A DNA stretch of 64,000 bases, taken from positions 44,936,304-45,000,303 of the forward strand of contig OZ034971.1 in NCBI GenBank assembly GCA_964030785.1, in the 5' to 3' direction. Origin of the DNA: Siderastrea siderea. Its lineage: Eukaryota; Cnidaria; Anthozoa; Scleractinia; Rhizangiidae. Position 1 is the first letter of the stretch, and each line of letters starts with the position of its first letter. The notes under the pieces were generated by a model, which was not told the origin of the DNA, ran no database searches, and saw nothing but the letters and a program-made list of their open reading frames with translations. The translations under genes and the position numbers were made by a program. Of this stretch, positions 1-64,000 are shown piece after piece.

Positions 1-320
1 GACCGTTTTGGTCTGAACTAGGGTGAGGATTGTGCACTCTGATATGGGATCTGGGATGGTTCTTACAAGAAGCTATCTTTTTATTAATTTTCTCCTCCAA
101 AGAACTGAGGTTTGATTAACGTTGAGAATTTGAAGCCCTTCTCAACTGTTTATGCAAACAAAATAGGCTTAAGGTCTGGTCTGATATAGGGTATCAAATT
201 TTGGGTCAGGTCTGAAATAGGGTAGGGAAATCACATATTTTGGTCTGTAATAGGATAAGGGTTTCCAGAAGCGTGCCACACACCCCCACCCAAATCTTCA
301 GGAAGTACCCCCCCCCGGGG
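1..320. mobile_element. TIR element with GGTCTGAAATAGGGTA repeats, left end off the window
   Basis: This is the right part of a dispersed element. The unit GGTCTGAAATAGGG and its variants recur several times. The segment ends in a C-run and CCCGGGG at about 320. The full-length relative at 32837-33265 has a G-rich left end facing this C-rich right end, as expected for terminal inverted repeats. No transposase is encoded, so it is non-autonomous. It was present before the segmental duplication. Confidence 0.6.
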
Positions 321-480
321 CAGGAAAGAAGGGATGGGAAGTGGGATTCCCCAGGTGGCAGGAAGCAAGAGAAACAGGAAAAATTGCAAAACATGGCATA
401 ATATGTGGCAACTGAAAAAGGGAAAAGAGGAAGGAGCCAACAAAAACTGGTCGAGAGGTATGAGCACGAGAAGTTTGGAC
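321..480. repeat. G/A-rich repeat related to the element at 8380-8617
   Basis: The stretch with GGGATTCC, AGGTGGC and GGAAGC motifs resembles, with many changes, the interior of the short G-rich inverted-repeat element at 8380-8617. The duplicate lies at about 33266-33425. Boundaries are unclear because no clean target duplication was found here. Confidence 0.4.
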
Positions 481-727
481 CCCTTGTACCCCACAATTCC
501 ACTGATGCCTTTCGTTTTTGAGTGAGAGTGGGGATTGGCGACCTTGCTAATTGAGAAAACAGAAAAATGAAATGCATATACATTTTGAATGATGTTTTCT
601 TGGATTAAAAATATCAAATCCACTTTAAATAAATTTTCTAAAACATCACAATACCAGGAATTTATGTTGCAACAGAAACTTATCACAGAGGACGTCCGGT
701 GAGGATAACATTTACAATCACTAGCTA

Positions 728-1021
728 CAGGGTTTGTACGGGTCCTAGAAATCCTGGAAAGTACTTGAATTTTATTCTGGCATTTTCCAGGACTGGAAAG
801 TCCTGGAAAACTAAAATTCATGCAGGTCCTGGAAAGTCCTGAAAATCTATAAACTCTTGTAATAAAGTTTTCTTAAAAACAACTGTCTACAGTATTATTT
901 TTGGATTTCTATTTCGTAAGGGTTTATTGCTTCAGTAATTGTGCATTTGGAAGAGCTGGAAAGCCTATCGAGTCCCGGAAAAGTCCTGGAAAATTGATTC
1001 TGAAAAAGGGTACAAACCCTG
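728..1021. mobile_element. MITE, CAGGGTTTGTAC termini, TCCTGGAAA-rich
   Basis: The element begins CAGGGTTTGTAC and ends with its reverse complement GTACAAACCCTG. It is about 294 bp long and is flanked by TA on each side. The interior is built of repeated GTCCTGGAAA units in both orientations near the ends. No coding capacity is present. The orthologous copy at 33676-33969 shows that insertion preceded the segmental duplication. Long open frames reading through it are repeat translations, not genes. Confidence 0.75.
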
Positions 1022-2229
1022 TAACACAAATTAACACCCCAGACTTGCTCCACTCTTGTCACTATAAATACTGTAATATAAAAATTAACTCCATGAATCA
1101 CAATGATATGGCTGTGTAAAAATAACACAGAGAAAGACATGTGTCAGAGTAGCACAGTGGTGCCCACTGTATCAGAAATCTAAATCAATGCCAGAGGAGG
1201 TTGCCATTTTGATTTTGAGTATGAGGAATCAGGCTTGCATGAGCGAAACATCGAACCAATGCCACCAGTTTGAATGGGAGGTCTGCAGCCTAGTAACCTT
1301 TGGAAACATTTGTGAACTCTGGTAAATAAGTTCTCAGCACAAGATCAGAAGCTCTTAAAAATCTCAGAACTCTATCAGTGATCCCAGACCTCACACTAGC
1401 TAAATGGCTGGTATCTAAGTAAAGACACCAAACAGCGCATTGGCACGAGGGCTACTTGAGAAGGTTGTATTTGCAGGTTTAAGGTTTCTTTCAGTTAAGA
1501 ACTCAGGGGTCCTGTTAAAAACTGTCACGATTAAAACCATAGCTTATAATGACCCTAGCCCACGTAGCAGGGATACAAGTTATATATAGTGCACAAGCTT
1601 TCAGGAACTTACACAGTGTATCTTTAACTTTTTCTCCCACTGAGGAAGCAGAAGAAAAAATTAACCCTTTATGCCCTGATATAGGAATGCATATTCTCCT
1701 TACTGTTCTCCATACATTTCTTATGAAACTAGTAAGGAGAATTTGTCTAAATATCAAGACATCTTATCCTTGGTGATCACTTTCTTTATTCTTATGACTT
1801 GAATGTTTGAACAAGTAGTGACGATGTTAAGAGAAATTTCATTTTCATCACTGTTAGGGCTTACCCAAGGGTTAATGACCAGTTAAATCAGCACATTTTT
1901 TTTTCAAAAATATTCTATTTCACAATTATGTCCAATTCAACAAAGAAATATGTATCTCCATGATATTAAACACATTCTTTTTTACAAATAAAGTTAATGT
2001 GGAAATTATCTATACGACAAAATATAATACTTGTTAACGAATTTTTAATACACTTGAATATATTCTTGCTTACTGTTATTAGTATCATCCACAAAATAAA
2101 ATATGTAATACCACGAAATTGGTTCCTCTTGCAGGCGACCGCCTCTCATAAGTGACGGCAACCACTCTTTGGGATGACAACTTGACATTTTGTATTGATG
2201 AGCAAATTACTCTGTTAAGCAAATTGTGT
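1022..2229. other. Intergenic, no gene seen
   Basis: No coding sequence or RNA gene is recognised. The stretch is present in copy B at 33970-35520. Copy B carries an extra hairpin MITE (34952-35064) and about 240 bp of additional repeat around 35160-35400 that are absent here. Confidence 0.5.
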
Positions 2230-2235
2230 TGTTTT

Positions 2236-2410
2236 AGAAAATATCCATACTCTTACCACAGGGTTTTTTTTGGTTTGAACCCCCCATTCCTCCAGAAATT
2301 CCACTTTAGGCTCATACTTTCCTTTAAAAATTTTGGTCTTTAAGACCCCCCTCCCTCTCGAAATTTCCATCGTACCTCCGCGGTGGGGGTATGGATATTT
2401 TCTGCAACCA
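2236..2410. mobile_element. Short MITE, AGAAAATATCCATAC termini
   Basis: AGAAAATATCCATAC at about 2236 is mirrored by GTATGGATATTTTCT near 2389-2405. The 175-bp unit has T/C-rich subterminal tracts and no coding capacity. It is shared with copy B at about 35520-35692, so it predates the duplication. The superfamily cannot be assigned, because no clear target duplication was found. Confidence 0.6.
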
Positions 2411-3923
2411 CACATTACTTGACACGTGGTCAACTCTCACGTAAGTGATAGCCGATCTACCAATAAACTAATGCAATAAAGAGTTCTAAGATTTAAACCA
2501 GTCCTTATCAGTTCTCATTATTTTCTGCCAGAGGACATTAGATGCCAGAAGCATGGGATTAAGAGCTACAGTATCAATGGAACACATTCCAAACACGTTG
2601 ATAGGTAAGGCATAAAGCAAACTGTTTCTGATTTGCCGATCAACCCTGAATGTCTTTGGCTGTGTCATGTTGCAAGGTTAAAAAAAATTAAGCTTCTGAA
2701 ATTTAGCAATCAAAATTTAGACCCCATGTGGTATGAACTCAAGTAAGCACGTCTGTCCCCCTGCCATAGGCTACCACCTAGGCTGGAGAATTGGTGATTA
2801 CTTACAGGAGGTTCAACTGTATTATTCAAAAACATCTTAGGGCCAATTGGGACAGGATAATTTTTGCTTACAACTGTTATATGCAACTTGCTCACATCAT
2901 GTGTCTAGCACGAATCATGTCATCTAAATCAGGCGAACAACATCCTCACAACAGTTGCACACAACATGAAAAATGTTGTAGGACTTTGAAACATGTTTTA
3001 AAACCCCGTGACAGTCACAGCCACAATCAAAATGTTACAATGATGAGTTATTAAAGATCTTTGCCTGATGCAATCAGCGCTTGCTACAGAAGTCGCATGC
3101 AACAGTCATAAGCAATATTCGTACCATCTAGGTCAGCCCTTAGAAATCTGAATCATTTCTGACCAAAAAGCATGAAGATTCTCAGTGGAGATTAATAAGG
3201 TCCACAGAGAATACATGAAATAATGTACAGTTAATCTGTTCACTCTATGGGCAATACACATTTCTTGTTTCATAACAAAACAACAATTAAAAACTAAATT
3301 TCATGATTACCATGACAAACACTTAGTTACACCCAATTTCAGATTAATGATAATTACCTTCTTCTTCAAACAAGAAAATTAAATTGGGAAGACTCTTCTC
3401 CCACCTATTTTCACTTTAGTCTAGTACACACCTCAAGTATTTTCAGGTAAAAATCTACACCATTTTTCAAACCAAAATGACAAAAATAAAATGTTTATAC
3501 TATTTCAAACCCAAACAGCAAAATTCAATATATCCCATGTCATGTTTAAATGACAAATTTGATCTTGAACAATCTACATAAATTAATAATATATATTTGA
3601 AATCAAATAAAATTTCTTGGTAAACTTGCTTTACTGGTTTTCCATCCATTAATTCCTTTTTGAAATGCATTTGATTATTTCAAAATCAAAATGACAAGTC
3701 AAAGATCAAAGGAAGGGAGATAGGGAGGGGGACCACCCTGGTCCTCTCCCACCAGGCCCACCACTGATAAGGGAGTTCCTCACATGGACACACCCCACCA
3801 CCCAACCTGGTTCTTGGTCAAGGTGTGGGTTTCTCAAATGTCCCCAAAACATTTCTTGGTGCTTAGAACATTACATAATGTGTAAAATCAACAGGAATTT
3901 TTAAAGGTAACTTCAACTACTAA

Positions 3924-4552
3924 GGCCCTATTTATATGGTCTCAGGAACCCGAGACAGCCCCTCCCTCCCCCCCCCCCCATTTACATGAGGATCACCAAT
4001 TTGTCTTGGGGAGGCAGGACAACTCAGGGGGGGGGATGTCTCACCTTAGCAGGTAGGCTGTAATAACAGGGAATGTCAACTTGGACAGATGAAATAAGCC
4101 CCCCTCCCTCCATTAAGCCACCGTTTCTAATACACTCCTCCCCTTAGTGAGGCCTTAGCCAGCCCCGGTATTAATAGAGGCTAACCCTGGCAGGTGGGAC
4201 AACTTTTTTGCATTTTAACACTTTGTCTCACTTACCCGGGATGTTTTTTGCATGCCATGCGTCACCTAACGTCTGGTGTTTGGTTTAAAAACAACCAATT
4301 TAGCAAAATATACATGAAAGAAACGTTATTTTAAAAACAGAGCCTACAGTGAACAAATCAACCAAAAATTTTTAATGAAGAAGGTGTTCTGAGGTCATCA
4401 GAGGAACATCAAAGTAAGATTTTGGAATAACTAAGTAGGGTTAACTTTGACTTGGTTAGTAGGGCCAAACTTGTCATGATATAGACGCTCCGTAAAGTTG
4501 TTTTGGGGGGTTAGGGGTTGTCTCGGGTACCCAAGACCAGATAAATGAGGCC
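3924..4552. mobile_element. PIF/Harbinger-type MITE, GGCC termini, TAA target site
   Basis: The ends form an inverted repeat of about 40 bp starting GGCCCTATTTAT and ending ATAAATGAGGCC, flanked by TAA on both sides. GGCC termini with a 3-bp TWA target duplication are the known signature of PIF/Harbinger elements. It is 629 bp long and lacks a transposase. It sits in the 3' flank of transporter gene 1. Its counterpart at 37213-37878 shows that it predates the duplication. Confidence 0.7.
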
Positions 4553-4793
4553 TAATAACATGAGGTAAAAGAACCTACAACTTGCACTTTCTTGTATCTT
4601 CCCTTTAAGTTTATAAAATTTGTGAGGAAGGTGGGACCAAACAAAAAGTCTCCGTAATTTTATAAAACAGCTTGGGCTTGGTCTCTACGAAAACCTACTG
4701 CCACTAAAAAGAAGCCAATTTTTTTTTTAATTCTCTTACAAGAAATGTCTTTGGAGCTTTGAGAAACACACATCTGGATTGGTATCTGGAGAA

Positions 4794-6245
4794 TTAGATA
4801 CCACTTACAGCCCTCCCCAGCTCTTTACTGGTAAACACAATACCAAGGATCCCACAAACAAAACCAAAAACTATAACAATAACCCTCACCACAATGTTGT
4901 ACCATTTGAGCTCTTTCCATTTCAGGACAATGTGGAAAATGCAAGGGAACATAAAGCAGAGGCAGGTACCTGTAAAGCTGCCCACCAGACCCATAACTAA
5001 GCCAAAATGGGGAACCACAATGGCCAGAAACAGGCCAAAAGATAAGATGAGAGGACGAGACAATATGATCCAAAACCAGTGATATTTTGTGTCCTTCTTA
5101 AGGTGGGGAAAATAGGGCAACACCTTTAGGTCAAATGTCTCCAGCACAATGTAGCTAACAATAGGAAATGCTGTGAACACATTGGTTGCAACCAAAACAT
5201 TGGCTAAAATGTAGAACACTGGACTGGTCTTGAGATTAACAGTTATGGCTTGCTGTGTGCCCGCTCCAAATCTCAGGACTGGAAGAAGACCAAAGGCAAC
5301 TTTGACAATTGCTGCCACAAGGAATGCAACATTCATCATCATCGGGTACTGCTCTGGGTACATCATGCTCCCCTCAACACCTGGAAACACGGCATGGGCC
5401 GTGTAGCTGAACACAATGACACCAAAGCCAATGGGAAACTTACTGATGTCAAATGGAGGGACGTTCTCAATTCTCATGTCCCTGTACTGGGTTATAGAGT
5501 AGATAATAATTGTAAGAATCGATGACATCAAGGCAAACACTGAAATCATGCTGATCCAAGCGATCACTGACACCCGACGAAGAAAGAATCCAGGCAGTGC
5601 GATGCAGGCACAGATAGCAGACCAGGTGTAGATGTCAAAGGGTGCAAACTTGTGGAGAATGTCATTGAATATAGTTCCCAAGAGAACGATGTAAGTTACC
5701 ACACCACCAAACATCTCACAGAACTGCACCACGCTCACAATCTGGTTGCCCCACCGGGGCCATACGGCTTCCCCGACCTCCGGGTAGTTCACCCGGACCC
5801 GCTTCTTCTTGCCCGTGCGCTTGGATGTTTCATATAAACACTCTATCAACAGCTTCCCGGTGTAGCAGCACAAAAAGGCCACGAGGGCATTGGCAGCCAC
5901 TGCCGCCCATCCCCCCATCCGCACGGCATACGGCACCCCGAGAATCCCAGTTCCCTGGATGAGGTTCGTTACGTTCCAACCTGCAAGAAACGCCGAAGCG
6001 CGTCGGTCGTCTGAAGGCTTCTCCAGAAGCGAGACAGTCATGGTGGCAGACTTCAGCTTCTTTAAACTCTGAGAGAAACCACCTCGCGATAGACTTGTCC
6101 CCATAATCCCTGAAGACGACCTAGCCCTGGATCCGCTCGCTTTTCCCAAAAGATGTGTTTGTTCGTCCAGTGCCACAACAGTTGGCTGATCATTTACCGG
6201 TTGGCGGCTGTTCAAAGCGATGTCTTCACTGGCTGGGGTCTCCAT
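4794..6245 (-). CDS. VIAAT/SLC32-like vesicular amino-acid transporter, gene 1 (copy A, intact)
   Basis: This 483-residue protein of the amino acid/auxin permease superfamily is closest in pattern to vesicular inhibitory amino-acid transporters, which load GABA or glycine into vesicles using the proton gradient. A cytosolic N-tail (about 1-88) carries an acidic dileucine EQTHLL (28-33) that could direct vesicle or endolysosome sorting. The family core GWNVTNLIQG starts at 89. CCYTGKLLI lies near 126-134, VFSYTAHAVFPG near 278-289 and VPHFGLVMGL at 411-420. About eleven hydrophobic segments follow the tail. The reading frame is full family length in one exon. The ATG has a good context (AAAATGG). 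No polyadenylation signal was identified. The copy B counterpart at 38119-39540 is broken, so this is the only intact gene 1. The exact substrate is unknown. Confidence 0.9.
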   Translation of the reverse strand: METPASEDIALNSRQPVNDQPTVVALDEQTHLLGKASGSRARSSSGIMGTSLSRGGFSQSLKKLKSATMTVSLLEKPSDDRRASAFLAGWNVTNLIQGTGILGVPYAVRMGGWAAVAANALVAFLCCYTGKLLIECLYETSKRTGKKKRVRVNYPEVGEAVWPRWGNQIVSVVQFCEMFGGVVTYIVLLGTIFNDILHKFAPFDIYTWSAICACIALPGFFLRRVSVIAWISMISVFALMSSILTIIIYSITQYRDMRIENVPPFDISKFPIGFGVIVFSYTAHAVFPGVEGSMMYPEQYPMMMNVAFLVAAIVKVAFGLLPVLRFGAGTQQAITVNLKTSPVFYILANVLVATNVFTAFPIVSYIVLETFDLKVLPYFPHLKKDTKYHWFWIILSRPLILSFGLFLAIVVPHFGLVMGLVGSFTGTCLCFMFPCIFHIVLKWKELKWYNIVVRVIVIVFGFVCGILGIVFTSKELGRAVSGI

Positions 6246-7319
6246 TTTGGGATAAACGGATTTTGTTCTTTGATCGAAACAGTTCCTGCCAAATTATTCG
6301 CAGTGAAGAGCTTCGTTCGATATTAATTCCCAGACTTTCAGATAAAATAGCAAAATAGACTAGATTCGCAGCTGTAAAATCAGTGAAATCACATGTGTTG
6401 GCGTGAAGGCTTTAGAGTATTGAGTCAATAACTCAACAACCAATAAGGTTGTGGCACTGAACTTGAGTGAGTTATGAAGCAAGAGTGGCGGTGTTGTGTT
6501 ACACTAAAGACTCTTACGTCTCCTCGACGGCGTTGACACCGGCGTTGACAAGCCCGGCACGAAACCAAATGACCGAACTTAAACAAATAAATAAGACAGA
6601 ATTGACTTTATAATAAACATTTAACTCTATATGAGATTTTTGTTTTATTCCAAAGTTGCTCAACTAGTTGGTGATCTTTAAAATAAAATGTTTATAGCCT
6701 CGCTGTTGTCTTGCGTGACGTTACGGCATTAGTTTGTACTTTTGTTTGCGGTAACCTTAAAAGTTACCCGTTTTATTCTATCAGACATTCCTATTATTCA
6801 TTTTATAAAGTTTAAGCCTACCTTTTCATATTATGAAATGATGACGACCATCGCAGTTAATGTTATCAACTTAAGCAGCTGATAGAAGAGACCTGAAAAA
6901 AAGATCAGGCTTGAACGTACGAGACTCCCGATACCGGTGAAACGCTCCATAAAATATTTCATATTTCAGTCCGCAGTTCACGAAAATGAGCATTTCAAAT
7001 ATTAAATTTCATTGATTTTTATATTCATAATAAATCCCAGTCGTTTTTCTGCCACCCAACATGACATCAATGGATAATTCCCAGCTCAGTCGAGTGGACC
7101 GCAACAATGAAAGAGACGAAGCGAAGTACAGTCTGTACTGTCAGACCGGGAGTCAGAGTTGAACAACTTCAAACCGTCTCCCCACAGCATTCCTTCTGCT
7201 GCTTAACTTCCAGTCGTGTTAAATACTTACAATAACTAAAGGGAGATTGACTATAGGCATTCTGAAAAGCGCTTTCTATTTCGTATTTAAACTTGAAAAC
7301 TTGAATAACTATTCATTCA
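6246..7319. other. 5' flank of gene 1, no gene seen
   Basis: This upstream region of gene 1 is well conserved in copy B (39541-40650), even though that gene 1 is broken. It presumably holds the gene 1 promoter, but no convincing TATA box or other element can be fixed on the minus strand. No open frame of interest is present. Confidence 0.4.
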
Positions 7320-7340
7320 CTCTCTTTGGGCATGTAGTAA

Positions 7341-8149
7341 GGGACTGTTCGTTATTTATGCCTAAGGGGGGGTCGGTGATTTTCAACCAATTCAGGCACA
7401 TGAAAAATTTACCCCTCCCCGAAAGTGGGTATTTTAAAAAATTACCCCCCGTTTTTTGTGACAGTTTCAAAATTTTACCCCCCCCCCCCTCCCCTACCCT
7501 CAGGACGCGACGTGCTTACAATTGTGAAATTGCGTACAACATGTGTTCTGGCCGCGTGCCGATAACCCAAAATCCAGTGCAAGGTCATTTGTGATCGTAC
7601 ATTATGGGAGCACTCAGCAAGGAAAGTAAATTTGCAGCGCCGGTATTAACGTGGGCCTAAAGAAGATCCGATTCGAGAGAGAAATCAACGGTGTGAAAGT
7701 TTGTAAGAAGTTCATTGCAAGGCTTGAACCAGTTTTGCTGTTTGAGGATGGCTATATACGCACGCACTACAATACTGTAAACTACAACTGGCCCCGGCAA
7801 ATGACACATGTGTGGGTTTTGCTAATATTAAATGTCAGATTGCATGTATTTTAAAGGGATTTAATAAGTTATATATTGGAACCTTTAAATAACGCTACTC
7901 ACGTTTTCTTGGCTTTTCAAACTATAAAGACCAGGTTCTTTGGAAATAGAATTCTCGAAACAGAGATCAACTTTTTAAATGTCTGTAAAACGGCTACACA
8001 AGTGTTGAAACAACAGTTTCTAAAAGTTTACCCCCCTTATTTCTACTGTATTAAAAAAAAACACCCCCCCCCTTTTTCATTGATTTTGAAAATTTTACCC
8101 CCCCACTCTAAACACCGGCCCCCCCTTAGGCATAAATAAGGAACAGTCC
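7341..8149. mobile_element. Nested PIF/Harbinger-like MITE, GGGACTGTTC termini
   Basis: The terminal inverted repeat of about 30 bp starts GGGACTGTTC and runs through TTATTTATGCCTAAGG. The flanks are TAA on both sides (7338-7340 and 8150-8152). Removing the 809-bp element and one TAA restores the left tip of the host element so that it matches the right tip. It has C-run-rich subterminal zones and no transposase. Confidence 0.75.
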
Positions 8150-8152
8150 CTA

Positions 8153-8236
8153 ATTCCTGGAACACCGGAACACGGAACATCGGAACACCCCGGAACACCC
8201 GGAACAGTGTGAAAAACCCGGAACACCCCGGAACAC
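8153..8236. repeat. GGAACACC subterminal tandem repeat, left arm
   Basis: Repeats of GGAACACC(C)(C) and variants lie just inside the left tip of the 4.9-kb element. They are the inverted counterpart of the TTCCGGGTG array at about 12008-12250. Such arrays inside MULE termini could be transposase-binding sites, but that is an inference. Confidence 0.6.
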
Positions 8237-8379
8237 AATAAACACAACAATCACATAGCAATGGAGGTAACAGATTTTACACTCAAATAATTTAACTCAG
8301 CTTTTTATGCGCTCTACAGCCCTCTGCCCCCCATCCCCCCCCCCCTCACAAAAAAAGAAAGAAATGGAATCGTCTAATA

Positions 8380-8617
8380 GTGGGGGGGGGACAGGGGGGG
8401 CGGGAGGTGTACGGAAGGCGGGAGAAGAGGGGGCGGGAAGCGGGATTCCCAAGGTGGCGGGAAGCGGGAGAAAAAGGGAAGAATTACGCAACATTGCGCA
8501 ATATTTTGCAATCGAAAAAATGCAAAGCGGCGGGAGCCAAAAAATACAGGGCGGGAACCGGGATTAAAGGGTATGGGAAGCGGGAGGTTTAAACCCCCCT
8601 GTCCCCCCCCCCCCCAC
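8380..8617. mobile_element. Small G-rich TIR element nested in the left arm
   Basis: The inverted tips start GTGGGGGGGG(G)ACAGGGGGG. CTAATA is repeated at 8374-8379 and 8618-8623. The right arm of the host element (around 11770-11780) has the unoccupied version, so the insertion is well defined at 238 bp. The interior resembles the G/A-rich repeat at 321-480. There is no coding capacity. Confidence 0.7.
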
Positions 8618-9228
8618 CTAATACGACAAAAAGTGAAAAGCTGTCCGTGAATTCACAATTCCATTCAGGGCCATCGGGCATGATTTTGCATGGGTTGGTG
8701 CTAGGTTTAAAAATATCAAGTTGTTGAAGTCCACATGCACATTTCCTACAATACATTTTGAGAGTCATTTAACCCCTCACTCACCAATAAGACGGACTTT
8801 CGTGGCCCGTTGGGGGATGCGGACGGATTCTCCCCCTCCCCTTCCATCCCCTCGCCACACACACACACATTGCCTACGGCCCTGCCGTTGAGAATTAAAT
8901 GATATTAAACGTCAGATTAAGCAATTTTTTTTTTTCGTGTTTCCAAATTCCCCATTGCAACTAAAGACCTCTACGTGCCTTCTGCTATTTGTTTTCTCAT
9001 TCATGCCCACTGAAAGCAGTGACAGTCCACCTCGCCTGGCACAGCCTCGCTCTAAAGCATAATAAAAGCCGAGGCCTTGTCACCGGAGGTCCTTTTCTCC
9101 ATTCAACAGTGAATGTGCTCAATCTCCTTCTTCAGCCTTAAAAGAAAGTTTGGATCCATAGTAGAGCTAAAAGACAACGGTAAATAAGGTTTAAGGTCTA
9201 TTCGCTATACATGTTCCATACTGCGTCT

Positions 9229-9552
9229 GTGAAACGGCGTTTTCACAAGTAAATTTATTTTTGGATAAGCCTTTCCCGCGAATTGGTTTGAAAAAGCCAA
9301 TCAAAAAGCGATTGCGTAATCAATAATAGACTGTTAATACGAAACTACGACAACTTTTCCTTGTTGTAAATAAACATGGCGGACACAAGTGAGGAATCTT
9401 CGTCGGAGTATTCTGACAGTATTTTAAGCAATAATTGTTTTATTTACACGGGAAGTAGTAGCTTAGATTCAAAGTAGACGTCATCAGAAACAGTTATTTT
9501 CGCGGGAAAGGCGTATCTAAAAATAAACCTACTTGTAAAAACGCCGTTGCAC
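9229..9552. mobile_element. MITE with a short ORF relic, nested
   Basis: An imperfect inverted repeat of about 50 bp (GTGAAACGGCGTTTTCACAAG against its complement near 9530-9552) encloses about 324 bp. Inside, an ATG at 9376 opens a 33-codon frame to a TAG at 9475-9477, rich in Ser, Asp and Glu (starts MADTSEESSS). This looks like the retained 5' end of an ORF from an autonomous relative, with the rest deleted. The exact ends are uncertain because no target duplication was found. Confidence 0.5.
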
Positions 9553-9612
9553 GAATTTATGGCAGTTGCACGCTCCGGGCTCCTGACATGATCCATTTCC
9601 CGGTTTCATTAA

Positions 9613-10095
9613 TGCGCCGATCAATTCGAAACTTCAACATCCCCCCCCCCCCCCCCGGGCATACCCCGGGCATTTGACTGTGCATCGTGCCCGGGGAGGA
9701 GGGAATTTGAACGCTGCGTTGGAAGGGTGGGGAATTTGAACCAGATTTATCTCTTGTTCTGATGTAATAGGCCTGTGAATTTTTTCGGTTTTTGCGGGGT
9801 CTGACGGATTTACAAGATAGAATTTCGCCTTTGTTAGTGAATAACTCTTTGAAAAGGGTCTTTAAAAGAAGGTTGAAGGTGTCATTACGGCATATCTCTC
9901 TCTGAATGCATGTTAAGTGCTTGACTGAAGACCAAACTTGTCTTTGAGGAGAGGCAGTTCAGTACTAATTGGTGGGGCATTTGAACGGCTTTCTTGCCCC
10001 GAGGGGAGGGAATTTGAACAAGCCAATCTTCAAAAGTTCAAATGCCCGGGGGGTTGCCCGGGGGGGGATGTTGAACTTTCGAATTGATCGGCGCA
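9613..10095. mobile_element. TWA-target MITE, TGCGCCGATCAATTCGAA family, copy 1
   Basis: The tips TGCGCCGATCAATTCGAA and the complement, followed by a long C-run or G-run, bound a 483-bp unit flanked by TAA (9610-9612 and 10096-10098). A second family member lies at 58605-59081 with TTA on both sides. A 3-bp TWA target duplication suggests the PIF/Harbinger group. Internal GGGCATTTGA-type motifs recur near both ends. No transposase is encoded. Confidence 0.75.
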
Positions 10096-11239
10096 TAAAG
10101 CACGAATGAACAGGTTTTAATGTTCTTGGTAATAGGCATACCAAGCGTTAGAATCAGATTTGCTTTTAATTTTGGCTTGGTTGAGCAAGCCAATAAAGTC
10201 TGATTATCCGTAACCCACCCCACCCCCCACCCGCCCCACCTTACCCACGATACACAACTTCGACTTGGGGAGAGGGGAAAGTACCACGAACATTGTTTCT
10301 AGTGTTAAATAAACTTTTTCATGTTGTCTCAACAATTTTTTTTTTGTGAACGTCGCTTTAATTTTTCCTTCGCGTTAATTTCAAATACTTTAATTACCAC
10401 AAGCGTTATAAAAGGTTAATCTGTTTTAATGCAATGTGTCCCCAGTTAAGTTTCTTATCAGTGGGCGGAAATACTAATCAAGCTTACCATTGGATTATAC
10501 GCTCAATGAAAAATATTGGTTAAATATCCCTTGAAAAAAAAAACCTGACACTCTTGTCAGAGAACAGCGCACTAGTTTTGCAGAAAAGATTACGAGATTA
10601 AACAGGTTACGAGAATGTCTGGGCGGCAGACATTCCTTCGTTCTTGCTAAAAGACACTCCTTACGTTTGTATTTAAAAAAAATAAAGCGTTATTCATGAT
10701 CTAATACATACGAAAGCAAACTATTGAACAGCGCGTCACTTTAAAACGCAGCGGCTACTTAAGGCTAAAAATTTACTTAAACAATGCAAGCTTCAAAAAC
10801 TCTCATCATTTACTTTGATCGGAGTTTTGACGGCTAACTTATGCGTGAATATGGCTGCACCCTACAACTTACATGCAGCGTTTGTTAGAACCAGCAAAGT
10901 CTACCAATGCGTTAGTTTTTTGACAGGACGTTATCCAGGTCACTAGTTACATTATAACAGAAGCTTTTTTGACCTAAATGTTTTGCTCTTTTGTCGGAAG
11001 TGAGTTGTTTTAGGCTGAGTAGAATATAGCAAAAACTGATTGCTGAATGAAATAAGGCCCACGGCGCCATCTACTCAACAAATGAATGAATCAAAATTTT
11101 TAAATCACCTTATGATAAGCTTATATAAACTTATTATGCAAGAAAATTAAACTGATTGCAATACTTGCTCACCTTAAGTAATTCAGAAAACGCCGTCAAA
11201 AACGAACCAGCACGTTAAATTAAACGAGACTCGCTGCAC
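10096..11239. other. Central part of the 4.9-kb element, no gene seen
   Basis: This unique-looking, AT-rich stretch lies between the arms of the long-TIR element. No transposase motif or other coding signal was recognised on either strand. It could be captured host sequence or decayed transposon interior. Confidence 0.4.
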
Positions 11240-11467
11240 ATTGAGCACATTCACTGTTGAATGGAGAAAAGGACCTCCGGTGACAAGGCCTCGGCTTTTA
11301 TTATGCTTCAGAGCGAGGCTGTGCCAGGCGAGGTGGACTGCTTTCAGTTGGCATGAATGAGAAAACAAATAGCAGAAGGCACGTAGAGGTCTTTAGTTGC
11401 AATGGGGAATTTGGAAACACGAAAAAAACTGTGCTTAATTTTATTCTCAACGGCAGGGCCGTAGGCA

Positions 11468-11470
<3 letters not shown>

Positions 11471-11539
<69 letters not shown>
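11471..11539. repeat. (TG)n microsatellite in the right arm
   Basis: An almost pure TG run of about 68 bp lies in the right arm. The mirrored position in the left arm (about 8858-8870) has only about a dozen bases of CA, so the array has expanded in one arm or contracted in the other. It generates spurious His/Thr and Cys/Val open frames. Confidence 0.9.
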
Positions 11540-12007
11540 CGAGGGGGGGAGGGTGAGGGGGAGAATCCGTCCGCATCCCCCAACCGACCACGAAAGTCCG
11601 TCTTATTGGTGAGTGAGGGGTTAAATGACTCTCAAAATGTATTGTAGGAAATGTGCATGTGGACTTCAACAACTTGATATTTTTAAACCTAGCACCAACC
11701 CATGCAAAATCATGCCCGATGGCCCTGAATGGAATTGTGAATTCACGGACAGCTTTTCACTTTTTGTCATATTAGACAATTCCATTTCTTTCTTTTTTTG
11801 TGAGGGGGGGGATGGGGGCAGAGGGCTGTAGAGCGCATAAAAAGCTGAGTTAAATTATTTGAGTGTAAAAACTGTTACCTCCATTGCTATGTGATTGTTG
11901 TGTTTATTGAAACGGCATTAAACAAGTATTAAAAACAATATCATGGAGCACTGGGTATTTTGGGAGTGTTTTGGGTTTTCTAGAGGTATTCTGGGTATTT
12001 TTGTACG

Positions 12008-12250
12008 TGTTCCGGGGTGTTCCGGGTTTTCTAGAAGGTGTTCCGGGGTGTTCCGGGTTTTCTAGTAGGTGTTTCGGGGTGTTCCAGGTTTTTCACACTG
12101 TTCCGGGTGTTCCGGAGTGTTCCGGAGTGTTCCGGGTGTTCCGGGGTGTTCCGGGGTGTTCCGGTGTTCCGTGTTCCGCTGTTCCGCTGTTCCGCTGTTC
12201 CGCTGTTCCGCTGTTCCGATCTTCCGCTGTTCCGCTGTTCTGCTGTTCCT
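12008..12250. repeat. TTCCGGGGTG / TTCCGCTG tandem repeat, right arm
   Basis: Dozens of 5-10 bp units (TTCCGGGGTG, then TTCCGCTG) make up the subterminal part of the right arm. The array is clearly longer than its inverted partner at 8153-8236. Predicted proteins rich in Val-Pro-Gly-Cys from this region are repeat translations. Confidence 0.8.
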
Positions 12251-12275
12251 GGAATTACTACATGCCCTCTCTTTG

Positions 12276-12879
12276 TTGTCTGCACACGCGAATTGTTACG
12301 AAGTATATAAAATTCCGCTCCGTAGTAGACGCAAAGTATCAGCTACACAGGCTTTCAACCTGCGAAACAAAACAGAAAGTTTTGATCACTTGTTCCAACA
12401 TTTGATCACTTCTTTTTGATAAATAATTATGTTGTGTGACAACCCATGCTCACGCATCAACGGGTCGAGACCGTCACGCGGGGGCATGAATACATCGTGG
12501 GACAACCGCAACTGAAGAACCCGAAACAAAAAATGCCGACAGGCGCTACTCCCCAAAAAAGTTTCCTTTCCCACTGTAGACCGTGCCATTTCTTTTGAGA
12601 AACTCAAAAAAGACCCACTCAGACCCCTGTTATCTTCAAAGGCTGAGTTCTAGTTTATAGAGGTATTTATTCCATTTATTTCAGCTAGAGTCACTCAGAC
12701 AACTAAATTTTCATAATTTGCCCCCCATCTTCTCAGCCTGGGGGGCCACCTCGTATCAAGGCCTGCAATATGTGCCTCTTGTTTACTGGTGTGCCCTATT
12801 GGTTATCTCACTAGCCTTCATTCTGCATTTAATTTGTTAATTGAAAGGGGAGTTGTGACACCTTGGTGGCCCATGGACA

Positions 12880-12912
<33 letters not shown>

Positions 12913-15517
12913 TAAGACCTTGGAGATCAAAGAAGTCTTACTACTTGTAAGGGAGCAAACCCTTTCTTACAAGCAGCAACAAATGCAGGGTAGCAAAGGG
13001 CAACATGTTGTAAACACTTTTGGTTATTTCATTTGCCTAAATTTTGTCTTCAGAAAGGCTACTTTGTGAACCACTAATCCCAGCTTATCAAAGCACAGAT
13101 TACCACTAAACAGAAGACTGGTAAACCTGTGCACATTCCAAAGTGACTTTGCAAAAAAATGTAACCACATAAGGATCACAAAACACATAAAGAGATGTAA
13201 GAGAGATGACCCTTTTATTTCACTCTTCAAACAATTGTAATGAAATTTTTGTGACAAGGAAATGGCATGCTAATATTTGCTTAAATACTAACTATTTGGG
13301 ATTCAATACTGGTTGCTGACCATTTAAATGAAAGCTACTGAGCAGAACTTCCCTGTGGTGCTCTTTATCATGCTATACAAGGTGGTTGTAACTTTTGAGT
13401 CTGAGAATGAAATCCTAAAGTGTCACCATCTAAGTAAGAGCTACTGACTAGTAAGTACTTTTATGAGGTGCTGTTTATTATGCTGTTCAAAGTGGACCTC
13501 ACTTTTGAGTCTGTGGATGAAATCCTAAAGTGTAAGAATCCAAATAAAAGCTACTGAGCAGTACTTTTCTGTGGTACTGTTTATTCTCCTGTACAAATTT
13601 ACTGTAACTATTAAGCAATTAATTTACACATATATATAATTATGTTCAAATTTTGTGGAGAGGATGAAAGGGTCTTAGGGACCGGTCATTATTTAGAGGT
13701 GGGGGAGGGCTGGTGCAAATAGGAAGAGGGTCAACAATTTTATACGGGAAAAAGGGGGGCACATAAATTTACGCACACATATTAGGGAGCTTTGTTATAC
13801 AAAGGGGGATAAGGGTCAGCAAAAATTGTGCTTCAAAAGGGGGAGGGTCAGGAGAATTTGAACATGGCCTCCTTCCATTTGTACCAGCCCTTCTCCCCCC
13901 TCTAAATAATGAACTGTTCCTTAACATCCTACTTTCCACACTCTTTACTCCCAGTTGCCACTGTTTTTTTTTTTGGTTTTTTTTTTTGGTGCTTGTTCTA
14001 TTGTTAAATGTTATGTGATGTTGCAGCCTAATTCTCGCAATTCCTGCTAAAAGAGTAAATGGTGTGGCCAACGTCGCATTGCAAAACACGCTATGGCCAA
14101 CCTTAATTTAAAATTTTGATCCTTTTTCTCCTGGGTTCCCAAACCCTAGCTAATAACAATATAATATTATTTTTAATTCCTAGTGCTTCTTACACTAGAA
14201 ACACAGTAATATATTATAAAAAATTTAAAAGGACAACTTTCTCCATTTATGCTTCAATCCAGTTACTTGTGAAAATAAAAATAAAACATAACTATGGGCC
14301 AATTGCAAAAAAGAGTTTGGACAGGGTTTATTAGGAAACAGTCTAAACCAAATTTAAGGAAGGTCAGGACAATTGTCACAATTTGTTAGACTCTGTATAG
14401 ATGTGGCTTTTGTAGTCTGTGGGTCATCTAAGTGCTTATAATAAAATTTTGACCTGCTTAGATGTGGTTTGTGGAGGCCTGATTTACCCCCAAACCAATT
14501 CTAACTTAGACTTTTGTTTAGCAATCTGCCCTACATTTTTTACTCGCGTCACCGATGATAGGAATTATAAGGACTGACACATTTATAAATGTTTGTACCC
14601 TGTTATAGAGTTAACCTTTCTCCTTTCCTGCCTCAAGTGGCAAGAATCTACTCTCTATGATCCCGGGTGAGTACTCCCATCAATTTACAATAGGTCCCCA
14701 ATATTGTGCAGCATCAAATTTCTCCCCATTATATCAGTGCATTAAGACATATACAGGTCACAAGAATTATGTAATTGTGATCACTGCAAAAGAATTGCCT
14801 GGATGTTGAAACAAGCTCTCCAAACTAGTGTCCAACAAAATGTATGGAGATCAGTAAATTGAAGCTGGGGCTTAAAGGGTAATAAGACCAAAATGGTCAA
14901 CTCTGTTTAATGAGTAGACAGTGTGTCCGAGCTCTATATTGTTATAAAAAAAATTAGACTACTTGTCCTTGTTTTCTATGAATGCTTGTTTTCTATGAAT
15001 GAACAGTCACCTCAGCTAGCTATGCACCACTGACTATAATTAACTCACAAAAGACAAGGATGAGCAGTCTAACTGTTTAAGAGACATGCACACATTTTTA
15101 AGCAGAAGACAGAGTTATTTAGTTCATAAAGAAAAATAATTGACTTACCAAGAAGAAGACAGTTAAACAAGTGTAGTCAAGTCAACTTTTTTGACTACAG
15201 ATAAGGCAAACAAGCAGTTCAATAGTAAATGTTATTTATCTACAAAGGAAGGAAATTTACTTCCCAAGGATCTAGCTGGTGTTGTTGTCAATGAGAAAAT
15301 ACATAATGACAACTGAACCAATGTGCATACTAGCAGTAGACCACGAAGAGTGTCTCTTAGTTCTGAGAAGACAGAAGATTCCCAATTTTATGTCAAAATG
15401 GTCAAAGCTTACACACTTTCAGTCTAAAACAGCTTGTCCCCACAGTGCGTAGCTAGCTATTAGAGGAAATTTAATAAGGCTCCAATAATGAAATTAGCAT
15501 AAATTCCCTAAAGCACG
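12276..15517. other. Intergenic between the long-TIR element and gene 2, no gene seen
   Basis: The stretch is shared with copy B at about 40655-43328. It contains a (GAT)n microsatellite near 12880-12912, which is longer in copy B at about 41262-41322, and a diverged repeat array with CTACTGAGCAGTACTT-like units around 13330-13580. Bases 13953-14580 (628 bp) are absent from copy B; no clean TIR was found, so this may be a deletion in B. No coding sequence is recognised. Confidence 0.5.
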
Positions 15518-16996
15518 TTATTTGCTTACATTTACTAACTCAATACCAGTAAATACTGCTCCAAGAATGCCACAGGCAATTCCAAACAGTGTGATGAAAA
15601 CTCTACACACTACCTGGTACCAGGCCAGTTTCTTCCACTTCAGCTTCAGATGAAAAACACAGGGAAATATGAAACACAAGCTAGTGCCAGTTAAGCTGCC
15701 TAACAACCCCATGACAAGGCCAAAATGAGGGACGGTGATGGCCAGGAAGACTCCAAAAGTAAAGAGCAATGGCCGGGTGAGGAGCAACCAGAACCAGTGA
15801 AAGCCGGACTCTTTGGCCAAGTGAGGAAAGTAGGGGAGCATTTTTGTATCCCAGGTCTCTAAAACAACAAACATGACCAATGGGAAGGCAAGGACGACAT
15901 TGGAGACGACAAAGGTGTTTGACAGGATGTAAAAGACAGGGCTGCTTTTGAGGTTGATGGTTATTGCCTGGTTTACCTCTTGTCCATATCGGAACATGGC
16001 CATCAAACCCAAAACCATTTTTGTAATGGTCGAGTTTGCAAATGCAACGTTTAACATCATGGGGTACTGTTCGGGATGTCGCATGCTTGCTTCCACCCCT
16101 GGGAACACAGCATGAGCAGTGAAGCTGAACACGATGATGCCGAAACCAATGAGAAAAGAATTCAACTGGAACCCAGGCATGTTATCAATACTCATTTGCT
16201 GATACTGGGTGATGCAGTAGATTATGATGGTCAGCACACCAGAGAACAGCGCAAAAACTGAAATCATGCTGATCCAGGCAATCACTGATACACGGGTGAT
16301 GAAGATTCCAGGAAGGACGAAACACGCGACAATCACTGACCATTCGTAGACGTCCATGGAAGTCATGTTATGAAAGAGGTCCAGGAAGATGGACGCCAGC
16401 AAGACGATGTACGTGACAGCTATCCCAGACATCTCACAGACTTGAACGACGCTGACTATCTTGTTCCCCCATCCGGGCCAAACGGCTTCGCCAACATCCG
16501 GGTAATTGACCCTGACCCTCTTTCGCTGACCAGTGCGCTTGGACTCCTCGTAGAGACAATCAATCAACAGTTTTCCAGTGTAACAACAAAGAAAGCCACA
16601 TACGAAGATCGAAACGACCGCGGCCCATCCTCCAAGTTTAACAGCGTATGGTATTCCCAAAATCCCGGTACCTTGTATCAGATTGGTAACATTCCACCCA
16701 GCGAGGAACGCGTTGGCGCGCCTATCATCTGACGGCTTTTCAATCAGGGACATGGTCATCGTTGCGGAACGCAATTTCATCAAACTTCGCGATAGATTCA
16801 TTCTCGAGAGGCTTACCCCTAGAAAGCTCTTGCCAGCTTCCGATTCGCCATGAATCAATGGCGCCCTTTCTCCCAGCGGTACAACTGTTGGCTTGGATAA
16901 ATCGGTTGTTCCTAATGCAATCTCCTCGCGATCAGCGGAACGTGTGTTCACTGTATTTCGCGAGGGCGCAGTGAGCAAAGCAGTGTTTTCAGCCAT
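15518..16996 (-). CDS. VIAAT/SLC32-like vesicular amino-acid transporter, gene 2 (copy A, intact)
   Basis: This single-exon protein of 492 residues has the same architecture as gene 1: an N-tail of about 99 residues, the core GWNVTNLIQG from 100, and about eleven hydrophobic segments including a FSFTAHAVFPG block (near 289-300) and VPHFGLVMGLLGS. Two acidic dileucine motifs are visible, ENTALL (3-8) and ERAPLI (43-48), both of the [DE]xxxL[LI] type used for adaptor-dependent vesicle sorting. The start context is ACAATGG. Its copy B partner (43329-44804) is also intact, so this is the only cassette gene retained twice; about 20 residues differ. The expected role is proton-coupled loading of amino acids into vesicles. 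GABA/glycine specificity is an inference from the family. Confidence 0.9.
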   Translation of the reverse strand: MAENTALLTAPSRNTVNTRSADREEIALGTTDLSKPTVVPLGERAPLIHGESEAGKSFLGVSLSRMNLSRSLMKLRSATMTMSLIEKPSDDRRANAFLAGWNVTNLIQGTGILGIPYAVKLGGWAAVVSIFVCGFLCCYTGKLLIDCLYEESKRTGQRKRVRVNYPDVGEAVWPGWGNKIVSVVQVCEMSGIAVTYIVLLASIFLDLFHNMTSMDVYEWSVIVACFVLPGIFITRVSVIAWISMISVFALFSGVLTIIIYCITQYQQMSIDNMPGFQLNSFLIGFGIIVFSFTAHAVFPGVEASMRHPEQYPMMLNVAFANSTITKMVLGLMAMFRYGQEVNQAITINLKSSPVFYILSNTFVVSNVVLAFPLVMFVVLETWDTKMLPYFPHLAKESGFHWFWLLLTRPLLFTFGVFLAITVPHFGLVMGLLGSLTGTSLCFIFPCVFHLKLKWKKLAWYQVVCRVFITLFGIACGILGAVFTGIELVNVSK

Positions 16997-17846
16997 TGTT
17001 ATTTGTTTCCTCTTTTACCGTTTCGATTTGTTCAGTTTCCCACGTGCAGATTTGAGTAAACACAAAGTCGGTTCAACACGTAAACATGTACTTGAAATAA
17101 GTTGACCTCGGCTGTTCAAACGCAAATGTTTTGGGATGTAAATCTAGAACGCATTCGTTTCTTTCTTCACGTGTTATTGTTTTGCCACGGACACCTCACG
17201 AATTAGCCTATCACAGACTTCATTCTTCGCTTGTTTACCAACTCCCAGTGATCCACTTAGATTTGCAGTACAATCAAGTCCCGTCGCTTCTTTTGTTTGA
17301 GAATTGTAGTAGAGTACTTGTACAGTCTGAAAGTTCATGCGTCCTTTACAGTAGCCTGTGTGGAGAGATCACCTGTCCAGGGGAAATAAGAGATGCCTGC
17401 ACGAAGGCGACCTTTTCATCAACTTTCGCCAGGTTCCCCTTTTTCGTCACGCGACACAGCAGCGAGTGTCACGCCGGGCATTTTTTAATTCCCAGCTCGC
17501 GTAATTGTATTTTTGTGCATGTGTGTATTTTGTAGTCCTCAGCTTGTACATTTTTAAGTTCATAGCCTGCGCATAGTTTACACTTAAAACTTCAAAATTA
17601 TGAAAGCTAGGGATTCCTGCCTTTTTTTTTTTTTAATCAAAGCCACCAGCCAGAGTCTTAGCCCTTTAGATGTTTAGGAAATACCCGGAAAATATTGATA
17701 CACATCTTTGTATGGGATAAGAAATGCTGCAAGATACTGAATAGGGGGTCTCTGGCTTAGCAGACTTTGGGATTGAGGCTGGGTTTGGAAACTTGTTTGC
17801 TAAACCAAGTCCTCTGTTATTCATTTCAACAACCAAAAACAAAGCA
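16997..17846. other. 5' flank of gene 2, no gene seen
   Basis: The region is strongly conserved with copy B 44805-45656 and presumably holds the gene 2 promoter. No certain core promoter element was fixed. Short open frames here are not supported. Confidence 0.4.
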
Positions 17847-18861
17847 CAGGGTCTGGAAGGGGGAGTCCTGATCCCGCATTCCCGCTCCTTTTTCACGAGA
17901 ATCCCGCATCCCGTGCTTTTTTCAACGCTATCCCGAATCCCGTTTTTTCGCTCCCAAAAAAACCATAATATTAAAAAAAGAGTAATTTCTGCAAAAGCTT
18001 ATAAATGTAAGATGTAAATTGGCCCTTTCAACGCCACTGCCTGTCTCTTGCACTCTAGCAATCATGACCTGGCGCTTTTTGGCTTTTCTGCGAGGCCTTT
18101 GCTCTTTCTAACCCATTGCAGGTTTTTAAGTGCTTCTGGAATCTGTAGAGCTCTTTGTGTTCGTCGCTTAGCGGAACATTGAATATTTCTTTGTGGATCG
18201 CCGCAGTACGTCTGGCGCTAGAAGCCTCGTCTGTGGCCGCAAGAAAGAACGACACCAAAACTCTGACTGTCCTATTTAGGGGAGCAGAGCTGGCATCACT
18301 ATTTGCTATATCTAGCCGTTAAACTGTTGAAACAAACCCCTCAAGATTACAATAAATGTGAAGAGCTTGAGCACTTGAGCACTTGAGCCCCGGGGTGGGG
18401 AGGGGGGGGGATTGAGCATCGAGTCAATAATTAGTGTGCTATTGTTACACCACGTGCCCTTTCCTGGCGTCCGGTTAAAACAAAATTCTTTCTGCTGTCT
18501 GCTCGTCTGTGGATTACTTGATAGTTTTAATAAGATTACTATTAACCAGGCATACTCTATACCTTGGTTTGAAAGGCGACACCACTTAGCGCTCGCCTGG
18601 TTGATTCGCTTTTGCAGACGTCTCCTATTTCCTTTGCTTCCGGAGTATTTTTGTCACTAGAACGTTTATTTGGGTCGTGAAGATTTCCCGAATTCCCAAC
18701 AGACAGGCACAAATCCCGCATCCCGTGCCCAAATTTTGGCGAATCCCGCTTCCGTGGTAGCAGTCAAATCCCGAATCCCGTCAAGATATTTTGCGTTTTC
18801 CCGAATCCCGTACGGTATTTTGGTCAAATCCCGTATCCCGAGAATACCCTTCCAGACCCTG
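17847..18861. mobile_element. 1.0-kb TIR element, CAGGGTCTGGAAGGG termini, copy A only
   Basis: Copy B has a single AAAGCA at its empty site (about 45650). Here AAAGCA appears on both sides (17841-17846 and 18862-18867), giving a 6-bp target duplication. The tips are CAGGGTCTGGAAGGG and its complement. The subterminal zones are packed with ATCCCG(C/A)ATCCCG repeats, facing each other across the element. A frame at 18055-18258 (minus) encodes a 67-residue, Lys/Glu-rich peptide without a recognisable domain. No transposase was seen, so the element is probably non-autonomous. Confidence 0.8.
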
Positions 18862-19800
18862 AAAGCATGCTGGCAATTTACAATTTATTTGTTGTCAAAT
18901 ATTCATATTATTTATGGTACTCGTACACAATGCAACACTTAATTAAATACAGTCACACATTGACAGTTGATGAAATAGTGGATGCCTTTTCAAAAAAAAT
19001 ACACATCACCATCAAAATTTTTGTATCAGCCCACAGTTATGCTTCACAACTTAGCTTCACTTTGCAAAAGGTTATTAGTTTGTTGCATAGTAACAATGAT
19101 GCATACTCAAATGCATCATTACAAACCATGGCGGTCCTGTTTTCCTTTCGCTTGTCAGTTCAGCAAAAGAAAAGATAAGTTGACATCCACAAACGGGAAG
19201 AGAATTGCTATCACTTCTTTGATTGAAAAAAAAAATCACAATACCATGGCATGCCATGTGGAAAACCCTGGAACCCGTAACACTGGTGTCCCCAAGGCTA
19301 ATTCCTCGCTATTTGTAGAGCATGCCCTTGTGCAGTGATTGGCTCTGGCTAGGCTGTGGCAAAGCCTAGAGCCCATAGCACAAGATCCCCGGACAATCAA
19401 CAACCAAGTCAAAGTTCTAGACCACAACTCATTCACATACGAAATTATGAAAATACAAATCACACAGCTGGTGATACAACAAGCACACCATTCATCATTA
19501 CTTTACTGAGGGTGGCAAAGGGTGTTTTTGTGAGCTAACTATGAATTGCCAGTATTTTAACAAGAGAACTGTGAATAAGTATCCTTTGTTGACATATGAT
19601 CTACTTCATAGCTTGATTTTCCATAATTATTACCAGTGGCAGAAGAATTTAGTGTTGAATTTGAAGTCAACAATGATTTGTCAGTGATTAACTAGACTTA
19701 CTTGACAGGACTGTTGTTTTGCTTTTTATCAAATGCAATCCACCCCCACCCCACCCCCTTACCACCCTATTAATTTACAAAAATATACTGGACCCCATAT

Positions 19801-19983
19801 AGCCTGCATAGCACGCACTTGAGTAAGTTTTGGACACACAAGTAATTTGAAGAACACAGGATGCACATGAGCGAGGAGTTGGTCAGGCAAGAGGGGCCCT
19901 GACGTGTGTGACGAACTTCTCGCGTGTGGCCTATATTATTACTTATGTGCGTAGAAATTACTTGACTGCCTCCTACGCAGGCT
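19801..19983. mobile_element. 183-bp MITE, AGCCTGC termini
   Basis: Imperfect inverted ends (AGCCTGCATAGCACGCACTT against the complement of the right end AAGTAAT...ACGCAGGCT) bound a 183-bp unit shared with copy B at 46593-46775. No coding capacity is present. It lies in the 3' flank of gene 3. Confidence 0.55.
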
Positions 19984-21479
19984 ATACCCTATAATGATCA
20001 TATAATTTCCTTAAAAAACTTGTTAAACCTTGCTATTGGCATTTACAGTTCAACAGTACAAGTTTATCAGTCCTCAGATATACTCTCTATTCATTCTGAA
20101 AAGAAAATTCTCTTGCAAGCTCCCTTCCAGAGAAAAACAAACCACTTGCACCGCACACCAAACCAAACACTATCACCACTATCTTTGTCAAAATGCTATA
20201 CCAGGGAGTCTTGCTCCACTTGAGAATCAGGTGAAACACACAGGGGAAAACAAAAGAAAGACATGTACCAGTGAAGCTTCCGACAAATCCCATCAGCAAA
20301 CCAAAATGTGGTACAATGACTGCCAGGAACAAAGCAAATGTAAGAAGCATGACTCGTGTCAGGAGAACCCAGAACCAGTGGTACTTGCTTTCTTCGCCAA
20401 GATGGGGAAAATATGGTAAAACCTTGGTATCCCAGGTTTCTAACACAACAAACATACAAAGGGGGAAGGCCAGGAATACGTTAGCCTGTTCCAGGCTCTC
20501 AGATAGTTGGGACGACACAAAAATTAGAAAGGGAACGCGAAAATAAGGCGCGCGGGATCTGGAAAGGGAGAGAGCCTGTAGGCATTTTTTGAACGACACT
20601 CTTCCGCCCACTTTTAGCAAGTTTTTAGATAATTAGATTTCGGCTGTCAAACTGTCGAAATGTCAGTTTGTTGGGATCGTTCTCAAATTTTTCGCTATGC
20701 GAACGCGAGGAAATATTCATGCCTTCCAGCACGTCTGATTTTCAGATTTTGCGAAAACAAAATTCTAACATGTATTGGAACAAAGGTTCCTCGAATTTCC
20801 TTGCTTGACGTGGTGAAAAACAAGGAACTGCTGGTGTTTACGGGCACTGTTGGTGTTTACGTTGTCAAATCGATTGGACAGTACTCCATAGGCACGAGTT
20901 AGCTGCTTGAAAATTTTAACCCGTATTTATGCGATGTTCAAAAACTTGTTGCTCTGGAGTCAAACCGGCGGGATTTCTTCATGATATGTAAAATTATAGG
21001 CCAAACACGACTTCCGCTAGTCGCTGAATTTATTCTATTGTGCCGGAAGATTGTGTTGACCCTTTGATGTCTTTGATCAAGAAACGGGAGTCTCAAGCTG
21101 TGATGTACTGTCTGGAGGATTTAACCGTTCTTAGAGCAGTTTAAAACTTTATTTATGCCATCGTTTGTGCTAACTCTTTGGTAATTAGTTTGGTTTTCTG
21201 GCTCACCTTTCTTGCCAGATTCCTTTGGAGCCGCTTTAAAAAGTGAAGCTTTCTAACAGGATCAGTGATTTCTCAGGCAGTGAATTGATGTTTATTGTTT
21301 GCGGTTAGTTTGCCACGGATATCTTAATCTAAAAATGCGTAAGATGTCCAAGTTATTTTGAAACTGTTGTAGTCTCCTTTGATCGTATAGGAGCTAGGCT
21401 TTTTGCACTGTTGTTTTAACTCCTTCTTTGTAGTCGTGGTTGAATTTTGCCTTCTTGAAACTACAACATAGTACCTCCA

Positions 21480-21686
21480 TCATCCTATTGCGTTACGAGC
21501 ATCCAACAGAGAAATCTCTGAAATCTCCAGCACTTTAATTGCACTTTGCAATTCTCGCTTTTTTCTGATCCTTTCTACGTCCTCAAATTTCCCAATCGCC
21601 GCTGCACTTGGTCTCGCATCACCGAAACCATTATCTATTATCGTAGCTTCTGAATTCAGAGTAGCTTTTGCCAGACGTGTAAACAG
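21480..21686 (-). pseudogene. Exon-like open frame inside the Mutator-like element
   Basis: Immediately after a run of about a dozen T and AG on the minus strand (a good splice-acceptor shape, bases 21687-21700), an open frame of 68 codons runs to a TGA at 21480-21482. It has no internal ATG-dependent start. The peptide is Ala/Lys/Glu-rich with an ARPSAAAIGKFEDVERIRKK segment. The family is not recognised. It could be a captured terminal exon or chance openness. Confidence 0.35.
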
Positions 21687-21890
21687 CTAAAAAAAAAAAA
21701 ACTTTTGCCAAAACCCGTTGTCAGAATCGCAAAAACATCTTCCACGAGCCAAGTTTAGACAAGTCTTCTGCTCCTTCCTAATCTCCTTTAAGTTTGGAAA
21801 ATTGCGCAGACAGTCCTCTGGAGCGGTAGATAACGTGGACTCATCTATATCACGCGCGCGCTTCACGGTAACCATCTTTCTGATTGTCAC
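21687..21890 (-). pseudogene. RecQ-like DNA helicase fragment captured in the element
   Basis: The minus-strand frame from ATG 21890 gives an N-tail and then LKEIRKEQKTCLNLARGR, the pattern seen just before the Walker A motif of RecQ-type helicases. The frame then slips. In the next frame the bases read DVFAILTTGFGKSF, with the Walker A TGFGKS at about 21701-21721. A one- or two-base indel therefore broke the fragment, and a T-run follows. Only the first ATPase motif is present, so it cannot be an active helicase. The assignment rests on this short motif block. Confidence 0.55.
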
Positions 21891-23159
21891 AAATGACCCT
21901 CACTACGAGGTGTTGATGTCAGCTGTCAAAACTGACCAATCAGAGGGTATACCAGGAGCTGGTATACCGGAACAGGCCGTTAAAAAAATGCTTACAGGCT
22001 CCGCCGCCTTGTCTCTCCCCAGCCCCTTCGCTTTTTATTCGCGCTCTTTTTCTCAATTCACGCTTTCCCCACTATCTCGGAGCCTGGAACAGGCTAGGAA
22101 TACATTGGTGACAACCAGGGCTGTGGCAACGATGTTGAACACTGGACTTATACTAGTGTTGACCGTGATGACTTGTTCGGTCTGGTCACCAAACCTGAGA
22201 ACGGACAACAAACCGAGAAGAACCTTGACAACTGCAGCCAGAGCAAATGCACTGTTCATCATCGTGGGAAACTGCTTTGGCTCTTTCATGCTGCCTTCAA
22301 CACCAGGAAACACAGCATGGCCACAGTAGCTGAACACAATGATTCCAAATCCAATAGGAAACTTCCGAATATCAAAAGGAGGAATGTTAGAGAGGGACAT
22401 GTCACGGTATTCGGTGATGCAGTAGATGATGATGGTAGCGATACCGGACAGCAAAGCAAACACAGAGATCATGATGATCCACGCAATGACTGACACGCGC
22501 GTGATGAAGATTCCAGGTAACGCAACATATGCGCAGACGACTGCCCATTGATAGATATCCAGAGGGGTAAGATGTTTCAAGACATCGTTGAATACGGTGG
22601 CGAGGAGAACAATATACATGATCGCACCACCATACATCTCGCACACTTGGACCACGCTTACGATTCGATTCCCCCATCCTGGCCACGCCGCTTCTCCGAC
22701 CTCTGGGTAGTTAACGTAGGCGCGCTTGATCTGCCCAGTACGTTTGGATTGCACGTACAGACAGTCGACCAGTAGCTTGCCGGTGTAACAGCATATTGCA
22801 GCCACTACAACAATGATAGCCACAGAGGCCCAACCTCCCATCATAACTGCATACGGCACTCCAAGGATACCTGTACCCTGGATAAGATTGGTCAAATTCC
22901 AGCCAGCGAGCCAAGCTGACACGCGTCGGTCGTCCGAAGGCTTTTCCAGGATGGAAACAATCAGTGTAGCGCTTCGGAGCTTTCTCATGCTCTCTGCAAA
23001 GCTTGATTTCCTCAAGGGGGACATATCGTCTGGAGCAAACAGCAAAGGCGAATCTTCGTCCACAGTCTGCAGAGAAGGTTTGTGTAATGTGATCGCTTCG
23101 CCATCTTGTGCAGGGGACTTACTGCTGGACAGAGCTGAAGCCGCAGAGCCACTGTCCAT

Positions 23160-23965
23160 TTTTGCAGCTCTCTTTCAAGATTTAATACTGATTCAAACTT
23201 TTTCCAAGCGGACAACTTCTTCCTATTCTAAAAAGTTCGACGAGGAGTCTATAAAACAGCTTTCTAATATAAGGCTATCGCCGCTGTTTTTGGAGGTCCC
23301 AATACAAGATCGTCAAAGTCTGCATCAAGAGACACATGTTATCTCTGACTCCGTGTTGTGTATTTCACACTCCTTTTATGGTAATCAGAGATTGAAAGCC
23401 GACTGTTTCAACCAATTATATTTGAGGCAAAAGACTTCACCATCGCAAGAGCGTAACAAGTCCGGTCCGGCTGTGCAAAGATTTGTAAACGTCCGACTGT
23501 GAACAATAGAAACCTAACCGCTTCTTATCACAACTTCTTGGCAAGTAGGCTCTTTGTAACAAGTTTAATGCAGGAACAGTGAAAGGCCAGTTAAGGTCAA
23601 AATCACTTCGTAAATAGCACTGATTGCTTTGCATATCCCACGGACATTACACGTAACATGCTCCTTCAATGTTTATACAACTCTTCCTTTTTATGGAAAT
23701 CGAGGGCAGGATTTCTATAAATTGAACCAATCATGTTTGGGGCATCAGGCAACAGCGTGACAGTAAAGCACGCTTGTAAGCACTTTCGCCACCTTACAGA
23801 CCACATGTTGTAGGAACAATTGTTTAATTGCATGCGGATTCTTATTCTTTCACCCAGGGTTTATCTAAACACAACAGATTCCCGCCGAGTTGTCTACTTG
23901 TCCTCCACTGGTGTTTTAAGTTCGGTGCGTTTCGATTTTTCCGCGATTTTTAGACTGTTGCCCCG
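23160..23965. promoter_or_regulatory. Divergent promoter region between genes 3 and 4 (copy A)
   Basis: Gene 3 (minus) and gene 4 (plus) start head-to-head, leaving about 0.8 kb that must hold both promoters. A TATAAATT at 23716-23723 lies about 243 bp upstream of the gene 4 ATG and is preserved in copy B at 48909-48916. The region is highly similar in both copies, although both flanking genes are broken here. Confidence 0.45.
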
Positions 23966-25089
23966 ATGGCGAACGAAGGTGACCTTGAAAACGATTTGCA
24001 GCTTGCTTTGTCTCAATCACTAACCCCAAGAGGCAGTGATAATGAAACAAAGAAAGAAGCAAGCTACGAACTCCGAGAAAAAGAGTGCGTGAGTCGTATC
24101 CTGACATTGGAGATGCCGTATGGCCGGGAGTTGGAGGCAAGGTGGTCAGCGTTGTTCAGACAATAGAACTCCATGCAGCAGCAATGTTGTATCTTATCCT
24201 TCTAACGACCATGTTTGCCCAGATAACAGAAAAGTATGTACCACTCAGTCTGACTGAATGGGCTGTCATCTGTGCTGTAGCCGTCCTCCCAAGTGTCTTC
24301 ATCAAAAGATTGTCTCTAATTGCATGGATGAGCATGTTAGCTGTATTTTCCCTGATGTCTGCACTGATCATCATGATGGCATATTGCATTCTTGAGAGCG
24401 ACCAGCGGACATGGAACAATATACCATCCTTCCACATCAGTTCATTTCCTGTTGGCTTTGGTATTGTAACGTTTAGTTACTGCGCTCATGCTGTGTTTCC
24501 CGGCATCGAAGGCAGCATGAAAGAACCAAAAAACTTCAACAAAATGATGCATGTTTCATTTTTCATCTCAGCTATTATGAAAACACTGTTTGGCCTATTT
24601 GCTGTACTAACATTTGGCATTTTAACAGACCAAGTGTTTACTGTAAACTTGGCAGAAAATGTAACATTTAACACTGCAGCAACTGTCCTGGTTGCTATGA
24701 ATGTGTTTTTCTCTTTTCCTCTCCCACTCTTTGTTGTGGTAGAAACATTCGACAACAATCTTGGCCCCTACTTTCCACATTTGGCAAAAGGAACAAAATA
24801 TCACTGGTATTGGCTGCTACTAACAAGAACAATTCTTGTAACCTTCGCACTGTTCATTGTTCTCGTTGTTCCACATTTTGGCCTTCTAATGGGTTTTGTC
24901 GGCAGTTTTACTGGAACGTGTCTGTCTTTTGGGTTCCCGTGCATAGCCCACCTCAAACTACGATGGAAGTATCTCCGCTGGTATCACATCACAGGCGAGA
25001 TTGTTCTTATCGTCTTCGGAGTTCTTGCAGGAGGACTTGGTTTGGTGTATTCAGGGAAAGCTCTTGTGGATTCTTTTCGCACATTTTAG
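23966..25089 (+). pseudogene. VIAAT/SLC32-like transporter, gene 4 (copy A), 370-bp deletion
   Basis: The first 36 codons match copy B gene 4 (49171-50664). The sequence then jumps from the ELR codon directly to AGAAAAAGAGTGCG, removing the equivalent of 49281-49650 (370 bp, not a multiple of three) and shifting the frame. Lost are the ERSPLL dileucine, the GWNVTN core and the first two membrane segments (residues about 37-160). The remaining C-terminal frame is open for 334 codons from an internal ATG at 24085 and is nearly identical to copy B. It might still be translated, but it lacks the family's most conserved segment. I call it a pseudogene. Confidence 0.88.
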
Positions 25090-25839
25090 GATGTATAACA
25101 TAATTTATATACACAAACGTTGAAGGTAGACTAAAAGGCAATTTTGCTTTGCATTTGAAATGTGCAAACTCTAAGGTTAAAACATGACCATTTAAAACAT
25201 GACCATTGGTGGCTTTTTCTGCTTCTCTCACATCAACAGGCTAAATGTTCAGATTAGTGGATCTCAATCCATTTTGTTTGTTTCTTTTTTTCAATGAATG
25301 TTGAGTGTTTCAGAATTCTTATTGGCAGCAGTGAGAAGAGGCCCTTCTTGGGGTAAATTCCAACAAGCCACGCAGCATTGAGTCAGCAAAAAAATCAAAT
25401 GAAATGACAACAAACAACAAGGTTGCTGTTGTGAAATCACAACTGGGACAGAAATGAGCAAGATCACTAGATGACATTCTGACAGAAGCACGCAAACTTT
25501 CTAAAACTGGTAGATGCCATGTTTTAAAATTGAGATGATGGATGTGCATACACTCCCTGACAGGGCCCAGTGTAAAATCCAGTTGTTAGTTGGGTTGTGA
25601 ACATCGGAGTTTGTGGTACTTGTTGGGAGAGTTTGATTAAACAATACATTCCATATTTGGTGATCATTTCCATTATTCTTAAGTGCTTTTAAGGATGGTG
25701 CCTCCCATTGTTACTGTGCATACGTTCTGCGCATCTCGGGATATTCGGGTTTCTTAAGGAATTTGCCCCCTAATGCAACAATGTTTTTGCGCGGTTTATG
25801 ACTATGTGGGAAAAGCAGATCTTAGCAAGGGCTATCAGA

Positions 25840-25875
<36 letters not shown>

Positions 25876-26995
25876 TAGAGATAATCAAGCTTAAAATTGG
25901 AAAGAAATTGCCATACATTCTTTGTATCTTAATGCTTTTTTAGAATTATGGTTGCTTAATTATCTCTGAAAAATGCGCGGATACCCACATTTTTCTTTTT
26001 GGATTCCAATAACCCTTGCTAAGATCTCCTTTTTCCCCATAGTAATAACCTTTGCAAAAATACTTCTGTATTAGGAGGCACCTTCTTTAAATATGTTTGA
26101 TCATCTAGTGATTTTGTGAGGAGAAAGTCAATGCTTGTACATTATTGGGGCTTTCAGGGTTTTTAACACAAAATGAATGTTTCCTTGCCCCGTTCAACTA
26201 CAGTTCAATCCTAACAACTCAAAATGCCAGGGAACCGCAGCTGTTCCAGACATTTGTTAAAAAGTGAAGCAGGGGAACTGCTCTCCACTCTTCGTTTTTT
26301 TATTGTATCCATTTCACAGTAAATTGCTTTTCCAAACCGCATACCTAGGCAACTATTTATCGAATGCTTCATTTTGCAGTTTAGTAGGAAAGGGTTGTAT
26401 CTTGTTAGTTTCTAGCAGTTTTTCAAAGATTTTTCTTAAAGCAAAGAGCATAGTCTGCTAACAGCTTTCCCTGGATAAGCACCCTGGAAGGCCTGTTTGC
26501 AGGCTTCTAGATAAATAATGTTCTGAAAAAGAACAAGATTAAATAACAAATTTGTTGCTGTGGAATAACGTTGTCCTGTCACGCTGTCAGGGTTGTCCCT
26601 AACAGCTGGCTGCCAGCAGAATTAACCAGCTACTTGGGTCGTTTGTGCCGGCTACTTTTGTGATATATATGTTTTTTAAAGACAAATTATTAGTTCATTA
26701 CATTGAGTTCTGAGAATTACAAGTAGAAAACCGCTGAAGCCATGAGTTTATAAAAATAAAATTGAAAAGCTATGATTACTTTTGGAACTGTTATTATTGA
26801 AAATTTGTGTTCAGAATCAAGGAAATTCCGTTTCTGAGGACTTAAAACGTAAAAATTTCCTGGCAGGGGCATGCCTCCAGACCTCCCGGGAAGGGATCAC
26901 CTTTGGTGCTCGATAATCACTTACCGGCTACTTAGAAATTCTTGCCAGCTACTTGAAAAGTTGTGGACAACCCTGGCTGTGGCAGGCACAAACTT
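25090..26995. other. 3' flank of gene 4 and intergenic, no gene seen
   Basis: The stretch is shared with copy B 50665-52640. An inverted-repeat zone around 25790-26060 (CTATGTGGGAAAAGCAGATC... facing GATCTCCTTTTTCCCCATAG) looks like another old palindromic element of about 270 bp. Copy B has about 67 extra bases near 51190-51256. No coding sequence was seen. Confidence 0.45.
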
Positions 26996-27841
26996 CAGGG
27001 CTTGAAATAACGGCCGGTCAACGGACAATGTCCGGTCAAAAATAGGTTTTGTCCGGTCAAATCCTTGGATGGCCGGACAATTTGTCCGGTCGTTTACCCT
27101 TGTAAAGAAAATTTTAAATTTTTAAAGCTTCAACATTATTGGCGTTCGTGAATGAAAAGGAGAAAGACAGAACGAGATACTACCAGACCAAAAACTTTTA
27201 ACAAATGATTCATAATAGTGGTTGTAAAATTTCCGGTGGTTGCAAATTTTCGCTTTGTCATTCATCAAGCCGTCACCGCAAATTAGCGGGTGTTCCGGAG
27301 AAAGCGTGTGTAGCGGTGTGAATTAACAGTGCCTCTCAGTGTCGGTACAAAGGTCCGGTCCAATAAAAAGAAAGCAAGTTTACATTTATTTGTCGACTTG
27401 TCGACATTTTGTGTGAATCACTCTAGGTCTAAATTCCGAGATTGACGAAACATCCCTGAGAGGTGATTTTCAAGGGAAACAAACCATTTAAACAGAAAGT
27501 TCACATATTCCATCAACTTCACGACTTAAGTAGGTATTAAAATTTAACCGTATAGAAGACAAAGAACTGAAGCGATAGTTGTATGCACAAATGTAATATT
27601 GATTCTGCCGAACTTTGCGGCTGTACCGTGCGTTCCAGCATTGAGTTCGAGGCTGCATGTACAATAAAGGCGTAGAAAATGTACTTGCTTGATATGTAAA
27701 CATTATGCGGGGGGAGGGGGGATTTTATAGAGATATGACGTAATGGATATTTGTCCGGCCAAAAATGGGTTGTGTCCGAGCAAAAATAAGTTTGACCGGA
27801 CAACTTGACCGGCGCCAGCCGGGAAATTATTTCAAGCTCTG
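26996..27841. mobile_element. 0.85-kb TIR element with GTCCGGTCAA repeats, copy A only
   Basis: AACTT flanks both ends (26991-26995 and 27842-27846), and copy B has it once at the empty site near 52635. The tips are CAG(G/A)GCTTGAAATAA and its complement. Both subterminal zones are made of TGTCCGGTCAA-type repeats in opposed orientations. CAG...CTG ends with a 5-6 bp duplication resemble the element at 17847-18861, so the two may share a mobilising enzyme. No transposase was seen. Confidence 0.75.
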
Positions 27842-28139
27842 AACTTTCACTAGCTTCAAATGTGGCTGAAGGGTGTCTGATAATTTTGGATAATTTTAGT
27901 CATTTTAATACACAGCATTCATGGAAAGCAGGCATGCTTTTATTCTAGTAGTTATAGTATTTGTGGTTAGAAATTATACCATTAGTTTAAATAGCAAAGG
28001 TGATAAATAGTTGTAAATTGATATGCACTGGAGTATGCTATTTGTTTAATTAATTTATAATCATTTGTAAATTAGGCCTGATGTTTTACCCATGTTTAAA
28101 TTAAGTTAAAGGTAAAAAAAAAGAACACTCCTTTCATGA

Positions 28140-28700
28140 GAAGAAATTAATAATAATAATAATAATAGTTTAATAACTTATATATCGCTATTTACATACA
28201 CTGATCAATAGCGCTTTACAGAAATAATGAAAATAAAATTATGAAAAAAATATATATGCTATATTACATATGTACAAAAATACCAGCTAAAATTTGATAA
28301 AAACTAAAACCAATATAAGAAAAATATATTAAGATTATTAATAAATAGAAAATACATTGAAATGCTGACCTGAATAAAGCGTCTTAAGTTTACTTTTAAA
28401 AACACCAAGTGTCATGGGAACATTCAGGTCAGCTGGCAGGCTGTTCCATAAAGGCGGTGCAGCAGAAGTGAAAGACCTGCTGCCAGTGTTGGGTGCATTG
28501 TCTCCCGGGAACTTCTAATAATAGGGTATTATTCGAGTGTAACGAGTATGAGCTCTTTTGCTTGACTTTTATCAAATCACTAAGATAAGATGGCACCAGT
28601 CCATAAATTGATTTAAAGGTAATTAAGAATTAGAATCTTAAACTTAATTCGATAAGCAATAGGAAGGCAGTGAAGTTCATAGAGAGCTGGCATTATGTGT
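28140..28700 (-). mobile_element. Non-LTR retrotransposon (CR1/L2-like) 3' remnant
   Basis: The minus-strand translation, with interruptions, reads LHCLPIAYRIKFKILILNYL, then PSYLSDLIK, then APPLWNSLPADLNVPMTLGVFKSKLKTLYS. This is the characteristic C-terminal tail after the reverse transcriptase in CR1/L2-type LINEs. The 3' end falls in an AAT microsatellite at about 28148-28167. Frame breaks make it dead. Copy B keeps an overlapping but differently deleted version (52940-53345). Confidence 0.7.
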
Positions 28701-28710
28701 GAGTATTTAG

Positions 28711-28810
28711 TAGTAGTAGTAGTAGCAGTAGCGGTGGCGGTGGCGGTGGCAGTGGCGGTGGCGGTGGCGGTGGTGGTGGTGGTAGTGGTAGTGGTAGTGG
28801 TAGTAGTAGC
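28711..28810. repeat. (TAG/TGG)n trinucleotide minisatellite
   Basis: A run of TAG, GTGGCG and TAGTGG units lies here. In copy B (53507-53645) the array is longer and more homogeneous. Predicted poly-Thr, poly-Val or Tyr-His proteins are translations of this repeat. Confidence 0.9.
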
Positions 28811-29112
28811 TTTTGAGCTGTACTTTGTTTTCATCTGCGAGTAATGGAGTCCCTATGAAACAAAAGCAAACAAAGCAAAAGGCAGATAATGTATATAGCT
28901 GCGTGAGGTGGCTCAAAGTTTTTAGTCTGTGGATATGGGATGAGAGTGCTATTATTGTCAAGCTTCAGACCAATACTTTCCTGTGGTGCTTTTTGTCTGT
29001 AGGGGCTTTTGAGTCTGAGAGAAATTTTCCCGGATTATTACTTGAATAGAAGCCATTGACTAACACCATGACATTGTTCCTATTTCCGATATTATATTTA
29101 AAAAAAAAAAAA

Positions 29113-29443
29113 GACAAGTGTGCATCATGCAGACGTTACGTCATGGTTTCGTCACGCAAGGTGAACAAAACTGAAGTGTGTCACATCGCACTAACAACGT
29201 TGCTTCTACTGTGCCAACGTTCCATACTTTTTAATACACACAGACAAATCGTGGTAGCGGCCTAAGTAGCGGTTCATCGCGGTTCACATCGCGGTTCCTA
29301 AAATCGCGGTTCATGTCTTACAGACAACGCATGCGCAACAAAGGTATTACTACTGGTATTTGTCAATACTGGTATGTCTATGCTCGTTACAGATAAATTG
29401 CTGCTAACAATGTGGCAGCAGTTTAGGTAGCGTATCTTACATA
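29113..29443. repeat. Block homologous to 59411-59710
   Basis: Starting GACAAGTG, this block matches 59411-59710 closely through GCGTATCTTACATA. It is the likely continuation of the segmental duplication after a copy-B-specific interval of 5.5 kb. No gene is recognised in it. Confidence 0.7.
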
Positions 29444-30764
29444 TCCCTTCCATTGACTGTCGGCCGACAAATGACCGACAGGTTACTGACATGTTAACAC
29501 GTCAACATCTACAGGCCATTAACCTCTTTCTCGAGGTGAGGCTTTCCGCACATCCTCTCTACGAAAATGAGTTTCATTCATATGCAAATAAAACTAATTT
29601 TCCCATGGAAGGATGAGCACCAGCCTATTTTACAGCCGTTTTGAGGGTGGGGAGGTGTTATCTAACAGTACGTACACCAATTAAAATGAAGCGTCGTCGT
29701 TATTTACAAGTACCCGTGAAATGCAACTGGTTCCAAGCTTCTTCCCCTAAGCAAGCCTGTCTTAAAACGATGGTATTGAGACCGACTCGGCAGTAAAAAC
29801 AGAAATGAATACAAAAGCTTGACAACAAAGGCTGACATTTTGATACATTTTCTTCACTTTGATTCAAGTATTTGAATAAATTGCAAGCTTAAATATTTCT
29901 TAAGTTTCAGTTTTTTTCTGGAACTGCCAAAGCCTATTTATTCGCTTACCTTTCATTAAAAATACCCGAAACCTCTCTGCAAAACTCATTGCCTTGACGG
30001 CACAATTTCCGTAGCTCCTCGTAGCCTTTCTGTTCCTGTTTACAAATAACAGAGACAAATTAAGTTTTATAAACATTAACATCCTCTTGAGCATAATTAT
30101 AGCATGCAGAAATGAAGAAATTATCGCACTCTGGAAATCAAATAATAAGCTTATGTTCTACATTGCTTCACATTAAATTTCACAGTGATTTTTCCATTAC
30201 CCAGAAAGAATCCTCAAACTTAGTCATTATTTTAGGTTTCAACTAATGGCGTATATAGACAGAATTAATAGAATTCTTCACATCAATGATTTCGCAGCCT
30301 GTTTGCAGCCATCTTCCGTCAGTGTTGGTTTTCCCAGGGGGCTGTGCTTCGGCTATTGTCTTTCGGGGGTGGGGTAGGGGAGCAGTTTTCCTTGGTTTGA
30401 CCACAAACAGGTAAAGCAATTCTCTGCTCTAATACTGATACTGGCTTCCAAGTGGTTTCAAAAATCAATTTTAATATCCCAGCTGAACAAAAATTTAATT
30501 CAAAAACATTCTGTCTATTCTTTGGCACCGCAAATTGATGAAATTTAAACCCGAAGGGAGGGGTGGGTGACGATGTTAAATGCAATATTTTGAGAACATT
30601 CAGTCATCTTAGTGCAAACGGGCAATCACTTTTTTTCTTCATTTACAGGTAAGAAAATTAAACGTAATTGTATTTTCTGGCCATGATGCGAAAGTTGCAA
30701 TTATTAATAAATATGAATGCGAGTGTCACACAGTTAAAGTGCCAAAAATATAACCTATGTAAGC
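29444..30764. other. Intergenic, no gene seen
   Basis: No duplicate was found within the window, and no coding or RNA gene is recognised on either strand. Confidence 0.4.
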
Positions 30765-30768
30765 TTAA

Positions 30769-32239
30769 GGTGGTCTTATACTCAAAAAAGGTGATGTTAG
30801 GTTGCAAAAGTCACTTTTTTTTAAATGGCAGAATTGTAAACTTTAAACACTTGGGAATGCTGTCTTGAAATAATCTCACTCGATTCCCAGCATTAAAGCA
30901 GCGAGATTTAAGAAATCTAATCAGCAGTATGCGACTTTTTCCATAGCAACGGCCATAGCAACAGTTGTTTACATTTAGTAAATGCCCACAAACAAGCCTC
31001 AATAAGAACATTACCCCCCCCCCCCCCCTCTCTGTAAAATGACATCTGGTACTACTGTGGATAAACACCTGACTGAGGAGAAGAGTCCTGAGGTCCGAGT
31101 TTTAACCGACAAAACATGACCCAAACAGACCTGCCAACCTCCAAAACATGCAAATCTGGAGACTTTGAAAAAAAGCCCAGAAAAACCTGGAGATTACGAC
31201 CTCAAACCTGGAGAAATCCAAAATATGTGTTAAATGAAATAAAAATGGTAGATTTCTTGTTTTAAGGTATTCTTTACCTTATTTGTGCTACCTATTTCAT
31301 TCTTTTGCCGCATTTTTTGAAGACTGACCGAAAGCACACCTATGTTTCACGGGAATGAGGTTGGAATTGTACCCAGGTTTCCCTCAAACATTAGATGTGA
31401 CAAAATTGGCCATTTTCAACACAGATTTTTCAATATTGCTTCATACAACCTGAATTGTTTGGCAATTTCAAGATTTTCTGATTCACCGTGAGATTTGGAG
31501 GCCAAATCGTGAGACCGTGAGTTGATACCCCAAACCGTGAGTCTCACGGTGAAACCGTGAGAGTTGGCAGGTCTGCCCAAATCTTACAGAAACGCTGGTT
31601 TTTGCATCTAATTACCGTTCAGCTTGTATTTTAGTGTGGCAACTTGAATTTGACAATAGGTTTAGGATAATGAGCGACTGATAAGCTGTCTAGAACCCGT
31701 TCCCTTATCTTTAAGACTGTGTTTCTCCAATAACAGAATTTCTCGAACTGAATGAACTTTTGAGCACGATATCTCCGGGGCATTGTAACCTAGTGTTCTG
31801 AAATTTTCAGCAAGATTAAAGGACTTAATTTCCTAGGTCGTAAACCTAAAAATGCTCACGATCTTGAACTGCTTCTCAGTAAGTGAATCCTTGCCCTCTT
31901 TTTTCTTTCCTTCTACCTTACTTTCTGGAAAAAAAGAATAAAAATAAACTCGAAAGAGGCCAAGCTGCTTAATTTTCGAGGTTTAGCCCCTGAAGAATTC
32001 ATCTGTGGACAGATCTAAGTTGATTTCATACTTATCCAACCGTGCATTAGTTAGATATCGTGCTTACAATGAACCCCCTATTTTTTCCACTGGGAAGGCT
32101 GGTTAATCATTAACTATTATGTCATGTGACCTGAAAAGACTCAGTGTGAAGTCAGGGCGTGAATCCCTATAAAATGATGGTAAAAGTCTCCCGCAAAGTT
32201 CTTTTCTAAAGAAATTCACTTTTTGGGTATAAGACCACC
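30769..32239. mobile_element. TTAA-target TIR element (Kolobok/piggyBac-like), non-autonomous
   Basis: The tips are GGTGGTCTTATAC and the complement, with TTAA directly outside both ends (30765-30768 and 32240-32243). TTAA target sites are used by piggyBac and Kolobok transposons. The tips do not allow a choice between them. The 1.47-kb length includes a separate 450-bp element nested at 31126-31575. No transposase frame was seen. Confidence 0.7.
31126..31575. mobile_element. CAGACCTGCCAAC element, copy 1 (nested)
   Basis: The element starts CAGACCTGCCAAC and ends GTTGGCAGGTCTG, flanked by CCCAAA on both sides (31120-31125 and 31576-31581). Near the right end, ACCGTGAG units alternate with their complement. 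A relative lies at 60818-61336. No coding capacity is present. Confidence 0.75.
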
Positions 32240-32243
32240 TTAA

Positions 32244-32836
32244 GTTTTTTCCATCTGGCGTTCTTCAGTGGCAATTTGAGTTAAGCTTTTGTTAGTCTTT
32301 ACTCAAGCGCCACAGACATCAATCCTTTTAGGGCCCTCAAACTATGCATTGTTACTAGTAATTTAATATCTAACAGCAATTTGCCACATAAAAATTTGTA
32401 TGCTGCGAGCCTTTACTAAAAGTACGAAACAGATGCAGACGTAACCTACCCAGTTAAATTCAATGTCACCTTGTGTATTAGCTTTCGTGTTTTGTGAAGG
32501 GCTCACTGCTTCTTTATTCTCAAAACTATAACCAACTTATTCACCCATCAACTTATTCACCCATGGGAGAAACAAAGCATCAATATTCCACAAGCTCTCT
32601 ACAAAGGCAAACGTTAACAAACCCTGCCTGTGAAACAACCGCATTTGGGGGACTGTATCATGTGAAAATAAAGCTTGCATTTGTTTTATTCGTGTAAGAG
32701 GGAGAACCTTACCTAATTTGACTAACTTTATTGTAGATCTTGTGTAGTTCTGGAAACCTCACCCTAATACTGGGCAGGGACAAGGGAGAGGGAACCTGGG
32801 AAAGAAGGAGGGACAGTGTACAGGAAGCACGAAACC
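32244..32836. other. Intergenic, no gene seen
   Basis: A short stretch between the TTAA element and the start of copy B. No coding sequence is recognised. Confidence 0.4.
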
Positions 32837-33265
32837 TGGGGGGAGGGGTACTCCCATATATAAGCTATATAGGTATGTGCGGCACCAAAGGGTATGGTTT
32901 GTTGGCCTTTTTGGTCTGAAATAGGGTATAGATTTTGACCGTTTTGGTCTGAAATAAGGTGAGGATTGTGCACTCTGATGTGGGATCTAGGATGGTTCTT
33001 ACAAGAAGCTATCTTTTTATTAATTTTCTTCTCCAAAGAACTGAGGTTTGATTAACATTGGGACTTTGAAGCCCTTCTCAACTGTTTATGCAAACAAAAT
33101 AGGGTTAGGGTCTGGTCTGATATAGGGTATCAAATTTTGGGTCAGGTCGGAAATAGGGTAGGGAAAATCACATATTTTGGACTGTAATAGGATAAGGGTT
33201 TCCAGAAGCTTGCCACACACCACCACCCAAATCTTCAGGAAGTACCACCCCCCCCCACCCCGGGG
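32837..33265. mobile_element. TIR element with GGTCTGAAATAGGGTA repeats, complete copy
   Basis: It begins in a G-run followed by GTACTCCC and ends in AGTACCACCC and a C-run plus CCCCGGGG, giving inverted tips. The interior has several GGTCTGAAATAGGG units. It matches the truncated copy at 1-320, so the segmental duplication extends at least to its left end. It is non-autonomous. Confidence 0.6.
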
Positions 33266-33675
33266 CAGGAAAGAAGGGATGGGAAGTGGGATTCCCCAGG
33301 TGGCAGGAAGCAAGAAAAACAGGAAAAATTGCAAAACATGGCATAATATGTGGCAACTGAAAAAGGGAAAAGAGGAAGGAGCCAACAAAAACTGGTCGAG
33401 AGGTATGGGCACAAGAAGTTTGGACCCCTTGTACCCCACAATTCCACTGATGCCTTTCGTTTTTGAGTGAGAGTGAGGATTGGCAACCTTGCTAATTGAG
33501 AAAACAGAAAAATGAAATGCATATACATTTTGAATGATGTTTTCTTGGATTAAAAATATCACTGAATCCACTTTAAATAAATTTTCTAAAACATCACAAT
33601 ACCAGGAATTTTTGTTGCAACAGAAACTTATCACAGAGGACGTCCGATGAGGATAACATTTACAATCACTAGCTA

Positions 33676-33969
33676 CAGGGTTCGTACGGGTCCCAGAAAT
33701 CCTGGAAAGTCCTTGAATTTTATTCTGGCATTTTCCAGGACTGGAAAGTCCTGGAAAACTAAAATTCATGCAGGTCCTGGAAAGTCCTGAAAACCTATAA
33801 ACTCTTGTAATAAAGTTTTCTTAAAAACAACTGTCTACAGTATTATTTTTGGATTTCTATTTCGTAAGGGTTTATTGCTTCAGTAATTGTGCATTTGGAA
33901 GAGCTGGAAAACCTATCAAGTCCCGGAAGAGTCCTGGAAAATTGATTCTGAAAAAGGGTACAAACCCTG
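33676..33969. mobile_element. MITE, CAGGG-TACCCTG termini, TCCTGGAAA-rich (copy B)
   Basis: This is the duplicate of the element at 728-1021, with the same inverted tips and GTCCTGGAAA-rich interior. The left tip reads CAGGGTTCGTAC, one base different from the right-tip complement. Confidence 0.7.
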
Positions 33970-34951
33970 TAACAGAAATTTACACCTCAGACTTGCTCCA
34001 CTCTTGTCACTATATTAATACTGCAGTATAAAAATTAACTCCATGAATCACAATGATATGGCTGTGTAAAAATAACACAGAGAAAGGCATGTGTCAGAGT
34101 AGCACAGTGGTGCCCACTATATCAGAAATCTAAATCAATGCCAGAGGAGGTTGCCATTTTTATTTTGAGTATGAGGAATCAGGCTTGCATGAGCGAAACA
34201 TCAAACCAATGCCACCAGTTTGAACGGGAGGTCTGCAGCCTAGTAACCTTTGGAAACATTTGTGAACTCTGGTAAATAGCACAAGATCAGAAGCTCTTAA
34301 AAATCTCAGAACTCTATCAGTGATCCCAGACCTCACACTAGCTGACTGCATATAAATGGCTGGTATCTAAGTAAAGACACCAAACAGCGCATTGGCACGA
34401 GGGCTACTGGAGAAGGTTGTATTTGCAGGTTTAAGGTTTCTTTCAGTTAAGTACTCAGGGTTCCTCTTAAAAACTGTCACGATTAAAACCACAGCTTATA
34501 ATAACCCTAGCCCACGTAGCAGGGATACAAGTTATATACAGTGCACAAGCTTTCAGGAACTTACACAGTATATCTTTAACTTTTTCTCCCACTGAGGAAG
34601 CAGAAGAAAAAATAACCCTTTATGTCCTGATATAAGAATGCATATTCTCCTTACTGTTCTCCATACATTTCTTATGAAACTAGTAAGGAGAATTTGTTGA
34701 AATATCAAGACATCTCATCCTTGGTAATCACTTCCTTTATTCTCATCACTTGAATGTTTGAACAAGTAGTGGTAATGTAAAGAGAAATTTCATTTTCATC
34801 ACTGTTAGGGCTTCAAGGGTTAATGACCAGTTAAATTATTATTTCACAATTATGTCCAATTCAACAAAGAAATACGTATCTCCATGATATTAAACAAATT
34901 CTTTTTACAAATAAAGTTAATATGGAAATTATCTATACAACAAAATATAAT

Positions 34952-35064
34952 TAGACTGTGAGTAGTCTCTAATTTTGGCGATGGCAATTGTGGGGCAGGC
35001 GAAATACACACGCGGGCGCGAAGGTTCGAGGACATCGCCAAAATTAGAGACTACTCGCAGTCTA
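34952..35064. mobile_element. 113-bp hairpin MITE, hAT-like, copy B only
   Basis: Near-perfect inverted halves start TAGACTG(T/C)GAGTAGTCTC and run for about 32 bases each side. AATATAAT is duplicated at 34944-34951 and 35065-35072, and copy A has it once near 2020. An 8-bp target duplication and TAG/CTA tips suggest a hAT-type mobiliser. The transcript would fold into a long hairpin. Confidence 0.8.
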
Positions 35065-35519
35065 AATATAATACTTGTTGATGAATCTTTAATACACTTT
35101 AATGTATTCTTGCTTACTGTTATTAGTATCATCCACAAAATAAAATATGTAATACCGTGATAATTAACTTTAACACACCACTTTGTACTATGGTTACATC
35201 TATACATATTCACTTACTTTACTTTGTCATTAAGCAATGTAATAATTTTTGCTTGTTTTTAAGATCTGTGAATTATACATCATGTGAAAAACAATACAGT
35301 CAGACCTCTCTCCATGTGACTACTTTGGCTTGTGAGTGACCACCTCCCATAAGCAACCACTTTTCCAAAATACCAAAATTTTCTTGGTCAAATCACCGTA
35401 ATTGGTTCCCCTTGCAGGTGACCGCCTCTCATAAGTGACGGCAACCACTCTTTGGGATGACAACTTGACATGTTTTGTATTGATGAGCAAATTACTCTGT
35501 TAAGCAAATTGTGTTGTTT

Positions 35520-35692
35520 TAGAAAATATCCATACTCCTACCACAGGGGTTTTTTTGGTTTGAACCCCCCCACTCCTCCGGACATTCCAGTTTAGGCTCA
35601 TACTTTCCTTTAAAAATTTTGGTCTTTAAGACCCCCCTCCCTCTTGAAATTTCCAATAAACCTCTGCGGTGTGGGTATGGACATTTTCTGCA
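35520..35692. mobile_element. Short MITE, AGAAAATATCCATAC termini (copy B)
   Basis: This is the duplicate of the element at 2236-2410, with slightly more diverged ends (GTATGGACATTTTCT on the right). Confidence 0.55.
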
Positions 35693-37212
35693 ACCACACA
35701 TTACTTGACACGTTGTCAACTCTCATGTAAGTGATAGCCAGTCTACCAATAAACTAAGGCAATAAAGAGTTCTAAGATTTAAACCAGTCCTTATCAGTTC
35801 TCATTATTTTCTGCCAGAGGACATTAGATGCCAGAAGCATGGGATTAGGAGCTACAGTATCAATGGAACACATTCCAAACACGTTGATAGGTAAGGCATA
35901 AAGCAAACTGTTTCTGATTTGCCAATCAACCCTGAATGTCTTTGGCTGCATCATGTTGCAAGGTTAAAAAAATTAAGCTTCTGAAATTTAGCAATCAAAA
36001 TTTAGACCCCATGTGGTCTGAAATCAAGTAAGCACATCTGTCCCCCTGCCATAGGCTACCACCTAGGCTGGAGAATTGGTGATTACTTACGGGAGGTTCA
36101 ACTGTATTATTCAAAAACTGTATTATTCAAAAACATCTTGGGGCCAATTGGGACAGGATAATTTTTGCTTACAACTGTTGTATGCAACTTGCTCACATCA
36201 TGTGTCTAACACGAATCATGTCATCTAAATCAGGCGAACAACATCCTCACAACAGTTGCACACAACATGAAAAATGTTGTAGGACTTTTAAAACCCCGTG
36301 ACAGTCATAGCCACAATCAAAATGTTAGAATGATGAGTTATTACAGATCTTTGCCTGATCCAATCAGCGCTTGCTACAGAAGTCACATGCAACAGTCATA
36401 AGCAATACTCGTACCGTCTAGGTCGGCCCTTAGGGATCGGAATCATTTCTCACCAAAAAGCGTGAAGATTCTCAGTGGAGATTAATAAGGTCCACAGAGA
36501 ATACATGAAATAATGTACAGATAATCTGTTCACTCTATGGGCAATACACATTCTTTGTTTCATAACAAAACAACAATTAAAAACCAAACTTCATGATTAC
36601 CATGACAAACACTTAGTTACACCCAATTTAAGATTAATGATAATTACCTTCTTCTTCAAACAAGAAAATTAAATTGGGAAGACTCTTCTCCCACCTATTT
36701 TCACTTTAGTCTAGTCCACACCTCAAATATTTTCAGGTAAAAATCTTCACCATTTTTCAAACCGAAATGACAAAAATGTTTACACTATTTCAAACCCAAA
36801 CAGCAAAATTCAATATATCCCAATATGTCATGTTTAAATGACAAATTTGATCTTGAACAATCTACATAAATTAATAATATATATTTGAAATCAAATAAAA
36901 TTTCCTGGTAAACTTGCTTTACTGGTTTTCCATCCATTAATTCCTTTTTGAAATGCATTTGATTATTTCAAAATCAAAATGACAAGTCAAAGATCAAAGG
37001 AAGGGATAGGGAGGGGATCCACTAGCCCTAGTCCTCTCCCACCAGGCCCACCACTGATAAGGGAGTTCCTCACATGGACACACCCCACCACCCAACCTGG
37101 TTCTTGGTCAAGGTGTGGGTTTCTCAAATGTCCCCAAAACATTTCTTGGTGCTTAGAACATTACATAATGTGTAAAATCAACAGGAATTTTAAAGGTAAC
37201 TTCAACTTCTGA

Positions 37213-37878
37213 GGCCCCATTTATATGGTCTCAGGAACCCGAGACACCCCCTCCCCCCCCCCATTTACATGACGATCACCAATTTGTCTTGGGGAGGCAG
37301 GAAAACTCAGGGGGGGGTGTCTCACCTTAGCAGGTAGGCTATAATAACAGGGAGCTTCAACTTGGACAGATGAAATAAGCCTCCCTCCCTCCATCAAGCC
37401 ACCGTTTCTAATACACTCCTCCCCTTAGTGACGCCTTAGCTGCTTACAAGCGCCAGCCCCGGTATTAATAGAGGCTAACCCTGGCAGGTGGGACAACTTT
37501 TTTGCATTTTAACACTTTGTCTCACTTACCCGGGATGTTTTTTGCATGCCATGCGTCACCTAACGTCTGGTTTTTGGTTTAAAAACAACCAATTTTATTA
37601 GCAAAATATACATGAAAGAAACATTATTTTAAAAACAGAGGCTACAGTGAACAAATCAACCAAAAATTTTTAATGAAGAAGGTGTTCTGAGGTCATCAAT
37701 TTTTAAGGAAGAAGGCGTTCTGAGGTCATGAACATCAAAGTAAGATTTTGGAATAACTAAGTAGGGTTAACTTTGACTTGGTTAGTAGGGCCAAACTTCT
37801 CATGATATAGACGCTCCGTAAAGTTGTTTTGGGGGGTTAGGGGTTGTCTCGGGTACCCAAGACCAGATAAATGAGGCC
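37213..37878. mobile_element. PIF/Harbinger-type MITE, GGCC termini (copy B)
   Basis: This is the duplicate of 3924-4552, 3' of the broken gene 1. It carries a private short tandem duplication around 37681-37735 (GAAGGTGTTCTGAGGTCAT repeated with changes). Confidence 0.65.
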
Positions 37879-38118
37879 TAATAACATGAGGTAAAAGAAC
37901 CTACAACTTGCACTTTCTTGTATTTTCCCTTTAAGTTTATAAAATTTATGAGGAAGGTGGGACCAAACAAAAAGTCTCCCTAATTTTATAAAACAGCTTG
38001 GGCTTGGTCTCTACGAAAACCTACTGCCACTAAAAAGAAGCCAATTTTTTTTAAATTCTCTTACAAGAAATGTCTTTGGAGTTTTGAGAAACACACATCT
38101 GGATTGGTATCTGGAGAA

Positions 38119-39540
38119 TTAGATACCACTTACAGCCCTCCCCAGCCCTTTACCGGTAAACACAATACCAAGGATCCCACAAACAAAACCAAAAACTATA
38201 ACAATAACCCTCACCACAATGTTGTACCATTTGAGCTCTTTCCATTTCAGGACAATGTGGAAAATGCAAGGGAACATAAAGCAGAGGCAGGTACCTGTAA
38301 AGCTGCCCACCAGACCCAGAACTAAGCCAAAATGGGGAACCACAATGGCCAGAAACAGGCCAAAAGATAAGATGAGAGGACGAGACAATATGATCCAAAA
38401 CCAGTGATATTTTGTGTCCTTCTTAAGGTGGGGAAAATAGGGCAACACCTTTAGGTCAAATTTCTCCAGCACAATGTAGCTAACAATAGGAAATGCTGTG
38501 AACACATTGGTTGCAACCAAAACATTGGCTAAAATGTAGAACACTGGACTGGTCTTGAGATTAACAGTTATGGCTTGCTGTGTGTCCGCTCCAAATCTCA
38601 GGACTGGAAGAAGACCAAAGGCAACTTTGACAATTGCTGCCACAAGGAATGCAACATTCATCATCATCGGGTACTGCTCTGGGCCGTGTAGCTGAACACA
38701 ATGACACCAAAGCCAATGGGAAACTTATTGATGTCAAATGGAGGGACGTTCTCAATTCTCATGTCCCTGTACTGGGTTATAGAGTAGATGATGATTGTCA
38801 GAATCGATGACATCATGGCAAACACTGAAATCATGCTGATCCAAGCGATCACTTACACCCGACAAAGAAAGAATCCAGGCAGTGCGATGCAGGCACAGAT
38901 AGCAGACCAGGTGTAGATGTCAAAGGGTGCAAACTTATGGAGAATGTCACTGAATATAGTTCCCAAGAGAACGATGTAAGTTCCCACACCTCCAAACATC
39001 TCACCTCCAAACATCTCACAGAACTGCACCACGCTCACAATCTGGTTGCCCCACCGGGGCCATACGGCTTCCCCGACCTCCGGGTAGTTCACCCGGACCC
39101 GCTTCTTCTTGCCAGTGTACTTGGATGTCTCATGTAAACACTCTATCAACAGCTTCCCAGTGTAGCAGCACAAAAAGGCCACGACGGCATTGGCAGCCAC
39201 TGCCGCCCATCCCCCCATCTGCACGGCATACGGCACCCCGAGAATCCCAGTTCCCTGGATGAGGTTCGTTACGTTCCAACCTGCAAGAAACGCCGAAGCG
39301 CGTCGGTCGTCTGAAGGCTTCTCCAGAAGCGAGACAGTCATGGTGGCAGACTTCAGCTTCTTTAAACAATGAGAGAAACCACCTCGCGATAGACTTGTCC
39401 CCATAATCCCTGAAGACGACCTAGCTCTGGATCGCTTTTCCCAAAAGATGTGTTTGTTCGTCCAATGCCACAACAGTTGGCTGATCATTTACCTGTTGGC
39501 GGCTGTTCAAAGCGATGTCTTCACTGGCTGGCGTCTCCAT
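38119..39540 (-). pseudogene. VIAAT/SLC32-like transporter, gene 1 (copy B), multiply broken
   Basis: Compared with intact gene 1 (4794-6245) there are several lesions. From the start ATG at 39538-39540, a 5-bp deletion near 39432 shifts the frame at about codon 35. A 15-bp tandem duplication near 39000 repeats EMFGG in frame. A nonsense TAA replaces the Ser of VSVIAW near 38852. A 40-bp deletion near 38683, between TGGG repeats, removes the HAVFPGVEGSM block and shifts the frame again. The C-terminal 182-codon frame (38119-38667) is otherwise well preserved, so the decay looks recent. No functional transporter can be made. Confidence 0.92.
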
Positions 39541-41275
39541 TTTGGGATAAACGGATTTTGTTCTTTGATCGAAACAGTTCCTGCCAAATTACTCGCAGTG
39601 AAGAGTTTCTTTCGATATTAATTCCCAGACTTTCAGATAAAATAGTAAAATAGACTGTGGATTCGCAGCTGCAAAATCAGTGCAATCACATGTGTTGGCG
39701 TGAAGGCTTTGAGAGTATTGAGTCAATAACTCAACAACCAATAAGGTTGTGGTACTGCACTTGAGTGAATTATGAAGCAAGAGTGGCGGTGTTGTGTTAC
39801 ACTAAAGACTCTTACGTCTCCTCGACGGCGTTGACACCGGCGTTGACACCGGCGTTGACAAGCCCGGCACGAAACCAAATGACCGAAGTTAAACAAATAA
39901 ATAAGACAGAATTGACTTTATAATAAACATTTAACTCTATATGAGATTTTTGTTTTATTCCAAAGTTGCTCAACTTGTTAGTGATCTTTAAAACAAAATG
40001 TTTATAGCGTCGCTGTTGTCTTGCCTGACGTTACGGCATTAGTTTGTACTTTTGTTTGCGGTTAACCTTAAAAGTTTAATACCCGTTTTATTCTATCAGA
40101 CATTCCTATTATTCATTTTATAAAGTTTAAACCTACCTTTTCATATTATGAAATGATGACGACCATCGCAGTTAATGTTATCAACTTAAGCAGCTGATAG
40201 AAGAAACCTGAAAAAAAAATCTGGCTTGAACGTACGAGACTCCAATTCGACCTCTGCGATACCGGTGAAGCGCTCCATAAAATATTTCATATTTCAGTCC
40301 GCAGTTCACGAAAATTGGCATTTCAAATATTAAATTTCATTGATCTTTATATTCATAATAAATCCCAGTCGTTTTTCTGCCACCCAACATGACATCGATG
40401 GATAATTCCCAGCTCAGTCGAGTGGACCGCAACAATGAAAGAGACGAAGCGAAGTACAGTCTGTGCAGTCGGACCGGGAGTCAGAGTTGAACAACTTCAA
40501 ACCGTCTCCCCACAGCATTCCTTCTGCTGCTTAACTTCCAGTCGTGTTAAATACTTGCAATAACTAAAAGGAGATTTACTATAGGCATTCTGAAAAGCGC
40601 TTTCTATTTCGTATTTAAACTTGAAAACTTGAATAATTATTCATTCACTCTCTTTGTTGTCTGCACACGCAATTTGTTACGAAGTATATAAAATTCCACT
40701 CCGTAGTAGACGCAAAGTATCAGCTGCAAAGGCTTTCAACCTGCGAATCAAGACAGAAAGTTTTGATCACTTATTCCAACATTTGATCACTTCTTTTTGA
40801 TAAATAACTATGTTGTGTGACAACCCATTCTCACGCATCAACGGGTCGCGACCGTCACGCGGGGGCATGAATACATCGTGGGACAACCGCATCAGAAGAA
40901 CCCGAAACAGAAAATGCCGACAGGCGCTACTCCCCAGAAAAGTTTCCTTTCCCACTGTAGACCGTGCCATTCTTTTGAGAAACTCAAAAAAGACCCACTC
41001 AGACCCCTGTTATCTTCGGGAAGGCTGAGTTCTAGTTTATAGAGGTATTTAATCCATTTATTTCAGCTAGAGTCACTCAGACAACTAAATTTTCATAATT
41101 TGCCCCCATCTTCTCAGCCTGGGGGGCCACCTCGTATCAAGGCCTGCAATATGTGCCTCTTGTTTACTGGTGTGCCCTATTGGTTATCTCACTAGCCTTC
41201 ATTCTGCATTTAATTTGTTAATTAAAAGGGGAGTTGTGACACCTTGGTGGCCCATGGACACTGATGATGATGGTT

Positions 41276-41323
<48 letters not shown>

Positions 41324-43328
41324 TAAGACCTTGGAGATCAAAGAAGTCTTACTACTTGTAAGGGAGCAAACCCTTTCTTACAAGCAACAACAAATGCAGG
41401 GTAGCAAAGGGCAACATGTTGTAAACACTTTTGGTTATTTCATTTGCCTAAATTTTGTCTTCAGAAAGGCTACTTTGTAAACCACTAATCCCAGCTTATC
41501 AAAGCACAGATTACCACTAAACAGAAGATTGGTAAACCTGTGCACATTCCAAAGTGACTTTGCAAAAAAATGTAACCACATAAGGATCACAAAACACATA
41601 AAGTGATGTAAGAGAGATGACCCTTTTATTTCACTCTTCAAACAATTGTAATGAAATATTTGTGACAAAGAAATGGCATGCTAATATTTGCTTAAATACT
41701 AACTATTTGGAATTCAATACTGGTTGCTGCTTTTGAAACTGTAGGCCATTTAAATGCAAGTTAATATGACCATTTAAATGAAAGCTACTGGGCAGAGCTT
41801 CCCTGTGGTGCTGTTTATCATGCTATACAAGGTGGTTGTAACTTTTGAGTCTGAGAATGAAATCCTAAAGTGTTACCATCTAAGTAGAAGCTACTGACTA
41901 GTAAGTACTTTTATGAGGTGCTGTTTATTATGCTGTTCAAGGTGGACCTCACTTTTGACTCTGTGGATGAAATCCTAAAGTGTAAGAATCCAAATAAAAG
42001 CTACTGAGCAGTACTTGTCTGTGGTACTGTTTATTACCCTGTACAAATTTATTGTAACTAATACGCAATTAATTTACACATATAAATAATTATGTTCACA
42101 TTTTGTGGAGAGGACAAAGGGTCTTAGGGACCAGTCATTATTTAGAGTTGGGGAGGGCTGGTACAAATAGGAGGAGGACCAACAACTTTTATGCAGGAAA
42201 AAGGGGAGCACATAAATTTACGCACACATATTAGGAAGCTTTGTTATACAAAGGGGGATAAGGGTCAGCAAAAAATGTGCTTCAAAAGGGGGAGGGTCAG
42301 GAGAATTTGAACATGGCCTCCTTCCATTTGTACCAGCCCTCCTCCCTCATCTAAATAATGACCTGTCCCTTAACATCCTACTTCCCACACTCTTTACTCC
42401 ATTTATCAATGTTTGTACCCTGTTATAGAGTTAACCTTTCCCCTTTCCTGCCTCAAGTGGCGAGAATCTACTCTTTAAGATCCCGGGTGAGTACTCAAAT
42501 CAATTTACAATAGGTCCCCAATATTGTGCAGCATCAAATTTCTCCCCATTATATCAGTGCATTAAGACATATACAGGTCACAGGTAATTGATCACTGCAA
42601 AAGAATTGCCTGGATGTTGAAACAAGCTCTCCCAACTAGTGTCCAACAAAATGTATGGAGACCAGTAAATTGAAGCGGGGCTTAAAGGGTAATAAGACCA
42701 TTAAATGGTCACCTCTGTTTAATGAGTAGACAGTGTGTCCGAGCTCTATATTGTTAGAACAATAATTAGACTACTTGTCCTTGTTTTCTATGAATGCTTG
42801 TTTTCTATGAATGAACAGTTACCTCAGTTAGCTGCGCACCCCTGACTGTAATTATAAACTCACAAAAGACGAAGACGAGCAGTCTAACTTTTTAAGAGAC
42901 ATGCACACATTTTTAAGCAGAAGACAGAGTTATTTAGCTCATAAAGAAAATTGACTTACCAAGAAGAAGACAGTTAAACAAGTGTAGTCAAGTCGACTTT
43001 TTTGACTACGGATAAGGCAAACAAGCAGTTCAATAGTAAATGTTATTTATCTACAAAGGAAGGAAATTTACTTCCCAAGGATCTAGCTGGTGTTGTTGTC
43101 AATGAGAAAATACATAATGACAACTGAACCAATGTGCATACTAGCAGTAGACCAGGAAGAGTGTCTATTAGTTCTGAGAAGACAGAAGATTCCCAATTTT
43201 ATGCCAAAATGGTCAAAGCTTATACACTTTCAGTCTAAAACAGCTTGTTCCTACAGAGCCTAGCTACCTATCAGAGGAAATTTAATAAGGCTCCAATAAT
43301 GAAATTAGCACAAATTCCCTAAAGCACA
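39541..43328. other. 5' flank of gene 1 pseudogene to gene 2, no gene seen
   Basis: This is collinear with copy A 6246-15517, minus the 4.9-kb insertion (empty site at about 40646) and minus the 628 bp equivalent to 13953-14580. It contains a (GAT)n array at about 41262-41322. No coding sequence is recognised. Confidence 0.5.
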
Positions 43329-44804
43329 TTATTTGCTTACATTTACTAACTCAATACCAGTAAATACTGCTCCAAGAATGCCACAGGCAATTCCAAACAG
43401 TGTGATGAGAACTCTACACACTACCTGGTACCAGGCCAGTTTCTTCCACTTCAGCTTCAGATGAAAAACACAAGGAAATATAAAACACATGCTGGTGCCA
43501 GTTAAGCTGCCTAACAACCCGATGACAAGGCCAAAATGAGGGACGGTGATGGCCAGGAAGACTCCAAAGGTAAAGAGCAATGGCCGCGTAAGGAGCAACC
43601 AGAACCAGTGAAAGCTGGACTCTTTGGCCAAGTGAGGAAAGTAGGGGAGCATTTTTGTATCCCAGGTCTCCAAAACAACAAACATGACCAGTGGGAAGGC
43701 AAGGACAACATTGGAGATGACAAAGGTGTTTGACAGGATGTAAAAGACAGGGCTGCTTTTAAGGTTGATGGTTATTGCCTGGTTTCCCTCTTGTCCATAT
43801 CGGAAAATGGCCATCAAACCCAAAACCAATTTTGTAATAGTTGAGTTTGCAAATGCAATGTTTAACATCATGGGGTACTGTTCGGGATGTTGCATGCTTG
43901 CTTCCACCCCTGGGAACACAGCATGAGCAGTGAAGCTGAACACGATGATGCCGAAACCAATGAGGAAAGAATTCAACTGGAACCCGGGCATGTTGTCAAT
44001 GCTCATTTGCTGATACTGGGTGATGCAGTAGATTATGATGGTCAGCACACCAGAGAACAGCGCAAAAACTGAAATCATGCTGATCCAGGCAATCACTGAT
44101 ACGCGGGTGATGAAGATTCCAGGAAGGACGAAACACGCGACAATCACTGACCATTCATAGACGTCCATGGAAGTCAAGTTATGAAAGAGGTCAAGGAAGA
44201 TAGATGCCAGTAGGACGATGTAAGCGACAGCTATCCCAGACATCTCACAGACTTGGACCACGCTGACTATCTTATTCCCCCATCGGGGCCAAACAGCTTC
44301 GCCAACATCCGGGTAGTTGACCCTGACCCTCTTTCGCTGGCCAGTGCGCTTGGACTCCTCATAGAGACAATCAATCAACAATTTTCCAGTGTAACAACAA
44401 AGAAAGCCACATACGAAGATCGAACCGACCGCGGCCCATCCTCCAAGTTTAACAGCGTAGGGTACTCCCAAAATCCCAGTGCCTTGTATAAGATTGGTAA
44501 CATTCCACCCAGCAAGGAACGCGTTGGCGCGCCTATCATCTGACGGCCTTTCAATCAGGGACATGGTCATCGTTGCGGAACGCAATTTCATCAAACTTCG
44601 CGATAAATTCATTCTCGAGAGGCTTACCCCTTGAAAGCTATTGCCAGGTTCCGATTCGCCATGAATCAATGGCGCCCTTTCTCCCAGCGGTACAACAGTT
44701 GGCTTGGATTCGGTTGTTCCTAATGCAATCTCCTCGCGATCAGCGGAACGTGTGTTCACTGTATTTCGCGAGGGCGCAGCGAGCAAAGCAGTGTTTTCAG
44801 CCAT
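43329..44804 (-). CDS. VIAAT/SLC32-like vesicular amino-acid transporter, gene 2 (copy B, intact)
   Basis: The protein has 491 residues in a single exon and is the duplicate of 15518-16996. Differences are mostly conservative (Val/Ile, Leu/Met) or lie in the N-tail, where TTDLSKP reads TTESKP. The two dileucine motifs (ENTALL at 3-8 and ERAPLI near 42-47), the GWNVTN core, FSFTAHAVFPG and VPHFGLV are all kept. Preservation of both copies under visible divergence argues that both are under selection. The expected role is proton-coupled vesicular amino-acid uptake; the substrate is not determined by sequence alone. Confidence 0.9.
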   Translation of the reverse strand: MAENTALLAAPSRNTVNTRSADREEIALGTTESKPTVVPLGERAPLIHGESEPGNSFQGVSLSRMNLSRSLMKLRSATMTMSLIERPSDDRRANAFLAGWNVTNLIQGTGILGVPYAVKLGGWAAVGSIFVCGFLCCYTGKLLIDCLYEESKRTGQRKRVRVNYPDVGEAVWPRWGNKIVSVVQVCEMSGIAVAYIVLLASIFLDLFHNLTSMDVYEWSVIVACFVLPGIFITRVSVIAWISMISVFALFSGVLTIIIYCITQYQQMSIDNMPGFQLNSFLIGFGIIVFSFTAHAVFPGVEASMQHPEQYPMMLNIAFANSTITKLVLGLMAIFRYGQEGNQAITINLKSSPVFYILSNTFVISNVVLAFPLVMFVVLETWDTKMLPYFPHLAKESSFHWFWLLLTRPLLFTFGVFLAITVPHFGLVIGLLGSLTGTSMCFIFPCVFHLKLKWKKLAWYQVVCRVLITLFGIACGILGAVFTGIELVNVSK

Positions 44805-46592
44805 TGTGATTTGTTTCCTCTTTTACCCTTTCGATTTGTTCAGTTTCCCACCTGCAGATTTGAGTAAACACAAAATCGGTTCAACACGTAAACATGTACT
44901 TGAAATAAGTTGACCTCGGCTGTTCAAACGCAAATGTTTTGGGATGTAAATCTAGAACGCATTCGTTTCTTTCTCCACGTGTTATTGTTTTGCCACGGGA
45001 CACCTCACGAATTAGCCTATCACAGACTTCATTCTTCGCTTGTTTACCAACTCCCAGTGATCCACTTAGATTTGTAGTACAATCAAGTCCCGTCGCTTCT
45101 TTTGTTTGAGAATTGTAGTAGAGTACTAGTACAGTCTGAAAGTTCATGCGTCCTTTACAGTAACCTGTGTGGAGAGATCACCTGTCCAGGGGAAATTAGA
45201 GATGCCTGCACGTAGGCGACCTTTTCATCAACTTTCGCCAGGTTCCCCTTTTTCGTCACGCGACACAGCAGCGAGTGTCACGCCGGGCATTTTTTAATTC
45301 CCAGCTCGCGTAATTGTATTTTTGTGCATGTGTGTATTTTGTAGTCCTCAGCTTGTACATTTTTAAGTTCATAGCCTGCGCATAGTTTACACTTAAAACT
45401 TCAAAATTATGAAAGCTAGGGATTCCTGCTTTTTTTTTTTTTTTATCAAAGCCACCAGCCAGAGTCTTAGCCCTTTAGATGTTTAGGAAATACCCGGAAA
45501 ATATTGATACACATCTTTGTATGGGATAAGAAATGCTGCAAGATACTGAATAGGGGGTCTCTGGCTTAGCAGACTTTGGGATTGAGGCTGGGTTTGGAAA
45601 CTTGTTTGCTAAACCAAGTCCTCTGTTCTTCATTTCAACAACCAAAAACAAAGCATGCTGGCAATTTACAATATATTTGTTGTCAAATATTCATATTATT
45701 TATGGTACTCGTACACAATGCAACACTTAATTAATACAGTCACACAGTGACAGCTGATGAAATAGTGGATGCCTTTTCAAAAAAAATACACATCACCATC
45801 AAAATATTTGTATCAGCCCACAGTTATGCTTCACAACTTAGCTTCACTTTGCAAAAGGTTATTACTTTGTTGCATAGTAACAATGATGCATACTCAAATG
45901 CATCATTACAAACCATGGCGGTCCTGTTTTCCTTTCGCGTATCAGTTCAGCAAAAGAAAAGATAAGTTGACATCCACAAACAGGAAGAGAAACTGTTGCT
46001 ATCACTTCTTTGATTGAAAAGAAAATCACAATACCATGGCATGCCATGTGGAAAACCCTGGAACCCGTAACACTGGTGTCCCCAAGGCTAATTCCTCGCT
46101 ATTTGTAGAGCACGCCCTTGTGCAGTGATTGGCTCTGGCTAGGCTGTGGCAAAGCCTAGAGCCCATAGCACAAGATCCCCGGACAATCAACAACCAAGTC
46201 AAAGTTCTAGACCACAACTCATTCACATACGAAATTATGAAAATACAAATCACACTGGTGATACAACAAGCACACCATTCATCATTAATTTACTTTACTC
46301 AGGGTGGCAAAGGGTGTTTTTGTGAGCTAACTATGAATTGCCAGTATTTTAACAAGAGAACTGTGAATAAGTATCCTTTGTTGACATATGATCTACTTCA
46401 TAGCTTGATTTTCCATAATTATTACCAGTGGCAGAAGAATTTAGTGTTGAATTTGAAGTCAACAATGATTTGTCAGTGATTAACTAGACTTACTTGACAG
46501 GACCGTTGTTTTGCTTTTTATCAAATGCAATCCACCCCCACCCCACCCCCTTACCACCCTATTAATTTACAAAAATATACTGGACCCCACAT
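44805..46592. other. Intergenic between genes 2 and 3 (copy B), no gene seen
   Basis: This is collinear with copy A. The empty site of the CAGGGTCTGG element (single AAAGCA) is near 45650. No coding sequence is recognised. Confidence 0.45.
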
Positions 46593-46775
46593 AGCCTGCA
46601 TAGCAGGCACTTGAGTAATTCTTGGACACACAAGTAATTTGAAGAACACAGGATGCACATGAGCGAGGAGTTGGTCAGGCAAGAGGGGCCCTGACGTGTG
46701 TGACGAACTTCTCGTGTGTGGCCTATATTATTACTTATGTGCGCAGAAATTACTTTAGTGCCTCCTACGCAGGCT
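46593..46775. mobile_element. 183-bp MITE, AGCCTGC termini (copy B)
   Basis: This is the duplicate of 19801-19983, with the same inverted tips. Confidence 0.5.
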
Positions 46776-46880
46776 ATACCCTATAATGATCATATAATTT
46801 CCTTAAAAAACTTGTTAAACCTTGCTATTGGCATTTACGGTTGAACAGTACAAGTTTATCAGTTCTCAGATATATACTCT

Positions 46881-48329
46881 CTATTCATTCTGAAAAGAAA
46901 ATGCTCTTGCAAGCTCCCTTCCAGAGAAAAACAAACCACTTGCACCGCACACCAAACCAAACACTATCACCACTATCTTTGTCAAAATGCTATACCAGGG
47001 AGTCTTGCTCCACTTGAGAATCAGGTGAAACACACAGGGGAAAACAAAAGAAAGACATGTACCAGTGAAGCTTCCGACAAATCCCATCAGCAAACCAAAG
47101 TGTGGTACAATGACTGCCAGGAATAAAGCAAATGTAAGAAGCATGACTCGTGTCAGGAGAACCCAGAACCAGTGGTACTTGCTTTCTTCGCCAAGATGGG
47201 GAAAATATGGTAAAACCTTGGCATCCCAGGTTTCTAACACAACAAACATACAAAGGGGGAAGGCCAGGAATACGTTGGTGACAACCAGGGCTGTGGCAAC
47301 GATGTTGAACACTGGACTTATACTCATGTTGACCGTGATGACTTGTTCAGTCTGGTAGCCAAACCTGAGAACGGACAACAAACCGAGAAGAACCTTGACA
47401 ACTGCAGCCAGAGCAAATGCACTGTTCATCATCATGGGAAACTGCTTTGGCTCTTTCATGCTGCCTTCAACGCCAGGAAACACAGCATGGGCACAGTAGC
47501 TGAACACAATGATTCCAAATCCAATAGGAAACTTCTGAATATCAAAAGGAGGAATGTTAGAGAGGGACATGTCACGGTATTCGGTGATGCAGTAGATGAT
47601 GATGGTAGCGATACCGGACAGCAAAGCAAACACGGAGATCATGCTGATCCACGCAATGACTGACACGCGCGTGATGAAGATTCCAGGTAACGCAACATAT
47701 GCGCAGACGACTGCCCATTGATAGATATCAAGAGGGGTAAGATCGTTCAAGATATCGTTGAATACGGTGGCGAGGAGAACAATATACATGATCACACCAC
47801 CATACATCTCGCACACTTGGACCACGCTTACGATTCGATTCCCCCATCCTGGCCACGCCGCTTCTCCGACCTCTGGGTAGTTAACGTAGGCGCGCTTGAT
47901 CTGCCTAGTACGTTTGGATTGCACGTACAGACAGTCGACCAGTAGCTTGCCGGTGTAACAGCATATTGCAGCCACTACAACAATGATAGCCACAGAGGCC
48001 CAACCTCCCATCATAACTGCATACGGCACCCCAAGGATACCTGTACCCTGGATAAGATTGGTCACATTCCAGCCAGCGAGCCAAGCTGACGCGCGTCGGT
48101 CGTCCGAAGGCTTTTCCAGGATGGAAACAGTCAGTGTAGCGCTTCGGAGCTTTCGCATGCTCTCTGCAAAGCTTGATTTCCTCAAGGGGGACGTATCGTC
48201 TGGAGCAAACAGCAAAGGCGAATCTTCGTCCACAGTCTGCAGAGAAGGTTTGTGTAATGTGATCGCTTCGCCATCTTGTACAGGGGACTTACTGCTGGAC
48301 AGAGCTGAAGCCGCAGAGCCACTGTCCAT
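46881..48329 (-). CDS. VIAAT/SLC32-like vesicular amino-acid transporter, gene 3 (copy B, intact)
   Basis: This 482-residue, single-exon protein is the only intact gene 3. The N-tail has EDSPLL (35-40). The GWNVTNLIQG core starts at 86, CCYTGKLLVDCLY at about 123, VFSYCAHAVFPG lies at 275-286, and a VPHFGLLMGFVGSFTGT block precedes the last two membrane segments. The start has AAAATGG context, about 840 bp from the oppositely oriented gene 4. The site where copy A carries its transposon (codon 355, TNVFLA) is uninterrupted here. The family role is vesicular loading of GABA, glycine or related amino acids. A lysosomal or synaptic-vesicle location is plausible from the dileucine motif but unproven. 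Confidence 0.9.
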   Translation of the reverse strand: MDSGSAASALSSSKSPVQDGEAITLHKPSLQTVDEDSPLLFAPDDTSPLRKSSFAESMRKLRSATLTVSILEKPSDDRRASAWLAGWNVTNLIQGTGILGVPYAVMMGGWASVAIIVVVAAICCYTGKLLVDCLYVQSKRTRQIKRAYVNYPEVGEAAWPGWGNRIVSVVQVCEMYGGVIMYIVLLATVFNDILNDLTPLDIYQWAVVCAYVALPGIFITRVSVIAWISMISVFALLSGIATIIIYCITEYRDMSLSNIPPFDIQKFPIGFGIIVFSYCAHAVFPGVEGSMKEPKQFPMMMNSAFALAAVVKVLLGLLSVLRFGYQTEQVITVNMSISPVFNIVATALVVTNVFLAFPLCMFVVLETWDAKVLPYFPHLGEESKYHWFWVLLTRVMLLTFALFLAVIVPHFGLLMGFVGSFTGTCLSFVFPCVFHLILKWSKTPWYSILTKIVVIVFGLVCGASGLFFSGRELARAFSFQNE

Positions 48330-49170
48330 TTTTGCAGCTCTCTTTCAAGATTTAATACTGATTCAAACTTTTTCCAAGCGGACAACTTCTTCCTATTCTA
48401 AAAAGTTCGACGAGGAGTCTATAAAACAGCTTTCTAATACAAGGCTATCGCCGCTGTTTTTAGAGGTCCCAATACAAGATCGTCGAAGTCTGCATCAAGA
48501 GACACATGTTATCTCTGACGTGACTCCGTGTTGTGTATTTCACACTCCTTTTACGGTAATCGGAGATTGAAAACCGACTGTTTCAACCAATTATATTTGA
48601 GGCAAAAGACTTCGCCATCGCAAGAGCGTAACAAGTCCGGTCCGGCTGTGCAAAGATTTGTAAACGTCCGACTGTGAACAATAGAAACCTAACCGCTTCT
48701 TATCACAACTTCTTGGCAAGTAGGCTCTTTGTAACAAGTTTATTGCAGGAACAGTGAAAGGTCAGTTAAGGTCAAAATCACTTCGTAAATAGCACAGATT
48801 GATTTGCATATCCCAAAACGAGATTATCTTACACGAACATTACACGTAACACGCTCCTTCGGTGTTTAGACAACTCTTCCCTTTTATGGAAATCGAAGGC
48901 GGGATTTCTATAAATTGAACCAATCATGTTTGAGGCACCAGGCAACAGCGTGACAGAAGCGTGACAGTAAAGTACGCTTGTAAGCACTTTCGCGACCTTA
49001 CGGACAACGTGTTTGTAGGAACAATTGTTTAATTGCATGCGGATTCTTATTCTTTTACCCAGGGTTTATCTAAACACGACAGATTCCCGCTGAGTTGTCT
49101 ACTTGTGCTCCACTGGTGTTTCAAGTTCCGTGCGTTTCGATTTTTCCGCGATTTTTAGACTGTTGCCCCG
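48330..49170. promoter_or_regulatory. Divergent promoter region between intact genes 3 and 4 (copy B)
   Basis: This 841-bp spacer lies between head-to-head start codons. TATAAATT at 48909-48916 lies about 255 bp before the gene 4 ATG. The spacer is nearly the same as in copy A, with a few small indels (for example an extra GACAGAAGCGT repeat near 48950). It is the best candidate for a shared regulatory region of two active transporters. Confidence 0.5.
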
Positions 49171-50664
49171 ATGGCGAACGAAGGTGACCTTGAAAACGAT
49201 TTGCAGCTTGCTTTGTCTCAATCACTGACCCCAAGAGGCAGTGATAATGAAACAAAGAAAGAAGCAAGCTACGAACTCCGTATAGTGGACAAGAAAACGG
49301 TGTCACAGTCCACAGAAAGGTCTCCACTGTTAGGCGTCGATCCCGAAGAGCCGGTATCGCCTACATCAGCGTGGAATACTAACTTCAAACGTTTCCGTTC
49401 GTTCACCGTGTCTCACTTCACCATTTCCCTGGTAGAAAAGGAGTGTTTGGACAGACAAGCCTCCGCCATCTTGGCTGGCTGGAACGTGACGAATCTCATA
49501 CAAGGCATGGGCATCCTTGGTGTTCCCTATGCCGTTAGGGAGGGAGGAGTGGCTGCGGTGATTTGTATCTTTATCGTGGCATTGTTCTGTGACGTCACAG
49601 GAATACTCCTGGTTGATTGTTTGTATGAAATCTCACCTCGCAGCAAACTGAGAAAAAGAGTGCGTGAGTCATATCCTGACATTGGAGATGCCGTATGGCC
49701 GGGAGTTGGAGGCAAGGTGGTTAGTGTTGTTCAGACAATAGAACTCTATGCAGCAGCAATGTTGTATCTTATCCTTCTAACGACCATGTTTGCCCAGATA
49801 ACAGAAAAGTATGTACCACTCAGTCTGAATGAATGGGCTGTCATCTGTGCCGTAGCTGTTCTCCCAAGTGTCTTCATCAAAAGATTGTCTCTAATTGCAT
49901 GGATGAGCATGTTAGCTGTATTTTCCCTGATGTCTGCACTGATCATCATGATGGCGTATTGCATTCTTCAGAGCGACCAGTGGACGTGGAACAATATACC
50001 ATCCTTCCACATCAGTACATTTCCTGTTGGCTTTGGTATTGTAACGTTTAGTTACTGCGCTCATGCTGTGTTTCCCGGCATCGAAGGCAGCATGAAAGAA
50101 CCAAAAAACTTCAACAAAATGATGCATGTTTCATTTTTCATCTCAGCTATTATGAAAACACTGTTTGGCCTATTTGCTGTACTAACATTTGGCATTTTAA
50201 CAGACCAAGTGTTTACTGTAAACTTGGCAGAAAATGTAGCATTTAACACTGCAGCAACTGTCCTGGTTGCTATCAATGTGTTTTTCTCTTTTCCTCTCCC
50301 ACTCTTTGTTGTGGTAGAAACATTTGACAACAATCTTGGCCCCTACTTTCCACATTTGGCAAAAGGAACAAAATATCATTGGTATTGGCTGCTACTAACA
50401 AGAACAATTCTTGTAACCTTCGCACTTTTCATTGCTCTTGTTGTTCCACATTTTGGCCTTCTAATGGGTTTTGTCGGCAGTTTTACTGGAACGTGTCTGT
50501 CTTTTGGGTTCCCGTGCATAGCCCACCTCAAACTACGATGGAAGTATCTCCGCTGGTATCACATCACAGGCGAGATTGTTCTTATCGTCTTCGGAGTTCT
50601 TGCAGGAGGACTTGGTTTGGTGTATTCAGGAAAAGCTCTCGTGGATTCTTTTCGCACATTTTAG
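49171..50664 (+). CDS. VIAAT/SLC32-like vesicular amino-acid transporter, gene 4 (copy B, intact)
   Basis: This 497-residue, single-exon protein is the most diverged of the four paralogs. It has VEKECLDRQASAI where the others have EKPSDDRRA. The N-tail has ERSPLL (49-54), the core GWNVTNLIQG starts at 103, and CAHAVFPGIEGSM and VPHFGLLMGFVGSFTGT are present. About eleven hydrophobic segments span 106 to the C-end. It is the only cassette gene on the plus strand. Copy A retains a 370-bp-deleted version. The start context is CCGATGG, and a splice-acceptor-like TTTTTAG lies about 14 bp upstream, so a 5'-UTR intron is possible. The substrate is unknown. Confidence 0.9.
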   Translation: MANEGDLENDLQLALSQSLTPRGSDNETKKEASYELRIVDKKTVSQSTERSPLLGVDPEEPVSPTSAWNTNFKRFRSFTVSHFTISLVEKECLDRQASAILAGWNVTNLIQGMGILGVPYAVREGGVAAVICIFIVALFCDVTGILLVDCLYEISPRSKLRKRVRESYPDIGDAVWPGVGGKVVSVVQTIELYAAAMLYLILLTTMFAQITEKYVPLSLNEWAVICAVAVLPSVFIKRLSLIAWMSMLAVFSLMSALIIMMAYCILQSDQWTWNNIPSFHISTFPVGFGIVTFSYCAHAVFPGIEGSMKEPKNFNKMMHVSFFISAIMKTLFGLFAVLTFGILTDQVFTVNLAENVAFNTAATVLVAINVFFSFPLPLFVVVETFDNNLGPYFPHLAKGTKYHWYWLLLTRTILVTFALFIALVVPHFGLLMGFVGSFTGTCLSFGFPCIAHLKLRWKYLRWYHITGEIVLIVFGVLAGGLGLVYSGKALVDSFRTF

Positions 50665-52939
50665 GATGTATAACATAATTTATATACACAAACGTTGAAG
50701 GTAGACTAAAAGGCAATTTTGCTTTGCATTTGAAATGTGCAAACTCTAAGGTTAAAACATGACCATTTAAAACATGACCATTGGTGGCTTTTTCTGCTTC
50801 TCTCACACCAACAGGCTAAATGTTCAGATTAGTGGATCTCAATCCATTTTGTTTGTTTCTTTTTTTCAATGAATGTCGAGTGTTTCAGAATTCTTATTGG
50901 CAGCAGTGAGAAGAGGCCCTTCTTGAGGTAAATTCCAACAAGCCACGCAGCATTGAGTCAGCAAAAAAATCAAATGAAATGACAACGAACAACAAGGTTG
51001 CTGTTGTGAAATCACAACTGGGACAGAAATGAGCAAGATCACTAGATGACATTCTGACAGAAGCACGCAAACTTTCTAAAACTTGGCAGATGCCATGTTT
51101 TAAAATTGAGATGATGGATGTGCATACACTCCCTGACAGGGCCCAGTGTAAAATCCAGTTGTTAGTTGGGTTGTGAACATCGGAGTTTGCATGCTAACCC
51201 CTTAAGCCTCAATAATCAACATGCTTGTTCTCCTCTCTGTTGTTCTGATAGTTCTTGTGGTACTTGTTGGGAGAGTTTGATTAAACAACAATACATTCCA
51301 TGTTTGGTGATCATTTCCATTATATTTCTTAAGTGCTTTTAAGGACGGTGCCTCTGTTACTGTGCATGCGTTCTGCGCATCTCGGGATATTCGGGTTTCT
51401 TAAGGAATTTGCCCCCTAATGCACAATGTTTTTACGCGGTTTATGACTATGTGGGAAAAGCAGATCTTAGCAAGGGCTATCAGAATCCAAAAAGAAAATT
51501 GGGGGTAACCACACATTTTTCAGAGATAATCGAGCTTAAAATTGGAAAGAAATTGCCATACATTCTTTGTATCTTAACGCTTTTTTAGAATTATGGTTGC
51601 TTAATTATCTCTGAAAAATGCGCGGTTACCCACATTTTTCTTTTTGGATTCCAATAACCCTTGCTAAGATCTACTTTTTCCCCATAGTCATAACCTTTGC
51701 AAAAATACTTCTGTATTAGGAGGCACCGTCTTTAAATATGTTTGATCATGTAGTGATTTTGTGAGGAGAAAGTCAATGCTTGCAGATTATTGGGGCTTTC
51801 AGGGTTTTTAACACAAAATGAATGTTTCCTTGCCCCATTCAACTACAGTTCAATCCTAACAACTCAAAATGCCAGGGAACCGCAGCTGTTCCAGACATTT
51901 GTTAAAAACTGAAGCAGGGGAACTGCTCTCCACTCTTCCTTTTTTTATTGTATCCATTTCACAGAAAATTGTTTTTCCAAACCGCATACCTAGGCAACTA
52001 TTTATTGCAATGCTTCATTTTGCAGTTTAGTAGGAAAGGGTTGTATCTTGTTAGTTTCTAGCAGATTTTCAAAGATTTTTCTGAAAGCAAAGAGCATAGT
52101 CTGCTAACAGCTTTCCCTGGACAAGCACCCTGGAAGGCCTGTTTGCAGGCTTCTAGGTAAATAATGTTCTGAAAAAGAACAAGATTAAATAACAAATTTG
52201 TTGCTGTGGAATAACCTTGTCCTGTCACGCTGTCAGGGTTGTCCCTAACAGCCGGCTGCTGGCAGAATTAACCAGCTACTTGGGTTGTTTGTGCCGGCTA
52301 CTTTTGTGATATATATGTTTTTTAAAGACAAATTATTAGTTCATTACGTTGAGTTCTGAGAATTACAAGTAGAAAACCGCTGAAGCCATGAGTTTATAAA
52401 AATAAAATTGAAAAGTTATGATTACTTTTGGGACTGTTATTATTGAAAATTTGTGCTTAGAATCAAGGAAATTCCGTTTCTGGGGACTTAAAACGTAAAA
52501 ATTTCCTGGCAGGGGCATGCCTCCAGACCTCCCGGGAAGGGATCACCTTTGGTGCTCGATAATCACTTACCAGCTACTTAGAAATTCTTGCCAGCTACTT
52601 GAAAAGTTGTGGACAGCCCTGGCTGTGGCAGGCACAAACTTTCACTAGCTTCAAATGTCGCTGGGAAGGGTGTCTGATAATTTTGGATAATTTTAGTCAT
52701 TTTAATACACAGCATTCATGGAAAGCAGGCATACTTTATTCTAGTAGTTATAGTATTTGTGGTTAGAAATTATACCATTAGTTTAAATAGCAAAGGTGAT
52801 AAATAGTTGTAAATTGATATGAATTGGAGTATGCTATTTGTTTAATTAATTTATAATCATTTGTAAATTAGGCCTGATGTTTTAACCATGTTTAAATTAA
52901 GTTAAAGGTAAAAAAAAACACTCCTTTCATGAGAAGAAA
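50665..52939. other. 3' flank of gene 4 (copy B), no gene seen
   Basis: This is collinear with copy A 25090-28140 minus the GTCCGG element (empty site at about 52635). No coding sequence or RNA gene is recognised. Confidence 0.45.
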
Positions 52940-53345
52940 TTAATAATGATAATAATAATAATTTAATAACTTATATATCGCTATTTACATACACTGATCA
53001 ATAGCGCTTTACAGAAATAATGAAAATAAAATTATGAAGAAATGTATATATGCTATATTACATATGTACAAAAATACCAGCTACAATTTGATAAAAACTA
53101 AAAACAACATAAGAAAAATATATTAAGATTATTAATAAATAGAAAATACATTGAAATGCTGACCTAAATAAAACGTCTTAAGTTTACTTTTAAAAACACC
53201 AAGTGTCGTGGGAACACGCAGGTCAGCTGGCAGGCTGTTCCATAAAGGCGGGGCAGTGAAGTTCATAGAGAGCTGCCAGTGTGAGTATTTAGGTGTGTCC
53301 ATAATAAGTCTAGCAGCATGTGAAAATCGCCAACTCATTTGCCGC
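52940..53345 (-). mobile_element. CR1/L2-like LINE 3' remnant (copy B)
   Basis: The minus-strand frame contains RQMSWRFSHAARLIMDTP, then APPLWNSLPADLRVPTTLGVFKSKLKTFYL. Compared with copy A it retains an upstream portion but has lost about 220 bp in the middle. The AAT microsatellite marks the 3' end. Confidence 0.7.
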
Positions 53346-53506
53346 AATAAACAGTTACCTTAACATGCTTGGATGCATCCAGGAAGTGGTAAAACTGAAA
53401 ATACTTAGGGAAACTCAACATTTTTTACTCCTTGTCTTGGTCCTCATGACATAGGACATGCACAATTGTCATGAAAAACATAGTGTTCGCAACTGCCTAA
53501 AAATAA

Positions 53507-53645
53507 TAATAGTAGTAGTAGTAGTAGTAATAGTGGTAGTGGTAGTGGTAGTGGTAATGGTAGTGGTAGTGGTAGTGGTAGTGGTAGTGGTAGTGGTAGT
53601 GGTAGTGGTAGTGGTAGTGGTAGTAGTAGTAGTAGTAGTAGTAGC
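53507..53645. repeat. (TAGTGG)n minisatellite, expanded
   Basis: Nearly pure TAG and TAGTGG units run for about 140 bp, longer and more uniform than the copy A array (28711-28810). Predicted poly-Val or poly-Thr proteins are artefacts of this array. Confidence 0.9.
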
Positions 53646-53934
53646 TTTTGGGCTGTACTTTGTTTTCATCTGTGAGTAATGGAGTCCCTATGAAACAAAA
53701 GCAAACGAAGCAAAAGGCAGGTAATGTATATAGCTGCGTGAGGTGGCTCAAAGGTTTTAGTCTGTGGATATGGGATGAGAGTGCTATTATTGTCAAGCTT
53801 CAGACCAATACTTTCCTGTGGTGCTTTTTGTCTGTAGGGGCTTTTGAGTCTGAGAGAAATTTTCCCGGATTATTACTTGAATAGAAGCCATTGACTAATA
53901 CCATGACATTGTTCCTATTTCCGATATAATATTT

Positions 53935-54824
53935 TATTAATATTGGCGACCAAAAGTAAACATAGGCACGCAAAGCGTGCGTGAGCTATTTTGTAGCTGT
54001 CAATGAGAGGTACGGAAATGGTTATTGAATGAACGTGCGTGTACCAAGGTACACTACTGTGATGTTGGTTATTTGAGTAGCGTTGAGCATTCGAAAAGTA
54101 TTGGTTTTTAGACAGAGTTTACCTTATAAGTGGAGCTGTGTCCGATATTGTGCAACCTCGTTCCCAGGGCTTCTTACAGATTTGGGGGTGATCAAAGATC
54201 AATGTTTGAGTTTATATTAGTGGTTTCGAATTCGTATGCGTCATTGATCAATAGATGGTACGCTAATGCGTACAAGTGTGGCTTCAAATTACGACAAAAC
54301 AAGAAGAAAGTGAGATAAAATCTGTAAAATAACTGACAACAGTGTGAATATGGGACAAACAAAATAATACAAAACAGTCCTTTCTGAAGCTCATTCTCAG
54401 ATGTTTCTCGGCAGCTCAATGGATTGAAATTTAATTTTGTGGCTTTCAAATGGAAAGAATATTTTTCCATGGACAAATATTTTGGATCTAGTAGGAAGCG
54501 TAACTTGTCACAAAAATTAATTCTGTAATGTTTGAACCAGAAGAGAATAGCCGATCTTGAAAGTCACGTACGTCTTCTTCTTGCGTGACATCATGCTTGA
54601 CGAACGTGGCAACTCCCGTATCCAGACAAATATGTAGATAAGCTCTGTTTTATTATCCACATTATTTCACTCGGACTTACATTTTGGAACACACGGCTAA
54701 AATCGAGTAATAAGCGTGCCTTGTTAGAAAAGATCATGCCATTGTGTGACTTGTGCAAGTCTTGCGTGACTAGTCACGTAGCAAAATGATAAAAAACGCC
54801 AGAAACATCGCACGTACTGACATA
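53935..54824. other. Start of copy-B-only interval, no gene seen
   Basis: This is AT-rich sequence with no counterpart in copy A. No gene is recognised on either strand. Confidence 0.4.
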
Positions 54825-55382
54825 CCGTGTGGTTGACTGTGGCACTAATTTTTTCGGGATTCATATTTTTATGACTTTCGCGGTTTTTTCACGATTCGCA
54901 AAAAAAGTTCCCGCGGAAAAAATAATTCCCGCAAAAATTTACTCCATTGTCGAAATTATATACAAACATCGCCTTTTACATGTCATGTAATATTATGTTA
55001 GTGTCCATTTACTTAAACCGTCTCTTTCGTTCAAAAATAAAACGAAATTAGAAGCAAAACATTCAGAAATAAAACGATGAAATTGCAGTCGGTACATTAC
55101 AAGTATTAAGCTGTTAAAAGCTTTAGAAGGTACTCCATTGATTTACTGATTTAACGTGTTATACATCTCCATGTTGTTCACCTGCATTCGATTGTTTATA
55201 CTCAAAAACGAGAATGTTATAATTCCAAATAGAAGGTGGCTTACGGAAAATCGCAAAAATTAATTCCAAGCAAGAATAAACAGTTTCCCCAATCGCAAAA
55301 AATTAGTCCTGCAAAACACACACACAAAAAAAAATCACCATTCACAAAATTAAACTCCCGCAAAAATATTGGTGCCACACGG
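54825..55382. mobile_element. Tc1/mariner-like MITE, CCGTGTGG termini, TA target
   Basis: The tips are CCGTGTGG and CCACACGG with TA outside both ends. Internal CGCAAAAA and TTCCCGC units recur in both orientations. It is 558 bp long and has no transposase. A 2-bp TA target suggests Tc1/mariner, but the short tip repeat makes this tentative. Confidence 0.5.
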
Positions 55383-57130
55383 TAGTGGTCTCAGCTTCAC
55401 TGAAGCCACACAAAAATCAGTGGTTGTGTTTAGCGAATAAATTTTGTTTTGATGAGCGTGTGAAAGTAAGATACAAAATTGGGTGAAAATAATATTAAGG
55501 GATGTTTTGTTATGTAGAGAGGTGGTAATGGGCAAAGGAATCGTTGGAATTTTAAATGAGCGAATTCGAGAATAATGGAGTGGTTGGCCTCTGTGGTAAA
55601 CAACGTGAATTTTATCACGTGGAGTACACGTGATCAACTCATGGCCAAATTGTGCTTTAATAGGCCCGGGGGGGGGGGGGATTTTATCGCAGGGCCAGGC
55701 AGTCATCTGATAATGTTTAGTGTGGGTCGTTTCACGTGCAAAGAACGTGTTATGTTGATTGAGTGTGAGATCAGATTACTGTTTTGGGTAAACAAGTGGT
55801 GTTTTGTCACGTACAAACATGTGATGAGACAAAGTTCAATGGCGAGTCACGAGACTTTCATGAGACTGTCATAAGTTCGTTTTCGGCGCTTTTATTGGCT
55901 TTCGCGACAGCTAGAGTTGTGTAACAAAAGGGAGAAACTTAAAAGGAAGCGGGGAATGAGTAAATTTATGCGTTTTTCGTAATCTGAAAAATAATAACCG
56001 ATGTTTGTGTCTATAAAACTGCGAAACGAATCTTGCGTAGAGCTGTTGCGTTTTTGTCTTCGTATCGGAGGTGATAATTGCTTTGATTTGATTTGATTTG
56101 ATTTGATTGTCTGCTGATCTTTCCGCTCAAACTTTGTACAAACAATCCCGCTACCGCCACGCAGCCTAACCAGAAACCCATTTCTCTGATAAGTCACCTC
56201 TGACTTTGCGCTTAGCAGGTCGCACGTACGAGCAACGTTTATGCCACCCATACAATCTTTTTCCTTGTCGACCTTGTGCCTTTGACAGACCTAGTGATCA
56301 AGTGGCATGGGCATTAATTTCAAAACCTACCAAAAGGTGCGCACAATAATTCGTTTTAGTTCGAAATTCACGATTCTGCCCTTTTTATACCTTCAAACTA
56401 TTTGCCATCTATTTACCATCATTTACTATGGGACATCCCTGCACAGAAGTCATGTTATTTCTTACACTCTAAAGTTGAACCATATAACTCAAAACGTAAG
56501 TTGTGCGCATGCGTACAAAGGATTATTTACTAGAACTCGCTTCCGCTCACGTGTAAACCAGGTTTGTGCTGACGATTCGTTTTCTAAGGAAGTCTACCAC
56601 AAGAAAGCCAGCCATTTCTATTTGATATATAAATATCCAACATCAAGCGAATGAAATCCGGACACTTCCGTAGTGTCGCTTTAGTAGCAGAATTTTCCGT
56701 GCGTTGTCATCTGCATTTTTGTTCCGGCCCCGACAACTAGCCTTTCGGTAAAATTCGACAGTCGTCGGGAATGCCGAACATGGTCCACCCAAAAACCAAC
56801 CAACCAAGCAACCAACCAACCAAAGAACCAACCTTCCCAGAAACTTGAGGCTGCATGCCGACTATGAGGCTATTTTGTGGACAAAATAGCTCAATAAACG
56901 GTACACACCCTTATTCTCCCAAAAGGCCTTGCGCGCCGCGCTTGCTGTTTTATGAATTTCGTGTAAAACGAAATTGTTTCTGAGCGGAGTTTCTTTCAAA
57001 ATCCGTTTCCTCCGGAACCATGTTGTCGAAAATTGTCCACAAGCATGCAGGAATTTATTCTTCAATTATCAGGCTGTTGTTTCCTGGAACTATTTTGTGA
57101 CTGAGACGGCCAAACGTATTTTTTTTGCTC
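55383..57130. other. Intergenic, no gene seen
   Basis: It contains a (TTTGA)n pentanucleotide run near 56077-56110 and an (AACC)n run near 56790-56835. Open frames are short and have no recognisable domain. Confidence 0.4.
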
Positions 57131-57133
57131 TTA

Positions 57134-57953
57134 TGCACCTATCAATTTAAAGCCGGCGGGGGGGGAGGCAGGGCATGGGGTGGGGATTTGATTGTTATTG
57201 TTGGCCCTGGGGTGGGGCTTTTGACTGATCTTGCCTTCCCGGGGGAGGGGATATTTGAATTTGTCTCCGCCCAACGTGGATCTTTTTGAAGGCCAACTTG
57301 AACGAAAGAGACTGAGACTGAAATTACTTTTCCCACGTCACGCATCCGCTCTACGTCCTTAAAATCATAATGCATGTCCACGAGATCGAGAATCAGATAA
57401 TCAAAGAATTTGACCGTTTTATCTCCATATTTTCGATTAATTTAGAGTTTTTTGTTGTTGTTGTTGATTTGAACGTTTTTAGACATTGCAGTATCGAGGT
57501 AAACAGGGATAAAGAGAAACCAAGTCGATTTTTTGGCCAATGCAAATGATCAGTGTACGGGCCAGTTGCTGCAATGACTGCTCTTTTCAGATGTTGTGCT
57601 TTCTGCAGCCTTTGCAGAAAACACGAACTGTTTCTTAAAGAATCTGTTGATTTTTTAATTCGATATACACAGTGTATTAAACGCAGATTGAATTTTTATA
57701 AAATAGTACCTTTGGAGATGTAGTAACGTTGAGAAGTGAAAATTATGAGTTTTCCTGTTTTCCTTGCGTCTTTCTTGCATCCAGCCAGGGAATGATTGAC
57801 AGCAATATGCCTCCCGGGGTGGGGAAATTTTTGTGCATTTGACTGGAATGGTTTGCCCGTGGGCAGGGAATTTGACGGCAAATTTTTGAAAAATGTCAAA
57901 TCCCCACCCCATGCCCTGCCTCCCCCCCCGCCGGCTTTAAATTGATAGGTGCA
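57134..57953. mobile_element. TTA-target TIR element, TGCACCTATCAATTTAAAGC termini
   Basis: Inverted ends of about 56 bp start TGCACCTATCAATTTAAAG, continue through a G/C run and GGCAGGGCATGGGG, and are almost perfect. TTA flanks both sides (57131-57133 and 57954-57956). The 820-bp interior has no transposase. The target size and the tip layout (AT-rich tip then a G-run) resemble the 9613-10095 family, but the tip sequences differ. Confidence 0.75.
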
Positions 57954-58604
57954 TTACTTCGTCCAATATGTTTCCTGCCAAATGATACCTCGCAGTTGAA
58001 GATACTGCACGGTTATGCCGACGGAAAATATTGTCAGTATTCGTCTCAGAGGAGCTTGTGTCATGAAGAACAGAAACAGATATTTTATGAATCTCTTGTA
58101 GTGATGTTGTTTGAATTCCTGATTGTACTGGATGCGGGACCTTGGCAAGTAAGTTTGATTCGTTTGATTTGATTTTATTCGCGCGATGTAAACAGAGCGG
58201 CTCGCGAGTGTGTAATAAATGAATGGTTTTGCAGGACTGTTTTCTTTTTCTTCCTCTGTATCTATCATCGTACGATTGAATTAAAATAATTAGTTTCTCA
58301 GTTAACCAAAGGTTCAGGGAGATTTGATCGATTAGTACACACGTACAGCTGGCTTTTAAAGGTTAAAATTGTAATGCGGGAGTCACCGGACAAGTGCTAT
58401 TTTGCGAGCGATAATCAGTGAGTTGCTATTTAGTCGTATACGCTGTTTATTTCCCTTCAGAGCAACCTCTATAATGACTAGGAGGGGCCTTTAAAATCAC
58501 TGTTACCTCCTTACAAGACAATGAGAATGCAATCTGCAAACTAAAACAATCGAATGTCCAAGTAACTGTTTGAGTCTTCTGCCGAGATGGCTTGCTTGCG
58601 CTTA

Positions 58605-59081
58605 TGCGCCGATCAATTCGAAAGTTCAACATCCCCCCCCCGGGCAACCCCCCGGGCATTTGAACTTTTGAAGATTGGCTTGTTCAAATTCCCTCCCCTC
58701 GGGGCAAACAGGCCGTTCAAATGCCCCACCAATTAGTACTGAAATACCTCTCCACCAAGCCAATTACGCCTTCAATCAAACACTTTACACGTTTTTCAGA
58801 GAGAGATTTGCCGTAATGATACCTTCAAACTTCTTTTAAAGACGCATTTGAAAGAGTTATTCACTAACCAAAGCGACGTTCTATCTTGTAAATCCGTCAA
58901 ACCCTGTAAAAACCGAAAAAACTCACGGGCGTATTACGTCAGAACAAGAGATAAATCCGGTTCAAATCCCCCACCCTTTCAACGCAACGTTCAAATTCCC
59001 CCCTTCCCGGGCAGGTTGCACAGTCAAATGCCCGGGGTATGCCCGGGGGGGGGATGTTGAAGTTTCGAATTGATCGGTGCA
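58605..59081. mobile_element. TWA-target MITE, TGCGCCGATCAATTCGAA family, copy 2
   Basis: This is a 477-bp relative of 9613-10095, lying in the opposite internal orientation. The tips are TGCGCCGATCAATTCGAAAG and its complement with one change, and TTA duplicates lie at 58602-58604 and 59082-59084. The presence of two members at unrelated sites confirms that this is a mobile family. Confidence 0.75.
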
Positions 59082-59410
59082 TTAGAAATGCGAACATAAC
59101 AAACTGACTTCTCGCTTTCTTTGTCATTGAAACTTTCACATGGCGAACATCAGATAATTCCAACACTTTGGGGGAGTAAATGCCTTTCATAAAAGCCTAA
59201 AGATTTGAATTGAGGCCGTAGATTGAGGCAGCTTCGCAAAATAAATCGATGCGACATGGCTCCTCCGATTTGTTTTGAATTTATGTGACAATTTTCTCCC
59301 TCGCAGGAATATTCTGGCAACCAATCAGATCGCGAGAAAAACAATACAACCATTTGAAAACAATAACAAACGGTCGCAAGGCCGTTTGGGTGAAGGTGGG
59401 CCTTTAAGAA

Positions 59411-59710
59411 GACAAGTGCGCATCATGCAGACGTTACGTCATGGTTTCGTCACGCAAGGTATACAAAACTGAAGTGTGTCACATCGCACTAACAACGTTG
59501 CTTCTACTGTGCCAACGTTCCATACTTTTTTATTCACACAGACAAATCGTGGTAGCGGCCTAAGTAGCGGTTCATCGTGGTTAATATCGCGGTTCTTGTC
59601 TTACATACAACGCATGCGTAACAAAGGTATTACTACTGGTATGTCTACGCTCGTTACAGATAAATTGCTGCTAACAATGTGGCAGCAGTTTAGGTAGCGT
59701 ATCTTACATA
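59411..59710. repeat. Block homologous to 29113-29443
   Basis: The match starts at GACAAGTG and ends at GCGTATCTTACATA. It is probably the continuation of segmental copy B after the private 5.5-kb interval. A small internal deletion relative to 29113-29443 removes one of two ACTGGTAT units. Confidence 0.7.
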
Positions 59711-60817
59711 CAACACATGCGCAACTAAGTTGGACTCAATTCTTGCTAATACATTCAACTTTGCCTAAAGCAAATAAATATTTCACCGCGTGATAAGGAA
59801 GGACTCGTCGCGTCGTGACCCTCGCACATTGAATAACTTTATGACAGCGGAATCGTTGCATCACAGAGAAGAGAAAGCACCACTCTGAATTTTGCAATTC
59901 TAGCACATCTTTAGTTTGCTTCGTATTACCTTTTTTTTTTCGTTTCCAAACCTTTTGTTTGTTTTTAAAAAAGATCCTTTCGACTTTCAATTTAACTAAA
60001 TCGTTACGAATTCCGTGTCAACTTGTTTACTTTTGCAAAGGTTTAATAGCAATCCGGATTTAAACATCACGTCATAAGATATGACTGAACGTGTTTGACC
60101 GCGAATTGAAGTGGCGATGTCGTTTTCCCAAGACTGATGATCAGCTCGTGTTTACCAACCATTTTATTTTGATTTTACTGCTATCCTCAATGTTTGTATT
60201 CACGGTCTAAGCACAACAGTAGATATTTTCTTGTCCTGTGTAAGCATTTTCAGTAGTGGGCGAATTTATACCGACGTTCAACGTTTAAGTTAAATTTGCT
60301 TTTTCCAGGAGAATAAATAAAAAGCGATAGCAAAGATACCGTAAGCTGAGTCATCAAAGTTACAACATCACGTCATCCAGTAACGCTATAGTCAAAATAC
60401 TGTGTCACACAGTCACACTTTTCGTCACGATAGTTCGTATAAATACGGGATCGCGCTAACATTTGTTAACCAGGGGGTGGGGTGGGTCAGAACATCCGGT
60501 TAAAATGCCCATTGGTTTTTCTTGTTCTTATTGAAGTTAAGATGGCCGAGGAATAAGGGTGTGTACCGTTTATTACTTTTGGTTGCCAATATTAATAAAC
60601 GGTATGCTGAGGCCAGGGGGGGGGGGAAGCAAACTTCGCCAATTTTCGTGACCTGATGATCCACCGAAAATGACGTCACATCCGGTTTTAAAAATCGGCG
60701 AGCAGCTTGCTCAGCGAGTTGCAAGATGGAGGCTCGGGAGTTTATGGTTTCTTCTTTCTTGTGACCACCACTGACACGCAATTGCTTATCTTGAATACCA
60801 GAGATGTTACAAAGTTA
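59711..60817. other. Intergenic, no gene seen
   Basis: No gene or clear repeat boundary is recognised. There is a G-run near 60615. Confidence 0.35.
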
Positions 60818-61336
60818 CAGACCTGCCAACCTCCAAAACATGCAAATCTGGAGCTGATGAAAAAAAGCCCAGAAAAACCTGGAGATTGGGACCTCAAACC
60901 TGGAGATATCCAAAATATGTGTTAAATGAAAATAAAAATGGTAGATTTCTTGTTTCAAGGTATTCTTTACCTTATCTGTGCACCTATTGTATTCTTTTGC
61001 CACATATTTTGAAGAGTCAGTTTCTGTTTCGCTGTCGACGCGAGGCGCCAGGTTGAGTTTTACTGTTTACAGCTGTAGCCTTCCACAGACCTAAGCACAC
61101 CTATGTTTCACGGGAATGAGGCTGGAATTGTACCTAGGTTTCCCTCAAACATTAGATGTGACAAATTTGGCCATTTTCAACACGGATTTTTCAATATTGC
61201 TTCATACTATCTGAATTGTTTGGCAATTTCAAGATTTTCTGATTCAACGTGAGATTTGGAGGCCAAATCGTGAGACCGTCAGTTGATACCCCAAACCGCG
61301 AGTCTCACGGTGAAACCGTGAGAGTTGGCAGGTCTG
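60818..61336. mobile_element. CAGACCTGCCAAC element, copy 2
   Basis: It has the same tips and interior as 31126-31575, but with about 70 extra bases near 61015-61085 that may be a further small insertion. The flanking duplication is not clear here. Confidence 0.7.
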
Positions 61337-61474
61337 CTTTAAGTTACTGGATCATCTATTTCAGCCGATATATTGGCAAAACAGAAATGTTTAGTACAAT
61401 TTTGATGGCATTTTCCAGGCAGCTTCGTGTAATGTCATGGCGAGTATGTCGCTATTTTCAATACAGGTGCGGAT

Positions 61475-61837
61475 CAAACTTTTGCTTCTCGTGACTCCTG
61501 ATTCAGTGTAATCGTCAATTTAAATAGCCTATGCTGCGTGAAATATAATGAAGAAAACGCCAGCAGTAACAGTTTGGATTGTTAACATTGGGAAGGTAAT
61601 TAACACTCGACGTAAAGTGCTGGAAGTCCTACTCTATCGAAACTACTCTGCACATGATACCTGATATCGTCTCTAACGAAGCCGCTCAAACTTTTGCCTC
61701 CCGTGACCCTTGATTCAAAGGAATCGTCAATTAAAATAGCCTATCCCGAGTATAATACAATGAAGAAAACGTCGGTAGTACAGTATGTTGTATTAACACT
61801 GGGAAGGTAATTAACACTCGCAGAAAAGTGCTGGAAG
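61475..61837. repeat. Diverged direct repeat, two units of about 150 bp
   Basis: Units at 61475-61626 and 61687-61837 share CAAACTTTTGC, AATCGTCAATT, AATAGCCTAT, ATGAAGAAAACG, GGGAAGGTAATTAACACTCG and GTGCTGGAAG in order, 212 bp apart, with point changes and small indels. Short frames from the shared ATG differ in the two units, so conservation does not look protein-coding. Confidence 0.6.
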
Positions 61838-64000
61838 CAGTATGGAAACCAACTGCGGACAAGTTTAGAAGCACTCCTGATGTGGTAGACATCTGTGTAC
61901 TCAAGCAGACTCAAGGTTAGTAGTCTTGTGTTTTCGAAGTTTCCGTTTTACGATGATGGGTAAACACAATTGGTTTTTCTATGGGAATGTATTTTTTGTG
62001 TTTAGATGTTTCAAAAGAAGTCTGAATAAAGAGAACTGCATAATTAATGAGGAAAAAATCTGATTGAGCGATTCCCAGGGAGGGGGGAGGGGGGGGAAGG
62101 GGAAGTAGGGATGGTGAGACGAACAAACCAGCGTTGTAATAACATAAAGTAGAATCCTGATTTCTCAAGCTCTCGGTTTCTGAAAACTGGCTTCCCTTTC
62201 CCAGTCAAACACTGCAATTTTACCCCAAATTCTCAAACCCCCAGAAAATTCAAACCAATTTCCTTTTCCCCAGGAGGTTCAAAAAATCGGGATTCCACTG
62301 TATGTTCAAGATTGGGATTAACCAATACGAATTGTCGACATAATTGCGGGATTATCTAGCTATCTTGCCCTTTTAATATACATGTATTCCCTTTATATTA
62401 CTACAAGAAAAGGAAATAGTCCTTTATTGATCAGGCTTGTTTGGAATGTTTAATTAATTCCAGTGTTACATTGCTTGTAATGTTGATGTTTTTGTAGTTA
62501 AGTAATGGTCCTAGTAAGAACTAGGCAACCCAACGGCAAGGAATGCAGAAAGGTGTTAATTGTGATATTGTTGAAACGGTCCACCTCATTGGCTAAAACA
62601 TGAAAATCTACTATCACTTCATCAGGTAGCGCATTTATTTCTCTCTAGTTTACTTATTGATTCCCTTTTAGTGAAAACTATTCTGAGTTTTAATGCAGCA
62701 AAATTTCTATGTGGGAAACATGGAAACTTAGAAGCCTTTCTTGGCCATTGTTTTGGAGTCTCATGATTGGATAAAATCTTGTAACACAAAAGAAATATCG
62801 CTTTAAAATAAAGTTTCAGTACATTTTATTTCAAAAACGTGTTGTCCATAGGCTGATGTATTCTCAGTAAGAAAATCTAAACAATCTTATGTGGGGAAAG
62901 CGAAATGCCGCAGAACAATAGAGGATTGCCTAGTTCTTACACGCATTGTTACTTAAATAATATATAGATTTAGCCAAGCCTAAAAGCGGAACTCCATATC
63001 AACCTGGTTACCACCGGCCGCCTATAAATTCTTCAGAATTTCTTGTTTACTGTTATTAACCTAGGTACTTGACCTAGTTAATTACTGTATAGTTTTATTA
63101 AGCGTATCATTTCAGTATGAATTTAGAGTTATAATTCTGTTTCGTGATTCAAGCAAAACTAGTTTATCTATTTGTGCTTTCACTTTAAGTTCGCTGGGCA
63201 AATTCATTCAATCGTTTATCGGCATTTTTCGTTTGTTTTGATTGCTGTTATTTTACTTGTCGCTTTGTATTTTGTAACTGGAGACGCGTGTAGGCTTCGA
63301 AACTACAAGAAGTTCTCTTTTGGTTTTGTTTACACATTATTGCACAGTGTTGCACACATTTGACACATTTTGTCGTAAATTCAATCTGTTTATTGTGAAT
63401 AACTTTGATTCTGTTTCACAACTGTCAATTGGAAAGCTATGTTCTTCTATTAAATTCTGTTTGGTAAACGGATACGCTTCATTCGTTTTAAAATACAAAG
63501 GTCATGCTTTAGGTCAGAATTATTTGTTCGCAAATTAGTACTTTTCTGCTCGACTTATAAGCTTGGTTTTGCTCTAACCTTACATCCTTGAATGTAGAAT
63601 CCTGTTTTTCATCATGTTATGGCCGCTGGATACCATTTTACTGTAAAATTATCCACTGTTTTCAAGAGTTATTTTACCGCTACACGAGTCGCTTGTTCAA
63701 CACGCGTCAAAAGACTTACGCGATTCCTCGCACGCCATTGGCTAGAAGCTGCGTGAAAATTGCTACATGTAAGAATGTCATGAAATGCGACGTACGTACG
63801 GACGCGCCCGCGAGTCATTCCGCCTGCCAATGACCATAAAAAATTGCCAGCATGCCTCTTAGTATGAGTATGGGGCTCCACTCTTGCGGCCTTCGGCCGC
63901 AAAGGAGTTCCGCTACAAAGGCATCAACATGTTGGTCACTTTTCTAAAAATTATACAGCACCAGTCAAAAGTAAGTTGACACTCAATACTTGATCCTCAC
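61838..64000. other. Right end of window, no gene seen
   Basis: It contains a G/A-rich tract near 62080-62105 and a small GC-rich hairpin (TTGCGGCC-TTC-GGCCGCAA, 63885-63903). Short open frames near 63172-63540 are hydrophobic but match nothing I recognise. Confidence 0.35.

Follow-up and report, generated by a model that had tools for sequence, protein, structure and literature searches.

The locus described here raises the question of whether the way in which duplicated genes survive tells us which of them are needed. The window is a stretch of 64,000 nucleotides of the Siderastrea siderea genome (C6:44936304-45000303, in an assembly of 831 Mb and 402 contigs) that carries two copies, A and B, of a cluster of four transporter genes. 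A sequence-only reading of this DNA had proposed that the two copies lost different genes, and that the resulting complementary survival is a sign that all four paralogs are individually needed. We conclude that the locus most probably reflects a single head-to-tail duplication of approximately 31 kb, encompassing an old four-gene cluster, followed by ordinary birth-and-death, and that the pattern can be explained without invoking selection to keep all four genes in complementary copies. The locus shows clearly how a tandem duplication of several genes is being resolved, its spare copies having decayed to different degrees, in the corals, a lineage in which tandem duplication is reported to be common.

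Architecture of the tandem duplication

Self-comparison of the window revealed two collinear direct repeats, arranged head to tail, with a block-wise identity of 87-98%; repeats this long and this identical lie far outside chance expectation. The limits of the units were set by BLAST of the window plus 30 kb of flank per side against itself (table 1), giving a unit size of approximately 31 kb in which each copy originally held four single-exon PF01490 transporter genes. The copies are adjacent, collinear, in the same orientation and connected by one novel join, as is characteristic of a tandem segmental duplication. They meet directly, and the window contains no N. The flanks differ: the sequences to the left of A, at the join and to the right of B have no shared repeat. 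Recombination between flanking repeats was rejected as the cause, since no repeat was seen at either end of the unit. The structure and the join are observed, and from these we infer the duplication event itself. When the genome was searched with gene-2 DNA, only the two copies matched at 96% identity or more, with all others at 82% or less (40 of 998 candidate places scored).

Limits drawn earlier for the two copies (1-29098 and 32937-53933) cover most of the duplication but are too narrow at the ends. The 3.8 kb formerly placed between them is part of copy B, 29444-30769 being its true beginning. The interval 29100-32936 is thus not a spacer; from 29444 onwards it consists of the start of copy B and a transposon.

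Table 1. Positions of the duplicated units, their genes and their insertions, numbered from the first base of the window.
Feature	Position	Strand	Remarks
Copy A	-2016..29443 (in window 1..29443)	+	start at C6:44934287, outside the window
Copy B	29444..59710	+	from BLAST with flanks; end lies beyond the 5.5-kb insertion
A/B junction	29443..29444		gap-free; ~0-1 bp microhomology; unit ends without repeat
A1	4794..6245	-	open, 483 aa, PF01490
Insertion in A relative to B, 4.9 kb	7329..12252		from the copy alignment
A2	15518..16996	-	open, 492 aa
Transposon in A, 1.0 kb	17847..18861		15-bp perfect terminal inverted repeats
A3, 3' part	20087..20482	-	cut off by transposon
Transposon in A3	20483..22096		~1.6 kb, terminal inverted repeats, 9-10 bp target duplication
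A3, 5' part	22097..23159	-	holds second copy of target duplication
Shared A3/A4 5' region	23160..23965		lacks 5, 18, 11 and 1 bp found in B
A4	23966..25089	+	370 bp missing at 24075/24076, frame lost, stop at codon 67
Transposon-like insertion in A, 0.85 kb	26996..27841		terminal inverted repeats
Transposon in B, 1.5 kb	30770..32238		CTTAAG target duplication
B1	38119..39540	-	broken: 5-bp deletion, TAA at codon 226, 15-bp in-frame repeat, 40-bp deletion
B2	43329..44804	-	open, 491 aa; longer branch of the gene-2 pair
B3	46881..48329	-	open, 482 aa
Shared B3/B4 5' region	48330..49170		head-to-head
B4	49171..50664	+	open, 497 aa; 49281-49650 is the stretch absent from A4
Insertion in B relative to A, 5.5 kb	53935..59405		from the copy alignment

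The four genes and their relatives

Each unit has the gene order 1(-), 2(-), 3(-), 4(+), with all genes originally single open frames, and genes 3 and 4 lie head to head, 806 bp apart in copy A and 841 bp apart in copy B. The four proteins scanned (A1, B2, B3 and B4) match the Pfam Aa_trans profile (PF01490) over the whole membrane core with 218-229 bits, against a curated cut-off of 25.6, and the family assignment agrees with the fold of known members; NCBIfam has no family for these four. The predicted model of A2 (mean pLDDT 81.6) places the first membrane helices at residues 96-122 and 124-147, and matches LAX3 and SLC38A9 with E values of 6e-11 to 8e-11 and TM scores of 0.63-0.69 by query length. 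The leading fold matches were the plant proteins LAX3 and AUX1 together with SLC38A9. By sequence, PAT1 was the top PDB match (E 3.7e-24 in a profile search), and it was absent from the 50 fold matches listed for the A2 model. SLC36A1/PAT1 and SLC38A9, for which structures have been solved, share the Aa_trans core of the coral genes but are distant relatives only, the nine best fold matches being 14-19% identical. Also related are records named vesicular inhibitory amino acid transporter-like from Montipora, Exaiptasia, Nematostella and Stylophora, which likewise belong to PF01490, have a similar length and are homologous over the core, whereas here four paralogs lie in one cluster. The link to SLC32, the vesicular GABA/glycine transporter, comes from the names of database records only, and no solved SLC32 chain was among the structure-search matches.

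A tree was built from 137 proteins, comprising matches of 390-560 residues from three protein searches plus the five window proteins. With midpoint rooting, each gene falls into its own clade with other anthozoan proteins (support 0.986-1.0; 22, 15, 24 and 22 tips for genes 1-4, respectively), the related named records being from Oculina, Desmophyllum, Montipora, Stylophora, Exaiptasia and Nematostella. A2 and B2 join only each other and two near-identical public proteins. Judged by this phylogeny, the four genes represent distinct groups of long standing that other anthozoans also possess. Members of different groups also have longest contigs of equal length elsewhere, which suggests that they are co-located in other anthozoans; examples are groups 1 and 3 in Desmophyllum, groups 3 and 4 in Montipora capricornis, and proteins related to groups 3 and 4 in Nematostella. 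As each gene has its own anthozoan clade and the groups probably lie together elsewhere, the cluster would predate the duplication.

A literature search yielded no paper on this four-gene cluster in corals, and the titles and opening lines of abstracts among the matches listed described no case of the same pattern. The available part of PMC10584924 names one SLC32A1 gene in Acropora and links it to growth; that of PMC13044578 has nothing on this cluster.

Three of the eight gene copies are broken

The open copies are A1, A2, B2, B3 and B4, so each paralog is indeed intact at least once and only gene 2 twice. Self-alignment agrees that copy A has kept genes 1 and 2 and lost gene 3 to a transposon and gene 4 to a 370-bp deletion, and the reading frames agree that copy B has kept genes 2-4, its gene 1 having a stop and deletions of 5 and 40 bp. 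The units and lesions thus bear out the proposal that the cluster was duplicated and that three of the eight resulting gene copies were then lost. The stop in B1 is a TCA to TAA change at codon 226 (in our scripts the end of B1 was taken as 39539, one base short of the ATG). The 15-bp in-frame repeat in B1 is an extra lesion that the sequence-only reading lacked.

The target duplication flanking the A3 transposon (20473-20482 and 22097-22106) has one mismatch; as one base now differs, the insertion may not be brand new. The A4 frame runs from its own ATG for 66 codons before the stop. The deletion corresponds to residues 37-160 in B4 numbering and, judged against the A2 model, would remove both of the first membrane helices, which we take to matter for substrate binding, as in LeuT-type folds.

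Substitution rates and constraint

Rates for the A/B pairs were calculated by the Nei-Gojobori method. The dN/dS ratio is low for gene 2 (dS 0.124, dN/dS 0.14) and for the 3' part of gene 4 (0.062 and 0.17), and higher for gene 1 (0.034 and 0.50) and for the 5' (0.038 and 0.54) and 3' (0.024 and 0.28) parts of gene 3. To assign changes to one copy or the other, we polarised them with 16, 9, 10 and 11 orthologues of genes 1-4, respectively, chosen from the match lists. Derived amino acid changes are more numerous in B1 than A1 (12 versus 4), in B2 than A2 (14 versus 5), in A3 than B3 (15 versus 1) and in A4 than B4 (7 versus 1). The asymmetry has p 0.0005 for gene 3 and is marginal for genes 1, 2 and 4 (0.06-0.08 each), where changes are few. 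Sites invariant among orthologues have changed seven times in B1, four in B2, eight in A3 and twice in A4, as against once in B3 and never in A1, A2 or B4.

We compared these counts with neutral expectations, the ranges of which reflect two yardsticks, the gene's own dS or the unit-wide rate. Changes fall well below neutral in A1 (4 observed versus 18 expected), A2 (5 versus 19-70), B3 (1 versus 18-19) and B4 (1 versus 13-24), which supports purifying selection on one copy per gene. B1 (12 versus 18) and A3 (15 versus 18-19) evolved at about the neutral rate, neutrality fitting both (P 0.08-0.27). For A4, seven changes compare with 24 expected from its own dS (P 6e-5) or 13 from the unit-wide rate (P 0.065), and this copy probably lost constraint later than B1 and A3. 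The 14 changes in B2 compare with 70 by its own dS or 19 by the unit-wide rate (P 0.17).

Public proteins sort into A and B types

Public proteins were drawn from three protein searches (best 120 of 164, 196 and 142 matches). Among the matches listed, at least 11 are at least 95% identical to window genes, besides P0016, which the search marks as belonging to the window itself. At the sites that distinguish A from B, P0001 is B-type at 18 of 20 (one A, one neither) and P0002 is A-type at 17 of 20 (two B, one neither). P0043 is B-type at 17 of 18 sites, P0128 is B-type at 6 of 7 and P0136 is A-type at 5 of 5. The full-length gene-4 proteins P0121 to P0125 are each B-type at 7 of 8 sites, the lone A-type site being I368M, at which it is B4 of the window that deviates from the rest. 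P0105 is B-type at 8 of 11 sites, and the other three are changes found only in the window's B1.

This sorting bears on whether A and B are simply two haplotypes of one locus that were placed in series during assembly. Noncoding divergence between the copies is only 3.3% (K2P, 16,628 sites) and uneven, as it would be between alleles, and A2-type and B2-type public proteins come from different longest contigs (262,337 versus 713,725 bases). Such an artefact is improbable, however. The join has neither an N nor an overlap that an assembler could use; divergence is about twice the typical coral heterozygosity (1.07-1.96% in the available text of PMC12005156); and the 11 near-identical proteins among the matches listed sort as A or B at most diagnostic sites. 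Freely recombining alleles should mix, so two loci are favoured.

Three unplaced contigs were probed for a calibration of allelic divergence and yielded none: C80 is satellite-like, C150 consists of a repeat also present at the end of C6, and C300 has no second copy except for an 84-bp repeat. A further contig, C254, was considered as a leftover haplotig and rejected, as it matches at 89.9% along 1.7 kb containing the gene that lies right of the window, and only patchily elsewhere; on this comparison a paralog is more probable than an allele. Genome search matches lie at chromosome-scale positions on C1-C14, and C16 is 14,864 bases in length.

The public proteins also inform the order of decay. 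The B1-type protein P0105 carries neither the stop nor the 40-bp deletion of the window's B1. Both have the changes Y138H, R223C, L239M and T370K at sites invariant among orthologues, and P0105 has S171N, A283V, H284Y, V290I and T358A in addition. It starts at residue 110 and ends near 420 in unrelated residues, so that it may not represent an intact gene and gives no score for the 5-bp deletion. The A4-type P0136 has Y193H and W271R and retains the stretch deleted in the window's A4. It ends at 325 in residues that resemble a sequencing adapter, and it may be a chimera with B4, as no A/B difference is known before residue 193. P0128, which is B4-type, leaves frame after about residue 372, so that even the kept gene 4 is represented among public proteins by a version that is either broken or misassembled. 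There was no A3-type protein among the matches listed. Going by these proteins, some lesions may be private variants, namely the B1 stop and 40-bp deletion and, less surely, the A4 370-bp deletion, and constraint on genes 1 and 4 seems to have been relaxed before the window's lesions arose.

Complementary survival and the question of need

The sequence of events that we favour begins with an old four-transporter cluster, which would have been duplicated once as one unit through a join without long homology. The spare copies B1 and A3 would then have changed at about the neutral rate and been broken, with A4 remaining under constraint for longer and breaking later, while A1, A2, B3 and B4 would have been retained by purifying selection; the rates are observed, and we infer the order of events. 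For genes 1 and 4, relaxation would have preceded the lesions; gene 2 is still double.

Survival of every gene in one copy or the other is what chance alone commonly gives: with three random losses among eight copies, all four genes survive in 32 of 56 arrangements (57%). We found no complementarity beyond random loss, and in a four-gene set complementary survival is weak evidence for need. Nor do the losses of A3 and A4 need to be independent, since the two genes are arranged head to head around a common 5' region, in which their losses may have a joint cause. The pattern does not establish that a single dose suffices for genes 1, 3 and 4 and is too little for gene 2: the latter may have two copies for no other reason than that both have so far escaped loss, or on account of differences between them.

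Selection could have kept each gene once because it is individually needed and gene 2 twice for dosage, a reading that would account for the clear constraint on the kept copies and the persistence of the four groups across anthozoans. We regard this as unlikely, however, as the last remaining copy is expected to be under constraint anyway, the complementary pattern has a chance probability of 0.57, and the B2 branch in the tree is approximately three times the length of the A2 branch (0.035 versus 0.012). Slightly less likely still is an effect of position, whereby the outermost copies (A1-A2 and B3-B4) were kept as they need control DNA outside the unit on their own side; we give the same low credence to its second half, in which the inner block A3-A4-B1-(B2), severed from that control DNA, decays. 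Fewer derived changes in A1, A2, B3 and B4 and the small deletions in the shared A3/A4 5' region are in keeping with such an effect, but 5 of 16 patterns drawn at random also keep the outer copies and B2, as judged from its frame, is still open.

Ordinary birth-and-death, the reading we prefer, has a counterpart in the tandem duplications of stony corals described by Noel et al. 2023 (PMC10236652), where, in the available text, adjacent gene groups are copied, diverge and are lost, as here. The present case differs in that each unit is a whole four-gene cluster and loss is seen mid-course, with the lesions visible. An outsized role for tandem copies in coral genomes is disputed in the accessible portion of PMC12005156, which puts them at 22% of paralogs on average.

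An island of divergence at gene 2

Gene 2 is the one part of the locus that a specialist might find surprising; its divergence (10.6% at fourfold sites, or dS 0.124) does not fit a single event at the 3% level. Both copies are open, and their silent divergence is 10.6-12%, as against approximately 3% for the unit. Fourfold sites have changed at 24 of 227 positions in gene 2, compared with 5 of 221, 7 of 233 and 11 of 168 in the other three genes (23 of 622 pooled; Fisher p 0.0003; p 5e-7 against noncoding sites). Noncoding divergence is itself uneven, with a variance/mean ratio of 2.6 in 200-base and 3.1 in 400-base windows that none of 2000 permutations reached. As silent divergence is uneven, a single clock for the whole unit is rejected. 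With a microsatellite excluded, the strongest island is 15437-16787, which is nearly all gene 2 and has 32 of 280 silent sites changed versus 3.0% elsewhere; its log-likelihood gain is 19.4, versus a maximum of 11.5 in 60 permutations on a coarser grid. Divergence is raised in the 3' flank of gene 2 (39/924) and low in the 5' flank (13/850), staying low to 19795 (21/1700). Long identical runs gave no sign of very recent conversion, the longest being 221 columns against a null mean of 226. Either the flanks were homogenised by conversion with gene 2 escaping, or the source haplotypes differed most at gene 2.

The second of these possibilities would be met by a heterogeneous duplication, in which unequal exchange placed two long-separated gene-2 alleles on one chromosome; we consider this doubtful. 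No more probable is that gene 2 was the selected cargo, with genes 1, 3 and 4 as passengers now being lost, and there is a similarly small chance that the duplication fixed permanent heterozygosity, keeping two old, functionally different gene-2 alleles with their three neighbours as passengers. The divergence island lies nearly all within gene 2, fourfold sites show an excess there, and gene 2 is the sole gene kept twice, with both copies open and a dN/dS of 0.14. An older duplication with patchy gene conversion would yield the same map, however, the low 5' flank (13/850) makes the island one-sided, and the changes in B2 fit neutrality at the unit-wide rate (P 0.17).

If gene 2 was the cargo, the locus would resemble the heterogeneous gene duplications envisaged by Haldane and treated in the available text of Milesi et al. 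2017 (PMC6121789), with the difference that the coral case is known from sequence alone and that gene conversion could mimic it. It would then be a natural heterogeneous duplication in the course of being trimmed to its selected gene and, should the two gene-2 copies prove to be old alleles that became locked in as a pair, a natural instance outside insecticide resistance in which Haldane's idea could be tested.

A divergence peak at 28710-28809 was discounted, as it is a trinucleotide microsatellite. A second stretch in the island scan, of 100 sites at -925 to -815, gave a log-likelihood gain of 12.1.

Repeats and further family members

Self-comparison of the window found long inverted arms (88–97% identity) in the 4.9-kb insertion of copy A, the left copy of the duplicated unit, which make up a foldback-like element. 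The 5.5-kb insertion of copy B holds an inverted repeat with perfectly matching arms. When the flanks were included, a dispersed repeat (copies 87–89% identical) was found within both insertions and also left of the unit. A self-complementary stretch occurs in both copies alike and is therefore older than the duplication. A trinucleotide microsatellite locally inflates A/B divergence.

Coordinates of repeats and additional family members (window positions unless a contig is named; negative, left of the window)
Feature	Position	Location
Dispersed repeat, ~490 bp	9610–10098	copy A
	58602–59084 (inverted)	copy B
	−7350 to −6866	left of unit
Long inverted arms	8236–9123 / 11240–11909	copy A, 4.9-kb insertion
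Perfect inverted repeat, 59 bp	57133–57191 / 57896–57954	copy B, 5.5-kb insertion
Self-complementary stretch, ~330 bp	25754–26090	copy A
	51410–51725	copy B
Trinucleotide microsatellite	28700–28830	copy A
	53500–53650	copy B
Family member	C6:45005894–45007141	~5.6 kb right of window
Family member	C254:15752–17005	

Two more members of the transporter family lie outside the window, one on the same contig (C6) and one on another (C254). They share 36–38% identity with gene 2 and are 89.9% alike across 1.7 kb, with patchily matching flanks; they are probably another paralog pair. The public B4-type gene 4 protein P0128 loses frame past about residue 372; either the allele is broken or the sequence was misassembled.
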